Shown here piece after piece: positions 1-55,761 of a stretch of DNA of 55,761 bases. The DNA lies in the NCBI GenBank assembly GCA_017518185.1, contig JAFWWB010000025.1:1-55761 (forward strand), written 5' to 3'. Under the pieces are notes generated by a model. It was not told the DNA's origin. It did not search any database and worked only from the letters and a program-made list of their open reading frames with translations. The translations under genes and the position numbers were made by a program. The first letter of the stretch is position 1. Every line of letters starts with the position of its first letter. Source of the stretch: Lachnospiraceae bacterium (GTDB lineage Bacteria; Bacillota; Clostridia; Lachnospirales; Lachnospiraceae).

Positions 1-509
1 ACGTGCAGGTTTCCCTTATCGAGTCCGAGAAGCTCTTCTCCGCGCTTGTTAAGGATAAGCTGGAAGCAAGAAAAGCTGCGGGCAGCTATAAGGGCAAGTT
101 CTCCCCTCTGCATCACTTCTTCGGATACGAAGGAAGATGCGCATTCCCTTCAAACTTCGATGCGGATTACTGCTATTCCCTGGGCTACAACGCATTCATG
201 CTTATCCAGTACGGCTACACCGGATATCTTTCCAAGGTCTCCAACCTGTCCAAGCCCGCTGAGGAGTGGGTGGCAGGCGGTATGCCCATCACCAAGATGA
301 TGAACATGGAGAGAAGGAACGGCGAGGACAAGCCCGTTATCCGCAAGGCTCTTGTGGAGCTTGACGGCGCGCCCTTTAAGTTCTTCGAGGCACACAGGGA
401 AGAGTGGGCTGTAAAGACCTCCTTCACCTATCCCGGTGCGATACAGTACTTCGGACCTTCGGAGGTCTGCGACCTTACCACCAGGACACTGGCTCTGGAA
501 AAGGGCTGA
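1..509 (+). CDS. pfp: Pyrophosphate--fructose 6-phosphate 1-phosphotransferase, C-terminal part (5' end outside window)
   Basis: This is the last ~168 residues of a long-form PPi-dependent phosphofructokinase, a cytoplasmic glycolytic enzyme that phosphorylates fructose 6-phosphate with pyrophosphate in place of ATP. The family-typical C-terminal block is present: [20 protein letters not shown], then an MMNMERRNG segment and KPVIRKALV. Long-form family members are about 550 residues, so roughly 380 residues lie upstream of the window. The frame is open from base 3 to the TGA at 507-509. No terminator hairpin with a T-run follows directly. Instead an inverted repeat begins 11 bases after the stop and encloses a structured element before the next gene. 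The reading as pfp rather than an ATP-dependent PfkA rests on this C-terminal block, which short PfkA lacks. Confidence 0.9.
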
Positions 510-515
510 TAGTTA

Positions 516-658
516 AAAACGGGGAAGGGAATGTGAGATAACGCCTGCGGGGGGCCCGGCGCAGCGCTTTATGAAGCTTCGCAGGCAGCTGCGCGGCGTA
601 CGGTCCGGTAGAATCAAGCACGCTTTGATTCTTTCAAAGTTTTTCCCTTCCCCTTTTT
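516..658 (+). other. Structured intergenic element bounded by a long-range inverted repeat
   Basis: GGGGAAGGGA at 521-530 is the exact reverse complement of TCCCTTCCCC at 644-653, and flanking A and T runs extend the match. The repeats enclose ~113 nt with internal stems: GCCTGCG 543-549 with CGCAGGC 580-586, an alternative GCGCAGC 559-565 with GCTGCGC 588-594, and GAATCAA/TTGATTC at 611-631, which competes with CTTTGA/TCAAAG at 623-639. The element ends ~10 nt before the reverse transcriptase start. The outer stem plus TTTTT at 654-658 could also act as a terminator for pfp. Whether it is a functional RNA is inference. Confidence 0.5.
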
Positions 659-667
659 CAGAAAAGT

Positions 668-1867
668 ATGGATATTATTGACAGGCTCTCCCGGCGCGAA
701 AACTGGGAGAGCTTTTTGGAATACAGGATAGAGAAACGCCATATCCCGGCTGCTGAGCAGAAGGAATGGCGGAACTATATCGAAGAGGAAAGGTATCTGC
801 CTCTTGCCAACGAGCTGGGACAGGGCAGCTTTGTGCCGCCTCTCCCGAAGAAGGCAGAGATAAGCAAGAGCGGCAGCGCAAAGAAGCGCACCATTTATAC
901 CTATCCCGCAGATTTTTCCATGCTTCTTAAGCTGTGCGTATGGCTTTTGCATGAGTATGACGGGGTCTTCTGCGACAATTGCTATGCCTTCAGGACGAAG
1001 AGGGGGGCTGCGGATGCAGTAAGGCTGCTGCAGAGATCCGGAACGGAACGGCTTTACGGCTTTAAGGCGGATGTGAGCGATTATTTCAATTCCATAGATG
1101 CGGAGAGGCTGATCGGGAAGCTTTCGTTCCTGCGTGAGAAGGATGAGAGGCTGCTGGCGCTTTTTGAAAAGATGCTGAGGGCGGATGCCGCCATCGACAG
1201 GAACGGAAACGTGATCCGTGAAAAACACGGCGCAATGGCAGGGATACCCACAGCGCCATTCTTTGCGAATGTCTATCTCGGAGATCTGGACAGCAGGTTT
1301 TCGGACAGGCTTTATTTCCGCTATTCCGATGACATACTCATATTTGCGGAGAGTCCGGGGGAGCGTGATGAATTTGCAGAGGAACTTAAGCAGTGCCTTT
1401 ATGAGGCGGGGCTTAAGCTCAATCCTGACAAGACAAAGCTTATAGCTCCGGGTGAAAGCTATGAATTCCTGGGATTTTCAATTGAGGGTGATAAAGTGGA
1501 CATCTCCCATGCGGCCCTGGAAAAGATGAAGGCAAAGATACGCAGGAAGGCAAGGGCCCTGAGCCGCTGGGCGGCGGAGAAGGAGATCCCGCCCGAGCGT
1601 GGAGCCAAAGGCTTCATAAAAGCCATGAACCGGAAGTTCTTTTCCGATGAGGCCAGGGACGGCTTCTCCTGGAGCCGCTGGTTCTTTCCCGTCATCACAA
1701 CGGATGAGAGCCTGCGCCTGCTGGACGCCCATATGCAGCAGTACGTGCGCTACTGCATCACAGGCCGCCATTACAAAGGAAACTACAGGCACAGCTACGA
1801 TGAGCTTAAGGCCCTGGGCTACAGGAGCCTGGTGCATGAGTATTACGCGGAACGGGAGGGCAGGTGA
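668..1867 (+). CDS. Stand-alone reverse transcriptase of unassigned class
   Basis: A 399-residue RNA-directed DNA polymerase domain protein. Visible RT motifs, in order: FKADVSDYFNSID with catalytic Asp135; the motif-4 region GIPTAPFFANVYL at ~192-204; the catalytic YSDD box at 219-222, with Ser in place of the usual Ala of YADD; KLNPDKTKL at ~250-258; and the LGF box at 268-270. The C-terminal ~100 residues are basic and aromatic and could be a thumb or X-like domain. I see no HNH endonuclease, no retron VTG motif and no DGR-type SQ motif 4, so it is not obviously an intact group II intron maturase, a retron RT or a DGR RT. No good Shine-Dalgarno sequence precedes ATG 668 (only an AGAAAAG). 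The adjacent structured element could be its RNA partner; it may otherwise be a domesticated or orphan RT. Confidence 0.85.
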   Translation: MDIIDRLSRRENWESFLEYRIEKRHIPAAEQKEWRNYIEEERYLPLANELGQGSFVPPLPKKAEISKSGSAKKRTIYTYPADFSMLLKLCVWLLHEYDGVFCDNCYAFRTKRGAADAVRLLQRSGTERLYGFKADVSDYFNSIDAERLIGKLSFLREKDERLLALFEKMLRADAAIDRNGNVIREKHGAMAGIPTAPFFANVYLGDLDSRFSDRLYFRYSDDILIFAESPGERDEFAEELKQCLYEAGLKLNPDKTKLIAPGESYEFLGFSIEGDKVDISHAALEKMKAKIRRKARALSRWAAEKEIPPERGAKGFIKAMNRKFFSDEARDGFSWSRWFFPVITTDESLRLLDAHMQQYVRYCITGRHYKGNYRHSYDELKALGYRSLVHEYYAEREGR

Positions 1868-1964
1868 TCTTAGACGGTTTCTTTCACCTCAGTAAAAGTG
1901 AATAATGCTGAAGTGAAAAAGTAAATTGTTACTATTCACCGGACGCCGTGAGTCTTTATTTCCT

Positions 1965-2010
1965 CTTGAACGGCTAATATTTCAGCCGTTTTCCTCGATT
2001 TGTTAGCCGA
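1965..2010. repeat. 46-bp direct repeat, copy 1
   Basis: The unit starts CTTGAACGGCTAATATT and ends GTTAGCCGA. It differs from copy 2 (2038-2083) at only a few positions. Each unit holds CGGCTAA at its 5' end and TTAGCCG at its 3' end as an inverted repeat, plus an internal AGCCG that could pair alternatively with CGGCT. It lies in the gene-free 260 bp after the RT. Confidence 0.75.
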
Positions 2011-2037
2011 AATCCCTTAATTTTCTTGCGGAATTGC

Positions 2038-2083
2038 CTTGAACGGCTAATATTTTAGCCATTTTCTTCGATTCGTTAGCCGA
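2038..2083. repeat. 46-bp direct repeat, copy 2
   Basis: Second unit, separated from copy 1 by 27 bp, with the same terminal CGGCTAA / TTAGCCG inverted repeat. Two units only, with one short gap between them. The remaining gap sequence contains a weak GTGAATA/TATTCAC hairpin at 1898-1939 and nothing else recognised. Confidence 0.75.
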
Positions 2084-2128
2084 CTCATAAAGAGGGTGAG
2101 ATATGAATATGAAGCGAAACGGCTGTGA

Positions 2129-2338
2129 AAGAATAAGTACAAACTGGAGCTTAAGCAGGGAGCAACATCAAAAATTGCTTTTTCTTCCTTAGAACAGCCG
2201 GTGATATTCAAGAGTAACAAAGGAGAGATCGCTCACGTTGAAGCTGACGGTACCATAGTAGCAAACCAAAAAGGAAAAGCAGTATTGAGCACAAAGATCA
2301 ACGGTAAAAAGATAACTATAAATGTAACGGTGAATTGA
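2129..2338 (+). pseudogene. Remnant of a bacterial Ig-like (BIG2-type) domain protein
   Basis: The frame ending at TGA 2336-2338 reads like the C-terminal half of a group 2 bacterial Ig-like domain: LELKQGATSKI, then KSNKGEIAHVEADGTIVAN and KGKAVLSTKINGKKITINV. There is no start codon in this frame after the stop at 2126-2128. A GAGGGTGAG ribosome-site-like sequence precedes ATG 2103 in another frame, whose short peptide would join the Ig-like frame after one lost base or two gained bases near 2130-2145. Such domains are normally parts of large surface or secreted proteins, so this is probably the decayed end of one. A terminator follows at once. Confidence 0.6.
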
Positions 2339-2353
2339 TGCAGGAAAAAGGAA

Positions 2354-2395
2354 GGGGCTGCCACACTACTTTAGTGCGACAGCCCCGTTCTTTTC
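2354..2395. terminator. Bidirectional rho-independent terminator
   Basis: GGGGCTG 2354-2360 pairs with CAGCCCC 2380-2386, and CACTA/TAGTG extends the stem inside. A T-rich GTTCTTTTCT follows on the plus strand, and a run of A before the hairpin gives T on the minus strand. It separates the Ig-like remnant from the convergent AAA gene. Confidence 0.75.
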
Positions 2396-3960
2396 TACAC
2401 CACCGCTTCCACAAGCGTCTTTCCGTCAAAGAGGATTTCTTTCAGCCCGCTTTCTTTTTTCTGGTTGAAATTGAAGATCAGCATGTAGCCAGTGTCGAGG
2501 TGGAGGCTGTCAAGGTAGCCGGCCAGCTGTTTTTCACCGGATTCGTGATAGGCCGGGCCGCGCCAGATCTTCAGCTCTACAACATACCGGCGTCCCAGGT
2601 AATCCACAACTACATCCATGCGGCCTTCATCAAAGGTTTCTGCTTCAACGTAGTAATTTCCCGTTCCGTTTATGATAGGTTTGAGATAGAACAGAAAGAA
2701 CTTCCGGCCTTCTTTTTCGTGGAAACGTTCATCCTTATTTCCATAGATGTCGTTATAATGTACAATGAAGCGATCAAGTATATTACGCATGTCAAGGATG
2801 CCGTCCCGGATGAACTGACTTTTATCTGTTGACCCGTTTACATACATCTCATCCGAGCGCTTGCCGGCTTCCGTGGAGAACAGGTTGTAAAGGCGCATCT
2901 CAAGTATACGGTTGGAGATGCCGACAGCCCCGTCCTTGTTTACGGTATAGCCAAACATGCCGGCGATGTTTATCTCCCGGTCATCGCGGTTAAAGGCGAT
3001 CTTTCTTCCGGTATATAGGCTGTCGTAAAGCATATCGTGCAGCCCGGGATACTGATCCAGTTTCTTTATAAGGTCATCGAACAGGGTGTTCTGTTCTTCG
3101 AGTATTGTTTTTACGGCTCGTTGGAAGCCTGCGGGAGTCCAGGAATCAGCGGAACCTTCCTCATCCATGATCTGGCACAGCCGGGAGACCAGGAAAGGAT
3201 AGCCTGAGGTATATTCACGCAGCATCTTTGCCATTGCTGCGGTATCCATGCCGGTTTGATGATCTTTCTCATATTCCCGGAGCATATCTGCAATACCATT
3301 TTCGGGCAGTGACATGTCTTCCGTATAATTGATGGCTATGTTCCAGGGACTGTTGTACTGGTGCTCATCTTCAGGACGCAGCTTAAGCTTAAGATTCTTT
3401 ACATCATATACTCCGGCCAGGATCACGGATCGGAAGGCAGGTATTTCATCCCGGCACAGATACTTTTTTCGTAATAAACCCAGAAATTTAAGAAAACTCT
3501 GATGATTGCCGGCCTGATCAACTTCATCTATAAGGATCACTATCCTGTTATCTATGTTTCCGCATATACGGCTGATAAGAAGCTCAGCTGCCTCATCGTC
3601 AATTTCGTCGTTCAAGCCTTCCAGCAGTGCAGAGGTTTTTTCATCAATATTCTTAACCTGACCATAGCTGAGGCAGGTTCTCATGAGCCGGAAAAAACGT
3701 GCGCAAAGAGTCCTGAGGCTTACAAATGCCTCTTCGCCCATTCCTTCGAAGCTGATAAAAAACACGGAATAGCCTTCTGCTTCCAGCCGTCTGCGCAGGA
3801 GTGAAAGAGTGGTGGTCTTACCATATTGACGTCCGCGGTTGATGGTAAAGTATCTTCCCTTTTCCACCAGCTTCTGCATCTTATCCAGGGTGTCGGAAAT
3901 GTCCACCATATAATGCTTATCCGGGAAACAGGTTCCGGTTATGTTAAACTCTTTTGACAT
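2395..3960 (-). CDS. AAA-ATPase-like protein with C-terminal PD-(D/E)XK nuclease-like domain
   Basis: A 521-residue protein of the family combining an AAA-ATPase-like domain with a PDDEXK_9-type domain (DUF1703), common and often multicopy in anaerobic gut bacteria. The P-loop is GRQYGKTTT at 43-51, and Walker B is VILIDEVDQ at ~141-149. The C terminus holds a nuclease-fold signature: RMDVVVDY at 447-454 (Asp449) followed by VELKIW at 461-466 (Glu462, Lys464). The biological role of the family is not established to my knowledge; involvement in mobile elements or defence is often guessed. A GGGGGAG ribosome site sits seven bases before ATG 3958-3960. The gene stands alone, convergent with the Ig-like remnant and divergent from the ABC-F gene. 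Confidence 0.85.
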   Translation of the reverse strand: MSKEFNITGTCFPDKHYMVDISDTLDKMQKLVEKGRYFTINRGRQYGKTTTLSLLRRRLEAEGYSVFFISFEGMGEEAFVSLRTLCARFFRLMRTCLSYGQVKNIDEKTSALLEGLNDEIDDEAAELLISRICGNIDNRIVILIDEVDQAGNHQSFLKFLGLLRKKYLCRDEIPAFRSVILAGVYDVKNLKLKLRPEDEHQYNSPWNIAINYTEDMSLPENGIADMLREYEKDHQTGMDTAAMAKMLREYTSGYPFLVSRLCQIMDEEGSADSWTPAGFQRAVKTILEEQNTLFDDLIKKLDQYPGLHDMLYDSLYTGRKIAFNRDDREINIAGMFGYTVNKDGAVGISNRILEMRLYNLFSTEAGKRSDEMYVNGSTDKSQFIRDGILDMRNILDRFIVHYNDIYGNKDERFHEKEGRKFFLFYLKPIINGTGNYYVEAETFDEGRMDVVVDYLGRRYVVELKIWRGPAYHESGEKQLAGYLDSLHLDTGYMLIFNFNQKKESGLKEILFDGKTLVEAVV

Positions 3961-4049
3961 AAAAACTCCCCCGTTTTTTCCTACGATACGATTTTATCAC
4001 TTTTTGCTTCTTTTGCAAGGAACCCGGCGGGATACTTTTCTGTACCCCC

Positions 4050-4078
4050 TTGCCATTTCCCGGATAAAGTGGTATCCT
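4050..4078 (+). promoter_or_regulatory. Promoter for the ABC-F leader
   Basis: TTGCCA (4050-4055), a 17-bp spacer and TATCCT (4073-4078). An inverted repeat GGATA-N6-TATCC at 4062-4077 overlaps the -10. Transcription would start near 4085, leaving a ~330-nt leader before the ABC-F start. The 3961-4413 gap holds this promoter, a possible three-codon ORF and the attenuator. Confidence 0.6.
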
Positions 4079-4283
4079 TTAGCACAGTTTGAAGAAAGGG
4101 CGCAGAGGCGCACGGGTGGAGAAATGAAGTATTGATGATCTGATCGGGTTGACGCAGAGGTGTGAAAGGCTCTGGTAAAGGGCTTTTTGTGTGTGCCGGA
4201 TCGAATCATCGTATTCATTTTGAAGCTTACGGATGTGATGCTGTGTGTGTCCGGCGATATATGGGCTTTGGATATGTTTACGT

Positions 4284-4333
4284 ATGATCCGCTTCCGGCA
4301 GGAAGCGGTTTTTTGTTGTGTGAAGCGGATCAT
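4284..4333 (+). promoter_or_regulatory. Transcription attenuator: mutually exclusive terminator and antiterminator
   Basis: CCGCTTCC (4289-4296), loop GGCA, GGAAGCGG (4301-4308) and six T (4309-4314) form a textbook intrinsic terminator ~100 nt before the start codon. The 5' arm is also part of ATGATCCGCTTC (4284-4295), which is perfectly complementary over 12 bp to GAAGCGGATCAT (4322-4333). The two folds exclude each other, as in ribosome-mediated attenuation known for erm and ABC-F resistance genes. A possible minimal upstream cistron is ATG AAG TAT TGA at 4124-4135, with GGTGGAG just before it; its role is inference. Confidence 0.8.
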
Positions 4334-4413
4334 GAAAACAGAAGACCGGAAATGGCATCAGGGCTCCGGCTCCTTCGGAGCTATCTCATGCCGGATACAC
4401 GGAGGTGAAATAC

Positions 4414-5946
4414 ATGGCACAGATACGGGTAAACGATCTTACATTTTCATATGAGGGTTCGGCGGACGAGGTCCTTAAGGACGTGACTTTTTCCGTTGAT
4501 ACGGACTGGAAGCTTGGGCTTATAGGAAGGAACGGAAAGGGAAAGACCACCCTGCTAAGGCTTTTCATGGGACAATACGAATACCGGGGGAGCATAACGG
4601 CACCTACCCGTTTCGATTATTTCCCCTATCAGGTAACGGAGCGGGAGCTGGCAAGGACAGCCGCGGAGCTTATGGAAGAATGGAAGCCGGGAGTTGAACT
4701 ATGGCAGGTGCTGATACAGACAGAGCAGCTTCATATGGATGCTGAATGTCTCTACAGGCCCTTCGGGACACTCAGCTTCGGCGAACGCACAAGAGCGATG
4801 CTGGCGGTGCTCTTTGCGGAGGAGAATGAGTTCCTCCTTATCGATGAACCCACGAACCATCTGGACAGCAGCGCCAGGGATATAGTGAAGGAGTACCTGT
4901 CTTCCAAGAAGGGCTTTATACTGGTCTCCCATGACAGGGACCTTCTGGACGGCGTATGCGACCATGTGCTGGTTCTGAACCGGGCTACGGTGGAGGTGCA
5001 GGCCGGCAATTTCTCCAGCTGGAAGGAGAATAAGGAAAGAACGGACGCCTTCCTGCAGGCGGAGAACGAAAAGCACTTAAAGGAGATCGGGAAGCTGAAG
5101 GCGGCTGCGGACAGGAGCAGCAGATGGGCCGAACGGAACGAGAACACGAAGATAGGGTTCGATCCGGTAAAGGAGCATGACAGGAGCATTGCCACCAGGG
5201 CCTTCATAGGAGCGAAGACCAAGAAGATGCAGGCAAGGGTAAAGGCATACGAGACCCGGATCGACAGGGAGATAGAGGAGAAGGAGGGCCTGCTTCAGGA
5301 CATCGAACGTGTGACGGAGCTTAAGCTGGAGCCGCTGCTCTTTCATAAGGAAGTGCTGATAGATGCACGGGACTTGTCCCTGAAATATGAAGGCTCCGAC
5401 AGGGAACTGTTCCGGGGGCTGCGCTTTCAGCTGAAGAGAGGAGAACGGCTCATTCTCTCGGGCAGTAACGGCTGCGGAAAGTCAAGCATCATAAGAGCGG
5501 TGCTTGAGCGCAGCGGATACAGCGGTGCTTCTTTCAAGGGAAAGCTCATTGCTGAGGGAGAACTGAATGTCCCCGCAGGCATGATCATATCCTATGTGAG
5601 CCAGGATACCTCCTTCCTGTCCGGTCCTCTGAAGAAATACGGCGAGAGCCGCGGTCTGAACGAAAGTCTCTTCCTGGCTGTGCTCAGACAGCTGGATCTG
5701 GTGAGGGAACAGTTTTCAAAGGATCTGGAGGAATTCTCCGAGGGACAGAAAAAGAAGGTGCTCATCGCGGAAAGCCTGATCACTCCTGCCCACCTTTATA
5801 TCTGGGACGAGCCCCTGAACTACATTGATGTATTTTCCAGGATGCAGATAGAAAAGTTGATAAACCGTTATAAACCTACTATGCTCCTGGTGGAGCATGA
5901 CCTGCGCTTCCGGGAGGAGACGGGGGCAGAGGCGGTAAGGCTGTAG
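4414..5946 (+). CDS. Lsa-type ABC-F ribosomal protection protein
   Basis: A soluble 510-residue protein with two ABC ATPase domains and no membrane segments. ABC-F proteins of this branch bind the ribosome E site and displace lincosamide, pleuromutilin and streptogramin A antibiotics. The N terminus closely follows the Lsa pattern (FSVDTDWKLGLIGRNGKGKT). Domain 1: Walker A GRNGKGKTT at 38-46, signature LSFGE, Walker B LLIDEPTNHLD. A basic, charged interdomain linker follows. Domain 2: Walker A GSNGCGKSS, signature FSEGQ and the Lsa-typical YIWDEPLNYIDV. ATG 4414 is chosen over an upstream in-frame GTG at 4405 because GGAGGTG at 4401-4407 is correctly spaced only for the ATG. The attenuator ahead of it implies antibiotic-inducible expression. 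Family membership is firm; resistance spectrum and naming as lsa are not. Confidence 0.9.
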   Translation: MAQIRVNDLTFSYEGSADEVLKDVTFSVDTDWKLGLIGRNGKGKTTLLRLFMGQYEYRGSITAPTRFDYFPYQVTERELARTAAELMEEWKPGVELWQVLIQTEQLHMDAECLYRPFGTLSFGERTRAMLAVLFAEENEFLLIDEPTNHLDSSARDIVKEYLSSKKGFILVSHDRDLLDGVCDHVLVLNRATVEVQAGNFSSWKENKERTDAFLQAENEKHLKEIGKLKAAADRSSRWAERNENTKIGFDPVKEHDRSIATRAFIGAKTKKMQARVKAYETRIDREIEEKEGLLQDIERVTELKLEPLLFHKEVLIDARDLSLKYEGSDRELFRGLRFQLKRGERLILSGSNGCGKSSIIRAVLERSGYSGASFKGKLIAEGELNVPAGMIISYVSQDTSFLSGPLKKYGESRGLNESLFLAVLRQLDLVREQFSKDLEEFSEGQKKKVLIAESLITPAHLYIWDEPLNYIDVFSRMQIEKLINRYKPTMLLVEHDLRFREETGAEAVRL

Positions 5947-6029
5947 CTCCGTCCGGAATCTGCCGGATAGTGTAAAATTTGGACAGCTTCAGGGCTGAAT
6001 ATTTTACAGCTTATTTCGGAAATTGCCCT

Positions 6030-6058
6030 TTGTGGATCAGCAGTGTTTATGGTATAAT
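6030..6058 (+). promoter_or_regulatory. Promoter of the YbjN/AAA protease operon
   Basis: TTGTGG (6030-6035), 17-bp spacer, consensus TATAAT (6053-6058). Predicted start near 6065 gives a ~45-nt leader ending in AAAAAAGGAG. Confidence 0.75.
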
Positions 6059-6109
6059 GAAAAACGGTTGTGCGACAGTGCACCAATCTGAAAAAAGGAG
6101 ATGGGGATC

Positions 6110-6535
6110 ATGGCAGAGAACATGGCAGCAAAGGTTACAAAGGCATTTTTTGATTCAAAGGGGTTATTTTCCGAATTTGTGGATGAGATGCATGACAAGC
6201 TTTCCCTGAGCTTTAAGATGGACAACAGGGAGCCTATGCGCATAATCGTATTTTTCGCGGAGAACAATACCTCCTGCAAGATCAGGGCCTACAATGTGGC
6301 GAAGTTCCCGCAGGAGAAGATGGAGAGGATGTATAAGATCTGCAACGATCTTAACTTCAAGTTCGCCTGGATAAAGTTCTATGTGGACGAGAGCGACAAT
6401 ACCATAACTGCTGACGACGATGCGGTCATACAGCTGGACAGCTGCGGAGACGAGGTATACCGCTGCTGCATCCAGATGGCACAGATAGTTGATGAAGCAT
6501 ATCCTACCATAATGAAAGGAATCTGGAATGACTGA
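6110..6535 (+). CDS. YbjN-like domain protein
   Basis: A 141-residue soluble alpha/beta protein resembling the YbjN family (fold related to type III secretion chaperones; proposed sensory or chaperone-like roles). Visible pattern: an N-terminal helix, an acidic strand region RIIVFFAENNTSCKIRAYNV, and a C-terminal helix RCCIQMAQIVDEAYPTIMKG typical of the family. ATG 6110 is preferred because it lies nine bases after GGAG, whereas ATG 6101 abuts the ribosome site. The stop overlaps the start of the following AAA+/protease gene by 8 bp, so the two are translationally coupled. A job in substrate handling or control of that protease is a reasonable inference and nothing more. Confidence 0.75.
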   Translation: MAENMAAKVTKAFFDSKGLFSEFVDEMHDKLSLSFKMDNREPMRIIVFFAENNTSCKIRAYNVAKFPQEKMERMYKICNDLNFKFAWIKFYVDESDNTITADDDAVIQLDSCGDEVYRCCIQMAQIVDEAYPTIMKGIWND

Positions 6536-9500
6536 CAATATCTTCAATATGGTTGAGGATCTCACTGCCTCCCGCTTTCATGGCGGGGGGCAGAGTGCAT
6601 TAAAGCTGCTTTACGGCTATGCGCGTCTTGCCACCATGAATGAAGGCGTCCTGGACGCCATGTTCTCCGATGAGAACGAAAGGGAGCACATCAGAAAGAT
6701 ACGTAACCTCCTGGAGGTGGAGAATTCCTTCGATCTGGAACTCTTAAAGACCTGCGTCGCCATGATGAGCGATAATGAGATCCAGAGGGAGGATGCTGAC
6801 GGCTTTTCCAACGAGATCGCAGCCCTTAACTCTCCTGATGGTTATTCCGTAGAGGTGCTCAAGCTGATACTGTCGAAGAACATCCCGGTGCTGCAGCTCA
6901 TGAAAAAAGGGCATACCGTGGATGATTACATACGTTTTTCGGATGAGAACAGGCCTGCCCGGGACAATGATAACCGGATGCCTGTGCCTCCCCCTCCCAT
7001 GCCAGGAGCAAGAGAGGAAGAGCCTGAGCCGGAAAAAAAGAACGATGAGGAGAGGGATGCGGAGAAAGAGGCAGATAAGTCTGCAGAAACCCCGGCTGAG
7101 AGCCTTTCCAAAAGGGAGAAGCTCAGCATACTGGTCAACAGGACGGGGCAGCTGTACCAGCGCCTCATAGCAAAGGTAAGAGGCCAGAACGAGGCGGTGA
7201 GATGTTTTGTGCAGGGCTATTTCCAGAGCGAGGTGCTGAAGGACTCCGAGGATGACCGAAAGGGACCTGCGGCAACCTTCCTCTTTGCGGGACCTCCGGG
7301 TGTGGGCAAGACCTATCTTGCTTCCCTTGCCGCGGATTTCCTTAAGATGCCGTTCCTCAGGCTTGACATGAGCGAGTACGGATCCCACGATTCCGTGGAC
7401 AGGCTTACGGGCATAGCTCCCCATTTCCAGGGGCGTCAGCCGGGAGAACTGACAAAGTTCGTTAAGGATAATCCCAGGAGCATCATACTCCTGGACGAGA
7501 TAGAAAAGGCTCATGAAAAGGTGATCTACCAGTTCCTGCAGGTGCTTGACGGAGGAATGCTGGAGGACAACTTCAACCATGAGAAATCCTACTTCAGGGA
7601 TACCATACTCCTGTTCACCACCAACGTGGGAAAGAAGCTTTACGAAGACAGGGACAGGGATCTGGCCCATATCCCCAGACCGGTGGTCATAAAGGAACTT
7701 GAGGAGGAGAAGGACGATTACGGCATCACCCGTTTCCCCCAGGCTCTGGTGTCCCGCTTTGCTTCCGGAAATCTCATCATGTTCAACCATCTTAAAGCGC
7801 ATGAGCTGGAATGCATCATAGAGGACCGCTTCAAGGACTATTCCGGCAAGATCATGGGAGAGTACGGTCTGAACACAGTAGTGGACAGCAAGCTTCCTGC
7901 GGTGCTGCTCTTCTCGAACAGCACCATGGCCGATGCCAGGAACATCTCCGGCCAGAGCGTGCTGCTGCTCAAGAATGAGATGTACGAGGCTTTCAGGAGC
8001 GTGGAGCATTCCGAAGAGATACTCCCCGATCTTGAATCTCTTGAGTTTAAGGTGGATTACCGCAGCGGCGGAGATGATATCAGGAAGCTTTTTGAAAATG
8101 ATGAGGTCTCCCATGTGCTCTGCGTGGGCAGCAGGAAGGATTACGAAAGCCTGAGGACTGGCGAGCGCTGCATACTCCACATCACGGAGAGTTCCGAGGA
8201 AATGCTTTCCGTGCTGGAGAAGGAGGAGATAGACTACGTTCTGATAGACCCGGTCTTCGGTTCCGGGACCAGGACCTATAATCTCAGCATCGATGATATG
8301 GGATTTACCGGCATCGACTGCTTTAAGCAGCTTCGGGAGAAGCTTCCCCAGATGCCCGTGTACCTGACCCTTCCGGAGAAGCTGGCGGATCATGACAGAA
8401 CGGTGCTGCGCGAGATGGGAGCCAGGGATTTCATAGACATCTCGAAAACCCTGGAAGCCTCGGATAAGCTGGTGCGCACCGGCAACATCATATACCTTCA
8501 GAAGATGGTCAGCAACCTTGCGGGAAGAGGCAAGATCCTTACCTACAATACCGCCCAGAAGCTTTCCGAGGACGGAAAGAAGCTGGAGATCAGCTTCTAT
8601 GATTTCAGGATAAAGGTGGCTGCGGATGCGGCGGAGAACAGGATGCTCCTTTCCGATGATGAGAGACCGAAGGACAGGTTCAGCGATGTCATCGGTGCGG
8701 CGGATGCAAAGCGCGAGCTGCAGTTCTTTGTGGAGTATCTGAAGAATCCCAGGTCCTTTATGCTCAACAGCGTGGAGCCACCCAAGGGCATACTGCTCTA
8801 CGGACCTCCGGGAACGGGCAAGACCATGCTGGCAAGAGCCATGGCCGGTGAGGCCGACGCAAGCTACTTCGCAGTGACGGGCACAAGCTTTACCTCAAAG
8901 TGGGCCGGCGAGAGCGAAGATAACATAAGAAGGCTTTTTGCCACCGCAAGGAAATTTGCTCCCAGCATAATCTTCATAGACGAGATAGATTCCATAGGCA
9001 AGCAGCGTACAGGGGATTCCATGACGGAACACCGGGAAAAGGAACTGAACACGCTGATAGCCGAGATGGAAGGCTTTAAGCAGGATCCCGCAAGGCCTGT
9101 GTTCGTCATCGCTGCCACCAACTACAGCATAAGCGGCAAAAACGGGGATCCCAGAGTACTGGACGGAGCCCTTACGAGAAGGTTTTCCAAGCAGATCTAT
9201 GTGGATCTTCCGAATACAAAGGAAAGGCTGGAATTCCTTAACAGGCAGCTGGGCAGGCTTCCAAATTCGGAAGTGAGCGCAGGAGCCATAAAGACCCTGG
9301 CAGACAGGTCCATAGGTGAGAGCCTCGCCATGCTCCGGAATGTTATAGACGCTGCTTCCCGGAATGCCGGTATGCAGGGTGTTAAGATCAACGATGAGAT
9401 ACTCCTTAATACCCTTGAAGAGCAGAAGTTCGGGGAGAAAAAGGAGTGGAGCCGTGAGGTGGCCCTTGCCACTGCGATACACGAGGCAGGGCATGCGTAT

Positions 9501-9980
9501 ATCTGCACTCTCGGTGGGGAAAAGCCCAGCTTTGTCACCATTGTCTCCAGGGGGCATTACGGCGGATATATGGCCCATGAGAACGAAGAGGATAAGATGG
9601 ACTACACCCGTGAGGAACTGCTCTGGAAGATACGCACCTCTCTTGCGGGCCGTGCTTCGGAGATCGTGTTCTATAATGAGGAAAAGGGCATCAACACCGG
9701 AGCTTCAAACGATCTTGAAAAAGCTACCGCCTGCGCTCTTGAGATGATATGCAGATACGGTATGAGCGAGGGACAGCTTGTAAGCCTTCCGCCTGACCGC
9801 ATGCTCTCCACCAATATGGCGGATGAGGTCATGGTAAAGGTGAACGACCTTCTGAACAGGCAGATGGAATACGTCCTTGAACTGGTTGAAAAGGGAAGGG
9901 ATAAGATACAGAAGCTGGCGGATCACTTGATGGAGAATAACCAGGCCACCGGCGAGGAGATCGCAGAACTGCTGAAGTAG
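6528..9980 (+). CDS. Fused ClpB-type AAA+ / receiver-like / FtsH-type AAA+ M41 metalloprotease
   Basis: A 1150-residue protein joining modules normally found in separate proteins. Residues 1-150 are helical and unassigned; 151-200 are a Pro/Glu/Lys-rich linker. A ClpA/B-like AAA+ domain follows, with GPPGVGKT at 255-262, LDMSEY at 279-284, LLDEIEKAH at 321-329 and FTTNVG at 363-368. Residues ~527-650 look like a degenerate response-regulator receiver (VLIDP strand, GIDCFKQLREKLPQMPVYL, then a GARDFI segment). The last part is FtsH-like: GPPGTGKT at 759-766, IIFIDEID at 814-821, a second-region-of-homology DGALTRRF at 879-886, the zinc site HEAGH at 985-989 and the third-ligand motif GASNDLEKA at 1058-1066. 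All catalytic motifs appear intact. Unlike FtsH there is no N-terminal membrane anchor, so it is predicted to be cytosolic. Probably an ATP-driven protease or remodelling machine; substrates unknown. Confidence 0.85.
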   Translation: MTDNIFNMVEDLTASRFHGGGQSALKLLYGYARLATMNEGVLDAMFSDENEREHIRKIRNLLEVENSFDLELLKTCVAMMSDNEIQREDADGFSNEIAALNSPDGYSVEVLKLILSKNIPVLQLMKKGHTVDDYIRFSDENRPARDNDNRMPVPPPPMPGAREEEPEPEKKNDEERDAEKEADKSAETPAESLSKREKLSILVNRTGQLYQRLIAKVRGQNEAVRCFVQGYFQSEVLKDSEDDRKGPAATFLFAGPPGVGKTYLASLAADFLKMPFLRLDMSEYGSHDSVDRLTGIAPHFQGRQPGELTKFVKDNPRSIILLDEIEKAHEKVIYQFLQVLDGGMLEDNFNHEKSYFRDTILLFTTNVGKKLYEDRDRDLAHIPRPVVIKELEEEKDDYGITRFPQALVSRFASGNLIMFNHLKAHELECIIEDRFKDYSGKIMGEYGLNTVVDSKLPAVLLFSNSTMADARNISGQSVLLLKNEMYEAFRSVEHSEEILPDLESLEFKVDYRSGGDDIRKLFENDEVSHVLCVGSRKDYESLRTGERCILHITESSEEMLSVLEKEEIDYVLIDPVFGSGTRTYNLSIDDMGFTGIDCFKQLREKLPQMPVYLTLPEKLADHDRTVLREMGARDFIDISKTLEASDKLVRTGNIIYLQKMVSNLAGRGKILTYNTAQKLSEDGKKLEISFYDFRIKVAADAAENRMLLSDDERPKDRFSDVIGAADAKRELQFFVEYLKNPRSFMLNSVEPPKGILLYGPPGTGKTMLARAMAGEADASYFAVTGTSFTSKWAGESEDNIRRLFATARKFAPSIIFIDEIDSIGKQRTGDSMTEHREKELNTLIAEMEGFKQDPARPVFVIAATNYSISGKNGDPRVLDGALTRRFSKQIYVDLPNTKERLEFLNRQLGRLPNSEVSAGAIKTLADRSIGESLAMLRNVIDAASRNAGMQGVKINDEILLNTLEEQKFGEKKEWSREVALATAIHEAGHAYICTLGGEKPSFVTIVSRGHYGGYMAHENEEDKMDYTREELLWKIRTSLAGRASEIVFYNEEKGINTGASNDLEKATACALEMICRYGMSEGQLVSLPPDRMLSTNMADEVMVKVNDLLNRQMEYVLELVEKGRDKIQKLADHLMENNQATGEEIAELLK

Positions 9981-10016
9981 GCCCTGCACCTGCTGCTTTC
10001 AGAAAATCAAAAAAGA

Positions 10017-10047
10017 CGCGCTGCCGTTCAAAAACGGTGGCGCGCCT
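10017..10047. terminator. Terminator between convergent genes
   Basis: GCGCTGCCGTT pairs with AACGGTGGCGC across a CAAA-type loop (11 bp, two wobbles). It is flanked by an A-run on the left and CCTTTA on the right, so it can serve both the AAA+/protease operon and the opposing PAS-GGDEF pair. Confidence 0.7.
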
Positions 10048-10067
10048 TTATCGTTATCTGAGCGGGA

Positions 10068-10295
10068 TCAGAGCCCTATCTGGCTGTCAAGATCTTCATA
10101 ACCGGATTCGATGCTGTCGGTGACACTGTCCATGGCATCCTTCATCTCAGTGGCCTTCTGTTCCTGTATGACCTCGGTCTCCTGAATCTTCTTAACCTCA
10201 TCCACGTCCTGCTTGGCGCTCATTACGGCCAGCCCGATGATGAGCGCTACGGATATCAGAAGTCCCGCGATAAGAACAACGCTTCCCTTTTTCAT
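10068..10295 (-). CDS. Small single-pass membrane protein
   Basis: 75 residues: MKKGS, a hydrophobic helix at ~6-26, then an acidic, Gln/Glu-rich helical tail likely to form a coiled coil outside or along the membrane. The start lies 4 nt after the stop of the diguanylate cyclase gene. The best ribosome site (GGAGG) is ~15 nt upstream inside that gene, so coupled translation is likely. I recognise no family. The tight coupling suggests it acts with the PAS-GGDEF protein, perhaps as a membrane tether or modulator, but this is inference from position only. It ends just before the shared bidirectional terminator. Confidence 0.6.
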   Translation of the reverse strand: MKKGSVVLIAGLLISVALIIGLAVMSAKQDVDEVKKIQETEVIQEQKATEMKDAMDSVTDSIESGYEDLDSQIGL

Positions 10296-10298
10296 ATA

Positions 10299-12050
10299 TT
10301 ATTCTTTTAACCTCCGTTTATCTGCGTACATCTGTGTATCTGCCCGCTGGAATATCTCGGACATGGCGTGGTCCTTTCCGGGAACAAATTCCGCCATGCC
10401 GGAGGCGATGACGGGAGCTCCCTTTTTACCGATGTTCCCGGCAACGACCTTTTTGAACTTTTCCAGCAGATTGTATCTTTCCGTAAAATCATCACCGCGG
10501 ACGAATACCACGAATTCGTCTCCGCCTATGCGGAACACGGGACTGTTTTTGAAGCTGTCGCTGATGAGCTGCGAGGAAGCTTTTATGTATTCGTCTCCGG
10601 TGACATGGCCTTCTGTGTCGTTGATCTCCTTAAGCCCGTTGATATCGCAGACCACCAGGGCGAAGGGCAGGTAATCCAGTCCGGAATTAATATTGTTCTG
10701 GATGGAATGCTCAAGCTCCGAGAAGGCTGTCTTGTTCTTAACGCCGGTAAGGCCGTCGCGCCTTGCCAGCTCCTTTTCGCTGTTCAGCGCCTTCTGGAAT
10801 TCTTTCTCCTTCTGTACTTCGTCATCTATATTCTCTACGCCTATGATGAAATGCTCCCTGTCGCTGGAGCGTGTGGCGCTTAAACGGGTATACTTTATCT
10901 CTCCGTCGACGACAAGGCGGTAATCCATGCTGAACTGCTTCCTGTGGGAGAGGGCTGAGATCAGTGAATCCTTCTGAAGTGCCGTCCTTACGCGTTCACG
11001 GTCCCTGTGATGGACTATCCTCTTCATATTCCTGTCGGCTTCCGTAAAGAAATCGTCGCCCTCTTCCTGCATCTCAAGCTTTCCGTAGATGGGATTTAAG
11101 ACAAAGCCGGCGTATCTGCCGTCTTCGGTATTAACGTAATATATCACATCGTACTTGGCAGCCAGGCTCTCCGCTATCTGGCTGTAGGTGATGCTGACCT
11201 TCTGGTTGCGGATACGCTGGGTCTCGGCGGTCATCTCAGTGCTCACATCCTTTACGCATAAGACCAGATGGGTATCGTCCATGGTCCTGAGAACATAAAA
11301 GGCGAAATAACGGTATTCACCGTTCACCATGACCCTGTATCTGTAGGAGAAGGAATTGCGGCCCTCCAGCTTCTGAAGGAGGGCATCCCGGCTGTAAAGG
11401 CTCATTGCGAAGTCCCTGTCATCGGGATGGACGAGCTTCTCCGCGTTTTTCAGGGTATCGGAGAAAAAGTCGGTCCAGTTTTCTTCGATGTTCATGGCGG
11501 TATAGGATTCATTGGGCGAAAAATCGCTGTAGGCCCCGGTGTTCACGTCGATGTAGTATATAGTCTCGTAATCCTCTGCCAGGCTCTCGGCTATATGGTT
11601 AAGTATCTCCTTATCGCGCCTGGTCTTTTCGGCGGAGATCCTGGCCTTAACCTGTTTATCTATGTTCTTGACGCCCAGGATGAAATAGTCATCGTCGTCG
11701 CTGCCGGAGAGTCCCTTGATTATGCGCAGGGCATGCCATACCGGCTTTCCGTCTATCACGAGCCTGTATTCCACATGCTGTATGGTCTCGTCCTTCATGG
11801 CGGCCATAAGGTTCTCTTTCTGGAGATCCCCGGTGAATATGTGCAGATCCTCGGGAAAGACCACCTGCTCCGCGTCCCTCTTCATGCTCGCGAAAAAATC
11901 CTCCCCGTTCCGTTCGATGTTAAGGGAGTTGAATTCGGGATTTCCGGAGAACCAGGTATATCCGCCGGTCCGGGCGTCCACGTAATATATGCTGCTGTAA
12001 TCCGTGAGCAGCGCTTTTATTATCTTATTGAACATTGCGTTTTCTGTCAT
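10299..12050 (-). CDS. Diguanylate cyclase with three PAS-like sensor domains
   Basis: A 583-residue soluble signalling protein. Three repeated PAS-like units of ~140 residues each carry the internal pattern YYVD..TG.Y...S.N, F..D..R....V...D and YR...G....... They are followed by a C-terminal GGDEF domain starting DGLTGVKNKTAF and containing the intact active-site loop RIGGDEFVVF, so synthesis of cyclic di-GMP from two GTP is expected. No EAL domain or membrane helices are present, which makes cytoplasmic redox, ligand or light sensing likely. No I-site RxxD is evident at the usual spot before GGDEF. The promoter on this strand is so close that the transcript would be nearly leaderless. It is co-transcribed with the small membrane protein downstream. 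Confidence 0.85.
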   Translation of the reverse strand: MTENAMFNKIIKALLTDYSSIYYVDARTGGYTWFSGNPEFNSLNIERNGEDFFASMKRDAEQVVFPEDLHIFTGDLQKENLMAAMKDETIQHVEYRLVIDGKPVWHALRIIKGLSGSDDDDYFILGVKNIDKQVKARISAEKTRRDKEILNHIAESLAEDYETIYYIDVNTGAYSDFSPNESYTAMNIEENWTDFFSDTLKNAEKLVHPDDRDFAMSLYSRDALLQKLEGRNSFSYRYRVMVNGEYRYFAFYVLRTMDDTHLVLCVKDVSTEMTAETQRIRNQKVSITYSQIAESLAAKYDVIYYVNTEDGRYAGFVLNPIYGKLEMQEEGDDFFTEADRNMKRIVHHRDRERVRTALQKDSLISALSHRKQFSMDYRLVVDGEIKYTRLSATRSSDREHFIIGVENIDDEVQKEKEFQKALNSEKELARRDGLTGVKNKTAFSELEHSIQNNINSGLDYLPFALVVCDINGLKEINDTEGHVTGDEYIKASSQLISDSFKNSPVFRIGGDEFVVFVRGDDFTERYNLLEKFKKVVAGNIGKKGAPVIASGMAEFVPGKDHAMSEIFQRADTQMYADKRRLKE

Positions 12051-12059
12051 AACGCTTTA

Positions 12060-12088
12060 ATGATACAACAGAGCCGTGGATTTGGCAA
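12060..12088 (-). promoter_or_regulatory. Promoter of the PAS-GGDEF gene
   Basis: On the reverse strand: TTGCCA (12083-12088), 17-bp spacer, TATCAT (12060-12065). The predicted start is within ~3 nt of ATG 12048-12050 and no ribosome site is visible, suggesting a leaderless message. Confidence 0.55.
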
Positions 12089-12109
12089 GTTTCGGAGGCT
12101 TTATTATGA

Positions 12110-12138
12110 TTGACGCATAAGCGGATTTTTGTTATTTT
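12110..12138 (+). promoter_or_regulatory. Promoter of the MoxR operon
   Basis: TTGACG (12110-12115), 17-bp spacer, TATTTT (12133-12138). It is divergent from the PAS-GGDEF promoter in a 132-bp intergenic region. A ~40-nt leader with AAGGAG precedes the MoxR start. Confidence 0.55.
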
Positions 12139-12182
12139 TTAGAGGGCGGAAGGCCCCATTATTAGAGAAAAAGGAGATCGAT

Positions 12183-13151
12183 ATGTCTGAGATCATTACG
12201 GGCAGCTCTGTCAGTCAGGCTAAGGAAAAACTGGATATCCTGAGAAACAATATAAAGAAGGTCATCATCGGGAACGGCAGCACCATAGATATGGTGATCA
12301 CGGCCCTGGTGGCGGGAGGCCATGTCCTCATAGAGGATACTCCCGGTACCGGTAAGACGACCCTTGCCAGAGTGCTGGCCATGTCCATAGACGGAAAGTT
12401 CTCCAGGATACAGTTCACTCCGGATCTTATGCCGGCGGATATCACGGGACTAAGCGTTTACAATAAAAAGGAAGAGGCTTTCGTGTTCATGGAAGGCCCC
12501 ATCATGGCAAACATACTCCTTGCGGATGAGATCAACCGCGCGACCCCCAGGACCCAGTCGGCCCTGCTGGAGGCCATGCAGGAGGAACAGGTCACGGTGG
12601 ACGGTGTGAGCCGCCCCCTGGGACAGCCTTTCATGGTCATAGCCACACAGAATCCCGTGGAGACGGTGGGAACCTTTCCCCTTCCCGAGGCACAGCTGGA
12701 CCGTTTTGCCCTCCAGCTTTCCATGGGCTTTCCCACGCCGGAAGAAGAGTCGGCGATACTGGACCGTTTCTCGGAAGAGGATCCGGCAAAGGATATCAGG
12801 CCTGTCATCACGACTGCGGAGATAGCAGAGATAAAGGCACTTGCCAGAAAGGTAAAGGTACACCCGGAACTGGTGAAGTATATCGTAGCCATAGTAAATG
12901 CGACCAGGAATGATTCCGCCATACTAACGGGAGCAAGCCCCAGGGCGGCCCTCTTCCTGCAGACCGTGGCAAAAGCCCACGCGCTCTGCAGCGGAAGGGA
13001 CTATGTCCTTCCGGAGGATATCAAGCCTCTTGCATCCTATGCGCTGGCCCACAGGCTGCAGTTCTATTCTGCGGCGGATCACGGGAGCAAAATGGAGACC
13101 GTAAGGGATCTTCTGGAAAGGATCCCGGTCCCCGCTGAGGACTTTTCATGA
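12183..13151 (+). CDS. MoxR-family AAA+ ATPase
   Basis: A 322-residue cytoplasmic AAA+ ATPase of the MoxR/RavA group, thought to act as a chaperone for assembly or activation of protein complexes, often with a DUF58 partner. Visible: Walker A DTPGTGKTT at 52-60, Walker B ILLADEINRA at 111-120, the family block SALLEAMQEEQVTVDG, a sensor-1 ATQNPVE and the arginine-finger region LPEAQLDRF. The C terminus matches the AAA lid. ATG 12183 is chosen because AAGGAG lies six bases upstream. Its end overlaps the DUF58 start by 4 bp (ATGA), the conserved MoxR-DUF58 arrangement. Confidence 0.92.
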   Translation: MSEIITGSSVSQAKEKLDILRNNIKKVIIGNGSTIDMVITALVAGGHVLIEDTPGTGKTTLARVLAMSIDGKFSRIQFTPDLMPADITGLSVYNKKEEAFVFMEGPIMANILLADEINRATPRTQSALLEAMQEEQVTVDGVSRPLGQPFMVIATQNPVETVGTFPLPEAQLDRFALQLSMGFPTPEEESAILDRFSEEDPAKDIRPVITTAEIAEIKALARKVKVHPELVKYIVAIVNATRNDSAILTGASPRAALFLQTVAKAHALCSGRDYVLPEDIKPLASYALAHRLQFYSAADHGSKMETVRDLLERIPVPAEDFS

Positions 13152-14260
13152 AGCTTCTGATAGCTTTTGTCATCGCTGTCATCGTCTATTCCGTTCAGGC
13201 CTTTGTTTACAGGAAATACTGGAACAGAGGGCTGGGAGCTTCCATGTCCTTTGAGAGGGATGTGGTGTACGAGGGGCAGGGGAACCGACTTGTGGAGGTC
13301 ATCGAAAACAGGAAGAAGCTTCCCATCCCCATACTGCAGGTGAAGTTTTCCATCACCAGGACTTTTCTCTTCGATGAGCAGTCCGGGGGAAACGTAACGG
13401 ATAAGTATTACCGCAGTGAATATTTCACCGTCATGCCCTGGCAGAAGATCACCAGGACCTATCCCATAATCTGTTCAAAGCGGGGCGTCTATACCACCGA
13501 CAGTATGGACCTTATCGGTGTGAACTTCTTCCTTACGGAAAAGCTGGTGGAGACCCGCCGTGAGGATGTCAGTGTCTGTGTGCTCCCGGGACGGATAAGG
13601 CCGGTGGCAGTACCGGATACGGTGAATACGCTGCTGGGAGAGACCGAAAAGAATGTAAAACTTAACGAGGATCCCTTTACCTTCGCGGGGATCCGGGAAT
13701 ACCGGCCCGGCGACAACATACGGAGCATTAACTGGAAGGCCACCGCAAGACAGGGGGATCTTCTGGTGAATACCTACAACAGCACCTTTTCCAGAAGAGT
13801 GGTACTGCTCTTAAACGTGGAGGCAAATACCCTCCTGCATCAGGAGGAGCTGGCTGAATGGGCCATCAGGATAGCCGCACATCTGGCGGGACGTTTCATC
13901 TCTGCCGGGATCCCCACGGCCGTCTATACCAACGGCAGGAGCGAGGGAGGCAGCCTTTCAGTGGACGCAGGCGCGGATCCGGGCCATACCAGGACCATAG
14001 AGATGACCCTGGCCAGGATAGATCTTTCCCTTTCTCCCTCCTCCTTTACGGAGCTTATGGAGGAGAGGATCACCACGGGAGGACATCCGGCGGAATACGT
14101 TATCATCTCAAATTACAGGAAAAAGGACGTTACCGACAGGTACGAGCTTCTTCTTTCACAGGGATGCGGGATACACTATGTCATCCCCGCTATGAAGCGT
14201 GATACGCTGGAAGAGGCTTTTGACCGGGGAAGATATACACGCTGGGATACGGAGCTTTGA
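13148..14260 (+). CDS. DUF58 domain protein (MoxR partner)
   Basis: 370 residues: one N-terminal hydrophobic segment (LLIAFVIAVIVYSVQAFVY), then an extracytoplasmic-type beta-rich region and the DUF58 core with FAGIREYRPGDNIRSINWKA followed by the vWA-like RRVVLLLNVEA segment. DUF58 proteins typically sit between a MoxR ATPase and a transglutaminase-like membrane protein. Their molecular role is not well established, with links to envelope stress and surface proteolysis in some bacteria. Most relatives have two membrane segments; only one is evident here. Start and stop both overlap or nearly touch the neighbouring genes, indicating one coupled operon. Confidence 0.88.
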   Translation: MKLLIAFVIAVIVYSVQAFVYRKYWNRGLGASMSFERDVVYEGQGNRLVEVIENRKKLPIPILQVKFSITRTFLFDEQSGGNVTDKYYRSEYFTVMPWQKITRTYPIICSKRGVYTTDSMDLIGVNFFLTEKLVETRREDVSVCVLPGRIRPVAVPDTVNTLLGETEKNVKLNEDPFTFAGIREYRPGDNIRSINWKATARQGDLLVNTYNSTFSRRVVLLLNVEANTLLHQEELAEWAIRIAAHLAGRFISAGIPTAVYTNGRSEGGSLSVDAGADPGHTRTIEMTLARIDLSLSPSSFTELMEERITTGGHPAEYVIISNYRKKDVTDRYELLLSQGCGIHYVIPAMKRDTLEEAFDRGRYTRWDTEL

Positions 14261-14262
14261 TT

Positions 14263-15513
14263 ATGCGCGAAATGACCACAAAACGCTTTCCCCTGTACAG
14301 GGATATACTGAATCTTTGCATGATATACCTCATGCTGCTGAGCTGCTTCATGGCGCTGGCATCGGGCATGAAGATGACCATACGGCCCCTTGAATACGTT
14401 GGACTGGCTCTTATGCTCATCTGCAGCTATCTCATGAGGGAAAAGATAAAGATGCTGTGGCTCAGTATCCTTCTCCATATCCTGCTCACCGGCATCTTCG
14501 TCTTCTGGCCCGTTGACGGCATAGGAAGGCTTAAGCTTGCCGTTGCTGCCCTGGTCATATCGCTTCTGGACCTCAGAAACTGGATCACAAAGGATAAGAG
14601 CGTCCACGACGTGATGCACGGCCTGGGTCTGATCTTTTTAGTCTGCCTGATACTGACCTCGGGAAAGTTCGAATACGGTTATTCCACTGCGGTCTATTAC
14701 ATGGGCGTGGCCTTTGTGGGCCTTATCCTGATACGGGATCTCGTAAAGAACTTTTATCTGATGATAATGAACGGGAAGCAGGACAGCGACATGCCCGTGA
14801 GGGAGATCTTCCGGAACAATGCACTGATCACAGCGCTGATAGCCCTGGGATCCATGGCGGCCATGATCTTTATAAGATCCGATTCCCTGGTGCTGGCTCT
14901 TAACAGGCTGGTCTACAACATCTGGAAGAAATTTGCCGAAGTGATAGTGGAACTGTTCGACGTGGAGGAGGAATATCAGGAGCAGCCGGTTTTCCGGGGG
15001 ATAGAGCAGATGCTGGATGAGCTTTCCACGGAGGATAGCGGAAACAGCTTCCTCACCATGATCATACGCATCACGGAGGCTGCCCTGGCGCTCTTCTGCA
15101 TCGTGGTGCTGGCATACTGCGCGTACAGGCTGGCGGTTGTGTTATGGCGGGCCCTGTTCTCAAAAAGGGAGTTGCGTCCGAAGAGATACAAGAGCTTTCA
15201 GGTGAAGAACGAGGTGAGACAGAGCCTTAAGGCTGAAGACTACGGAAAGAAGAACCGCAGGTTTTTAAAAACGGCGGCGGAGAAGGTCAGGGATATATAC
15301 AGAAAGGAACTTAAAAAATTCAGAAAGGCCGGCGCAGGAGTCCGTAATACCGCTACCCCTGCGGAAAACAGAGTATCGGTACTGAAGAACAGCGGCATGG
15401 ATATAGGAGCTGCTACGGCACTATACGAAAGGGTGCGTTTCAGGGATGAAGATACCGCTGATGCAAAGGACGTTTCCGACATAAAGGATCTCTTCAGAAA
15501 AGCAGGACGCTGA
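14263..15513 (+). CDS. Polytopic membrane protein in the third position of a MoxR-DUF58 operon
   Basis: 416 residues with about seven or eight hydrophobic helices (six or seven up to ~residue 210, another near 270-300), a loop rich in Glu (VELFDVEEEYQEQ) and a basic cytoplasmic tail containing a DUF4129-like SGMDIGAATALYERVRF segment. In comparable operons this slot encodes a TgpA-like transglutaminase membrane protein. Here I see the membrane scaffold and the DUF4129-like tail but no Cys-His-Asp transglutaminase core. ATG 14263 is chosen: GGAG lies eight bases before it and the gene starts 2 nt after the DUF58 stop. Likely works with MoxR and DUF58 at the membrane; activity unknown. Confidence 0.7.
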   Translation: MREMTTKRFPLYRDILNLCMIYLMLLSCFMALASGMKMTIRPLEYVGLALMLICSYLMREKIKMLWLSILLHILLTGIFVFWPVDGIGRLKLAVAALVISLLDLRNWITKDKSVHDVMHGLGLIFLVCLILTSGKFEYGYSTAVYYMGVAFVGLILIRDLVKNFYLMIMNGKQDSDMPVREIFRNNALITALIALGSMAAMIFIRSDSLVLALNRLVYNIWKKFAEVIVELFDVEEEYQEQPVFRGIEQMLDELSTEDSGNSFLTMIIRITEAALALFCIVVLAYCAYRLAVVLWRALFSKRELRPKRYKSFQVKNEVRQSLKAEDYGKKNRRFLKTAAEKVRDIYRKELKKFRKAGAGVRNTATPAENRVSVLKNSGMDIGAATALYERVRFRDEDTADAKDVSDIKDLFRKAGR

Positions 15514-15533
15514 GCGGAAAACCCCTGTTTTTC

Positions 15534-15562
15534 TTGTATATGGAGTGTTTTTCTGGTATAAT
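15534..15562 (+). promoter_or_regulatory. Promoter of the GNAT / ABC1-kinase / giant-protein operon
   Basis: TTGTAT (15534-15539), 17-bp spacer, consensus TATAAT (15557-15562) preceded by TGG. It lies in the only sizeable gap before an essentially uninterrupted 18-kb gene run. Confidence 0.75.
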
Positions 15563-15596
15563 ATCCGAGTTTTGATAATCAGAATGGGGGATACAT

Positions 15597-16595
15597 ATGA
15601 GGAAACTGACGTCCAGACAGAAGGGCGACCTTTTCTGGGTGAAGTTCAACCGGCTTGAAGCGGATAAAAGGCGGAAGGGCCTGGACCGCAAAGAACGGAT
15701 AGTGGCGACAGGGAGTAAGATCCTTCCGCCTGAGGGAGACTTCGTCTGCCGTGACCTTATGAGCCTTGATGACCCTTTTGAGAAGGAGCGTATCAGCCGG
15801 GCCATACCCGAAAATCTGCTGGAGCAGGTATATTTTGAGGACCTGAAGGCGGTGGCTGTATTTCTCCCCGGAACGGAAGAGGAGCTCTGCGCGGCATACG
15901 TTTTCGGTATACACTACGGCATGATGGAGCTGGTGTGGCTGCATCTCTTCAAAAGGGCATTCACCGTCGAAGAGCGGGCCGCACTTATACGTTATATCAC
16001 AGGATACGAACGTTACCGTTCCGTCTGGAAGCTGAGCGGTGTTTTCAGCGAGATCCATGCTTTCGAGATGAGCGAAAGGATGAAGCAGGTGCTGGAACTG
16101 GCCGGCATGACGGTGGAACGCGGGCGGGACAATATATATGAATTCACACTGTCGGATCTGGCAGGTGCGAAGGAACTGGCAAAGGCTGCGAAGCGGGTGG
16201 AATGCACTGCATTCCGGGACTGTGACGCGGCCCTTTTTGCTGCGCTTGAAGAGGCTATGGCTGCCGATCCCCGTGGAGTGCCTGTGCCCGAAGATATGAC
16301 GGCTGACGGGTATCTGCAGAACATAAGCTGCATCTGCAGGGAGAAGGAGAGCATAAGGGGGGCGCTGTTCATCGATGAATACGGTGGCAGCCTGGTGGTA
16401 AGGCTGGCCTGGACAAAGGATCCCATGGCTCTCGGCGCCATGCTGGGCTTTGCGATACAGGAGGCAGAGAAAGCGTATCTGCCCGATCAGGAGGTGCTGG
16501 TCCCGGTAGTGGTGCCGGGTACGGAGGCCCTGGTGGAGAAGCTGGTGCCCGGCAGCGAGCGCTGGGATTTCATAAGAGCAGGGATGGAATTTTGA
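15597..16595 (+). CDS. Divergent GNAT-family protein, first gene of the giant-protein operon
   Basis: A 332-residue soluble protein. It lacks a clear acetyl-CoA loop (R/Q-x-x-G-x-G/A), but its C-terminal part (GFAIQEAEKAYLPDQEVLV followed by a PG-containing helix) matches the C-terminal module of the other four GNAT-like proteins in this window, whose versions read RKALEKYPEDTELIL and RKALEKYPPETEVLV. I therefore place it in the same tandem-GNAT family, possibly catalytically dead. GGGGG six bases before ATG 15597 fixes the start. The gene lies 22 bp before the ABC1-kinase gene, with which it must be co-transcribed. Confidence 0.6.
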   Translation: MRKLTSRQKGDLFWVKFNRLEADKRRKGLDRKERIVATGSKILPPEGDFVCRDLMSLDDPFEKERISRAIPENLLEQVYFEDLKAVAVFLPGTEEELCAAYVFGIHYGMMELVWLHLFKRAFTVEERAALIRYITGYERYRSVWKLSGVFSEIHAFEMSERMKQVLELAGMTVERGRDNIYEFTLSDLAGAKELAKAAKRVECTAFRDCDAALFAALEEAMAADPRGVPVPEDMTADGYLQNISCICREKESIRGALFIDEYGGSLVVRLAWTKDPMALGAMLGFAIQEAEKAYLPDQEVLVPVVVPGTEALVEKLVPGSERWDFIRAGMEF

Positions 16596-16617
16596 AAGGA
16601 ACCTTAAGGAGGGAAAA

Positions 16618-19600
16618 ATGGGACTTACAGCTAAACAGAAGCTTAATATACTTGAAGGGATGACGATGACGGTCCCCGAGACCCTGACCCAGACAGAGGA
16701 AGAAAGAGAATCCTTTATAAGGCAGGAGCAGACGGTGATCGATATGACCGATGATCTGCTCGACGGTGTTTACACCGGGGAGATCGAGCTTTCTGCGGAT
16801 AAAGTGAATGAATTGGAACTCAGGAAGACCCGGAGCATGGCGCATATCCTGCTGAATTCCCAAAGAGATGGCGGGGACAGTGATGAGATGCTGGAGATAA
16901 AGAAATACGTCGGCACACTGGAGTTTGTGCTTTCATCCCAGGGAACTTTCGAGGTTTATGAGGATGAAAGCAGTGATTTTGCTGAAGAGCTTCATGAAAC
17001 GGATCTGGAACGTATAAGCGTTCAGTATGAAAAGGCCATAGAAGCCTGCAGGAATTATATTGCAGTAAAGAACCCCCGTTTTGCAAAGGGTAAGGCAAGG
17101 CTGAAAGCCGTGAAAAATCTGCTTCAGAGATACGAGACGGAAAAAAAGATCCTGGATGAGAGCATGAAAGAAGGCGTGACGTTTACGGACGAAGATATAT
17201 CGTATATGGACGTTTTCAGGAAAAAGCAGGAGATCACAAAGGCGGGCTTCAATGAGGCCTGGAGCTCGAGCGCCGAGGTTTCCTCTCTCAGTTATGGGGA
17301 CTTTGCATCCATTGCAGGCATGCATGCCGGGGGATATATAAAACTGGATGGCAACACCCTTGCATATACAAAAAACATTTCCGGAAAGAGCAGGTCAAAC
17401 ATGTGTGTCCGCAGGAAGCTGTATGCCCTGTGCCTGAGACAGCTGGGGGAAAGGATCACTCCTGAGCTCGAGACACGTCTTCAGCTCACCCTGGGGCTGG
17501 ATTACGGTGACAGCTCCGTACCTCCCCTTGAAGCCGGAAAACTGAGGGAGGTCATCACGGAAGTGAACCGCTATTCATCGGATCTTGAACAGGTGCTTTC
17601 CGATGAAAATGCGGATGAGGTGGAGAAGGAGACAGCCCGTATGACCAGTGAACTGCTGGGATACGGTGTACGGGAAGCGGAGCGCTCACGTACAACAAAG
17701 GACAGTGCTGCACGTATGACGAGGCAGATAAACATGATAATGAAGAGAGGGAATATGCCTGCCCTTTCACCCGATCAGATGGATAAGCTCATGGGTGGGA
17801 ACATACCTCTTGTCAGGGACAGGATATACTCCGCACTCCGCAGTATAGAGAAGATGACCGGGAATCTCGGCGGATCCGACCCGGCAGCGGTTTTATCGGA
17901 TACCAGGGTGTTCAACAGGATCGCCGCTCTTGCCGTATGGGAAGCTGTGCAGATGGGTGAGGCAGGCCACGCCGTGGCGGAGGTTGAGCTTCAGCGTTAT
18001 ATCATGGAACAGGCCTTCGTAATCTCCGGACAAAAGACCCTGCAGAACTCTTTCAAACGTGTGCATGTGGGAGAACTGGCCGTGGAAGGTTCGGCAGGGC
18101 TTGATGAACTGATAGAGCAGAGAAAGGGAACAGTCGAAGAATGGAAAGGCAGGGATGCTGAGCTGAAGACCGCAGCAGCTGATCTTACGGTACTCTGCGA
18201 CAGCTTCAGGGAGATAAGGGAGCTGGAAATGCTGGCTCTTGAGAGGGGGTTGAAGCCCGGGGAGGCCGGGCATCTTAAGGAACTGGGCGCAAAGGTTCAG
18301 AATATCATCAGGTCCGAAGGCGATAAGATCGCACAAAAGACCGAACCGCCGTTGCTGCTGCTGATCAAAGGGCTTAAGAATACCCGCTTTGCGTTTGGCT
18401 ACGGGGTGATGATGCAGCAGTTCATGAGCGAAGCCGATATTGCGAAAGACTGCACGAGGATAGCCGAAAGCTGTGTGTATAAAGAAGAGAAGAAGAAAGC
18501 ATCTGTAAAGGAGAGGCCTTCTGCCCAGTACTCCGGGTTCGGACAGGCTGAGGCAGCCGTTGCGGAGGTACTTATGCTTCAGCGGCCTCTGGCTGATTAT
18601 ATGGCTTCGGTAAAGACTCAGAAGGAACGCCTTGCCCTTGGAGCATCATTTGGCGCTTTATATCATGTGCTGAAGAATATGGATCCCATGCTGGACAGCA
18701 GGCACACGCTGACCTTCGGCGATAAGACCGCGCTCATCATGCAGAAGAAGGGTAAGCTCTATGTCTCCTTCGGCGGAAATGAAGTGCCAATGGTGCTTCA
18801 GTGCGGAGCACAGACTCTGGCAAAGCGTCTGGAGAGCGATATCTGTTCTGAACCGGAGGTTTACGGAAAAACGGTGGTCAGCGAGATCATAATGGGTCTC
18901 GAAAAGGATGACCCGGCTGTTCCTGCCATGGAGGCCACCCACAGCAGAAAGGTATTGATGGCATACGTAGGAAAGAAGACGGGGCTTAAACTTCCCGAGA
19001 TGAATAACCTGCCTACAGATACGCTGCAGGATGCCGCGAAGCTGCTTTCGGTTTCGGCTGATGCCACCACGGAATATGTTACCAGGCTGCTCAAACAGTA
19101 TTCCTCCAAGGGAGTGCATATCAATTCACAGGAATCCCTGGAGCTTCTCAAAAAGATGCAGAAAGAGGAACTCCATGTGCATATGCCGCCCAGACCCATG
19201 CAGGTGCCTCAGCAGGAGAATACCGCACAGTGGACTGAAGAGGAGAAGAAGGTATTGGATTTCCTGTCGGATCTGGTATATTCATCCGACAGCTGGCAGA
19301 TGGATACTGCCGCCGTACCCGGTATCAGGATGGCCGGAATGCTTGCAAAGCATGTGGGAGCGCTTCTGATCCTGCGAAAGGATCGAAAGATCCTGGATAA
19401 GATGCTGGATAAATTCCCGCCCGGAATGGGAATGGACGGTATGAAGGAAATGCTGGGGAGCGCAATAGGTGGGCTGCTGGAAAAGAAAGAGATCAAAGAG
19501 CAGAGTGATTTTGCGTTGATGTTCGGTCTTCCCATGATGCTCAACAGCCCTGATCTTCAGAAGAATTACCCCGATCTCGTTAAAGAGCTGGTTGAGAGAG

Positions 19601-22305
19601 AGGCTGATATCGATGCCATGGTCCTGACCCAGATGGCAGTGCTGCAGAAGCAGATCAACAAAGCCCTCTTCCCTGATGAGAGCGGGAAGCAGAAAAAGAC
19701 AGAAAAGGAAAAAGATATCCTGGCCGAAGAAGCTGCAAAGGTGAAGGATAAGAATGCTACCGATGATATCATAGAAAAAATGAAGCGTATCAAACAGGGC
19801 AAAGAAGCCCTGGATAAGGTGATAGAAGGTGCAGCCAGCGGTGACAGCGGTCAGGCGGCGTTTGTCAAGACTGTTATGAAGGAATATTTCAGCGGGGTAT
19901 CCCTTATCGACCAGCGTGCCATGCTGGCTGCCGCTTTCAGGAGCGCAAAGCCCTGGAAAGAGCCTCCTGCGGGCACTTCGGAAAAAGAAAGGGAAAAGCT
20001 TTTAAGCAGGAATATGAGCGATTTTCTGGGTGCCGCTCTTAAGGGGGCCGGTCCTCTGCTCCAGAAGATGCTGCAGGGTATGCCGGAAAATTCCCTGTCA
20101 GAGGATTTCAGGGGTGTCATAAAGGATATGAAATCAAGGCTTGCGCCTATTCCCGATGAATTTGTCAAAGCCCAGATGCAGGCCATAGCCAGCCGTTCCG
20201 AAGGCAGGATCACTGACATAGAAGTAAAGAAGTCTCTCGGGGCCGCATCAGTAGGTCAGGCATTTCTGTGTACACTCCACGGACCCGGGATCGCGCCTGA
20301 AGGTAAGGATGTAGTCATAAAGCTTCTGCGCCCGGATGTGACCAACCGCATGATGCGCGAGAAGGATCTTATGCTGAAATGTGCATCCCGGGTCGGTAAG
20401 GGTATGAAAAATACCTATGAAGGACAGCTGCGGCAGATAGAGCAGGAGCTGGATCTGAGTATCGAGGCTAAAAATGTCCAGCTTGGCCGGGTCTATGACG
20501 GCACTTATGATACCTTAAGCTCCATGAAGCTGGATGACCTTGTGGAACCCACTTCCAATGTGATGGTGATAGAGAAGGCTCCCGGAGAGACCGTGGACGG
20601 TTACATGGAGGAGCTTAAGAAGGAATTCATGCAAAAGATAGAGCCGTTCCTTGTGAAGGACAAGGATGGAAAGATCCAGCGTGATGATAGGGGCCGGGTC
20701 AGGATCAATATGGAGGTAGAGGAGCTTCATAAGTATGCCGAGATCAGGACCTGGGTCTGTGAGAAGGGAGAACAGCTGGCCAAAAGGCAGGGTTATGTGG
20801 CTCAGCTGGCTCATGTATGGGTGGAGGAAGGTATCTTCGGAGCAGGATTCTATCATGGTGATCTTCATGCGGGAAACATCATGGTGAATGATGAAAAAGC
20901 AACGGTGATAGATTTCGGAAACTGTACGAAGCTTGCGCCCGAACAGCAGATATGCGTGACCAGGATGGCCGCTTCGGCAGCGGTGGGCGATGCGGAAGGC
21001 TTCCTGAATTCCTTCCATGATCTGCTGGAGAATACCCCGGAGAAAGAATTTGCTGCCAGAAAAGACGCATTTCTGGGAAAACTGAAGATCATAATGTCCC
21101 TGGGCAACGGAGAGGCAGCAGGGCAGCGTATAGCCGCTGCTCTTCTGGAGGCGCAGAAGCTGGGACTGGAGCTCCCTTCTGCCATATCCAACTTCTCATC
21201 ATGCCAGATGAGGCTCCAGAATACGCTGGATGATATGAACAGCGTGCTTGAAGATATGCAGGCGGTCTATACACAGCTGAAGAAGGGCGTCATGAAGGAG
21301 GCAGAGAAGGCTTTCTTTACGGGTTCCATTGTGGAAACCTTCAGCGATATGGTCATTACAGAGATAGCCAACGGCTCTGAAGTGGATGTAGGGCTTAAGA
21401 GGATAAAGAAGTTTATGAGCCGGAAGGATGAAGAGCAGCTATCCCCTGCTAACGATATCCTGTACTCCATAAACGCTCTCATAAGAACCCTGGACGGCGG
21501 TGTGTTTTCGGCAGAGCAGGAGGTATTCAGAAATAAGGAGTTTGCCTGGTATTTCAGCGAAAAGAATCCGGGTCATGAAGAGCTTAAGAAGCACTATGAT
21601 CAGATTGTGACCGGGGGAAAGGCCCTGAGGGAAAAATGCGGGGAAGGCTTATCTAAGGAATCCTTCTTTCACCATATTGTAGGTGATCTCTACAAAGACT
21701 GGTACAATGGTAATGAGATCGGAACAGATGACATCAAAAAATTATATGTTGAAGTCGTAAAGGACAGGGAAGGATCCAGTCTTACCAGATTGATAAACAA
21801 ACTGACATGGGAAGCAAAAGCGGCAGAAGATAAAGAAAAGGCTGCAGCGGAGAGTAAAGAAGAGAGCTCGAAGGAAGCTATAGAGGAGAAGAAGAAAGCG
21901 AAGGAGAAAATAATTGCCGAACTTGAAGCTGCGAAGAAGGAGGAGGAAGAGCTGGTGCTGAAGCTGGAAAAAGAGGCCGAAGACCTCGCTCCGGTGCTCT
22001 TTCCAATGGTGAAGGATCTGTTTGATTCGATAAAGGCATTCCAGAAAGGATATACTCCGGTAGTTGTTACAGAAGTTGAGAAGCTCAGGGAAAGCTTATA
22101 TGCCCATATGACTACCAGGGAACCGGACAGCTTCTTCTACGTGATGGGCGATGTTATCAATACAAACCTGAAGGCTTCCCTGTGCCGGCTTGGGTTCTGG
22201 AAATCAAAGAACTACATGAGCATAATGGTCGGCGAGGACGAAGATAAGGAAAAGTATAAAAAAGCTTCGGAGGAAGAAGCAAAGAAACAGGGGGACCAGG
22301 CATGA
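16618..22305 (+). CDS. Giant protein (1895 aa) with an embedded ABC1/UbiB-type atypical kinase domain
   Basis: The first ~1150 residues are mostly charged, predicted helical and unassigned. An ABC1/ADCK/UbiB kinase-like domain follows with intact signatures: the Ala-rich loop LGAASVGQAF near 1206, the lysine strand VVIKLLRPDV near 1231, the catalytic GFYHGDLHAGNIMV near 1410 and the metal-binding VIDFGN near 1429. The C terminus (~1720-1790) is a Lys/Glu-rich coiled coil. Ordinary UbiB proteins are about 550 residues and membrane-linked in quinone synthesis. Here there is no signal peptide or clear membrane helix, and the size is more than three-fold. AAGGAGG lies before ATG 16618; the last codons overlap the next GNAT gene by 4 bp. 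A kinase or ATPase acting on the neighbouring giant protein or on lipids is possible but unproven. Confidence 0.8.
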   Translation: MGLTAKQKLNILEGMTMTVPETLTQTEEERESFIRQEQTVIDMTDDLLDGVYTGEIELSADKVNELELRKTRSMAHILLNSQRDGGDSDEMLEIKKYVGTLEFVLSSQGTFEVYEDESSDFAEELHETDLERISVQYEKAIEACRNYIAVKNPRFAKGKARLKAVKNLLQRYETEKKILDESMKEGVTFTDEDISYMDVFRKKQEITKAGFNEAWSSSAEVSSLSYGDFASIAGMHAGGYIKLDGNTLAYTKNISGKSRSNMCVRRKLYALCLRQLGERITPELETRLQLTLGLDYGDSSVPPLEAGKLREVITEVNRYSSDLEQVLSDENADEVEKETARMTSELLGYGVREAERSRTTKDSAARMTRQINMIMKRGNMPALSPDQMDKLMGGNIPLVRDRIYSALRSIEKMTGNLGGSDPAAVLSDTRVFNRIAALAVWEAVQMGEAGHAVAEVELQRYIMEQAFVISGQKTLQNSFKRVHVGELAVEGSAGLDELIEQRKGTVEEWKGRDAELKTAAADLTVLCDSFREIRELEMLALERGLKPGEAGHLKELGAKVQNIIRSEGDKIAQKTEPPLLLLIKGLKNTRFAFGYGVMMQQFMSEADIAKDCTRIAESCVYKEEKKKASVKERPSAQYSGFGQAEAAVAEVLMLQRPLADYMASVKTQKERLALGASFGALYHVLKNMDPMLDSRHTLTFGDKTALIMQKKGKLYVSFGGNEVPMVLQCGAQTLAKRLESDICSEPEVYGKTVVSEIIMGLEKDDPAVPAMEATHSRKVLMAYVGKKTGLKLPEMNNLPTDTLQDAAKLLSVSADATTEYVTRLLKQYSSKGVHINSQESLELLKKMQKEELHVHMPPRPMQVPQQENTAQWTEEEKKVLDFLSDLVYSSDSWQMDTAAVPGIRMAGMLAKHVGALLILRKDRKILDKMLDKFPPGMGMDGMKEMLGSAIGGLLEKKEIKEQSDFALMFGLPMMLNSPDLQKNYPDLVKELVEREADIDAMVLTQMAVLQKQINKALFPDESGKQKKTEKEKDILAEEAAKVKDKNATDDIIEKMKRIKQGKEALDKVIEGAASGDSGQAAFVKTVMKEYFSGVSLIDQRAMLAAAFRSAKPWKEPPAGTSEKEREKLLSRNMSDFLGAALKGAGPLLQKMLQGMPENSLSEDFRGVIKDMKSRLAPIPDEFVKAQMQAIASRSEGRITDIEVKKSLGAASVGQAFLCTLHGPGIAPEGKDVVIKLLRPDVTNRMMREKDLMLKCASRVGKGMKNTYEGQLRQIEQELDLSIEAKNVQLGRVYDGTYDTLSSMKLDDLVEPTSNVMVIEKAPGETVDGYMEELKKEFMQKIEPFLVKDKDGKIQRDDRGRVRINMEVEELHKYAEIRTWVCEKGEQLAKRQGYVAQLAHVWVEEGIFGAGFYHGDLHAGNIMVNDEKATVIDFGNCTKLAPEQQICVTRMAASAAVGDAEGFLNSFHDLLENTPEKEFAARKDAFLGKLKIIMSLGNGEAAGQRIAAALLEAQKLGLELPSAISNFSSCQMRLQNTLDDMNSVLEDMQAVYTQLKKGVMKEAEKAFFTGSIVETFSDMVITEIANGSEVDVGLKRIKKFMSRKDEEQLSPANDILYSINALIRTLDGGVFSAEQEVFRNKEFAWYFSEKNPGHEELKKHYDQIVTGGKALREKCGEGLSKESFFHHIVGDLYKDWYNGNEIGTDDIKKLYVEVVKDREGSSLTRLINKLTWEAKAAEDKEKAAAESKEESSKEAIEEKKKAKEKIIAELEAAKKEEEELVLKLEKEAEDLAPVLFPMVKDLFDSIKAFQKGYTPVVVTEVEKLRESLYAHMTTREPDSFFYVMGDVINTNLKASLCRLGFWKSKNYMSIMVGEDEDKEKYKKASEEEAKKQGDQA

Positions 22306-23684
22306 GGGTATTGCGTGTAAGTGCCGGGAACCGCAGCTTTGCGGAACATCTGGATCCCTTTGATGTGATGGATGAACTCGCATTTCCGGATGCCTTTGCC
22401 CTTGCTGCGCTGCCGGAGGAGAAGAGAGGGAAAAAGGCCGTTACTGCAGCTCTTATGGTCTGCCGCTGCATGCGTTACAGTCTGGATGTCGACTGGCTCT
22501 ATGTTGACGACCGCATAAGGGGAAAGGGAGTGGGGGAGGAGCTGCTTGCCGAAGCCTTTCAGACCGCTCACAGACTGGGAAAGCCCAGAGTCCGGGCCCG
22601 CATAAGCGACGAGGTCATAAGGAAGGCAGTCTGCAACGGTGAGAAAAGGTACCTTGAGGACAGGCTCTTTGAGCGGGAAGAGGAACAGGGCGGCATCTGG
22701 AGAGGCGATCTCAGGCTCTTTTCCATCCAGCCCTATCTAAAGGAAAGACCGGAAAAGCTGTCCTCTGTATCATTAAAGGATCTGGATAAGGAAAAAAGGG
22801 ATAAGCTGCTTCCGGTCCTGGCAAAGGTCCCGGCGGGCTATATGATCTGTGATCCCGTATCGGCAGCAGCCGTGATCGATAAGGATGTGAGCATGATCCT
22901 CCGTGGTGAGAGCGGCATCAGAGGGGCACTGCTGGTCTATGAGGGTAAGGATACGGTATATCCCATATATTTCCTGGCTGTGGATGAGGCTGCGGAAAAG
23001 GATCTTATAATAAGCGCCCTTTCGGCAGCAATGGAAAAATACGGGCCGGAGAAGCAGCTCTGTATACAGCTTTCAGCCGAAGGCCCCACGGAGCTTCTTG
23101 ACAGGATCATAAGTACAGGGGCAGTGCGTAACAGCATGCTCATCGCGGATACCTCCGATTTCTTTGATGAAGAGATACCTGTGGAGGATCCTTCGGAGCT
23201 CTTTGCCCTTAAGGATGAGCAAAAGACCGTAAGCAGGGATATAGGTGAAACAAAGACCGTAAGCTTAAAAGAGCTTAAGTCATCGCCCCTTATGAAGGTT
23301 AATGCGGGAGAAGCGGAAGCACTGGGAGCTTTTTCGCCGCTTCAGGTGAAGAATGCCCTGATGGCCTGCTTTGCACAGGGACATACGGGAGTCTACAGGG
23401 ACATCATGGATATGCGTCTTAAGGAGCTGGACTGGGAGGTGAGCTGCGTGGTACGGCAGGAGAGCGGGACCACGGGGCTTCTGCTGGTCCGCCGGCTCGG
23501 AGAGGCGCTGAGGGTTGAATATCTGTATGCCTTCGGGGAAGGCTATCAGAAGCAGCTGCTGGATCTGCTGGGCTATGGTTTCAGGAAGGCTCTGGAGAAG
23601 TATCCGGAGGATACGGAGCTGATCCTGCCCACAGGGAGCGGTCAGGCAAGGGATCTTATAGGAAAGCTTCTTAAGGACAGATAA
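22302..23684 (+). CDS. Multi-module GNAT acetyltransferase-like protein
   Basis: 460 residues. The N-terminal module has a good GNAT acetyl-CoA motif: VDWLYVDDRIRGKGVGEELL, with RGKGVG at 73-78. Two later modules share the family helix-strand pattern (SAAMEKYGPEKQLCIQL near 245, RKALEKYPEDTELIL near 430) but lack an obvious pyrophosphate loop, so only the first is likely catalytic. The N terminus is clearly paralogous to the protein at 35969-36841: both run MR-x-LR, then LDPF, a D-x-L-x-x-P block, and a V-x-WL-x-V strand. The start overlaps the ABC1-kinase gene (ATGA), so the two are coupled. Substrate unknown; acetylation of one of the giant proteins is a testable guess. Confidence 0.75.
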   Translation: MRVLRVSAGNRSFAEHLDPFDVMDELAFPDAFALAALPEEKRGKKAVTAALMVCRCMRYSLDVDWLYVDDRIRGKGVGEELLAEAFQTAHRLGKPRVRARISDEVIRKAVCNGEKRYLEDRLFEREEEQGGIWRGDLRLFSIQPYLKERPEKLSSVSLKDLDKEKRDKLLPVLAKVPAGYMICDPVSAAAVIDKDVSMILRGESGIRGALLVYEGKDTVYPIYFLAVDEAAEKDLIISALSAAMEKYGPEKQLCIQLSAEGPTELLDRIISTGAVRNSMLIADTSDFFDEEIPVEDPSELFALKDEQKTVSRDIGETKTVSLKELKSSPLMKVNAGEAEALGAFSPLQVKNALMACFAQGHTGVYRDIMDMRLKELDWEVSCVVRQESGTTGLLLVRRLGEALRVEYLYAFGEGYQKQLLDLLGYGFRKALEKYPEDTELILPTGSGQARDLIGKLLKDR

Positions 23685-23762
23685 AGGAGCTTTTAGGGCT
23701 GACAGAAGAAGCGGAAGCGGTCTGACACCGGGCCGGAGAACAGAGCATAAAGGAGGAAGCAG

Positions 23763-24623
23763 ATGCAGTTCACACTCATCAATGAGAGCAATGAGATCTA
23801 TTTTGACGGCGCCGTTCATGATCACTGGTCGGGCCGAGGCAGCAGGGATATCTTCTTCGGAGCCGTGGATGAAGAAGATGATATGGCGGCAGCAGGGGCT
23901 GTGGCCTGGGAGATGGGCAGCGATGCCTGGACACTGCGCTATATCGGCGTGGAGGAGGAAAGACGGCGTAAGGGGACGGGGGGCTTTCTGCTGGATGAGA
24001 GTGCGGCATACGCGGCAAAACGCGGCGCCGGCTTCCTGACTGCATATCTTTTCGACGATGACGGGCTGAAGAAAAATGAGCCCGCCATGTTTTTTAAGGC
24101 CTGCGGGTTCGAAATAAAGGAGCTCCCGGTGTGGAGGCAGGTGTTCGACCCGGAGGCGCTGTATGCGCTTCAGCCTGTCTATGAGGGAAAGGATGAGGCT
24201 TCGCTTACGATAATAAAAGCCGGCATGGTAAATGATGAGGAGAGGGAAGAGCTTTTTGAACTGGCGGAAAGCCTGGAGAGGGGTGATAACTATCTGGAGC
24301 CTGAAGAAGTGCTTTCACCCTCCAACATATACGGCGGATTGCTGAAAAAGAACGGAAAGCTGGCCGGCTGGCTGGTGGCCGGGCCCTTTGAGGACGGTGT
24401 GAGGCTGTCAAATATAGCAGGGCGTATCGAGAATGTGGCTGACGTAAAGCTTCTGGTGGATCATGCCCTGGACATGATGCAGAAGGAGGGGAATAAGCCG
24501 GCCCATCTCTATGTGGATGTGGCGGGAGAGAGTCTCCGCACGCTTTTCGCAAAGCACTGTGAGAGAGCCGGGATAAAGCCTGAACGTGAAATGACGGCAT
24601 ATATGGGGATAAGGAGGATCTGA
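23763..24623 (+). CDS. GNAT acetyltransferase-like protein
   Basis: 286 residues with an N-terminal GNAT domain: strand WTLRYIGVEEERRRKGTGGF (acetyl-CoA loop RRKGTG at 68-73), followed by a helix and a typical AAKRGAGFLTAYLF strand. A second, degenerate module lies at ~150-286. AAAGGAGG five to six bases before ATG 23763 fixes the start. The 78 bp since the previous gene hold no promoter I can defend. The stop is 2 bp before the start of the 2997-residue protein, so the pair is coupled. Probably modifies a product of the same operon; this is inference from linkage. Confidence 0.75.
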   Translation: MQFTLINESNEIYFDGAVHDHWSGRGSRDIFFGAVDEEDDMAAAGAVAWEMGSDAWTLRYIGVEEERRRKGTGGFLLDESAAYAAKRGAGFLTAYLFDDDGLKKNEPAMFFKACGFEIKELPVWRQVFDPEALYALQPVYEGKDEASLTIIKAGMVNDEEREELFELAESLERGDNYLEPEEVLSPSNIYGGLLKKNGKLAGWLVAGPFEDGVRLSNIAGRIENVADVKLLVDHALDMMQKEGNKPAHLYVDVAGESLRTLFAKHCERAGIKPEREMTAYMGIRRI

Positions 24624-24625
24624 AG

Positions 24626-27600
24626 ATGGAAAGCGAGTCTACATTAAAAAAGGTTTCAAAAAAGTCTTCCGCTATCCCCGACGGCAGCGGAGTACATGCA
24701 GAGTCAAAAAAGGAGAAGAGCCTCCTTGATCTCATGCGTGAGCAGACGGAGACCGGACTTGTAAGCACCGGAATGGAGACGGAGGAAGAGCTTGCCGATC
24801 ATATTGCCGAAACCTACAGCGAACCGGAGTCCCTGCTCCATGAAGAGGAGAACAGGGCCAGATATGAGGCTGCTGTAAGCGCTCTTGACCATTTCGCCGG
24901 GGAGCTGAAAGCCGTTCTGTCGGCACAGCCTGAAAGCGATGAGATCACGGCCTTCAGGCAGTTTGCGGAGGAGCATGTAAGAGAGTTCCGGGAAAGAAAG
25001 ACAAGGCTTGAGGAAAGCCGGCTTGGCTGGAAGCGCCGGGGAGAGGATGAGATAAGAGCCTCGGTGCAGGCAAAAGAGGAGTGGAAGGCAAGGGATAAGG
25101 CAAGGAAAATGGGACTTTCGGAATCCCGCTTTATAACAGTTCTCGAGACAGAAACCGAGATACTTAAGCTCTTTGCCCTGCCTTTTTCGAAAGAGCTTCC
25201 GGAAGGAGTGGAAGCGTCCGTACTGATCAGGCAGATCATGAAGCTCAAGGGCAATGCAATGGCGGAAGCTGCTGCACCGGAGGAAGCGGATTTCGAAGCC
25301 CTTGTGGCGGATGAATGGGTGCGGACCTGCCTTCAGAGGGGAATGCTCCTTAAGAGCGGCTGCCTTGATATGCGCCAGCCGGAGCCGGGGCTTCTTTCCG
25401 TGCCCAGGGAGGTGGCTTCCGTGGCCGACCTCTATATGGACAGGGTGGATGTGCACAGCAGAAAGCTGGTCAACCATGAGGATGAAAAGTCCGACATGGT
25501 AAAGCTTCCGGCATTCCTTCAGACGGAAGGGACCGGAGAGAGCGGGATCACCGAGGATCTCATCGACCGCTACAAGCTCAGCCATAAGAATTTTGTGCTT
25601 ATGAACGCGGGCTTTGATACCGCGCTTATGGGAAGCAGCCATATCGAAAAGCTCCAGAGGGAATACGATGAGCTCATGGTGGAGCTCATCAGCTCCAGGC
25701 CTGTGGATGAGGATCCTGCCATACTGGCAGGATTAAGGAAAAGGTTCGGAGAGGTCCAGCGTGATCTGGAGCTGGCCAGGGATATGGACAAACGTGTATC
25801 AAGCTACAAAAGGAAGCTGCTGAGCCATGGCAGCCGTGTACAGGATATGCTCAGCAGATGCCTCACGGCCTATTTCGCAAAGCGGCAGGAGGTCTTTGAT
25901 TCCATACAGGATGAGGAAGAGAAGAAGCAATACAGACTGGACAGCTACAGGCGTCTGGCAGAGCTGGGCGAGCTGGTGGGAGGCATCAGCTCCATGTTCG
26001 TATCCGCGGTTTATTATCACAGGCCTTTCCTGATAGAGTTTCAGTATCATGGCGGGCTCTATGAGGCGGCTGTGGATAAGCTGCTCACCCTGTCAGAGTC
26101 GATGTTCTCCGGTGAGCAGGATGCGGAACAGATGGGAGATCAGATCGACAGGCTCATAGAGGCTGCCTCCGGTACGGCTCAGATGCTGCTCTCCGAACAG
26201 AAGGAGAGGCATGATACGGACCAGCTCTATTTTGAGAGATACAGGGCTGAGAAGCAGCTGGACGAGGAGGGCTTCACAAGGACCCGGGCCTTTGGCGTAA
26301 AGGTCAAGACCTCGCTTTTACATGATCATCTGGAGAAAGGCGACGGATATAACCTTGAGGAGGATAAGAAGGCGTTTTTTGCGGCTGCGGCGGCTTCGGA
26401 AGAGGCGCAGAAGCAGTTTGATGAAAGAGCTGCAGCCTCCGAAGAACAGGGAGCGCTTACGGATAAAAAACGTCAGGATCTTCTGAAGGAGAAGGCGCAG
26501 CTTGAGGAGGAACAGCGCAGACAGGAAGAGGAACGCCGCGTCCAGGAGGAAGAAAGGCAAAGAAGGGAAAACGAGGCCGCTCAGCTGCAGGATCAGATGG
26601 ACAGGCTGCAGGCAGAGATGGACAGCCTTGTCATAACCGACAGGGAAGAGACTGAGAGGCTTACATCCGAAGAAGAGACGGAGAGACTGACTGAGCGGGA
26701 AGAGCGGACCGTGCAGTTTGATGATATCGCTGCCCTGAGGCAGAGACAGGAGACCGAGGCCCTTGAAAGGGACCGGCGCCATGTTTCGCATATAGAGCTT
26801 ACCAATCTCCATGACAGGAGCCTTAAGGTGCTGGTCCCGAAACATGCGCTTGGAAAGATACAGAGCTTTACCAAAGCCGACGGCACCCGCGTGGAAGGGG
26901 TCGGAAAGGTAAAGGTGTTCGGTGAGCGCATCTTCGGCATAAGCGCTGGAAGGATAAATGAGAGGATAGGGAAGCATGTGGACAGGCTCCTTTCCTCAAA
27001 TGATACGGTAACGGATAAGGAGCTCTGCGAAACGGCGAAGGCAGTGGCCTCTGCCAGCGGGCTTTTCGAGAGGATATCCACCTCGACAAGGAGTGACGGA
27101 AGCCTGAAGGCTCCCGAAAGATCCTCCTTTATGAAGAAGCTGGAGAAGGCACATCTCGCGGCAAACGGTGTATTTGAGGAGACCGGGACCTTCGGTGAGG
27201 TCGGAAAGAAGCTCAATCTGTTCAGACGTCTCAGCAATGCCGGGACAAAGGAAGAGATAGATGCGGTCATCGGGGACATCATAGCCGGAAGGGCAGTTCG
27301 GAGGGGAGAAGGCGAGCTTGAGCTTACTGACCAATATTTTGGACAGTATCCCAATGCCGCAAAGACGATCTGTCTTTATAAGCTGCTGGAAGGTGTGGGA
27401 GCCGGTGTCATAAACGATAGAAAGCTGCAGGAGGAGTTTGACCAGAGGCTCACCGCCGCCAGGAGCAATCTTAAAAAGCTCCGGGATACACTGGTAGCTT
27501 CAAATGATTACAGGTACGCGCTCAGGCGCGGGGAGAAGGCAGCCATAAAGGGGCGGCTCGATCTGGTAAATACGGAGATATCACAGGCCCAGAGCCGTAT

Positions 27601-30600
27601 CATACGTATAGACGGCACGCTTGACCGGCTGAGGGAGAGCAGGGAAGAGCTGGCAGAGCGTATGGCGCAGATGGAGGAAAACGCCCTCAAAAAGAAGGAG
27701 ACTGCCCATATCTCGGCTAATGCCATCAGCGCTGAGGAGCTGTACCAGAGGGATCTGGAAGAATACCGTTTCCTTTACGAAAGGGAACGAAGGCAGAAGC
27801 TGGAGGATGCAAAGGCCGAGATAGCTGAAGGAAAGGCCGCTGCCGCACAGATGAGAAAGGCGGCTCTCGAAAGGCATGAAGGCCATGAGGCCATAAGGAA
27901 TCCGGTGCTTGCCGAGAGGGCCTTCAGCGGCTTCATCGAAAGCGAGATATTAAACCATCCCTGCTTCAGGAATAAGAAGGGCTTTATGGCCTTCTTCAGG
28001 AAGAGTGACGATCCGGAGAGCGCCGATCTCCTTCAGAAGCACAGGGAGCTCATTGAAAGGATCGCCAGGGAACGCATAGCCTATGACAGGCCGGGCGGGA
28101 TAGAGAGCGCAGAGGAGCTGGCAAGGCTTACGCCCGAACAGCTTCAGGCATATGCGGCGGATCTCCGGCGCCGTCTGATGCATATACAGGAGATATATAC
28201 AAAAGAGAAGCTCAGGGATTTCGAAAGACCCGGATTTGCGGAGCGTATACTCCGTTTCCTCATGGAAGGAAGGGGAGAGGACCAGAAGGAGCTTCAGGAA
28301 TATGCTGCCCATCTTGTGGACAGTCAGACGATACTGCGCATGAAGGAAGCTGTCCTTCTGCTGGGCGAGGACTGGAACAGCAGGCGTGTTCATGCGGACC
28401 AGCTTAGGAAGCAGAAGCGCCGTTTTGTGGGAGGGGCCCGTTCCGACAAGCGTTTTAACCGCATGATGGATCTGGACGAGAATGTGGAGGCGGTATGCAG
28501 GACCTACGGGCTTGAGCCTCCCATGAATTATTATTTCGTCACGGCCGAGAACCATAATAACAGAGGAAGGAAGAAAGAACTGACACTTGCGCAGGACAGG
28601 GCGCATTTTGAAGGTTACCTGGACAGATGGCTGGAGACATCCGTCAGGGATCTTACTGATAAGGCCGTCAGGAAAGAGGAAGAGGAGCTGGCGCGCCTCA
28701 GCGATAAAAAAGCCGTGAAAGACCGGAAAGCCGAGGGCAGCAGATACAGGAAAAAGCTGAAGAGCGAGCTTACAAAGATGGTAAACGGCCTGAAGGATAA
28801 ACAGGCCTATCTGGAATGGGGCGTCTATCAGGATTATGCCGCCATCTCCCTGGGAATGGTGGGCGGTACCGTGGGCAAGGTTGCGGTCGATGCCATAGAG
28901 CTGGATCATGATGAGTATATCGCCAGCCTTTCCGTGGCGGCCCAGCGTTTCCACGACAGGAGGCGGCAGGCCCGTTATTCCCTGGTGGGTACATATGACT
29001 ATCTTACGCCGGAGCAGCGTAAGCAGGTGGAAAAGAACCTCGAGTTTTACTACGAGGATTTTGCCGATGCCGAAAAGTTTGAGAGCTTCCTTGCAGATCA
29101 GAAGGAGGCCCTGCACTATCATCCGGAGGTGAGGGAGGCAGCGGAGAGGAAGGATGAGAGGCTTGCCGTGTTCCGCAGCGAATACAGGGCCTATCTGCCT
29201 CTGGTGCCACTGCTCCTGGAAAACGGAAGATTCCTGGAGATACTGCTCACCTGCACGGATGACGAATACGGTGTCTTCCTTCATGAGATGGTGGAGCGCG
29301 GGCACGGCTTCATGAACCTGCTCTCGGGAGAAGGGGTTTATAACGGCCTTATAGACCAGTATATGAAGCAGTATGGTCCTGACATTATAAAGGTCGTGAT
29401 GGGTGAGATGGACCCCCTGCCCGACAGCGCCATAAGGGCCGCTTTCGAAAAGACCTATGATGATATCGTAACTTATGAGGTAGCCGGAAAGAGCATCGAT
29501 GAGATCCTGAAGAAGGAGATAGAGAAGCTCCAGAAGGAACTCCGGCGGGAAAGGAAGCAGGAGGATAAGGGGATACCGGGTGTCCCCAGGATGGATGAAC
29601 TCTCCCTTAAGACCCGGGTGCTCATAATGCACGGCGCAGCTGCGCTGAAGGATGAAAAACGTCTCGCCGTCTACAGGCAGCATGCGGAGGATAATAAGAT
29701 AACCCTGGCGAAGAAGCTTCTTGCCTTTGAGGAAAGAGAGATACCCTATCCGGAAAGGACGGAGGGCGAGAGTGACGAAGCATATGAAGCGTGCCGTAAA
29801 GCCGTAGAAAAAGAGCGGGAGGTCTTCCGCGAAGGCATACGCATGGTGGAGGAGAACTATCTCCTCCAGTTCCCTGAGGATTATGAAGGGGATCTGGATG
29901 AGAGGCTTAAGACCTACCGCGCCAGCCAGAAGATCGAGTATGCGGCAGCCAGGAGGTTCAGCAGGCAGCAGCTTGAATACAGGCAGCTCATGATGACCGT
30001 GGTGAACGAGAAGCAGGAAGGCTTCCGCCTGCTCAATGCCATACGTATAGAAGGAGCAACGCTCCGGGAACAGATGGCCGCCGAACAGAGGCAGGTACCC
30101 GATAAGTACGGAAGGCCCCTTACGGCAGAGAGTCTTCCCGCCTTTCTTGAGGAGGGGAAGACCGCGGACAGGTTCACCCCTTCCTGGTATGCAAAGCGTA
30201 TAGTGGATATGAGGTCGCAGCTGCCGTCCCACGGCGGCCTGAACGGCTTCTATGAGGATGTGGTGAGCCGTATGATATGGCATCTGGGAGAGCCCGGGGA
30301 TACGGCAGTCAGGGAGCTTAAGAAGGACGAGATCCTGCTGACGAACCTCATAACTACCGATAACGCTATCTCGAAATATATAAACGACAACGGCATAGAT
30401 CCGGAGGATGCCGCCCTCTTCAGGACGGGTGCGCTGGAGCTCCTCGGACATTACGCCGCCGGCACCGAGATGGTGGCAAAACAGGATGAGGTCTATGCGG
30501 CCCTTACGGAGTGGCTTAAGAAGGAAAACGGCGGTGAAGAGAGGATACACTATCTCTTAAGTGATAAGGGCAGATATTATGGTACCGGCAGTGACGCGGG

Positions 30601-33600
30601 CGCCGCTGAAAGGACCGACCGCTTTATGATCGGGAACCGTTCCGAATTCGAAGCAAGGCTTGAAAAGAAGCTGGGGAAGAGCAGTCAGCTTTATAAGGAT
30701 TACATGGAGCTTGACGAAACGGAGAGGCTGCTCCTCGGGCATCTCGTTGTGAGCAGGGCAGTGGAGGCTCAAAAGGAAGAGCCTGTATCACTGACACTGC
30801 TCCGTATGGCAAAGGGGACCGCGAAAGAGTTTGAGCAGAAGGGCGGGCTTCCCGCCGATATGGCCGAAAACTATGTGGCCGGCATAGATGAGGGGGTAAT
30901 AAGCCCCGACTACAGCGAGGTGGGCAGGGCTCTCTTCAGGAGCATAGGCATGCATAAGGACAGGCTGAAGGAGGCACTGTCCACCATAGCAGGCTTAAGG
31001 CGGCTGAAACTCACCCATACTCCCATCACCAGGGAGGAGACCCTGGCCATGCTTGAAGCACAGGCCACAAAGGAGCAGGAGACTGCCGCAAAGAATGACG
31101 CCAGAAGGGCGGAGCTGGGAAGCCGCATGAAGACCATGCTGCCGGTGCTCACCGGATGGCGGAAGCATCTTAAGACTGAGAACCCCTTCATGACCAACGA
31201 TGAACGCATCCACCGTTATTACGGGCTGGTGCGTGCATATGTGACGGATATAGATGATTACCTTGCGAATACGGTACGGCCTGCCCATACCGAGGATCCC
31301 GAGGGAGCGCAGCTCTACCGGGAAGTGGAACGCACAAGGGAGCTGTACGGTTTTCTCCAGCTCTACGAAGGACTGCTCCAGCGTGAGGAGGATATACGGG
31401 AGAAGAGGAAGAACGCCGGCTTCTTTGCAAGGCTCTTCCGTCTGGACAGTATCGATCAGAGACAGGTGGATAAGGCCAGGAGCGAATGGCGCACGGAGCT
31501 TCGCAGTGCCGGCAGATGGCACGGCTTCAACTTCCTGGAGAACCAGGATGAGTCGGAAATGCTCCGGTTCCGGGATGAGCTGCAGGCTTCGGTGACCGAG
31601 GCCAACGGAGAGATGATAAGACCCCATGTCATCAATCTCGATGCGGATGAGGAGAGCGGCCTTTATTCAAAGGAGGTCCTCAGGGCAGTGCATGACGTGG
31701 ACCAGATCGTGGCCTCCATGAGTGGGGATCTCATAAGGGGCAATTCCTCCTCCAACATCGCGGCTGATATATTGAACAGGCCCATAAGGGAAAGGCTCTT
31801 CGTCTACTACATGATAGAGCACAGGAAGATGGCCGGCATGAGCGACGGCGATACCGCACTTTCCCAGTACGGATATGTGCCGGATGCAAAGAGCATAGAG
31901 CAGAGCCTCAATGCGCCTGCGTATATGGTAGTGAACCAGGTGGTGACCGGCGTGAGGAAGCTGGGCTTCATACAGAAGAGCCACAGCATCATGACTGCCA
32001 CTGACAACATGGGCTCCGGCTATGTGGACAGGATAGAGACGGGCATACGCATGCTCATGGATCCTCAGGCGAAGCTTTCGGAGAAGCTCTCATCCATAAG
32101 GGAGCAGAGGATGGAGGCCCTGGAGCCTGGAGCCGACAGCGCGCTGGTGAACCGGCAGCAGCGTCTGGAGGAGTTTACCAGGGAGAGCATGGAGCTTCAG
32201 AGGCTCATAGAGATAAGGGACAGCGCCGTGCTGCATAAGGAAGCAAAGGCCAAAGCCGCAGAAGAACAGGCGGCAAAGGTGGAGCGGCTTTTGAACGATA
32301 TGCTGGCTTACGACGCGGAGATAAAGGACGTTTCGAAGCGCTGGGTGAAGAGCGCTCCGGATAGTCAGGAGAGCACTGAAGGAGAAGATGCCTCAAGGGT
32401 CAGGGACGCCCACAGCGTTTCCGAAAGGCCGGATACCTATGTTCCCGATGTCAACGGCGTTGTGAGCGGCAGCCGTAATATCCCCATCGGTGCAAGCAGC
32501 CTGGGGAGGATGATTAGGGAGAACAGGGACGGCATTGACATGCTCCGGGGAGTCAACGTGGAAGCCGCGGACCTTGCATCAGGGGCTTTCAGTTCAGTGG
32601 CCGGAGTCATGGGAGTGGTGAATTTCGTGCTCTCTGTCGTGGACAGCTCCCAGAGAGGTATCGCCGCATCCGTTGCGGGCAGTACGGAACTCCTCAGCAA
32701 TATGGTGCAGTCGGGAAGGAACATAACCCTTGCTGCCAACAGGGCGGGAAATCTTTTTCAACTGGCTGATACCGCCACCCTTGCTGCGGCCACTCAGACA
32801 GCCGGCGTCATAACTTCAAGTATAGCCTTCGCGGCAAACGTTGCGCTGCTCGCGGTGGACCATGCGGCCGAAAAGAAGGCCGAAGAGGCAACCGGAGAAG
32901 CAGCGGAGGAGATCCGGAAGAAGGAGCGTCTGGAGAAAAGGACCGGTAAGAAGACAGTCAAAGGCATACAGGCATTTAACATGCCTGAGCGGACCATTAA
33001 GTCCGAGGATGTGGAAAGGATAGGCGCCATAGTCACGCAGAATCTGGAGGCAAAGAAGGCCAAGGCGGGTATGGACGCCGTCTCCTCAGCCGTTGCTGTA
33101 GCGGCCTACGCCATACCGGGCTTCCTTCCTTTCGGACTGGCTCTTTCCGGAGTGGCTGCCGTCGCCGGTACCATAACCAAGGTCGTGAAGCACCAGAAGA
33201 CCGTGAACTCCGCCATTGACGAGTTCCTGGGACTCGACCGCCATGTCGACAGGCTCATAGAGCTCCTTGGCAGCGGCAGCCTGGGTGAGGATCAGAAGGC
33301 CCTGTTCATGAAGGGAGACGAGATCGACAGGGATTACGTGCTGGAGGAGCTCAGGAAGGAGGCCATGCGGATGATGGGCTTCTCCGGAGTGAACCAGCTC
33401 TTCGAGCATATAACCAGGGGCTATGCTATGCTCATGTACCGGAGTATCTTCATCAAGGATAACGGCGAGCCCATACTCGCTTCCGACGGGAGGGAGATAA
33501 CAAAGAGGAAGCCCTTCAGGGATATGCTCTCAAGGCTCAGTTTCAGCTATCCCGAAACTGCCGATGGTTACGGCAGTCCGTCTGCCGAGATAATGGCCAG

Positions 33601-33619
33601 GGAGCTGCTGGGAGTCTGA
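24626..33619 (+). CDS. Giant helical/coiled-coil protein (2997 aa) of unknown function
   Basis: One uninterrupted 9-kb reading frame with GGAGG eight bases before ATG 24626. No signal peptide. Most of the length is charged and predicted helical. The densest coiled coil is at ~618-720, made of Glu/Gln/Arg runs such as EEQRRQEEERRVQEEERQ. Near the C terminus, in an otherwise polar protein, lie three Ala/Val-rich hydrophobic stretches: ~2654-2671 (GVMGVVNFVLSVV), ~2716-2745 and ~2818-2850 (AYAIPGFLPFGLALSGVAAV). They could insert in a membrane or pack as a helical bundle. No nuclease, protease, glycosidase, repeat-in-toxin or LPXTG motif is evident. Size, coupling to GNAT genes and the hydrophobic C-terminal part recall tape-measure, scaffold or pore-forming effector proteins, but I recognise no family. 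Confidence 0.85.
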   Translation: MESESTLKKVSKKSSAIPDGSGVHAESKKEKSLLDLMREQTETGLVSTGMETEEELADHIAETYSEPESLLHEEENRARYEAAVSALDHFAGELKAVLSAQPESDEITAFRQFAEEHVREFRERKTRLEESRLGWKRRGEDEIRASVQAKEEWKARDKARKMGLSESRFITVLETETEILKLFALPFSKELPEGVEASVLIRQIMKLKGNAMAEAAAPEEADFEALVADEWVRTCLQRGMLLKSGCLDMRQPEPGLLSVPREVASVADLYMDRVDVHSRKLVNHEDEKSDMVKLPAFLQTEGTGESGITEDLIDRYKLSHKNFVLMNAGFDTALMGSSHIEKLQREYDELMVELISSRPVDEDPAILAGLRKRFGEVQRDLELARDMDKRVSSYKRKLLSHGSRVQDMLSRCLTAYFAKRQEVFDSIQDEEEKKQYRLDSYRRLAELGELVGGISSMFVSAVYYHRPFLIEFQYHGGLYEAAVDKLLTLSESMFSGEQDAEQMGDQIDRLIEAASGTAQMLLSEQKERHDTDQLYFERYRAEKQLDEEGFTRTRAFGVKVKTSLLHDHLEKGDGYNLEEDKKAFFAAAAASEEAQKQFDERAAASEEQGALTDKKRQDLLKEKAQLEEEQRRQEEERRVQEEERQRRENEAAQLQDQMDRLQAEMDSLVITDREETERLTSEEETERLTEREERTVQFDDIAALRQRQETEALERDRRHVSHIELTNLHDRSLKVLVPKHALGKIQSFTKADGTRVEGVGKVKVFGERIFGISAGRINERIGKHVDRLLSSNDTVTDKELCETAKAVASASGLFERISTSTRSDGSLKAPERSSFMKKLEKAHLAANGVFEETGTFGEVGKKLNLFRRLSNAGTKEEIDAVIGDIIAGRAVRRGEGELELTDQYFGQYPNAAKTICLYKLLEGVGAGVINDRKLQEEFDQRLTAARSNLKKLRDTLVASNDYRYALRRGEKAAIKGRLDLVNTEISQAQSRIIRIDGTLDRLRESREELAERMAQMEENALKKKETAHISANAISAEELYQRDLEEYRFLYERERRQKLEDAKAEIAEGKAAAAQMRKAALERHEGHEAIRNPVLAERAFSGFIESEILNHPCFRNKKGFMAFFRKSDDPESADLLQKHRELIERIARERIAYDRPGGIESAEELARLTPEQLQAYAADLRRRLMHIQEIYTKEKLRDFERPGFAERILRFLMEGRGEDQKELQEYAAHLVDSQTILRMKEAVLLLGEDWNSRRVHADQLRKQKRRFVGGARSDKRFNRMMDLDENVEAVCRTYGLEPPMNYYFVTAENHNNRGRKKELTLAQDRAHFEGYLDRWLETSVRDLTDKAVRKEEEELARLSDKKAVKDRKAEGSRYRKKLKSELTKMVNGLKDKQAYLEWGVYQDYAAISLGMVGGTVGKVAVDAIELDHDEYIASLSVAAQRFHDRRRQARYSLVGTYDYLTPEQRKQVEKNLEFYYEDFADAEKFESFLADQKEALHYHPEVREAAERKDERLAVFRSEYRAYLPLVPLLLENGRFLEILLTCTDDEYGVFLHEMVERGHGFMNLLSGEGVYNGLIDQYMKQYGPDIIKVVMGEMDPLPDSAIRAAFEKTYDDIVTYEVAGKSIDEILKKEIEKLQKELRRERKQEDKGIPGVPRMDELSLKTRVLIMHGAAALKDEKRLAVYRQHAEDNKITLAKKLLAFEEREIPYPERTEGESDEAYEACRKAVEKEREVFREGIRMVEENYLLQFPEDYEGDLDERLKTYRASQKIEYAAARRFSRQQLEYRQLMMTVVNEKQEGFRLLNAIRIEGATLREQMAAEQRQVPDKYGRPLTAESLPAFLEEGKTADRFTPSWYAKRIVDMRSQLPSHGGLNGFYEDVVSRMIWHLGEPGDTAVRELKKDEILLTNLITTDNAISKYINDNGIDPEDAALFRTGALELLGHYAAGTEMVAKQDEVYAALTEWLKKENGGEERIHYLLSDKGRYYGTGSDAGAAERTDRFMIGNRSEFEARLEKKLGKSSQLYKDYMELDETERLLLGHLVVSRAVEAQKEEPVSLTLLRMAKGTAKEFEQKGGLPADMAENYVAGIDEGVISPDYSEVGRALFRSIGMHKDRLKEALSTIAGLRRLKLTHTPITREETLAMLEAQATKEQETAAKNDARRAELGSRMKTMLPVLTGWRKHLKTENPFMTNDERIHRYYGLVRAYVTDIDDYLANTVRPAHTEDPEGAQLYREVERTRELYGFLQLYEGLLQREEDIREKRKNAGFFARLFRLDSIDQRQVDKARSEWRTELRSAGRWHGFNFLENQDESEMLRFRDELQASVTEANGEMIRPHVINLDADEESGLYSKEVLRAVHDVDQIVASMSGDLIRGNSSSNIAADILNRPIRERLFVYYMIEHRKMAGMSDGDTALSQYGYVPDAKSIEQSLNAPAYMVVNQVVTGVRKLGFIQKSHSIMTATDNMGSGYVDRIETGIRMLMDPQAKLSEKLSSIREQRMEALEPGADSALVNRQQRLEEFTRESMELQRLIEIRDSAVLHKEAKAKAAEEQAAKVERLLNDMLAYDAEIKDVSKRWVKSAPDSQESTEGEDASRVRDAHSVSERPDTYVPDVNGVVSGSRNIPIGASSLGRMIRENRDGIDMLRGVNVEAADLASGAFSSVAGVMGVVNFVLSVVDSSQRGIAASVAGSTELLSNMVQSGRNITLAANRAGNLFQLADTATLAAATQTAGVITSSIAFAANVALLAVDHAAEKKAEEATGEAAEEIRKKERLEKRTGKKTVKGIQAFNMPERTIKSEDVERIGAIVTQNLEAKKAKAGMDAVSSAVAVAAYAIPGFLPFGLALSGVAAVAGTITKVVKHQKTVNSAIDEFLGLDRHVDRLIELLGSGSLGEDQKALFMKGDEIDRDYVLEELRKEAMRMMGFSGVNQLFEHITRGYAMLMYRSIFIKDNGEPILASDGREITKRKPFRDMLSRLSFSYPETADGYGSPSAEIMARELLGV

Positions 33620-33640
33620 TCCGGGGGAGTGAGGAATTCT

Positions 33641-33669
33641 TTGACGATAGATCTGTGAAGTGATATAAT
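33641..33669 (+). promoter_or_regulatory. Promoter of the STAS/partner-switch operon
   Basis: TTGACG (33641-33646), 17-bp spacer, consensus TATAAT (33664-33669), just after the giant gene. It probably starts the second transcription unit running to 37637. Confidence 0.8.
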
Positions 33670-33722
33670 GTTAGTTTGTTAAAATGTTAGCTAAATGTAA
33701 GCTATAAACGGAGGGTACAGAA

Positions 33723-34022
33723 ATGCTTGATATCAAAAAAGAAAAGAACGGAACCGAACTTAAGGTGGCGCTTGCCGGAAGACTGGATACGACCACGGCA
33801 ACGGATCTTGAGAAGCAGCTTAAGGAGGAGCTTGACGGCGTTTCCCAGGTGATACTTGATCTGGCTGAACTTGAGTATATCTCCAGCGCCGGTCTGAGAG
33901 TCCTTCTGGCAGTACACAAGAATATGCAGGGCGTAGGGACCTTTAAGCTGGTCAATGCCACCGAGGCTGTAAAGGAGATATTCGACATCACCGGTTTCAG
34001 CGATATCCTTAACGTGGAGTAA
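33723..34022 (+). CDS. STAS-domain anti-sigma-factor antagonist-like protein
   Basis: A 99-residue single STAS domain. The family core is clear: VILDLAELEYISSAGLRVLL, with Ser54/Ser55 at the place where SpoIIAA/RsbV-type proteins are phosphorylated. Such proteins relieve inhibition by binding an HATPase-type anti-sigma factor or switch kinase. An HATPase-like gene lies in the same operon at 37032, which supports a partner-switching module. A GGAGGG site precedes ATG 33723, and the transcript should start ~45 bp upstream from a consensus promoter. The target need not be a sigma factor; no sigma gene is in the window. Confidence 0.88.
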   Translation: MLDIKKEKNGTELKVALAGRLDTTTATDLEKQLKEELDGVSQVILDLAELEYISSAGLRVLLAVHKNMQGVGTFKLVNATEAVKEIFDITGFSDILNVE

Positions 34023-34036
34023 AACGGGGGAGAAAA

Positions 34037-35101
34037 ATGAACTATCCGGTTGAGATCAAGATCTCACTGCTGTCCGATGTTGTGGCAGTCGTGCTCATGA
34101 TCGCAATTCTTATCATGACTCACAGGAACCGCTGGAGAGGCAACATAGAGAGCAAGGTGTTCAAAGGGCTGGTCTGGAATGTCATACTGGACGCCGTCTT
34201 CAGCGCGGCCAGCTACGGCATGCGCTATCAGACCTTTCCGGCGGCCGAGAGTATAGAGATCACTTCAAAGTTCCTTCTTGAGGTGGTCAGCTTTACGCTG
34301 GGCTTTTTCTGGCTGATGTTCGTGGATGTGATGCTCTTTCACAGTCCCGACCATCTCCGCAGGAAATTCAAGGTGGCTTTGATACCTGTAGTGATCGCCA
34401 TCGTACTGCTGACGGTCAACCTTTTTACGGGCATTCTTTACACCTTTGACAGCGACCTGGTCTATTCGGGCACCTGGCTGAACGGGATCTTCGAGGGCTT
34501 CCAGTTCGCGTACTTCATCCTTGCCTTCTATGTGCTGCTGGATTTCGAAAAGAAGCACGGAAAGCTTCACAGCCTGAACGTGAAGCCTTTCCTTATACCG
34601 TTCCTATGCGGAATGTTCGTTACCGTGTTCCTGCACTGCACCGTGCTTGCGCTGGGCTGCGCCGTGGGCATCATATCACTGTTCCTTTCACTTCACAAGA
34701 GGATACGTTTTATCAGTGATGAAAACGGTTTTTACAATTCCGAGTATCTGGAATACCTGAAATTTCTGGCGGAACAGGGCCGCTTTTCATTCGGCAGCGC
34801 AATAGTGTTTGAAGACATTAACTGCAGCGGGGAGATGGGAATTCTCCTTCGGAACGAGCTTCCGGACGGAGCAGAGCTCATACATGTGAGCGGCGGGGAA
34901 TACCTGATGATCACCGGGCTCAGCAAAAGGTCAAGGCTCAAGATGCTCTGTGAGCTCGTGGGAGACGCCGTGGCGGAGTTCAATGCCGAGCATAAGAATA
35001 ACATGATAGCACTGAAGACAAAATTCAGGATACGAAGGGGCGAGGAAGGTCTGGCTGGATTTCTGGAAGAGCTGAAAGCCCAGTCCAGGGAAGAGGATTG
35101 A
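34037..35101 (+). CDS. Seven-TM sensor protein with degenerate GGDEF domain
   Basis: 354 residues: about seven hydrophobic helices in residues 8-222, then a cytoplasmic domain of ~130 residues laid out like GGDEF. The active-site loop, normally R-x-GGDEF, reads SGGEYLMI, so catalytic acidic residues are lost and diguanylate cyclase activity is unlikely. The domain could bind nucleotide or act as a dimerisation/output module. It lies 14 bp after the STAS gene with GGGGGAG before ATG 34037, so it is probably the membrane input of the partner switch. The ligand sensed is unknown. Confidence 0.75.
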   Translation: MNYPVEIKISLLSDVVAVVLMIAILIMTHRNRWRGNIESKVFKGLVWNVILDAVFSAASYGMRYQTFPAAESIEITSKFLLEVVSFTLGFFWLMFVDVMLFHSPDHLRRKFKVALIPVVIAIVLLTVNLFTGILYTFDSDLVYSGTWLNGIFEGFQFAYFILAFYVLLDFEKKHGKLHSLNVKPFLIPFLCGMFVTVFLHCTVLALGCAVGIISLFLSLHKRIRFISDENGFYNSEYLEYLKFLAEQGRFSFGSAIVFEDINCSGEMGILLRNELPDGAELIHVSGGEYLMITGLSKRSRLKMLCELVGDAVAEFNAEHKNNMIALKTKFRIRRGEEGLAGFLEELKAQSREED

Positions 35102-35105
35102 TCCT

Positions 35106-35972
35106 ATGGGCATAGTTGAGATAGCTGAAGACAGCGTAGAGGATTTTCTCGGCCTGATGGATGTGGATGCGGCGGAGAATATCGGAAGGGAATTCTTCCG
35201 CGGGATAGGCGTTACCGGAAAGGACGGGGAAGCCATCGCGGCACTGATCTGGGAATTGAAACATCTGGAGGATGACGACCGTGCCACAGAGTCGCGGATC
35301 CATTTTCTGGCTTCCGGCGGCAAGGAGGCGGATAAGCTCATGCTTGCCGAATATACGAGACTTGCACAAGAGGATGATGTTACCCGCAGCTACTATGAGA
35401 TGTGCGGGGAACGTGCGGAAACGGCGGCAAAGGTCCTCAAGTCCTGCGGTTTTTCAATGAGGGAGACCGAGGGACAGATGGTGAGCATGGATCTGGGCGG
35501 ACTCTCTTCACACAAGGTGGTGAGCCTGGGCAACGTGCCGGATTACATCTTTTCACTGGACAAGCTTATGGTGCGCCAGTTCCATAAGGGTGTGACCAAC
35601 TGCCTCTTCCACAGCAGGCGTGAGCTTCTGGAGGACGTGGACAGTCTGCCCATGAGCTGGTATGAATCGGGAGTCTCCTGCTGCTGCGAGACCGATGAAC
35701 GCATAAACGGATTTTTGCTGGTCCATGAAACGCCTTCGGGGAAGCTCAGGGCCGAGATGCTGACGGCTCATGGCCCCGATTACAGGGAGAATCTGATGTT
35801 GATGATGCGCTTTTCCATAAGAAAGGCTTTGGAAAAATATCCGCCGGAAACAGAGGTGCTGGTGGAGAGACACGACGATCATGTCAGGGCGCTTATTACA
35901 TATATGGCCCCGGGAATAAAGGGGATGGGTGCATACTGCGGAGAAAGAAAGGAAGGAAGGGTAGCTTTGTGA
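35106..35972 (+). CDS. Degenerate GNAT-family protein
   Basis: 288 residues. The N-terminal half resembles a GNAT fold (GVTGKDGEAIAALIWEL strand, a helix ending AAKVLKSCGFSMRETEG) without a convincing acetyl-CoA loop. The C-terminal half ends with FSIRKALEKYPPETEVLV, near-identical in pattern to RKALEKYPEDTELIL in the protein at 22302. This makes it a paralog of the first operon's GNAT proteins. It starts 4 bp after the sensor gene and overlaps the next gene by 4 bp (GTGA). Probably a binding or regulatory member of the family with no catalysis; that is inference. Confidence 0.6.
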   Translation: MGIVEIAEDSVEDFLGLMDVDAAENIGREFFRGIGVTGKDGEAIAALIWELKHLEDDDRATESRIHFLASGGKEADKLMLAEYTRLAQEDDVTRSYYEMCGERAETAAKVLKSCGFSMRETEGQMVSMDLGGLSSHKVVSLGNVPDYIFSLDKLMVRQFHKGVTNCLFHSRRELLEDVDSLPMSWYESGVSCCCETDERINGFLLVHETPSGKLRAEMLTAHGPDYRENLMLMMRFSIRKALEKYPPETEVLVERHDDHVRALITYMAPGIKGMGAYCGERKEGRVAL

Positions 35973-36841
35973 GGATACTCAGATTACGTCCACAGGAACG
36001 CAGATACTTTGACTGGCTGGATCCTTTCAGGAGACTGGACAGGCTGGTTCTGCCGCACTATTTTGCTCTGGTCGGAGTCACGGGGATCGAAGGCAAGAAC
36101 GATGAATGGCCTTCCGCACTTCTTGTCGCCAGCATGGAAGACGACAGGCTGGTGGTGGAGTGGCTCTGTGTCGATCCCGCGCAGAGATATGAGGGGCTGG
36201 GCGGAGAAATGCTCGACAAGCTTTTTGAGCTTGCGAAAAAGCAGGGGCTCAGCAAGGTCGCCGTCAGGATACTGGAAAAGGATGAGCTTTCCGAACTGAA
36301 CACGGAATCGGAGCTTTATTTCGCGGAGCAGTATTTTGACAGTGAGGAGCTGCTCCCGGGTGAGTGGAGCGTAGAGATGTTCAAGCTTCTTAAGGGCTCC
36401 TTCTTCAAAAAGAATGCCAGTGATTACCCCATGGCGAAAACCATAAGGGAAGTGTCTGCGGGGCTTTTGAAGGATGCGATCGGTAAACTCTGGGATGATG
36501 ATAAGGCATGGCGCCTTTCGGATGTTCCCGGAGAGCCCGGGATATATGATCCCGATCTCTCCAGCGCACTGGTGGATGAGGACGAGATCTGCGGTCTTTT
36601 CCTGGTACAGAGAGTGGGGGATATCTGCTATCCTTCGTTCATGTATGCCGAGAGTGAACAGGAGTTTTCGGCGCTGGTGCTCAGATCTGCAGGCGCTGCA
36701 AGGGAAGTCATGTCGCCCGATGAGGAGATACGTCTCATCGCCAGGAGCGAGGAGTGTGCAGCCATGGCCGCGAAGATATTCCCCGGCGGGAAGCACGAGT
36801 CAAAAATGCTGGTAGCGGATCTCGATGAGATCGACAGCTGA
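35969..36841 (+). CDS. GNAT acetyltransferase-like protein, paralog of the protein at 22302
   Basis: 290 residues starting with GTG that overlaps the previous stop. The N-terminal module carries a GNAT motif: VVEWLCVDPAQRYEGLGGEM, with R73-x-x-GLG. Its first ~100 residues align by eye with those of the 22302 protein (MR-x-LR start, LDPF, FAL strand, V-x-WL-x-VD, G-x-G-x-E). The C-terminal module has the shared PDEEIRLIA strand and a terminal FPGGK. It is coupled to a degenerate paralog on one side and to small genes on the other. Substrate unknown. Confidence 0.72.
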   Translation: MRILRLRPQERRYFDWLDPFRRLDRLVLPHYFALVGVTGIEGKNDEWPSALLVASMEDDRLVVEWLCVDPAQRYEGLGGEMLDKLFELAKKQGLSKVAVRILEKDELSELNTESELYFAEQYFDSEELLPGEWSVEMFKLLKGSFFKKNASDYPMAKTIREVSAGLLKDAIGKLWDDDKAWRLSDVPGEPGIYDPDLSSALVDEDEICGLFLVQRVGDICYPSFMYAESEQEFSALVLRSAGAAREVMSPDEEIRLIARSEECAAMAAKIFPGGKHESKMLVADLDEIDS

Positions 36842-36846
36842 GAATA

Positions 36847-37038
36847 ATGTTTGGATTCCTGAGCAAAAGCACAGAGAATCCTCCGGCCGAAAAAGAGGCT
36901 GAGAGGAGCCGCTGGCGGAGGGGTGACGAAACGCAGATCCTCCGTAAGGGATATGCGGATCTCCTTGAGGTATCGGAAACCCTGTGGGATAAAGAAAAGG
37001 GACCCGGGGCAGAGAGAAAGGAGCACAGGAAATGGTAA
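36847..37038 (+). CDS. Small charged protein, possible
   Basis: A 63-residue reading frame starting 5 bp after the GNAT stop and overlapping the HATPase-like start by 7 bp (ATGGTAA). It is rich in Lys, Glu and Arg with an N-terminal MFGFLSK, and resembles no family I know. The ribosome site is poor, so translation would depend on coupling to the upstream gene. The tight fit in the operon argues it is real; the composition alone does not. It could alternatively be a non-coding spacer. Confidence 0.45.
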   Translation: MFGFLSKSTENPPAEKEAERSRWRRGDETQILRKGYADLLEVSETLWDKEKGPGAERKEHRKW

Positions 37039-37637
37039 CGGACACTATAATGGTCTACAGCAGCGGGAGCGGCATGAGCGAGGCTATGGATACGGCAGAA
37101 AGATTCGGACTGTATCATAAACTAAGCAGTAATGATTCCAACGTCATGCGCCTTCTGACCGAAGAACTGCTGGGAATGGTGAAGGGTATAACCGGTAACT
37201 TTGAAGGTGAGTTCTGGCTGGAGAGCGATGAGAACGAGTACAGGATACACCTTAAGGCCGATACCTATATGGATAAGGAAAAGAAAAAGGAGCTCATGTC
37301 ACTTTCCGCCAGCGGAAAGAACGAGACAAGCGTAGGCTTCTGGAAGATGCTGGGAAAGGCTGTGGGGAATCTCCTGCTTGGGAGTGAGGATGACGATGCC
37401 ATGGCAGCAGGTCCGGTATTCTACGGGGGAATGGGCTCCAGGGATGTGGATGCCCTTTCCACAATGGAATATGAATGGTCACTGATCAACTACAGGAAAG
37501 AGATGGCGGAAAACGAAGAAGAAGACGCGGAAAACTGGGACGAACTGGAGAAGAGCGTGGTGATGAAGCTGGCGGATGATGTGCGTGTGGGTATACGGGG
37601 CGACATCGCGGAGCTGACCATAGTCAAAAAATTCTGA
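37032..37637 (+). CDS. HATPase-like protein, probable switch partner of the STAS protein
   Basis: 201 residues. The N-terminal ~100 resemble a GHKL/HATPase fold as in anti-sigma kinases: a helix RLLTEELLGMVKGI in the position of the N-box helix, then strands GEFWLESDENEYRIHLKAD. The Mg-binding Asn expected after EELL-x is Met here, and no clear G1 box (D-x-G-x-G) is seen, so kinase activity is doubtful. Residues ~100-200 hold an acidic region and a final strand segment VRVGIRGDIAELTIVKKF typical of HATPase ends. AAGGAG precedes ATG 37032. Co-transcription with STAS suggests a diverged RsbV/RsbW-like switch. A distinct family of similar shape cannot be excluded. Confidence 0.6.
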   Translation: MVTDTIMVYSSGSGMSEAMDTAERFGLYHKLSSNDSNVMRLLTEELLGMVKGITGNFEGEFWLESDENEYRIHLKADTYMDKEKKKELMSLSASGKNETSVGFWKMLGKAVGNLLLGSEDDDAMAAGPVFYGGMGSRDVDALSTMEYEWSLINYRKEMAENEEEDAENWDELEKSVVMKLADDVRVGIRGDIAELTIVKKF

Positions 37638-37671
37638 CATTTTTTCACAGGATCCGTATTATCATAAACAG

Positions 37672-37723
37672 TTTGTTGGACATTTGTTGGACAAGGGGTG
37701 CTACAATATAACCAATGTAGCAC
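37672..37723 (+). promoter_or_regulatory. Candidate regulated promoter with tandem 11-bp repeats
   Basis: TTTGTTGGACA occurs twice head-to-tail (37672-37682 and 37683-37693), directly before a TACAAT -10 (37702-37707). The -35 spacing is poor (TTGGAC lies 20 or 9 bp away). An inverted repeat GTGCTA/TAGCAC (37698-37703, 37718-37723) spans the -10. This pattern suits activator-dependent or repressed expression of the gene at 37766. Confidence 0.45.
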
Positions 37724-37765
37724 TGATTTTGTTGTATTTGACCTTTACCGGATACGGGGCAGCTT

Positions 37766-38944
37766 ATGGATATGGCAGGAACGGATCTCGGATTTATAGA
37801 ACGGCAGAGAAGAGCCGTGGCCGAGGCCGGAGAAAAGGCAATAGAATACAGGGACAGGGTGGAATCCCTTCTGGGCGGACTTTCGACCACGGAGGATCTT
37901 CACATATCCGAGGAGCATAAGCAGAAGCTGGGCCGGAAGGGCAGCGGCTCCCTGTTTTCTTCCCTGCTGCACAGAAAGCCCGCCCTGAATGAAGCGGAGC
38001 CGGAGCTTTCCCCTGCGGAAGCCGGCAGGATGGAGGAGGCAGCCGGAGGAGATCCGGGAGGCAATGCGCTTCTGATGGCGGTGAAGAAAGCCGCCGATCC
38101 CACGCTGGATACGGAGGGCCGCTTAAAGGTTTTTGACAGCATGATCTGGGAGCTCCGGGTGCACGATGAGATTGAAGTGCTGGCAGCAGTCCGTGATACC
38201 GCTGCCATGAATGCCACCGGGGTCACTGAAAAAGTGGACAGGATAAGGGATTTTGAAGCCGGGTATTTCGGCGGTTTCCCTGAGCTTAACCCTATGCAGG
38301 ACAACTGTGCGCGCAAGGTCAGGGAGAAGTATGAAGGGCTGAGGACCGCCCAGAAGGAAAAGGATCTGAAGAACGTGGGGAGGCTGGAAGGCGAGTTTGC
38401 AAAGCTCTACGCCGGCTTTGACAGGGAAAAGATCCGCTATTCCGATACCTGTGTTACGCTCATGGAGCTGCTTGGCAGGGACTGCGGGGGGAAAGATCCT
38501 GCTGTTGAGGCGGGGCTCCAGCCTATGTTCGATGAAAAATACACACCTGCGGGCTTAGCCGAATCCCTGGGGATGAGCATGAAAAAGGCTTATGACAGGT
38601 TCAGGAAATGGGAGCATATCGCGGCTAAGGTAAAGGGACAGAGGGGGGAACAGCCTCTGGACCCTAAAACGGAGGAATCCCTGAAGCTCCTGCTTGGCAG
38701 GGACATCACCGTTGAGGACGATCCCATTCTGCAGGCCAGAAAGGCCCGGGGCATACTGGTGTCTCCCTTCGCACCCTATGACGCGCGGCTGAATGCAGTG
38801 GAAGAGGCCGAGAACATCATGAGGGACAGGTTCCTGGAGGCGTACTGCCGGGTGGCGGTATACCAGCTTAAGCTGTACCGGGACAAAAGCTTCGGCGGAA
38901 AGCGCCATACCGAACGGCAGAACTATGTTCAAATAAGCGCTTGA
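37766..38944 (+). CDS. Uncharacterised helical protein
   Basis: 392 residues, soluble, with no signal peptide or membrane helix. The N-terminal ~100 residues are charged and low in order; the remainder looks all-helical, with blocks such as RLKVFDSMIWELRVHDEIEVL and YDRFRKWEHIAAKVKG. I recognise no family. The ribosome site before ATG 37766 is weak (GGGGC), and an in-frame ATG two codons later is an alternative. It has its own candidate promoter, which separates it from the partner-switch operon. The style (long charged helices) is like the two giant proteins upstream, so it may belong to the same system. Confidence 0.65.
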   Translation: MDMAGTDLGFIERQRRAVAEAGEKAIEYRDRVESLLGGLSTTEDLHISEEHKQKLGRKGSGSLFSSLLHRKPALNEAEPELSPAEAGRMEEAAGGDPGGNALLMAVKKAADPTLDTEGRLKVFDSMIWELRVHDEIEVLAAVRDTAAMNATGVTEKVDRIRDFEAGYFGGFPELNPMQDNCARKVREKYEGLRTAQKEKDLKNVGRLEGEFAKLYAGFDREKIRYSDTCVTLMELLGRDCGGKDPAVEAGLQPMFDEKYTPAGLAESLGMSMKKAYDRFRKWEHIAAKVKGQRGEQPLDPKTEESLKLLLGRDITVEDDPILQARKARGILVSPFAPYDARLNAVEEAENIMRDRFLEAYCRVAVYQLKLYRDKSFGGKRHTERQNYVQISA

Positions 38945-38972
38945 TTTTTGCCGGCACATATGATATCATATG

Positions 38973-38996
38973 TCCTGCGGTTGAAAAGCCGCAGGA
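38973..38996 (+). terminator. Weak terminator-like hairpin
   Basis: TCCTGCGG (38973-38980) pairs with CCGCAGGA (38989-38996) over a short loop, followed by only TCTTT. It sits between the 392-residue gene and the tRNA, leaving the tRNA start just 7 nt further on. Confidence 0.45.
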
Positions 38997-39003
38997 TCTT
39001 TGC

Positions 39004-39076
39004 GGGATCTTAGCACAGCTGGGAGTGCGTCCGCTTCACGTGCGGAAGGTCACAGGTTCGAGCCCTGTAGGTCCCA
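39004..39076 (+). tRNA. tRNA-Val (anticodon CAC)
   Basis: A full cloverleaf can be folded by hand. Acceptor GGGATCT/AGGTCCC (one G-U pair), D-stem GCAC/GTGC, anticodon stem TCCGC/GCGGA with loop TTCACGT (anticodon CAC, reading GUG), variable AGGTC, T-stem ACAGG/CCTGT with loop TTCGAGC, discriminator A. The 3' CCA is not encoded. A strong terminator follows. Confidence 0.9.
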
Positions 39077-39085
39077 TTTCCGTAT

Positions 39086-39113
39086 AAACTGCCGTGTTTT
39101 CGGCAGTTTTTTT
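39086..39113 (+). terminator. Rho-independent terminator after tRNA-Val
   Basis: AAACTGCCG, loop TGTTTT, CGGCAG and seven T (39107-39113). A standard intrinsic terminator, 10 nt after the tRNA 3' end. Confidence 0.9.
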
Positions 39114-39114
39114 C

Positions 39115-39143
39115 TTTACATATAACATTCCCTGTGATAAAAT
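39115..39143 (+). promoter_or_regulatory. Promoter of the TPR/pseudo-AAA gene
   Basis: TTTACA (39115-39120), 17-bp spacer, TAAAAT (39138-39143). It begins immediately after the tRNA terminator. Confidence 0.65.
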
Positions 39144-39172
39144 CTACAACATATGGTGTTTTTTATGATCAA

Positions 39173-39220
39173 CGGCTACTAAAGGTAGTCGGGGTTCTGC
39201 ACTGCCCGCGGGCTGTGCAG
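39173..39220 (+). promoter_or_regulatory. Structured 5' leader, two hairpins
   Basis: Hairpin 1 is CGGCTAC/GTAGTCG (39173-39191). Hairpin 2 is CTGCAC/GTGCAG (39197-39220) with an inner CCCGCGGG. They lie in the ~90-nt leader between the promoter and GAGGAGG at 39224-39230. I do not recognise a known riboswitch, and no T-run follows, so any control would be at translation or RNA stability. Confidence 0.4.
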
Positions 39221-39236
39221 CCTGAGGAGGTTAGAA

Positions 39237-42200
39237 GTGGACAAGCAGGAATATAAGCTGCTATCGGAAGAGATAATGATGCTCATCGCCGATGAGCAGT
39301 TTCAGGAGGCTGCCGAACTGGCAGACCGTATAGACTGGCGCAAGGTCAGGAGCTTCAGCATGCTGATGAAGATCAGCGAGCTCTACCAGCTTAACCGCAG
39401 GCTGGAGGATGCGCTGGAGCTCATGCTCATGGCCTATGACCGTAACCCCAATAACAGGAACGTGGTATACGGCCTCTGCGAGCTCTACATAGAGCTGCAG
39501 GATCATGTGCATGCCCTGGAATTCTTTTCCTTATACAGACAGATGGCTCCCAACGATTCGGGGCTTTTCATACTGCAGTACAAGATACAGGAACTGGAGG
39601 GCGCGGCTCCCGAGGACCAGATCGAGCTGCTCGAGGAGTTCAACCGCAAGGATTACAGGGAGGAGTGGGCCTACCAGCTTGCCTACCTTTATCACAGGAT
39701 AGGTCTGGGCACCAAGTGCGTGGAGACCTGCAACGACCTGATCACCTGGTTCGGGGACGGGCCTTTCGTCATCAAGGCCATGGAGCTGAAGATGCTCCAC
39801 GCCCGCCTGACGCCCGAACAGCAGGCGGTTTATGACAGACGCTATGAGATACAGGATGCCATAGAGCAGGTGGAGAGCGACGAGTATACTACCGAATCCG
39901 CCGAGCCCGGCGTCAACCCGGATTACGAGAATATGGACTTCCATGTGAAGACCATAGATATGGGCAAGTTCAATACCATCAATCTCCAGAAGGCCCTGGC
40001 TGAGAGCATGAAGGAGCTGATGGACCAGGACGGCACCGACAGGAATGCCCGCATCACCGGCCGCATCATGCGTCCCATGCTGGACGATGATTACATGTCC
40101 ACAGGGGAGATGGAGCAGGACGGGGAGTATTACAACACCGAAGCGCTGGAGGACGACCCCGGCTATTACGGAGACGGCTGCGATCCCTACGGTGATCCTG
40201 CCTATGACGGACAGTATGCGGAGGGTGAGTACGCCGACGGACAGTACGATGACGGACAGTATGTTGAAGGGGAGTACGCCGGAGACGGTTATTCCGACGG
40301 ACAGTATGATGATGGTCAGTATGAGGGCGACGGATACGCCGGAGAGGACTATGACGATCCCGGCTACGGGGACGGTTATGCCGGAGAGTATGCCGAAGGG
40401 GAATATGTTGAGGGAGAGTATGCCGGGGACGGCCTGAACGGAGACGGCTATGCCGGCGGGGACTATCCCGGAGAGCAGTACGCAGAAGAGGAGCCGTATA
40501 CTGATGGGCAGTATGCAGAAGAACAGTATACGGAAGAACAGTATATAGAGGACGGCTATGCCGGAGAGACTTACGATGAGGCACCTCAGGAAGAGAGATA
40601 TTCCGATGCCGATATGACGGAGCTCACCCCGGCCGGAGAGACCGTGCCGCTGGCGGATATCAGGCGGAGCCTTCCCGTAAGGCCCGTGGAGCCCGTAAAG
40701 GAAGAAGTTCATCCTGTGACTCCGGAACCCGCGGGCAGCGTGGCAAGGACAGTGCCGGCAGCTGCAGTTCCGGGGGCCGGTGCCCATGCGGTGACAGTAA
40801 AGCCCGATGAAGTCTTCTTTGAGGACAACACGGCGGATATAGTAGTGGACAGCCTTCCTTCCGGTACCAATCCGGATTATGAGAGCATGCACAGCCGTGC
40901 CGAAAGGGTACGCCGCATGGAAGAGGAGGAAAAGTCGGAGCGGCGCGCAGCTTCCGTAAGGACTGTGGTGCATCCCGAAAGACCCGTAAAACGGGGCATG
41001 GAAGATATGCTGTATCTCGGAGAGGACGGACAGCTTGGGCTTGCCGTGCCTCCGCAGCCTCCGGTGGAAAAGCAGATAACGGGTCAGATCCATATAGATG
41101 ATTATTTCTCGGGCTGGGAAGAGACCAAGCGCCGTAAGAAGGAAGAACAGGAGAAGGAATTCAGCCGGAGCATCAACCAGCGCACCGGCCCCATTTTCAA
41201 GGATTACGATGCGAGAAAGCATAACGGCATCATCGAGGAGATCGACAGGGAGAGACAGCAGATCTCCGAGATGTACCGCGCCGATGATATAGAGCTCCGC
41301 AGCGTTGAGGAGGTTCAGGAGGAGGAAGAAGCTCCCCTTACCCCCACCAGCGACAGCTGGCATGCCACCGGCAGCATAAACATCATGGGCGACGGAGGCC
41401 GCGATATATGGGATGATGTAGAGGATGCCATAGCGGCAGAACACGCTGTAGCCGAAGCTAATGTGACTACCATGAGCACGGGCACCATAGGACTGGTGGA
41501 TCCCGTGGTGTCAGCGGCAGCAGATCTGACGGACAGCCTTAAGGAGACCGGCGGAGAATCGGTCGATCCCCTGGATGTGGCAGTAAGCGCCATGGAGGCT
41601 CCTTCGGAGACAACGGAGATCTCGACCCTTTCCGAAGAGGAAACTGCCGGAGAGGATGTGGAAGAGATAACCGCGGAGGAAAGCGGAGACGCTGATGAGC
41701 TTACGGGAGAAGAGGAAGCTGACGGCGGAGAAGAAGCTTCCGGCGAAGACGAATATATCCCCGAAAGCGGTGAAGAGTATCCCGGAGAAGAGGAATATGC
41801 CGGGGAGGAAGAGTATGGCGAAGACAGTGATAATGCGCCTGTGGATGCCGCCGCACTTGTGAATACCGCCCAGGTCAATGCCATTTCCAATATCCTTGAG
41901 GCAGATGCCGACAGGGTCGGTGTCGAGACCGTTGAAGAGATAAATGACGATTATGATCCCATCGGGGAGGGAGAGACCGGTCTTTCCACCGATGAGCAGG
42001 AGCTCTTCGGAGACTTCCTCTACTCCAGGAAGATGAAGGACCAGCTTCTGGAAGCCATAGACCAGATAAGCCTTGCGCCTTACGTGGGCAATGCCATCAT
42101 CACCGGAGATCCCGATACGGGTGTGCTTGAGCTTGGCAAAGCGATGATAAAGGAACTCCAGATGATCGACGGAAACTTCGTATCCTCCAGGGTTGCGAAG

Positions 42201-42725
42201 ATAAGCGGAAGAAAGATGAACCGCAAGGATATCCCCGCCATGCTGAACCAACTGGCAGGTGGCGCGCTCCTTATCGAGAACGCCGGCGAGATGACCAGGG
42301 AGAGCCTGGAGACCGTGACGAAGAGTCTGGAGACCCTTGTGGACGGCATCTTCATAATCCTTATGGATGTTAAGAAGGAGATCGACAGGATGCTCTCGGA
42401 TTACGAGCTCCTGAGCGGATACTTCAACGCCCGCATAGACATCATTCCCATGAACAACAACGCACTGGTGGACTATGCAAAGAAGTATGCCTACTCCCAA
42501 GAATATAAGATAGACGAAGAAAGAGGCGTGCTGGCCCTTCACCAGCGCATCTCCGAGCTCCAGATAGGCGAGCACAACGTGACCACCAGGGAGATCGAGG
42601 AGATAATAGACGATGCCATAGAGCATTCCATGAAGCCGCGCATCGGCACCTTCTTCAGCATCCTGGGTGGAAAACGCTACGATTACGAGGACATGATAAT
42701 CCTGAGGGAAAAGGATTTTGTCTGA
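39237..42725 (+). CDS. TPR protein with Tyr/Asp/Glu/Gly-rich linker and C-terminal degenerate AAA domain
   Basis: 1162 residues, starting at GTG 39237 six bases after GAGGAGG. Residues 1-200 form TPR-like helical repeats (ALELMLMAYDRNPNNRNVVYGLCELYIEL). Residues ~315-455 are a strongly acidic low-complexity region built from short Y-x-DG/x-EGEY repeats; further acidic disorder follows to ~900. The last ~230 residues look like a CbbX-type AAA domain: GNAIITGDPDTGVLELGKA in place of a canonical P-loop (GKT lost) and GGALLIENAGEM in place of Walker B (Asp-Glu lost), followed by a lid-like YAKKYAYSQEYKI helix. It is therefore a likely non-hydrolysing pseudo-AAA scaffold. No signal peptide. It converges on the FHA gene with only 2 bp between the stops. 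Confidence 0.75.
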   Translation: MDKQEYKLLSEEIMMLIADEQFQEAAELADRIDWRKVRSFSMLMKISELYQLNRRLEDALELMLMAYDRNPNNRNVVYGLCELYIELQDHVHALEFFSLYRQMAPNDSGLFILQYKIQELEGAAPEDQIELLEEFNRKDYREEWAYQLAYLYHRIGLGTKCVETCNDLITWFGDGPFVIKAMELKMLHARLTPEQQAVYDRRYEIQDAIEQVESDEYTTESAEPGVNPDYENMDFHVKTIDMGKFNTINLQKALAESMKELMDQDGTDRNARITGRIMRPMLDDDYMSTGEMEQDGEYYNTEALEDDPGYYGDGCDPYGDPAYDGQYAEGEYADGQYDDGQYVEGEYAGDGYSDGQYDDGQYEGDGYAGEDYDDPGYGDGYAGEYAEGEYVEGEYAGDGLNGDGYAGGDYPGEQYAEEEPYTDGQYAEEQYTEEQYIEDGYAGETYDEAPQEERYSDADMTELTPAGETVPLADIRRSLPVRPVEPVKEEVHPVTPEPAGSVARTVPAAAVPGAGAHAVTVKPDEVFFEDNTADIVVDSLPSGTNPDYESMHSRAERVRRMEEEEKSERRAASVRTVVHPERPVKRGMEDMLYLGEDGQLGLAVPPQPPVEKQITGQIHIDDYFSGWEETKRRKKEEQEKEFSRSINQRTGPIFKDYDARKHNGIIEEIDRERQQISEMYRADDIELRSVEEVQEEEEAPLTPTSDSWHATGSINIMGDGGRDIWDDVEDAIAAEHAVAEANVTTMSTGTIGLVDPVVSAAADLTDSLKETGGESVDPLDVAVSAMEAPSETTEISTLSEEETAGEDVEEITAEESGDADELTGEEEADGGEEASGEDEYIPESGEEYPGEEEYAGEEEYGEDSDNAPVDAAALVNTAQVNAISNILEADADRVGVETVEEINDDYDPIGEGETGLSTDEQELFGDFLYSRKMKDQLLEAIDQISLAPYVGNAIITGDPDTGVLELGKAMIKELQMIDGNFVSSRVAKISGRKMNRKDIPAMLNQLAGGALLIENAGEMTRESLETVTKSLETLVDGIFIILMDVKKEIDRMLSDYELLSGYFNARIDIIPMNNNALVDYAKKYAYSQEYKIDEERGVLALHQRISELQIGEHNVTTREIEEIIDDAIEHSMKPRIGTFFSILGGKRYDYEDMIILREKDFV

Positions 42726-42727
42726 TA

Positions 42728-44071
42728 TCAGGTATATGAAAACCTGAGCTTCCCTATGCCTATCTCGTCGTCTTTTTCCAGAAGCACCTTTTCCTCCGCT
42801 TCAAGAGGCACACCGTTTAAGTAAGTCCCGTTGGTGGAGTGGCAGTCCTGCAGATAGGCCCGTCCCTCGTCCATCAGTATGCGGGCGTGTATACGGCTGA
42901 CCGACGGATCGGAAAGCGCCAGATCTACCCTGCCCTTTACCTTGCCTATGGTAAAAGGGAATTTTTTTATGACTATGCTCCTGTTCTTTCCCTTCTCCAC
43001 CAGTACATTATCTGCCGGAAGATCGCTGCCACCGATAAAAACAGTTTTCCCGAAGCCTTCTCCGGGATCCGGATCCTCGAAGGCTTCATCAAGGGAAAAG
43101 TCTGCGGGATCTTCTTCCGTGTCCGTCGGGAAGGGGCTGTCTTCATCCGTCTCATCATCCGCTTTTTTCTTTTTGCCGCGAAGATACATGAACACTGCGC
43201 CGGCGATGCCTGCAGCGAAGAGGGCTATGCCCACCGGACGGGAGGCTGAGCCCACGGGCAGTACGCCTGCAAGAAGGAGTATGCCGGCAATTGCCATCAC
43301 TCCGGGAAGCAGGAACTGTTTATCGGGCCTGAAGGCAGCTTTTTCCTCCGCGTCCTCCGGGATATCCCTGAAAAGTGCGTCGAGTTCAGTATCACTTAAG
43401 GAAGAGCTGCCTTCTCTTTGAGGCTCCTTTTCACGCGGATCAGGGCGCAGGTTCTCCGAAGCCATTGTTTCGGGCAGGGGCATGTTATCTCTGCTTTCCG
43501 GTACGGAAGCACGGACGGAGCCTTTTTCACTTCTGAGCTCAGAAAGCGTAAAACTTCCGCTCCGTATCTTTTTGTAAAGTCCGTAAGCCCACACTGCCGC
43601 GTTTTTGTCCTCCGCCGATACGTGCTCTATGAGGTATTCCGCAAAGCCCAGCAGTGAGTCGTTAAAAGGTTTTTTGTAAAAAGGACAGAAAAGGAGCATG
43701 GGTTTCAGGCTTTCGGGGTCGATGCAGATGTGATCGGCATCCAGTACCAGGCAGTCTTCGTCCAGCAGAAAATCACGCACCGAATCAAAGGCGTCCAGTA
43801 TGCCGTTCATAAGGCTCTGTCCCTCGGCAAGGCTTATCTCTTTATGTTCATAGCAGCGGCTCAGAGGCTGCATGGAATCGATGGCATAGCAGAAGACATC
43901 CTTCCCGTTAACAGAGCGCAGCTGCACCGGCAGCAGATGGGGGATGCTGTTTTCCGTGAGCATCTCGGTCTGGTAATCCTGTGTTAACGAAGCCCTGGGC
44001 GTAAGGCAGAGAAAGTTGTGCCCGGGACTTTTCCTGTAGCTTATATCACAAAGCTCATTGAGATCCGTCAT
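42728..44071 (-). CDS. FHA-domain membrane protein (DUF6382-like N terminus), last gene of the Tad operon
   Basis: 447 residues. N-terminal ~170: a DUF6382-like domain as seen in Gram-positive FHA proteins. Residues ~175-250 are a polar linker. Two adjacent hydrophobic helices (LLPGVMAIAGILLLAGVLPV and VGIALFAAGIAGAVFMYL) at ~255-297 are followed by a basic anchor and an acidic linker. A C-terminal FHA domain covers ~355-447, with the phosphothreonine-binding pattern SRIHARI, DCHSTNGTYLNG and IGKLRF. FHA domains bind pThr, so a Ser/Thr kinase partner is expected; none is in this operon. GGAGG lies before ATG 44071, and the gene overlaps the upstream TadE gene by 17 bp. It may report or control pilus assembly. 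Confidence 0.85.
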   Translation of the reverse strand: MTDLNELCDISYRKSPGHNFLCLTPRASLTQDYQTEMLTENSIPHLLPVQLRSVNGKDVFCYAIDSMQPLSRCYEHKEISLAEGQSLMNGILDAFDSVRDFLLDEDCLVLDADHICIDPESLKPMLLFCPFYKKPFNDSLLGFAEYLIEHVSAEDKNAAVWAYGLYKKIRSGSFTLSELRSEKGSVRASVPESRDNMPLPETMASENLRPDPREKEPQREGSSSLSDTELDALFRDIPEDAEEKAAFRPDKQFLLPGVMAIAGILLLAGVLPVGSASRPVGIALFAAGIAGAVFMYLRGKKKKADDETDEDSPFPTDTEEDPADFSLDEAFEDPDPGEGFGKTVFIGGSDLPADNVLVEKGKNRSIVIKKFPFTIGKVKGRVDLALSDPSVSRIHARILMDEGRAYLQDCHSTNGTYLNGVPLEAEEKVLLEKDDEIGIGKLRFSYT

Positions 44072-44537
44072 TGTTTTCCTCCTTCTTATTCATGAGTTCC
44101 CGTATCCTGTAAATGCTCCGCACCGTACGGGAGCAGTTAAGCCGCGGCGCTTCGGCTTTTGATGAGATATCATAACGTCCTCCGGTCCCGACGCCCGTCT
44201 TAAGGGGGATGCCCGGAAGGGTCAGTCCCGATGTAAGGGAAGAGTTTATCTTCAGGCCGCTTACCTCGAAGGAAGCTTCCACATCGTCGGCCAGTATCAT
44301 GCGGCCCTCCAGCATGGCCCCGCATTTTTCCGAAGCAAAAGCGGAAAGATTCCTGTTATCCAGCTCTGAGAATTCCGAGGCGTAGATGACTGAGGCAGCT
44401 GCGGCGTATTCCGCAGCCGTGCGGTCATAGAGCAGGATGCCGCACCATATTATCATCCAGGTAACGGCCAGGCTTACGGGTATCAGATAAGCGGCTTCTA
44501 TGGTGGTCATGCCGCGGTTTGAGTGAATATGTCTCAT
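44055..44537 (-). CDS. TadE-like pseudopilin
   Basis: 160 residues with the TadE-type N terminus GMTTIEAAYLIPVSLAVTWMI: a Gly before the processing site, then Glu at position 5 of the hydrophobic helix. It should be cleaved by the prepilin peptidase encoded just upstream. The rest is a small extracytoplasmic domain. AAAGGAGG precedes ATG 44537, 2 bp from the peptidase stop. Minor pilin or assembly factor of the Flp pilus. Confidence 0.8.
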   Translation of the reverse strand: MRHIHSNRGMTTIEAAYLIPVSLAVTWMIIWCGILLYDRTAAEYAAAASVIYASEFSELDNRNLSAFASEKCGAMLEGRMILADDVEASFEVSGLKINSSLTSGLTLPGIPLKTGVGTGGRYDISSKAEAPRLNCSRTVRSIYRIRELMNKKEENNDGSQ

Positions 44538-44539
44538 TT

Positions 44540-44980
44540 TTATCCTCCTTTCCTGAGAGTAAAGACTATAAAACCTGCAAAGAGAAAGGGCAGGAAGGGA
44601 AGTGTGGTCTTTATGTCGGCTTTCCTGAATACTATCAGTATGAAAGAAGCCGCCGCCGCAAAGAGCAGGGAATACATCAGAAGCTCCCCGGCAGATGATC
44701 CGCCGTACACAAGCCCCAGCAGCATGATGAGTACTCCGTCTGCGGTCCCCAGACAGCCGCTGATCTTTCCCAGCAGCAGGATGCCGAAGCCCAGGGTAAG
44801 ACCGGCCAGCTTAGGCAGCAGTTCTTCCGTGTCTCCCGAGATCAGGGCTGCGGGCACAGCAACCGCACCGCATATGCTGAGAAACAGGAGGGAGAGCTTC
44901 TTTTCCTTTATATCCATTATGCTGCCCAGGGCCAGCATCAGCCCTGTCAGGGCATCGGTGATCGTGAATGAGTCTGTCAT
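44540..44980 (-). CDS. Prepilin peptidase (A24 family, TadV/CpaA-type)
   Basis: 146 residues, polytopic, an integral-membrane aspartic peptidase that removes leader peptides from Flp-type prepilins. The two catalytic aspartates are visible: SIMDIKEKKLS near 24 and GTADGVLIMLLG near 78, the usual positions for a methylase-less CpaA-type enzyme. ATG 44980 is chosen because GGAAGG lies about five bases upstream; a longer frame would overlap the previous TadE/G gene without a ribosome site. It lies between two TadE-like genes, as expected for its substrates. Confidence 0.85.
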   Translation of the reverse strand: MTDSFTITDALTGLMLALGSIMDIKEKKLSLLFLSICGAVAVPAALISGDTEELLPKLAGLTLGFGILLLGKISGCLGTADGVLIMLLGLVYGGSSAGELLMYSLLFAAAASFILIVFRKADIKTTLPFLPFLFAGFIVFTLRKGG

Positions 44981-44993
44981 GGCATCCTTCCTT

Positions 44994-45842
44994 TCAGAAA
45001 TTCCCGCCGCAGCTCTTGCAGGCTTTTTTGCTGCCGGCCTGTGATATGGGTATCTCATATACCGTCCTCTTCAGGCCGCTGCAGTTAAGGCTTGTATGAT
45101 AACGGTCCCCGTCAGGCGTGATGAAGAGCGTGCCGGCGCTCCCGGCAAGTCCGCAGTATTCACAGGCTTTATAGCGCGAACCCGAGGCATTCCTGGTATC
45201 CTCCAGCAGGCTTCTGCTTATGGGATTTATGGTGACCCGCAGGTGGTAACAGCTGCGGCTCATATGGTATACCGTGCCGGATTCAGTGATATATACCAAC
45301 TGTTCCCCGTCAGCGTTGTAACTCCCGCCGGTACCGTAGCCGTTCCAGGCATGGCAGCGGGCGCGGCTGAGGAGCAGACGGCTGCCCAGTCCGAAGATAT
45401 CCCCAGCGGGCTTTACGCTGTAGGCGGCGACCAGGTCCACCTGGTCGTTTCCTGCCATCACCTTTGAGAGCAGAAGTGAGATCCCTCCCTGCACACGGTA
45501 TTTTTTCAATAGCTCCGGCGGCAGCGCACGGCTTATCTTTGAAGCAGCATAGCCGTCGGCGAGTACCGTCATCGCAACGCTGCCCAGTCCGCTGCTGTTT
45601 CCGGAGCCGCCCCGGTTTTTGTCTGCCGCTTCCGCAGACTCCGTTTCCGCAGGTTTTTCAGTCAGCGTCTTAGCTTCAATATAGAGTGCCGTTTCCCGTC
45701 CTGCTCCGGAGAGCAGGGTGTCCACCTTCATGGAAAGCGCCAGCATATCCATTACCGACAGCAGCACCATGAAAAAGAACAGGAATAGTGGCAGTACTAT
45801 CGAAGCCTCCAGTGTCATTGAAGCCCTGATATTTTTATACAT
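44994..45842 (-). CDS. TadE/G-like protein with two C-terminal zinc-ribbon-like motifs
   Basis: 282 residues. The N terminus is TadE/TadG-like (MTLEASIVLPLFLFFFMVLLS). The C-terminal third holds two copies of a motif of the kind seen in Ada-like metal-binding ends of secreted bacterial proteins: VYHMSRSCYHL with CEYCG, and RYHTSLNCSGL with CKSCGG. Each could bind one Zn by Cys/His. The ribosome site is weak and the gene overlaps the upstream gene by 8 bp, so translation is probably coupled. Likely a membrane-anchored minor pilin exposed on the outer face. The metal sites are my inference from spacing. Confidence 0.75.
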   Translation of the reverse strand: MYKNIRASMTLEASIVLPLFLFFFMVLLSVMDMLALSMKVDTLLSGAGRETALYIEAKTLTEKPAETESAEAADKNRGGSGNSSGLGSVAMTVLADGYAASKISRALPPELLKKYRVQGGISLLLSKVMAGNDQVDLVAAYSVKPAGDIFGLGSRLLLSRARCHAWNGYGTGGSYNADGEQLVYITESGTVYHMSRSCYHLRVTINPISRSLLEDTRNASGSRYKACEYCGLAGSAGTLFITPDGDRYHTSLNCSGLKRTVYEIPISQAGSKKACKSCGGNF

Positions 45843-47292
45843 ATCTGAACCGCCTTTCCATCAGGAAGCTGTAACCGTAGGAGGAGCGGAAGATGAAGCG
45901 CAGTGAAGCGGCTCCCACACAGTTATCCAGCTTGAAGTATTCATTTCCCGTCCGTTCCCTTACATCCATCTCCACTATGTCCATCAGGCGGACGGTACGC
46001 TTATCAAGGGAGACGGCGTAAAGCAGCAGACGCAGATAGTCTTTGTAATCACAGCCCTCACCGCCGGTGGGGACGGGACCGTAGCTGCAGCTTAGGGCGG
46101 CGGCCAGGCTCAGATGCCAGTCTTCACGCTTTTTGATCAGAGGGACCTTTCCGCCGGCAAAGACTATCCTGGTGTCGTAGATGCTCTCCGAATAGATCCA
46201 GGCAGCGGACAGCAGGGCCTGGAAGGCGTCCTTTGATTCCGGTACCATGATCACGAAGGACAGCAGAGCAGCTGCGCTTTCGGCCTGCTTCTGCAGATCC
46301 TTGCTGGAGTAAAACACGGTATAGTTGGAGGCGCCCTGCATGAGCAGTATGCCGTTTGCCACGGCTTTCAGATTATCCGTATCGCAGCTTTTACCGCCTA
46401 TCACGTATTCGGCCTCGTAGGCAAGACGGCTCCCGGGCTTCGGTGTGATATAGTTCCCGCATTTTTCCAGGATATACTCGTTGAACATGAGCTGCTCTGC
46501 CAGGGAGTTCCTTTCCTTCCAGTCGGTGCACATGCCGTCGCCCTTTATGAGCCTCCGTCCCGAAACATATTCCTTAGGCTTTATGGTACGGGCGGAGACG
46601 GCGCCTTTACAGACTGTGGTCAGTATCCCCCGGTTCTTCAGGCCGTTGACCTTACTTGCGGGATTGTCCTTGGCCGGAGGGACATAGACCTCTGCGTCCT
46701 CATCTTCCGTAAGTGTGGGAGCGGGAGTTGGAGTGGGAGCCTCGATGGCGTTCACCCTCGACTGTGCATCCGAAAGATCATTGGCTATATTCCCGGAGTA
46801 CAGGGCTTCGGACTTTGAGCGGTTTACCAGATCCTTTGCATCCTCAACATAGGAGAGGCCGTATCGGTCAAGCATTGCGGACATGACCATATATCTGAAC
46901 ACGGCCCCTTTTTTGTCCGTGGCCCTGGATACGTTTATGACCTCCGCGCTTTCGGTGGAAAGACCGTAAAGGTCCGCGGTCCCCGGCAGCAGGAAGCCCT
47001 TAGAAGGAGAAAGGTTGTAGGAGAGGCAGTCTTTCAGATGTTCCACCATCTCATCGGTGGAACCGTAGTTCATATCATACGCTGTATCTATGAACAGGAG
47101 CTCATACTGTTCCATAAGCTCCCGGTTGTATTCCGCGGAAACGGAGTCAAGGGAAAGAGCAACGGCGCACTCCAGTCTCAGCTTTATGGCGTTTATGCGC
47201 GCAGCTTCAATCATTGTAAATATCAGCGGGATCATCACTGCCAGCATCAGTGTCATGTATACGCTGAAGGCAGCCTCCGTTTTTTTCTCCAT
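45835..47292 (-). CDS. TadG-like Flp pilus assembly protein
   Basis: 485 residues. The N-terminal hydrophobic helix AAFSVYMTLMLAVMIPLIFTMIEAARI is of the TadE/G pseudopilin type; a large extracytoplasmic domain follows. A Pro/Thr-rich spacer (APTPTPAPTLTEDED) lies at ~180-200 and the C-terminal domain resembles DUF5702-type proteins of Gram-positive tad loci. ATG 47292 is chosen over an upstream in-frame start because AAAGGAGG lies seven bases before it. It is encoded 43 bp after the pilin. Probably a minor component or tip of the pilus. Confidence 0.75.
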   Translation of the reverse strand: MEKKTEAAFSVYMTLMLAVMIPLIFTMIEAARINAIKLRLECAVALSLDSVSAEYNRELMEQYELLFIDTAYDMNYGSTDEMVEHLKDCLSYNLSPSKGFLLPGTADLYGLSTESAEVINVSRATDKKGAVFRYMVMSAMLDRYGLSYVEDAKDLVNRSKSEALYSGNIANDLSDAQSRVNAIEAPTPTPAPTLTEDEDAEVYVPPAKDNPASKVNGLKNRGILTTVCKGAVSARTIKPKEYVSGRRLIKGDGMCTDWKERNSLAEQLMFNEYILEKCGNYITPKPGSRLAYEAEYVIGGKSCDTDNLKAVANGILLMQGASNYTVFYSSKDLQKQAESAAALLSFVIMVPESKDAFQALLSAAWIYSESIYDTRIVFAGGKVPLIKKREDWHLSLAAALSCSYGPVPTGGEGCDYKDYLRLLLYAVSLDKRTVRLMDIVEMDVRERTGNEYFKLDNCVGAASLRFIFRSSYGYSFLMERRFRYV

Positions 47293-47335
47293 TCCCTTTC
47301 CTCCTTTCTTAAGTTTCAGACCCTTCAAGTCTTAC

Positions 47336-47509
47336 TTAATGAGCTATGGTATTTGATTTGTCCGTGATGCTTGCGAACATGTCATTGATTATCGATATGA
47401 TCTGATTTTTGAAGATGAGTACAAGACCCACCAGCACCACGATAATGAGGATTATCTCGACTGTCCCCATGCCTTTGTCATTTTTGAAAAATGATCTCAG
47501 CGCACCCAT
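47336..47509 (-). CDS. Flp-type pilin (Flp1-like), 57 residues
   Basis: Short gene starting at ATG 47507-47509 after AAGGAGGTGGCCGC. The product has a basic leader (MGALRSFFKNDKG), then MGTVEIILIIVVLVGLVLIF: Gly before the cleavage site, Glu at +5 and a long hydrophobic helix, followed by a short polar tail. This is the Flp major pilin layout. Position between tadC and tadG-like genes, with the prepilin peptidase in the same operon, supports it. The strong ribosome site fits an abundant structural subunit. Confidence 0.9.
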   Translation of the reverse strand: MGALRSFFKNDKGMGTVEIILIIVVLVGLVLIFKNQIISIINDMFASITDKSNTIAH

Positions 47510-47542
47510 GCGGCCACCTCCTTTCTCCGCTGATACATAGGC

Positions 47543-49009
47543 CTACATCGTCATGAAGGCCGGTACAATGATCACTACCATTACGATCGCCAGCATCATC
47601 ACCATGGGCAGCAGAAGCTTTGTGCCTGCTTCCTCACCCAGCTGTCTGGCTGTATGCTTACGCTCCTCCAGGGCATCCTTTGCCTCATGGCTCAGGGACT
47701 CCAGGAAGCCCCTGGCTCCCAGCTTTGCATTCTGCTCCAGGAGGGAGACGAATTTGACATATTTCTGTATGCGGCAGCGTCTGGCAAAATTCTGGTAGGC
47801 ACCCAGCTCGCTCACTCCGCTTTCCATCTCGCGCAGTGTGAAGAGCATTTCTTCATAGGCGTAGCGTTTCCTGCCGCTCTTTTCGTATTCACTGCAGATC
47901 TTTTTCCAGGCTGTCCTTGTGGTCATGCCTGCTCCCATATAGAGGGAAAGCTTGCTCACCAGTTCCGGATAATCAGCCTGCATCTGTTTATCCCTTTCCT
48001 TAACTTTTTTGCTGAGGTCATTGTCCTTGCCCCAGCAGACTCCTGCTGCAGCGGCGATGATCATGAACATGAGCACCGCCATGCTGCTCTTCTTTTTTTC
48101 ATCCCAGATGACCTTTATCCCGTCTACCTCGGAGGGCAGGACGAATTCCTCCTCGGCGGCACTCTCTTTATCTGCCAGGCTCACGGCTTCGGATAATTCT
48201 TTTTCAAGCCTTTCGCGCCGGCTGAGCTCAGGCGGGTATGCCATGAGCGTAAAGCTGTAGATCTCGTTGAAGTCCTCCAGGCTTACTTTTGCCGAGAGGG
48301 TCAGGAGCTGTCCCTCCGGCGGTATATCTTCTTTGAGCTTTCCGTTATGGTCAAAGCTTTTATGGTCCCTGAATTCCCATTCTATATAGAAGGGATAGCC
48401 CTTCACCGCGCTGACGGGATCGATGTCGGAACTGACATGGTCCGGTGATACCCCGCTGCCCAGTACCGCTTCCTCAAGGGCTTTATGGAAATCAGGGAGC
48501 ATCTCTTTAATCTCTGCTTCGCTGTAGCCACGCTCCTTTACCGTCACGTTCATGCCGGGATAGACTTCATCCTCCAGCGCTGCGTCAAGGGTAAGAGAGT
48601 AGCTGCCGTTGCCGTGGCCGTTGCGCTTAAGCGTCCCGTCTGCTCCCAGCAGAGCCTGATCCTGTTCGCTGAAGCGCATGAGCAGGGAGAAGACCGAACC
48701 TGCGCAGAGTATGAGCAGCATCAGGGCTGTCTTCGAAACGAACTGCTTTCTTGCGGCGGTGATGGCATCTCCTGCGGGTTCCAGCAGTCTTAAGTTCTCC
48801 TCGTTTTTCTCAAGGAGCCTGCGGCTTAATCTGTAGAGGGCACTTCCCCTGGCGGCGTCGCTGTTAAGCTTTTCATCCAGCCACATGGCGCAGGCATAGA
48901 AGGGCTTCGTCACCGCGGAGGGCTTAAACTCCACGGGGATCTTTCTCTTTCCTGCTGCCAGCCGGATCATAACTATGCATAAAAGTATCCCTGCTGCGAA
49001 CCAGACCAT
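47543..49009 (-). CDS. TadC-like inner-membrane platform protein (T2SSF family)
   Basis: 488 residues. The C-terminal ~200 match the T2SSF domain: QADYPELVSKLSLYMGAGMTTRTAWKKI..., then FVSLLEQNAKLGARGF and a final hydrophobic helix LLLPMVMMLAIVMVVIIVPA. Upstream are further membrane helices and an unusual ~230-residue soluble insert (residues ~105-335) that makes it longer than a typical ~300-residue TadC. GGAGG lies before ATG 49009. The gene is 10 bp from tadB. Together with TadB it forms the platform acted on by the TadA motor. Confidence 0.85.
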   Translation of the reverse strand: MVWFAAGILLCIVMIRLAAGKRKIPVEFKPSAVTKPFYACAMWLDEKLNSDAARGSALYRLSRRLLEKNEENLRLLEPAGDAITAARKQFVSKTALMLLILCAGSVFSLLMRFSEQDQALLGADGTLKRNGHGNGSYSLTLDAALEDEVYPGMNVTVKERGYSEAEIKEMLPDFHKALEEAVLGSGVSPDHVSSDIDPVSAVKGYPFYIEWEFRDHKSFDHNGKLKEDIPPEGQLLTLSAKVSLEDFNEIYSFTLMAYPPELSRRERLEKELSEAVSLADKESAAEEEFVLPSEVDGIKVIWDEKKKSSMAVLMFMIIAAAAGVCWGKDNDLSKKVKERDKQMQADYPELVSKLSLYMGAGMTTRTAWKKICSEYEKSGRKRYAYEEMLFTLREMESGVSELGAYQNFARRCRIQKYVKFVSLLEQNAKLGARGFLESLSHEAKDALEERKHTARQLGEEAGTKLLLPMVMMLAIVMVVIIVPAFMTM

Positions 49010-49019
49010 GATCTCCTCC

Positions 49020-49829
49020 TCAGTAGCTGATGTTGAGTATCTTCTCTCCCAGGATATAGGCTCCCAGGTATACGGCCATCATGGCGCTCATGAGGGCCAC
49101 GCCGGTAACGTTGTGGTAGAGGGGATCGAAAAAGCCCGGTGAGGTGGCATCTATATAGAAGATTATCCCGAAGGGCACCAGGTTCATTATCCCCTGCTCC
49201 ATTTTTTTGGCGCTTATCTGTGTGTTTATCTCGCGCCGCACCTCTATCTTGTCGCTGATAAGGTCAGCTGTATTCTTCAATATGGAGGGCATGTCGCCGC
49301 CGCTCCTTTTGGCGATGCGGAACACCTCGCTGAAATCGCTGATGTCCTGCACATGCGCCCTGGCGGCGAAGGCATCCAGCACATCCTCGATGTTTTTGTT
49401 GTTTCTCAGCTCCCTGTTTATGTACACAAGCTCGGTGCAGATGAGGGAGTTCTTTCCATATAATAAGAGCATGTCCTCCAGAGCCCGCCGGAAACAGTTC
49501 TCTATGGAATAACCTGCCTGGAGGCCGGCTATTACCGAATACATCATCTCCCTGAACTGCAGGGTCAGGTTATCCTTCCGTTTTACAATGCAGAGCTTCC
49601 GCTCCCTTTTAAGGTAGAAGATGAGTAGCGGGGAGGCCAGCACCGCGAAAAGAGCAGAGCGGTAGAAGATGTAGGCAAAGAGCAGTATTATCCCTGAACC
49701 CTTTACCAGACCTGTGGTCAGTTCTGCTTTTGAGAGGGTATATTCCTCATAATCCCGCGGCCCTGAGCTTGTCCCTGTGAACGAGAGGATTCTTTGCTTC
49801 AAGACTTCCTTTGATATGACCTTTTTCAT
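49020..49829 (-). CDS. TadB-like inner-membrane platform protein (T2SSF family)
   Basis: 269 residues with paired N-terminal membrane helices, a T2SSF domain (LTLQFREMMYSVIAGLQAGYSIENCFRRAL, then AKRSGGDMPSILKNTADLI) and two C-terminal helices. ATG 49829 is chosen because GAGG and GGAGG elements lie just upstream. The gene begins 83 bp inside tadA, an unusually long overlap but in a different frame with a clear family N-terminal region. It would pair with the TadC-like protein. Confidence 0.85.
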   Translation of the reverse strand: MKKVISKEVLKQRILSFTGTSSGPRDYEEYTLSKAELTTGLVKGSGIILLFAYIFYRSALFAVLASPLLIFYLKRERKLCIVKRKDNLTLQFREMMYSVIAGLQAGYSIENCFRRALEDMLLLYGKNSLICTELVYINRELRNNKNIEDVLDAFAARAHVQDISDFSEVFRIAKRSGGDMPSILKNTADLISDKIEVRREINTQISAKKMEQGIMNLVPFGIIFYIDATSPGFFDPLYHNVTGVALMSAMMAVYLGAYILGEKILNISY

Positions 49830-50961
49830 CCTCGCCCTCCTCCGTAAATTCATACAGTACCGATGTCTTTATCTCGTCGTCTTCGTACCCGAGGATCTCG
49901 GTGACCTGCAGCACCTTCCGGCTCTTATCCCTGAGCCGTCCCAGATGCACGATGATGTCTATCCCGCTGGCCAGCTGTCCCCTTATGGCCGACAGCGGCA
50001 GGTCCATCCCCATGAGTATCATGGTCTCCAATCGTGAAAGCATATCTGCCGCACTGTTGGCATGACCGGTACTCAGGCTCCCGTCGTGCCCGGTATTCAT
50101 CGCCTGGACCATGTCCAGGGCCTCGCTGCCCCTGACCTCGCCTACCACGATGCGGTCGGGCCTCATCCTGAGGGAGGAGCGTATCAGGTCGCGCATGCTT
50201 ATCTCCTTACAGCCTTCAACATTGGCGTTCCTGGTCTCCAGCCGCACCAGGTTTGGTACGCCCAGTATCTGAAGCTCGGCAGAGTCTTCGATGGTGATGA
50301 TACGCTCGTCCTTCGGGATGAAATTTGAAAGGGCGTTAAGGAAGGTGGTCTTGCCGCTGCCGGTGCCGCCGCTTATGAAGATGTTGTAGCCTGCCTTCAC
50401 CAGCTTCTCCAGAAAGTCGATGACCTCCTGGGTGATGGCTCCGAAACGCTTAAGGTCTTCCATCTGTATGGGCTTTTCCGGAAAACGCCTTATGGTTACT
50501 ATGGGACCGTTCAGGGCCACGGGAGCCAGTACCACGTTCACACGCGAACCGTTCTCCAGCCTGGCGTCCACGATAGGTGAGGCCTCGTTCACTGTACGGT
50601 TGCATTTGGCCACTATCTGCTGGATCACATCCTCCAGCTTCTCGCTGCTTGAAAAGCTCTTGTCCCAGCGGAAGAGACGGCCGCTTTTTTCCACAAAAAT
50701 GTTGTCCTTTCCGTTGATCATGATCTCGGTGACCGTGGGATCGTCCGTGAGCTCCTGCAGTATGTCCAGCCTTCTGATGGAGTAGAAGAGTTCCTTCGAA
50801 AGCTGCTGCTTGTCGAGCAGGCTTAAACCCAGCCGCCTTCCGTTCTCCATGATGCTCCGGTCTATGATCTCCCGGACTTCATCATCCTCCAGTTCCCTCT
50901 CCATGGGGATACGGGCCATGACGATATCCCTTAGTTCCTTTGCTGTTTCTTCCCTTTGCAT
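49747..50961 (-). CDS. TadA/CpaF-type pilus assembly ATPase
   Basis: 404 residues, cytoplasmic hexameric motor of the Flp pilus. N-terminal domain with EIMINGKDNIFVE; Walker A ISGGTGSGKTTFLNAL; Asp box IITIEDSAEL; Walker B RIVVGEVRG; His box HDGSLSTGHANS. All motifs are intact. ATG 50961 is chosen because GGAGGG lies about six bases upstream. The frame stays open a further 58 codons into the GC-rich intergenic stretch, but without a ribosome site or family similarity. Its 3' end overlaps tadB. Confidence 0.93.
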   Translation of the reverse strand: MQREETAKELRDIVMARIPMERELEDDEVREIIDRSIMENGRRLGLSLLDKQQLSKELFYSIRRLDILQELTDDPTVTEIMINGKDNIFVEKSGRLFRWDKSFSSSEKLEDVIQQIVAKCNRTVNEASPIVDARLENGSRVNVVLAPVALNGPIVTIRRFPEKPIQMEDLKRFGAITQEVIDFLEKLVKAGYNIFISGGTGSGKTTFLNALSNFIPKDERIITIEDSAELQILGVPNLVRLETRNANVEGCKEISMRDLIRSSLRMRPDRIVVGEVRGSEALDMVQAMNTGHDGSLSTGHANSAADMLSRLETMILMGMDLPLSAIRGQLASGIDIIVHLGRLRDKSRKVLQVTEILGYEDDEIKTSVLYEFTEEGEDEKGHIKGSLEAKNPLVHRDKLRAAGL

Positions 50962-51146
50962 GATCTCCCTCCAAATACCGCCGCGGTCTCCCCCGCAGCG
51001 GACACATCTGTCCTTGCCGGCGTCCCTCGTACGATAAGCGGAAGTTCCGCTCGTTAAGCTCAACCTGCGCAAGGCTTGGTTTCGCCAATCTCGCGGAACA
51101 ACCTCGCTTCGGACTCCGTCTGCGCCGACCGTCACGAAGCTTTCGG
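50962..51146. other. GC-rich structured intergenic stretch inside the Tad operon
   Basis: 185 bp between the TadZ-like and tadA genes, unusual in an otherwise closely packed operon. On the plus strand AGCGGAAGTTCCGCT (51038-51052) is a short palindrome. A more distant GCGGAAC (51091-51097) can alternatively pair with its GTTCCGC. No gene with a ribosome site is seen. Possibly a processing or pausing element, or a dispersed repeat. Confidence 0.4.
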
Positions 51147-52127
51147 TTACAGCTGCAGCCGCTTCACATAGCCGGCCAGCTCAGAATAAGGCAGTTCGTC
51201 TATCCCCGAAGGCAGCTTCCGGAATCTCGGCAGCGGGCAGTTGATGGCCCTCTGGCATATATCCGAGTAGTCCAGAGCCTTCAGCAGGTCCTCGTACTGC
51301 TCCATCCTGGCCAGGGTCATTCCCTCCCGGTCCGAGATGGTATATATCAGATCGCATTCCCGTAGGACATTGAGCAGTCCCCGCACCATCTCCGAAAGAT
51401 CCAGTATCACATAGCTGTAGCTGGCCATTTCACGCAGGGTCTTTATCAGAAGGAGCCAGGATTCCTCGCTGACCTCAGCCAGGTCCATGAAGGAGAAGGC
51501 GGGTGACACATAATCCAGCCCACCCACGTTTCCGACCATGCTCTCCAGCTTATAAACCAGCCTGTCCTTCCCGCCCTGCAGATAGTAGACCAGATCCGTC
51601 AGGTCCCTGTCTGCGGGACCGGGCAGGAGTTTTGATAATCCCGAGAAGGGTTCCAGGTTCAGATAGAGCACCGGGCCCTTCTTCGCCAGGTTCTGTCCCA
51701 TCAGCAGGGAAAAGGAGGTCTGCACCGACCGGCAGACGGGGGAGAAGACGCCGATGAGCTGTGTCTTTCTGCTTCCCGCGCCGGAGCCGGAGGGTATTTC
51801 AGCTCCTGCTTCCGCGTAGCTCATCAGCTGCCGGCGTATGCTTTCCGCAGACTGGTATTTCCATATGTGTTCCGGAGCATCGAGCACGCTGCCCTTTTCC
51901 TTCAGAAGGATGCGGGACACGCCGCTGTCTCCGGGAATGCGTTTGTAAAAATCCTCCTCTGCAAGTACCAGGGAGAAATGCTTCTTCTTAAGGTCCGCAA
52001 GAAAGACCTCGTTATCGTAATAGCTGCAGATGCTGAAAGGGAAGGATTCCCTCCGGCTCAGCGAATCCGCGAGCCTCTCAAGATAGTCCCGGTCATTTCC
52101 GCAGACCGCGCAGAGTTCTTTTTTCAT
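51147..52127 (-). CDS. TadZ/CpaE-like protein, P-loop degenerate
   Basis: 326 residues: an N-terminal receiver-like domain (ELCAVCGNDRDYLERLADSL) and a MinD/ParA-like domain starting LIGVFSPVCRSVQTSFSLLM and continuing VLYLNLEPFSG. The place of the deviant Walker A motif (GGVGKT) is taken by SPVCRSVQTS, so ATP binding is doubtful, as in several TadZ proteins. TadZ localises the pilus machine at the cell pole in well-studied systems. ATG 52127 is chosen because GGAGG lies five bases upstream. First clearly assigned gene of the operon. Confidence 0.8.
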   Translation of the reverse strand: MKKELCAVCGNDRDYLERLADSLSRRESFPFSICSYYDNEVFLADLKKKHFSLVLAEEDFYKRIPGDSGVSRILLKEKGSVLDAPEHIWKYQSAESIRRQLMSYAEAGAEIPSGSGAGSRKTQLIGVFSPVCRSVQTSFSLLMGQNLAKKGPVLYLNLEPFSGLSKLLPGPADRDLTDLVYYLQGGKDRLVYKLESMVGNVGGLDYVSPAFSFMDLAEVSEESWLLLIKTLREMASYSYVILDLSEMVRGLLNVLRECDLIYTISDREGMTLARMEQYEDLLKALDYSDICQRAINCPLPRFRKLPSGIDELPYSELAGYVKRLQL

Positions 52128-52299
52128 TACCGCCTCCGTAAGTCTTATTTTCCAGTCCCGATGGACCGGTGCAGGGGAAAGGATAAGGAGCACCGGCCAT
52201 CAGTCCTGTCAGGGTCAAAGCAAAGGGTTTTGGATCCGTCATCCGGTCCGCCGTAAAACCATATACGGAAAAAACACCTGTCATCTCCGGCGGATACAT
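52093..52299 (-). CDS. Possible small protein upstream of the TadZ-like gene
   Basis: A 68-residue frame from ATG 52299 with GGGAGG three to four bases before it, overlapping the TadZ-like start by 35 bp. It is Pro/Gly-rich (MYPPEMTGVFSVYGF start, then GAPYPFPCTGPSGL) and resembles nothing I know. It could be a real small protein or leader peptide coupling translation to the Tad operon, or a chance frame. A palindrome ATCCC-N6-GGGAT lies upstream at 52386-52401. Confidence 0.35.
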   Translation of the reverse strand: MYPPEMTGVFSVYGFTADRMTDPKPFALTLTGLMAGAPYPFPCTGPSGLENKTYGGGNEKRTLRGLRK

Positions 52300-52592
52300 G
52301 ATCCTCCCGAAATGGAAAAGCCAATAGAAAGCACACACTGATATCGCTTTCCGTTTTTTATCTTTTGGAACCCTGCCGGTCGAACATCCCTATATCGGGA
52401 TCGTCAGGTAGTCGCAGAAGATTCTGCTTTGACTTGGGGCCGATGCTACCACCGTGCCGGAAAAAATGCAAGCACTTTTTTTCGCATAACTTTTTTGCAA
52501 CCGGAGGAAAATTTAAAAGCATCGCGGTCCGGAACAGGATAAAAAAATTTTTTGACGAAGATATTATGTAAACCAAAACCACCCCTTCCCCC

Positions 52593-52621
52593 TTGTTATC
52601 CAAAGCGAATGATGATACAAT
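52593..52621 (+). promoter_or_regulatory. Promoter of the acyltransferase operon
   Basis: TTGTTA (52593-52598), 17-bp spacer, TACAAT (52616-52621). The start of transcription would fall at about 52628, directly at ATG 52629. The 52300-52628 gap otherwise holds AT-rich sequence and, on the reverse strand, only weak promoter candidates for the Tad operon. Confidence 0.65.
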
Positions 52622-52628
52622 CTGTGAT

Positions 52629-53984
52629 ATGGCGCCTAAGCATAAAAGACAGCCAAGCTGGACAAAGCTTGATAATACCGCGATACTTTTTCCTGTTATC
52701 TCCAGCGAGAGCATGAGCAGCGTTTACCGCATCTGCGTTACCCTTAAGGAGGACGTGGACCGGGATCTGCTCCAGCAGGCAGTGGAAAAGATCGCACCCT
52801 GGTTCCTCACCTTCAGGATGCGCCTGAAGATGGGCTTTTTCTGGTACTATTTCGAGGAGAATGACAGGCGTCTTCCCGAGGTCTTTGAAGAGAACGATTA
52901 TCCCGGAGCATATATAAACAAGAGCCGCAACAACCACTACATGTTCCGCGTGACCTATTACAAAAAGCGCATCAACCTTGAGGTGTTCCATGCGCTGACG
53001 GACGGTTACGGCGGCCTCCTTTTCATCAAGGAGCTCATATACCAGTACCTGCGCCTGGCCCACCGAGAGGAGCTTGCGGACGAGAAGGACAGGGTCTCTC
53101 CCGGTGTTTCCATGGACCAGGAAGACAGCTACATGAAGAACTACAAGAAGGCGGGAAGCCACGATGCGGCCTACGGCTCAAAGAAGGCCGTGGTCTTAAA
53201 GGGCGAGACGCTGCCCGGCGGCGAGGTCTCCGTCATGCACGGCTACTTTAAGGTGGATGAGCTTAAGGCGGCCGCGAAGAAGTTCGGCCTCACCATAAAC
53301 CAGTATCTGGTGGGTAATTACGTATATGCTATCTACAGGGAATACCTGAAGGGCGGTACTTCCGATCTGCCCATAAGCTGCTATGTTCCCGTGGATATCA
53401 GAAAGCTCTTCGATTCCAACACCATGAAGAATTTCTTCGTAGTGACTTCCGCGAAATTCAAGCCTGAGAAGGAGAGCTACAGCAGGGAAGAGGTGCTGGA
53501 GATCGTTGCCGGGGAACTTAAGCGGCAGATGACCAGGGAGAACCTGGAAGGCATACTCTCCTATAACGTTTCGAACGAAGCCAACAAGTTCCTGCGGCCC
53601 GTACCCATATTCATAAAAAATCTTGCCATACGCCATGTTTACAGGGCCTCGGCGGATACAGCCACCTCCACCATGACCAACATCGGCAACGTGGAGCTCA
53701 GGGAACCCTACGGAAAATACGTGGAGCATTTTTACTGCATGATCTCCATGAGCCGCGGTCAGAACATGAAGGGCGGCATAGTTTCCTACAACGGCACCCT
53801 TACCCTGAGCTTTACCTCAAGGCTTCAGGATACCTCGATACAGAAGCGCTTTTTCAGATGCATCACCGGCGACGGTGTGCATGCGGCGGTGGAGACCAAC
53901 GACTTTGTGCCCGATCCCGTGCCGCCGGAGGAGAAAAAAGCCGGGAAACGCAAGAAGAAAAAGGGAAAGGAGGAAAAGGAATGA
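52629..53984 (+). CDS. Condensation/alcohol-acetyltransferase-like acyltransferase
   Basis: 451 residues, soluble, of the CoA-dependent acyltransferase superfamily. The catalytic H-x-x-x-D-G appears as HALTDG at 121-126, a structural DIRKLF segment lies near 265, and the C terminus is a highly basic tail (Lys-rich). Similar proteins annotated as alcohol acetyltransferase-like occur in Lachnospiraceae next to the same two partners found here. ATG 52629 is chosen; upstream in-frame non-ATG codons lie inside the promoter. There is no Shine-Dalgarno sequence, and the message appears leaderless. The stop overlaps the next start (ATGA). The natural acyl acceptor is unknown. Confidence 0.8.
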   Translation: MAPKHKRQPSWTKLDNTAILFPVISSESMSSVYRICVTLKEDVDRDLLQQAVEKIAPWFLTFRMRLKMGFFWYYFEENDRRLPEVFEENDYPGAYINKSRNNHYMFRVTYYKKRINLEVFHALTDGYGGLLFIKELIYQYLRLAHREELADEKDRVSPGVSMDQEDSYMKNYKKAGSHDAAYGSKKAVVLKGETLPGGEVSVMHGYFKVDELKAAAKKFGLTINQYLVGNYVYAIYREYLKGGTSDLPISCYVPVDIRKLFDSNTMKNFFVVTSAKFKPEKESYSREEVLEIVAGELKRQMTRENLEGILSYNVSNEANKFLRPVPIFIKNLAIRHVYRASADTATSTMTNIGNVELREPYGKYVEHFYCMISMSRGQNMKGGIVSYNGTLTLSFTSRLQDTSIQKRFFRCITGDGVHAAVETNDFVPDPVPPEEKKAGKRKKKKGKEEKE

Positions 53985-54676
53985 ACCGCTGTCCGAAGTG
54001 CAATGTTTATCTCTATACTCCCTCCGATACCTGTCCTTTATGCAGCTGTGTCCCCGAAGAGATGGATGCGGCTTCCGAGGCAGAGGCCAAGGCGCTTTTC
54101 GGCGAAGGTGCTCCTTATCCCAACGCCCTGAAAAGACGTAAGTTCACGGTGCTGGCGCTGAAGATCATCCTCTTTGTCTTTGCGGTGACGGAGGTGGTGC
54201 TGATCTTCATAAACCGCTATACCACTCCGCATATCTGGTGGTCCGCGATCACCGCGGCGGCCTTTTTATACTGCTTCCTTTTCCTGCTTTACTGGGTACA
54301 GCATGATTCCGGCTTTGCGGCAAAAGTGGGACTGCAGCTGATATTCACCATGGTACTGCTTTATGTCATAGACTATACCACGGGCAGCCACGGCTGGGCC
54401 CTGAAATGGGCGATCCCCGGCTGCATACTCTTCGGTGACGGCATAGTGCTGTTTCTGATGATGCTCAACCGGAGCCGCTGGGCCAGCTATATACTGCTGC
54501 TCATGTTCATGGGACTGTGCAGCGTGGCCATCACCGCCATACTCTATTTCACAAAGACCGGAGGAATGCTCCTGGCGGCCATAGCCATAGCGGTCACCGG
54601 CATACACATACTGGGCGCCTTTGTCTTCGGAGAGCGCGCCGTTGCCAGGGAGCTGGGCAGGAGGTTCCATGTCTGA
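53981..54676 (+). CDS. Zinc-ribbon membrane protein (DUF6320-like)
   Basis: 231 residues: an N-terminal zinc ribbon with C4-x2-C7 (CPKCNVYLYTPSDTCPLC) and then about six hydrophobic helices (~50-220). It matches the layout of DUF6320 proteins. AAAGGAGGAAAAGGA precedes ATG 53981, and it overlaps both neighbours by a few bases, so all three genes are co-translated. Function unknown. The linked acyltransferase and esterase suggest a role in transport or modification of an acylated small molecule or envelope polymer, which is inference. Confidence 0.75.
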   Translation: MNRCPKCNVYLYTPSDTCPLCSCVPEEMDAASEAEAKALFGEGAPYPNALKRRKFTVLALKIILFVFAVTEVVLIFINRYTTPHIWWSAITAAAFLYCFLFLLYWVQHDSGFAAKVGLQLIFTMVLLYVIDYTTGSHGWALKWAIPGCILFGDGIVLFLMMLNRSRWASYILLLMFMGLCSVAITAILYFTKTGGMLLAAIAIAVTGIHILGAFVFGERAVARELGRRFHV

Positions 54677-55601
54677 GTCCGTAAGCTTAAGGGGCCGCAC
54701 GGCAAGGCGGTTCGTCAAAGTGGCAAACCATCTTCCCGTCATAGGCAATATGAACCTGAACGGGGAGCTCCAGAATCTGCGCAGCGACAGGGAGCGGGAG
54801 TGGAGATGCCCGGAGCATCTGATCCGGACGGTCATGGAGACCGATGATTTCGGCATGGAGCTCTTATCCCGCACCGAGAACTATCTGTCCAACTGCGAGC
54901 GCAAGGCGATACTCCAGCTTCACGGCGGCGGATATTACGGCCGCATGCACAACACCTACAGGGACGCGGCGGCCATGTACATCGAGGTCAGCGGCGGGGC
55001 GGACGTGCTGACGCCGGACTACCGCGTGGCTCCGGAAAATCCCTATCCCGCGGCTCTCGAAGATGCCCTTGAGGCTTATTTCTGGCTTATCGAGCAGGAT
55101 TACCGTTCCGAAAACATCGTGATAGCAGGGGATTCCGCAGGCGGCGGCCTGACCCTTGCCCTTTCGCTCTATCTCAGGGATCACCATATGCCCATGCCCG
55201 GCGGCATCATCACCATGAGTGCCTGGACGGATCTTACAAAGAGCGGAGATTCCTATCAGGAAAATTTCGACAGTGATCCCATCTTCGGCGGCACCCGCAA
55301 TACCCTGGTCTACAAAGAGGGCTATTACAAGGACCACGATCCCATGGATCCCTACATTTCACCCGTAAACGGCGATTACCGCGGCTTCCCTCCCATGCTC
55401 ATGCAGGTGGGAGAGCAGGAGATGCTGCTCAGCGATACCCTTTCCGTGGCGCAGCGCGCCAGGTTCGCGGGCGGCAGGATCCGCTGCCATGTCTATCCCG
55501 GGATGTTCCATATCTTCCAGATGGGCTTCACCCTTTATCCCGAGGCGAAAGAGGCCTGGGGCGAGATCGCACGTTTTCTGAAAGTCATCTGGCAAAAATA
55601 A
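54669..55601 (+). CDS. HSL-family alpha/beta-hydrolase (esterase/lipase)
   Basis: 310 residues of the hormone-sensitive-lipase type (alpha/beta-hydrolase 3). Oxyanion motif HGGG at 85-88; nucleophile elbow GDSAGG at 154-159 (Ser156); acid Asp256 in the VGEQEMLLSD region; His281 in PGMFHIF. Also the family blocks DYRVAPENPYPAALED and SAWTDLT. No signal peptide, so cytoplasmic. ATG 54669 is preferred because AGGAGG lies four to five bases upstream and the overlap with the previous stop is small; an earlier in-frame ATG at 54621 lacks a site. It probably hydrolyses an ester made by, or related to, the linked acyltransferase. Confidence 0.9.
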   Translation: MSESVSLRGRTARRFVKVANHLPVIGNMNLNGELQNLRSDREREWRCPEHLIRTVMETDDFGMELLSRTENYLSNCERKAILQLHGGGYYGRMHNTYRDAAAMYIEVSGGADVLTPDYRVAPENPYPAALEDALEAYFWLIEQDYRSENIVIAGDSAGGGLTLALSLYLRDHHMPMPGGIITMSAWTDLTKSGDSYQENFDSDPIFGGTRNTLVYKEGYYKDHDPMDPYISPVNGDYRGFPPMLMQVGEQEMLLSDTLSVAQRARFAGGRIRCHVYPGMFHIFQMGFTLYPEAKEAWGEIARFLKVIWQK

Positions 55602-55615
55602 TATTTCCCAAACAG

Positions 55616-55644
55616 TTGACATTATCCCCTGACCGTGCTATATC
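55616..55644 (+). promoter_or_regulatory. Consensus promoter for a gene beyond the window
   Basis: TTGACA (55616-55621), 17-bp spacer, TATATC (55639-55644). It lies 14 bp after the esterase stop and points out of the window. Confidence 0.65.
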
Positions 55645-55668
55645 CCGAGTTTGCCACTTAAAAAGGTA

Positions 55669-55696
55669 GAACCGGAGTCCTGTTGGGCTCCGGTTC
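55669..55696 (+). other. Stable hairpin in the leader after the last promoter
   Basis: GAACCGGAG (55669-55677) pairs with CTCCGGTTC (55688-55696), extendable inward by CC/GG with a wobble. Only CTTG follows, so termination is not convincing. It may be a weak terminator of the esterase operon or a leader structure of the next gene. Confidence 0.5.
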
Positions 55697-55761
55697 CTTG
55701 ATGTGAGCGCTAAAACGTAGTATTTCTAATGCTTTTCGGTTTTTGAGAAAATGTACCTACT

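Follow-up and report, generated by a model that had tools for sequence, protein, structure and literature searches.

A Lachnospiraceae operon with an ABC1-type giant and a second giant protein is one copy of a module family associated with contractile injection systems

ABC1/UbiB proteins carry the hallmark motif KxGQ and usually work in lipid or quinone metabolism. A dedicated partner gene adjoins the large effector both for HlyC beside RTX toxins and for the T6SS adaptors Eag and DUF4123, and Afp18 is an example of very large size. YbjN-type proteins are found outside secretion too. For eCIS (e.g., Afp and PVC), passages of PMC8213781 give a criterion of at least ten core genes, including one eCIS-specific core gene (Afp12, 13, 14 or 16), and report depletion from mammalian and avian microbiomes, and PMC11297309 describes hydrophilic leaders for eCIS cargo.

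The locus described here lies in a 55,761-nucleotide stretch (the window) of a Lachnospiraceae genome, from a bacterium that is probably a rumen inhabitant, and is a single member of a recurrent family of modules, most of whose carriers are Lachnospiraceae. As the original prediction claimed, five intact plus-strand ORFs are tightly coupled here (gene calls were greedy longest ORFs, not the output of a trained gene finder), the second and third overlapping by 4 bp and the other junctions being gaps of 22, 78 and 2 bp in order. Frames this long, with homologs also keeping long frames, are not due to chance, in agreement with the selection proposed to act on them, and no described system of this composition was found in the literature, among the matches listed. 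The single promoter proposed upstream is partly upheld: a candidate site is present, and it is missing from a consensus scan because its first hexamer matches only 3/6 positions. The extent of ~18 kb is right for the operon itself and too narrow as a boundary, as further genes follow downstream to 38944. A plasmid or phage element was rejected, close relatives being absent from searches of plasmids, phages and viral contigs that used a different query each and were not exhaustive. The features of the operon are as follows.

15534-15562, plus strand: candidate promoter with extended -10 (TTGTAT-17-TATAAT, TGG before TATAAT), read by eye
15597-16595, plus strand: P0001, 332 aa, degenerate GNAT-family partner; matches the GNAT-family profile, strict acetyl-CoA motif absent
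16618-22305, plus strand: P0002, 1895-aa ABC1 giant (Pfam ABC1); giant homologs in 8/144 genomes, its own included
16708-17127, plus strand: N domain of P0002 (residues ~31-170)
18595-19497, plus strand: D domain of P0002 (residues 660-960)
19783-21267, plus strand: ABC1/UbiB kinase module of P0002 (residues 1056-1550); HGDLHAGN and DFGN kept, KxGQ changed to KMLQG
22302-23684, plus strand: P0003, 460-aa GNAT-fold partner beside the ABC1 giant; motif RIRGKG kept
23763-24623, plus strand: P0004, 286-aa GNAT-fold partner directly upstream of the CMOD giant; motif RRKGTG kept
24626-33619, plus strand: P0005, 2997-aa CMOD giant, of a homolog family with a common C-terminal module
31517-33616, plus strand: CMOD, hydrophobic C-terminal module of ~700 aa with three TM-like segments

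The ABC1/UbiB likeness proposed for P0002 is confirmed by Pfam ABC1 (E 7.5e-18, 65 bits, cut-off 22.9). The ABC1 giants keep the catalytic H[GA]DLHxGN and D[FY]GN of COQ8A/ADCK3 and UbiB, and the predicted fold of the P0002 kinase module matches COQ8A/ADCK3 (Foldseek E 6.6e-8 to 4.6e-7 to COQ8A). They differ from these proteins in embedding the module in polypeptides that mostly measure 1000-2700 aa and contain N and D domains, and in lacking the KxGQ hallmark, in place of which all 16 aligned giants (alignment A1) have K-x-[LMFI]-Q-G. Once repeated contigs are left out, kinase-bearing proteins account for 65 of the 80 N-domain matches and 85 of the 92 D-domain matches in the fetched loci. Sequence searches of P0002 and P0005 against solved structures gave chance-level matches or none. 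Relatives were sought with the single sequence of P0002 and not with profile A1, the best candidates per genome being scored; 11 of 144 genomes (its own and relatives) matched, and leaving out G031 (N domain only) as well as G115 and G129 (~520-aa plain UbiB-like frames) gives the eight genomes counted here. Its own genome and others hold several divergent giants at several loci.

P0005 belongs to a second giant family, which is defined by the CMOD module and occurs in proteins of 880-2997 aa (25 CMOD genes counted, i.e., those in the fetched loci, 20 of these loci having been chosen from match lists). The hydrophobic C-terminal part that had been noticed in this protein comprises three TM-like segments, which start at residues 2650, 2725 and 2818. 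CMOD was matched in 13 of the 144 genomes (its own among the 144), strongly (E < 1e-15) in nine, the others being G006, G010, G018 and G033. Against Pfam, P0005 gave a chance-level match only (E 0.14), and against PHROGs and NCBIfam one weak PHROG of unknown function. An 866-aa antisense ORF inside P0005 was rejected as a probable non-gene from its position.

Around the operon, the window holds further genes that we relate, with varying strength, to the same module family.

6101-6535, plus strand: YbjN-domain protein, 144 aa, with an 8-bp overlap with the next gene (PF10722, E 4.2e-5, 24.2 bits, cut-off 22)
6528-9980, plus strand: protein of 1150 aa combining two AAA+ domains with Peptidase_M41; related AAA proteins occur close to giants and within CIS regions; putative module member
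33641-33669, plus strand: promoter-like site TTGACG-17-TATAAT (11/12) before the STAS gene, best of 11 consensus-scan sites
33723-34022, plus strand: STAS anti-sigma-antagonist-like protein, 99 aa (TIGR00377, E 1.7e-20; PF01740)
34037-35101, plus strand: 354-aa membrane protein, with a homolog in a CIS-linked island of G074 (E 5e-33)
35106-35972, plus strand: degenerate GNAT-family partner, with a homolog in that island of G074 (E 1e-66)
35969-36841, plus strand: GNAT-family partner, motif RYEGLG kept, with a homolog in a CIS-linked island of G907 (E 2e-24)
37766-38944, plus strand: 392-aa kinase-less relative of the N-terminal and C-terminal parts of ABC1 giants (jackhmmer, 13 other matches)

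The STAS, membrane and two GNAT-family genes at 33723-36841 thus follow a promoter-like site from a scan that returned 11 sites against 10.9 expected in shuffles. Neither the 354-aa membrane protein nor the 392-aa protein has a Pfam match; the C-terminus of the former may resemble a degenerate GGDEF. The profile FAM8 mixes membrane proteins of this type (34037) with PP2C-type proteins, and no count rests on it; the counts 10/397 and 2/398 take in the own genome. The 144-aa YbjN-domain protein is a putative module member, matching the small-protein family found beside CMOD only at E 0.11.

The partners of the giants are GNAT-family proteins. The two further GNATs of the original prediction match Pfam GNAT, at 21.2 bits for P0003 (cut-off 20.7) and 30.2 bits for P0004, and both have the acetyl-CoA motif. 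Its divergent GNAT, P0001, has no Pfam match, yet does match the GNAT-family profile built from the giants' neighborhoods; like the product of 35106-35972, it lacks both a Pfam GNAT match and the motif, and is related to the other GNATs by this family profile only. Across the fetched loci (five contigs repeating others, L066, L083, L094, L099 and L100, left out), a GNAT-family gene lies directly upstream of 19/25 CMOD genes and on either side of 21/25, and directly downstream of 50/97 ABC1 giants and directly upstream of 23/97, so that a giant with a GNAT-family gene forms a recurring unit. The strict acetyl-CoA motif R/QxxGxG/A, a crude pattern sought in residues 31-140, is absent from 43 of the 92 GNAT partners beside giants, and a binding or loading role is therefore as well supported as catalysis. 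By gene position alone, these partners may be likened to the HlyC-type acyltransferases and to Eag and DUF4123, each a dedicated partner gene directly beside a large effector, with the difference that many GNAT partners here lack the acetyl-CoA motif (crude pattern). Mirror-tree correlations between giants and partners (r 0.67 and 0.56) are confounded by the species tree.

Most CMOD genes have another neighbor, a small protein gene that adjoins 21/25 of them in the fetched loci. The fold predicted for this protein gave matches to YbjN and to the chaperones ExsC, SigE, CesT and SpcU at E 1.6e-3 to 0.1, the best value never reaching 0.001 with a four-sequence alignment, and its secondary structure fits alpha-beta(3)-alpha-beta(2)-alpha; two of the five models are confident and three poor (mean pLDDT 78, 74, 55, 39 and 35). 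Pfam YbjN was found below cut-off in one of three small proteins scanned, and a profile of the family gave no sequence match to solved chaperones. The likeness to class I type III chaperones and YbjN would lie in the predicted fold and in adjacency to a large protein gene. A difference is that the machine of the Lachnospiraceae carriers is a contractile injection system (CIS). P0005 itself has no member of the small-protein family directly beside it. A 201-aa ORF (37032-37637) was rejected as the missing small chaperone, since jackhmmer finds no homolog of it.

The main context of the module, missed by the original prediction, is a CIS elsewhere in the same genome. On contig C50, CIS genes (31603-55542) adjoin ABC1-giant genes (55812-74600), and the sheath at 40338-42041 is the sole sheath match in this genome. 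Encoding near a CIS operon is true for these paralogs and not for the window copy: the window module and the CIS lie on different contigs without linkage in the assembly, and neither a Pfam scan of 34 window proteins nor a comparison with the CIS regions revealed any CIS core gene in the window. Among the 144 genomes, a CIS sheath is present in 8/8 with an ABC1 giant vs. 13/136 others (Fisher 5e-8, genomes taken as independent) and in 8/9 with a strong CMOD match (4e-7, related genomes likewise taken as independent), or 8/13 of all CMOD genomes, the four weakest being without a sheath. In the 35 genomes of the own genus (assigned by handle order), sheaths occur in 7/7 ABC1-giant and 6/6 CMOD genomes vs. 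12/35 overall (7/7 vs. 12/35, p 1e-4). A further 78 loci among 271 relatives, which by record names represent 49 genomes searched and four already among the relatives, gave a sheath in 41/49 ABC1-giant genomes; the other eight have no sheath of this type, PF17482 is absent from all of them, and six are Lachnospiraceae or close. Of the 35 genomes with both CMOD and a sheath, 11 have the two on a single contig and no more than 45 kb apart; two of these 11 are isolates according to their records (Butyrivibrio sp. FCS014 and Lachnospiraceae XBB2008). Overall, the association between giants and CIS is well supported.

The linked operon includes, as seen in G907 by Pfam, sheath, tube, CIS_tube, PAAR-like DUF4280, OB spike, gp25, two Baseplate_J, Tail_P2_I and AAA proteins (PF04984, PF17482, PF06841, PF04965, PF04865 twice, PF04717, DUF4280), with a hub match below cut-off. 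Sheath, tube, baseplate and spike are hence found in this operon and not in the window. These are, by Pfam, the machine parts of eCIS; the second Baseplate_J protein is among them, as is an AAA protein of 814 aa, and equivalents of Afp13, 14 and 16 were not identified with models that are not AFP-specific. No phage head or packaging genes were seen among the CIS-operon proteins scanned by Pfam, which cover part of the operon. The carriers here are mostly gut and rumen Lachnospiraceae. The giants recall eCIS cargo toxins (EATs) in having a hydrophilic N-terminus, with a mean Kyte-Doolittle value over the first 50 residues of -1.12 (79 ABC1) and -1.17 (25 CMOD) vs. -0.38 (301 background), in a weak and non-specific test that differs from the published leader score; over whole proteins the means are -0.67, -0.60 and -0.37. 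Very large cargo is likewise known (Afp18). Unlike eCIS cargo, the ABC1 and CMOD giants are other families with GNAT-fold partners and several loci per genome, and have no DUF4157 (no Pfam match in P0001-P0005).

ABC1 giants also occur in Succinatimonas hippei and an Anaerobiospirillum MAG, where SctR of a type III system scored above cut-off and no sheath was matched. In the tree, these gammaproteobacterial giants nest within the Lachnospiraceae family (support 0.885), and three of the six other genomes in the clade around them are without a sheath. The presence of ABC1 giants with CIS in most carriers and with type III genes in two gammaproteobacteria suggests one family and two unrelated injection machines, the type III evidence being from two genomes and linked to the giant in one (type III genes and giant on one 10.7-kb contig of the Anaerobiospirillum MAG).

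We favor, with moderate confidence, the reading that the locus is a cargo module of the CIS, and infer that the giants are injected with dedicated partners. P0002 and P0005 would be two kinds of very large load made in the bacterial cytoplasm, each held loadable by a GNAT-fold partner (P0003/P0001 for P0002, P0004 for P0005), and the phage-tail-like syringe, whose genes lie on a different contig of this genome, would carry them into a target cell. CMOD loads would usually have the further small chaperone of YbjN/type III chaperone fold, and nearby AAA+ ATPases, STAS or partner-switch proteins may load and switch the system. Once in the target, the ABC1 module could have ATP-dependent kinase or ATPase activity, and CMOD could insert its hydrophobic segments into a membrane. 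Against cargo speak the size of the giants, which with up to 3366 aa are very large for loads, the carriers without a sheath (eight of the 49 further ABC1-giant genomes; three of six in the clade around the gammaproteobacterial giants), the eight sheath-bearing genomes of the 144 with neither giant, and the lack of linkage between the window copy and the CIS.

Linkage and co-occurrence with CIS are predicted equally well if the giants take part in the CIS life cycle within the producing cell, i.e., as scaffolds, membrane platforms or regulators that assemble, anchor or fire the syringe, the ABC1 kinase and GNATs then being modifying enzymes. Several neighbors of giants (STAS, HATPase, MCP and cyclase genes) suggest regulation, CMOD has TM-like segments, and contraction of the Streptomyces CIS requires a membrane protein that does not belong to the particle itself (PMC12237407). 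Nevertheless, we consider this rather unlikely: at the thresholds applied, 8/21 sheath-bearing genomes among the 144 lack both giant types, so that giants seem dispensable for having a CIS, several divergent giants occupy several loci in this genome and others, and the two gammaproteobacteria combine ABC1 giants and type III genes with no detected sheath. A module independent of the CIS, working inside the cell (e.g., in lipid/isoprenoid handling by ABC1/UbiB, or in phage defense) and merely common in CIS lineages, would fit the usual metabolic role of ABC1/UbiB proteins, the eight ABC1-giant genomes without a detectable sheath, the several giants of sheath-less genomes beside which no CIS gene was recognized by eye, and a defense gene (RT_UG26) in the window. 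It is made distinctly improbable by the persistence of the co-occurrence within the own genus and by giants adjoining CIS operons here and elsewhere; in addition, no PADLOC model of known anti-phage systems matches P0001-P0004, P0002 has no match among plasmids and CMOD none among phage records, and the ABC1 module has just three weak partial matches in viral contigs.

The original prediction saw one five-gene system whose kinase and acetyltransferases act on the 2997-aa protein, modifying or activating it. The tight coupling of the five genes is in its favor, as is G899, where the consecutive genes encode a GNAT, a CMOD giant, the small protein, an ABC1 giant and a further GNAT. Yet only 3/14 genomes having either giant have both (144 set, strong matches), with 6/9 strong-CMOD genomes lacking an ABC1 giant and 5/8 ABC1-giant genomes lacking a strong CMOD, and two of the five GNAT-family proteins in 15597-36841 are without the strict acetyl-CoA motif. 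In G034, the closest P0005 relative (contig C13) has no ABC1 giant within the 40 kb fetched, and an ABC1 giant and another CMOD gene lie ~15 kb apart on contig C14. Each of the two giants, ABC1 and CMOD, thus forms with its GNAT a unit separable from the other; a self-contained five-gene machine was rejected, the modification model appears very improbable, and what stands of the earlier interpretation is the recurring giant and GNAT unit.

Returning to the cargo reading, a wider proposal seems to us possible, if short of probable: commensals of the rumen and gut would inject 900-3000-aa protein families by contractile syringe, including an ABC1/UbiB-type kinase, the GNAT-fold proteins would serve as effector-specific adaptors, often without the enzyme motif, and the ABC1 giant would have been exchanged between contractile-syringe and type III bacteria. 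Such an exchange would point to eukaryotic targets, e.g., gut cells or ciliates of the rumen. Should the giants be cargo, they would make up a large and apparently unrecognized group of proteins injected by Lachnospiraceae of the rumen and gut, give CIS a testable function in gut commensals, where eCIS were reported depleted, add the GNAT fold as a new adaptor class, and, as an effector family common to CIS and type III, provide a handle on the cells targeted. To our knowledge, an injected ABC1 kinase effector would be a new use of the ABC1 fold.

Elsewhere in the window, the MoxR-DUF58 genes (12129-15513) were rejected as part of the module, having no homologs in 17 other contigs, and Rfam returned nothing but one tRNA over 10-43 kb. 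A STAS gene (PF01740) is also found within the CIS operon of G907.

The five open reading frames claimed in the original prediction are all present, with unbroken frames, exactly where they had been placed:

15597-16595, + strand: P0001, 332 aa
16618-22305, + strand: P0002, 1895-aa ABC1 giant
22302-23684, + strand: P0003, 460-aa GNAT
23763-24623, + strand: P0004, 286-aa GNAT
24626-33619, + strand: P0005, 2997-aa giant, with a hydrophobic C-terminal module of ~700 aa (CMOD)

Of the domain assignments, the ABC1 protein and two of the three GNATs were recovered by Pfam, and P0001 was recognised as a GNAT only through a family profile built here. P0005 matched no Pfam family in the scan, and its TM-like segments begin at residues 2650, 2725 and 2818. 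The proposed promoter is plausible by eye but falls under the consensus-scan threshold. The genome (3.3 Mb, 92 contigs) probably belongs to a rumen Lachnospiraceae.

Across 144 genomes (this one and its relatives), P0002 had matches in 11, own genome included, comprising eight with giants, two with plain UbiB-like frames of ~520 aa, and one with an N-domain fragment. More ABC1 giants are encoded on contigs C50 and C51 of the same genome. When 84,980 species genomes were scanned, 271 stretches proved related. Of the 78 loci obtained from these, 76 bore the name Lachnospiraceae, Butyrivibrio, Eubacterium, Clostridiales or simply "bacterium", and their record titles often mention the rumen or a ruminant; the other two were Succinivibrionaceae, namely Succinatimonas hippei and a MAG of Anaerobiospirillum. 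The ABC1-giant profile was positive in 10 of 397 genomes of a family sample and 2 of 398 of a phylum sample (own genome included in each), the latter two from the same family. P0002 had no match in plasmid records, and the ABC1 module gave three weak partial matches to viral contigs.

The giants share an architecture of N domain, variable middle, D domain, ABC1 module and C-terminal part. Leaving out four repeated contigs, the N domain (residues ~31-170) occurred in 80 proteins (65 with the kinase), the D domain (~660-960) in 92 matches (85 with the kinase) and the C-terminal part in 66 (64 with the kinase). The ABC1 module retains its catalytic residues and has lost the KxGQ motif, a hallmark of the ABC1/UbiB family. 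Residues 640-1561 of P0002 gave a confident predicted structure (pLDDT 86.8, pTM 0.87), for which COQ8A/ADCK3 was the best structural match. One ABC1 giant (C50, 60810-65437) is split into two genes with a 4-bp overlap, the N and D domains (612 aa) preceding the kinase part (930 aa). Related kinase-less giants of ~3360 aa, one with an N domain, share contigs with ABC1 giants in two genomes (G029C76 27170-37267; G007C116 75598-85686).

Full-length P0005 was matched in only one other genome among the 144, and CMOD represents a wider family, found in 13 of the 144 and in 30 of 49 other ABC1-giant genomes. CMOD proteins (25 genes counted) measure 880-1514 aa in 20 cases and 2538-2997 aa in five; CMOD had no match in phage records. 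Within fetched loci, a GNAT-family gene lies directly upstream on the same strand of 19 of 25 CMOD genes (either side, 21/25), a small protein of ~180 aa directly adjoins 21, and both partners accompany 18. No member of this small-protein family lies directly beside P0005. For ABC1 giants, a GNAT-family gene was directly downstream in 50 of 97 and directly upstream in 23, contig ends cutting off 7 downstream and 17 upstream positions. A strict R/QxxGxG/A motif within residues 31-140, a crude pattern that misses some active GNATs, was found in 12/19 CMOD-upstream, 24/50 ABC1-downstream and 13/23 ABC1-upstream partners. Such dedicated partners recall the HlyC-type toxin-activating acyltransferases encoded beside RTX toxins.

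Of three small proteins scanned, one gave weak YbjN and DUF2170 matches, both under cut-off, and two had no Pfam match. Structure prediction from four sequences gave five models, three of them poor and the best with a mean pLDDT of 78; the predicted fold resembled YbjN-type proteins and the type III chaperones ExsC, SigE, CesT and SpcU (E 1.6e-3 to 0.1). Pfam also identified two same-strand genes that precede the operon by several kb, one with a YbjN domain (6101-6535) and one with two AAA+ domains (6528-9980); both are uncertain as module members, and the former is not clearly part of the small-protein family (E 0.11).

One and the same contractile injection system (CIS) operon lies near CMOD genes in two other genomes, G907 and G074, and beside an ABC1-giant array on C50. 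By Pfam, the G907 operon encodes sheath, tube, CIS_tube, PAAR-like DUF4280, spike OB, gp25, two Baseplate_J, Tail_P2_I, an AAA ATPase and STAS, with a hub match under cut-off. In the own genome Pfam matched a sheath only once (C50, 40701-41153), and none of the 34 window proteins scanned by Pfam showed a CIS core match. Homologs of the window genes starting at 22302, 23763, 24626, 34037 (membrane protein), 35106 and 35969 (GNAT-family partners) occur in islands of G074 or G907 that are linked to a CIS (E 9e-7 to 1e-66).

The sheath profile was positive in 21 of the 144 genomes: 8/8 with ABC1 giants vs. 13/136 others (p 5e-8), 8/9 with strong CMOD matches (E < 1e-15; p 4e-7; 8/13 for all CMOD genomes) and 13/14 with either giant (p 3e-12). 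In the own genus, these values were 7/7 for ABC1 and 6/6 for strong CMOD vs. 12/35 overall (p 1e-4 and 6e-4), all p-values treating as independent genomes that are in fact related. Among the 49 other ABC1-giant genomes, 41 had a sheath. CMOD and sheath lay within 45 kb on one contig in 11 of 35 genomes with both; since two of these 11 are isolates according to their record titles, mis-binning cannot be the whole explanation.

Neither the sheath profile nor PF17482 was found in eight of the 49. Two of these are the Succinivibrionaceae, both with SctR over the curated cut-off (0/14 control genomes). In the Anaerobiospirillum MAG, the giant shares a 10.7-kb contig with SctR, SctS and SctT, all above cut-off, and with matches to SctQ and SctP that fall below it; in the isolate S. 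hippei, homologs of all five lie on a different contig from the giant. These two giants group with Lachnospiraceae giants, nested in a nine-member clade (support 0.885), which suggests transfer. The remaining six sheath-less genomes come from Lachnospiraceae or related bacteria; three of them belong to this clade, where the sheath is missing in 3/6 non-gammaproteobacterial genomes, and no CIS gene was recognised by eye beside the giants of these three. Such genomes may be incomplete assemblies, or the giants there may have another role or machine. At the commensal S. hippei locus (L278, G924:C55), the type III secretion genes, SctR identified by profile and the rest by homology to another fetched locus (L139), are divided between both strands.

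The module most likely supplies the loads of a Lachnospiraceae CIS. The data establish the families, the adjacency of their genes, the co-occurrence and linkage with the CIS, and the predicted folds; that the giants are loads is an inference. We favour loads over the main rival, that the giants serve within the producer as scaffolds or regulators, because a CIS can apparently exist without them, they are diverse and present in several copies, they accompany two injection machines unrelated to each other, and one kind adjoins a protein of predicted chaperone-like fold. Very large cargo is known for eCIS (extracellular CIS), as in Afp18. The very hydrophilic N-terminal leaders of the giants also argue for loads, being like those reported for eCIS cargo (PMC11297309).

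The module is real and repeated, and apparently undescribed. No report of a Butyrivibrio CIS was found by a literature search reaching few subscription papers and no preprints, nor any on rumen CIS, judged by title and abstract start of matching papers. Nothing on the module stood among the matches listed for searches on ABC1 giants, on UbiB effectors, on cargo or adaptors of CIS, and on Succinatimonas combined with type III secretion. A depletion of eCIS from the microbiomes of mammals and birds has been reported (PMC8213781), and other CIS are described in PMC10066040, PMC12237407 and PMC12923769.

A conserved CIS-operon protein of ~617 aa (C50, 53689-55542; start ..YPFERNRYYPGKMLT..), with relatives in G907, G074 and fetched locus L068, had no Pfam match in two members scanned and adjoins 281-aa and 813-aa proteins with TM-like segments. 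Pieces of a partner-switching regulator lie near giants: HATPase_c_2 paired with STAS, and what by eye is a HAMP-PP2C protein (fetched loci L066, 19992-20748; L197, 5346-7034). The window also encodes:

668-1867: reverse transcriptase matching the defence-associated RT_UG26 model over almost its full length (E 2.6e-151)
2395-3960, - strand: AAA-ATPase-like protein (AAA_35, 30.6 bits, cut-off 27)
10299-12050, - strand: PAS-GGDEF diguanylate cyclase, with relatives on several other giant-bearing contigs
39004-39076: tRNA gene, preceding the next
39237-42725: 1162-aa protein with a weak N-terminal TPR, a long acidic Tyr/Gly-rich region and a weak C-terminal SpoVK-like AAA
42728-52193, - strand: Tad-type pilus cluster (T2SSE, T2SSF, TadE, DUF5702; weak matches to TadZ-like, a second T2SSF and Peptidase_A24), ending with a DUF6382-FHA protein
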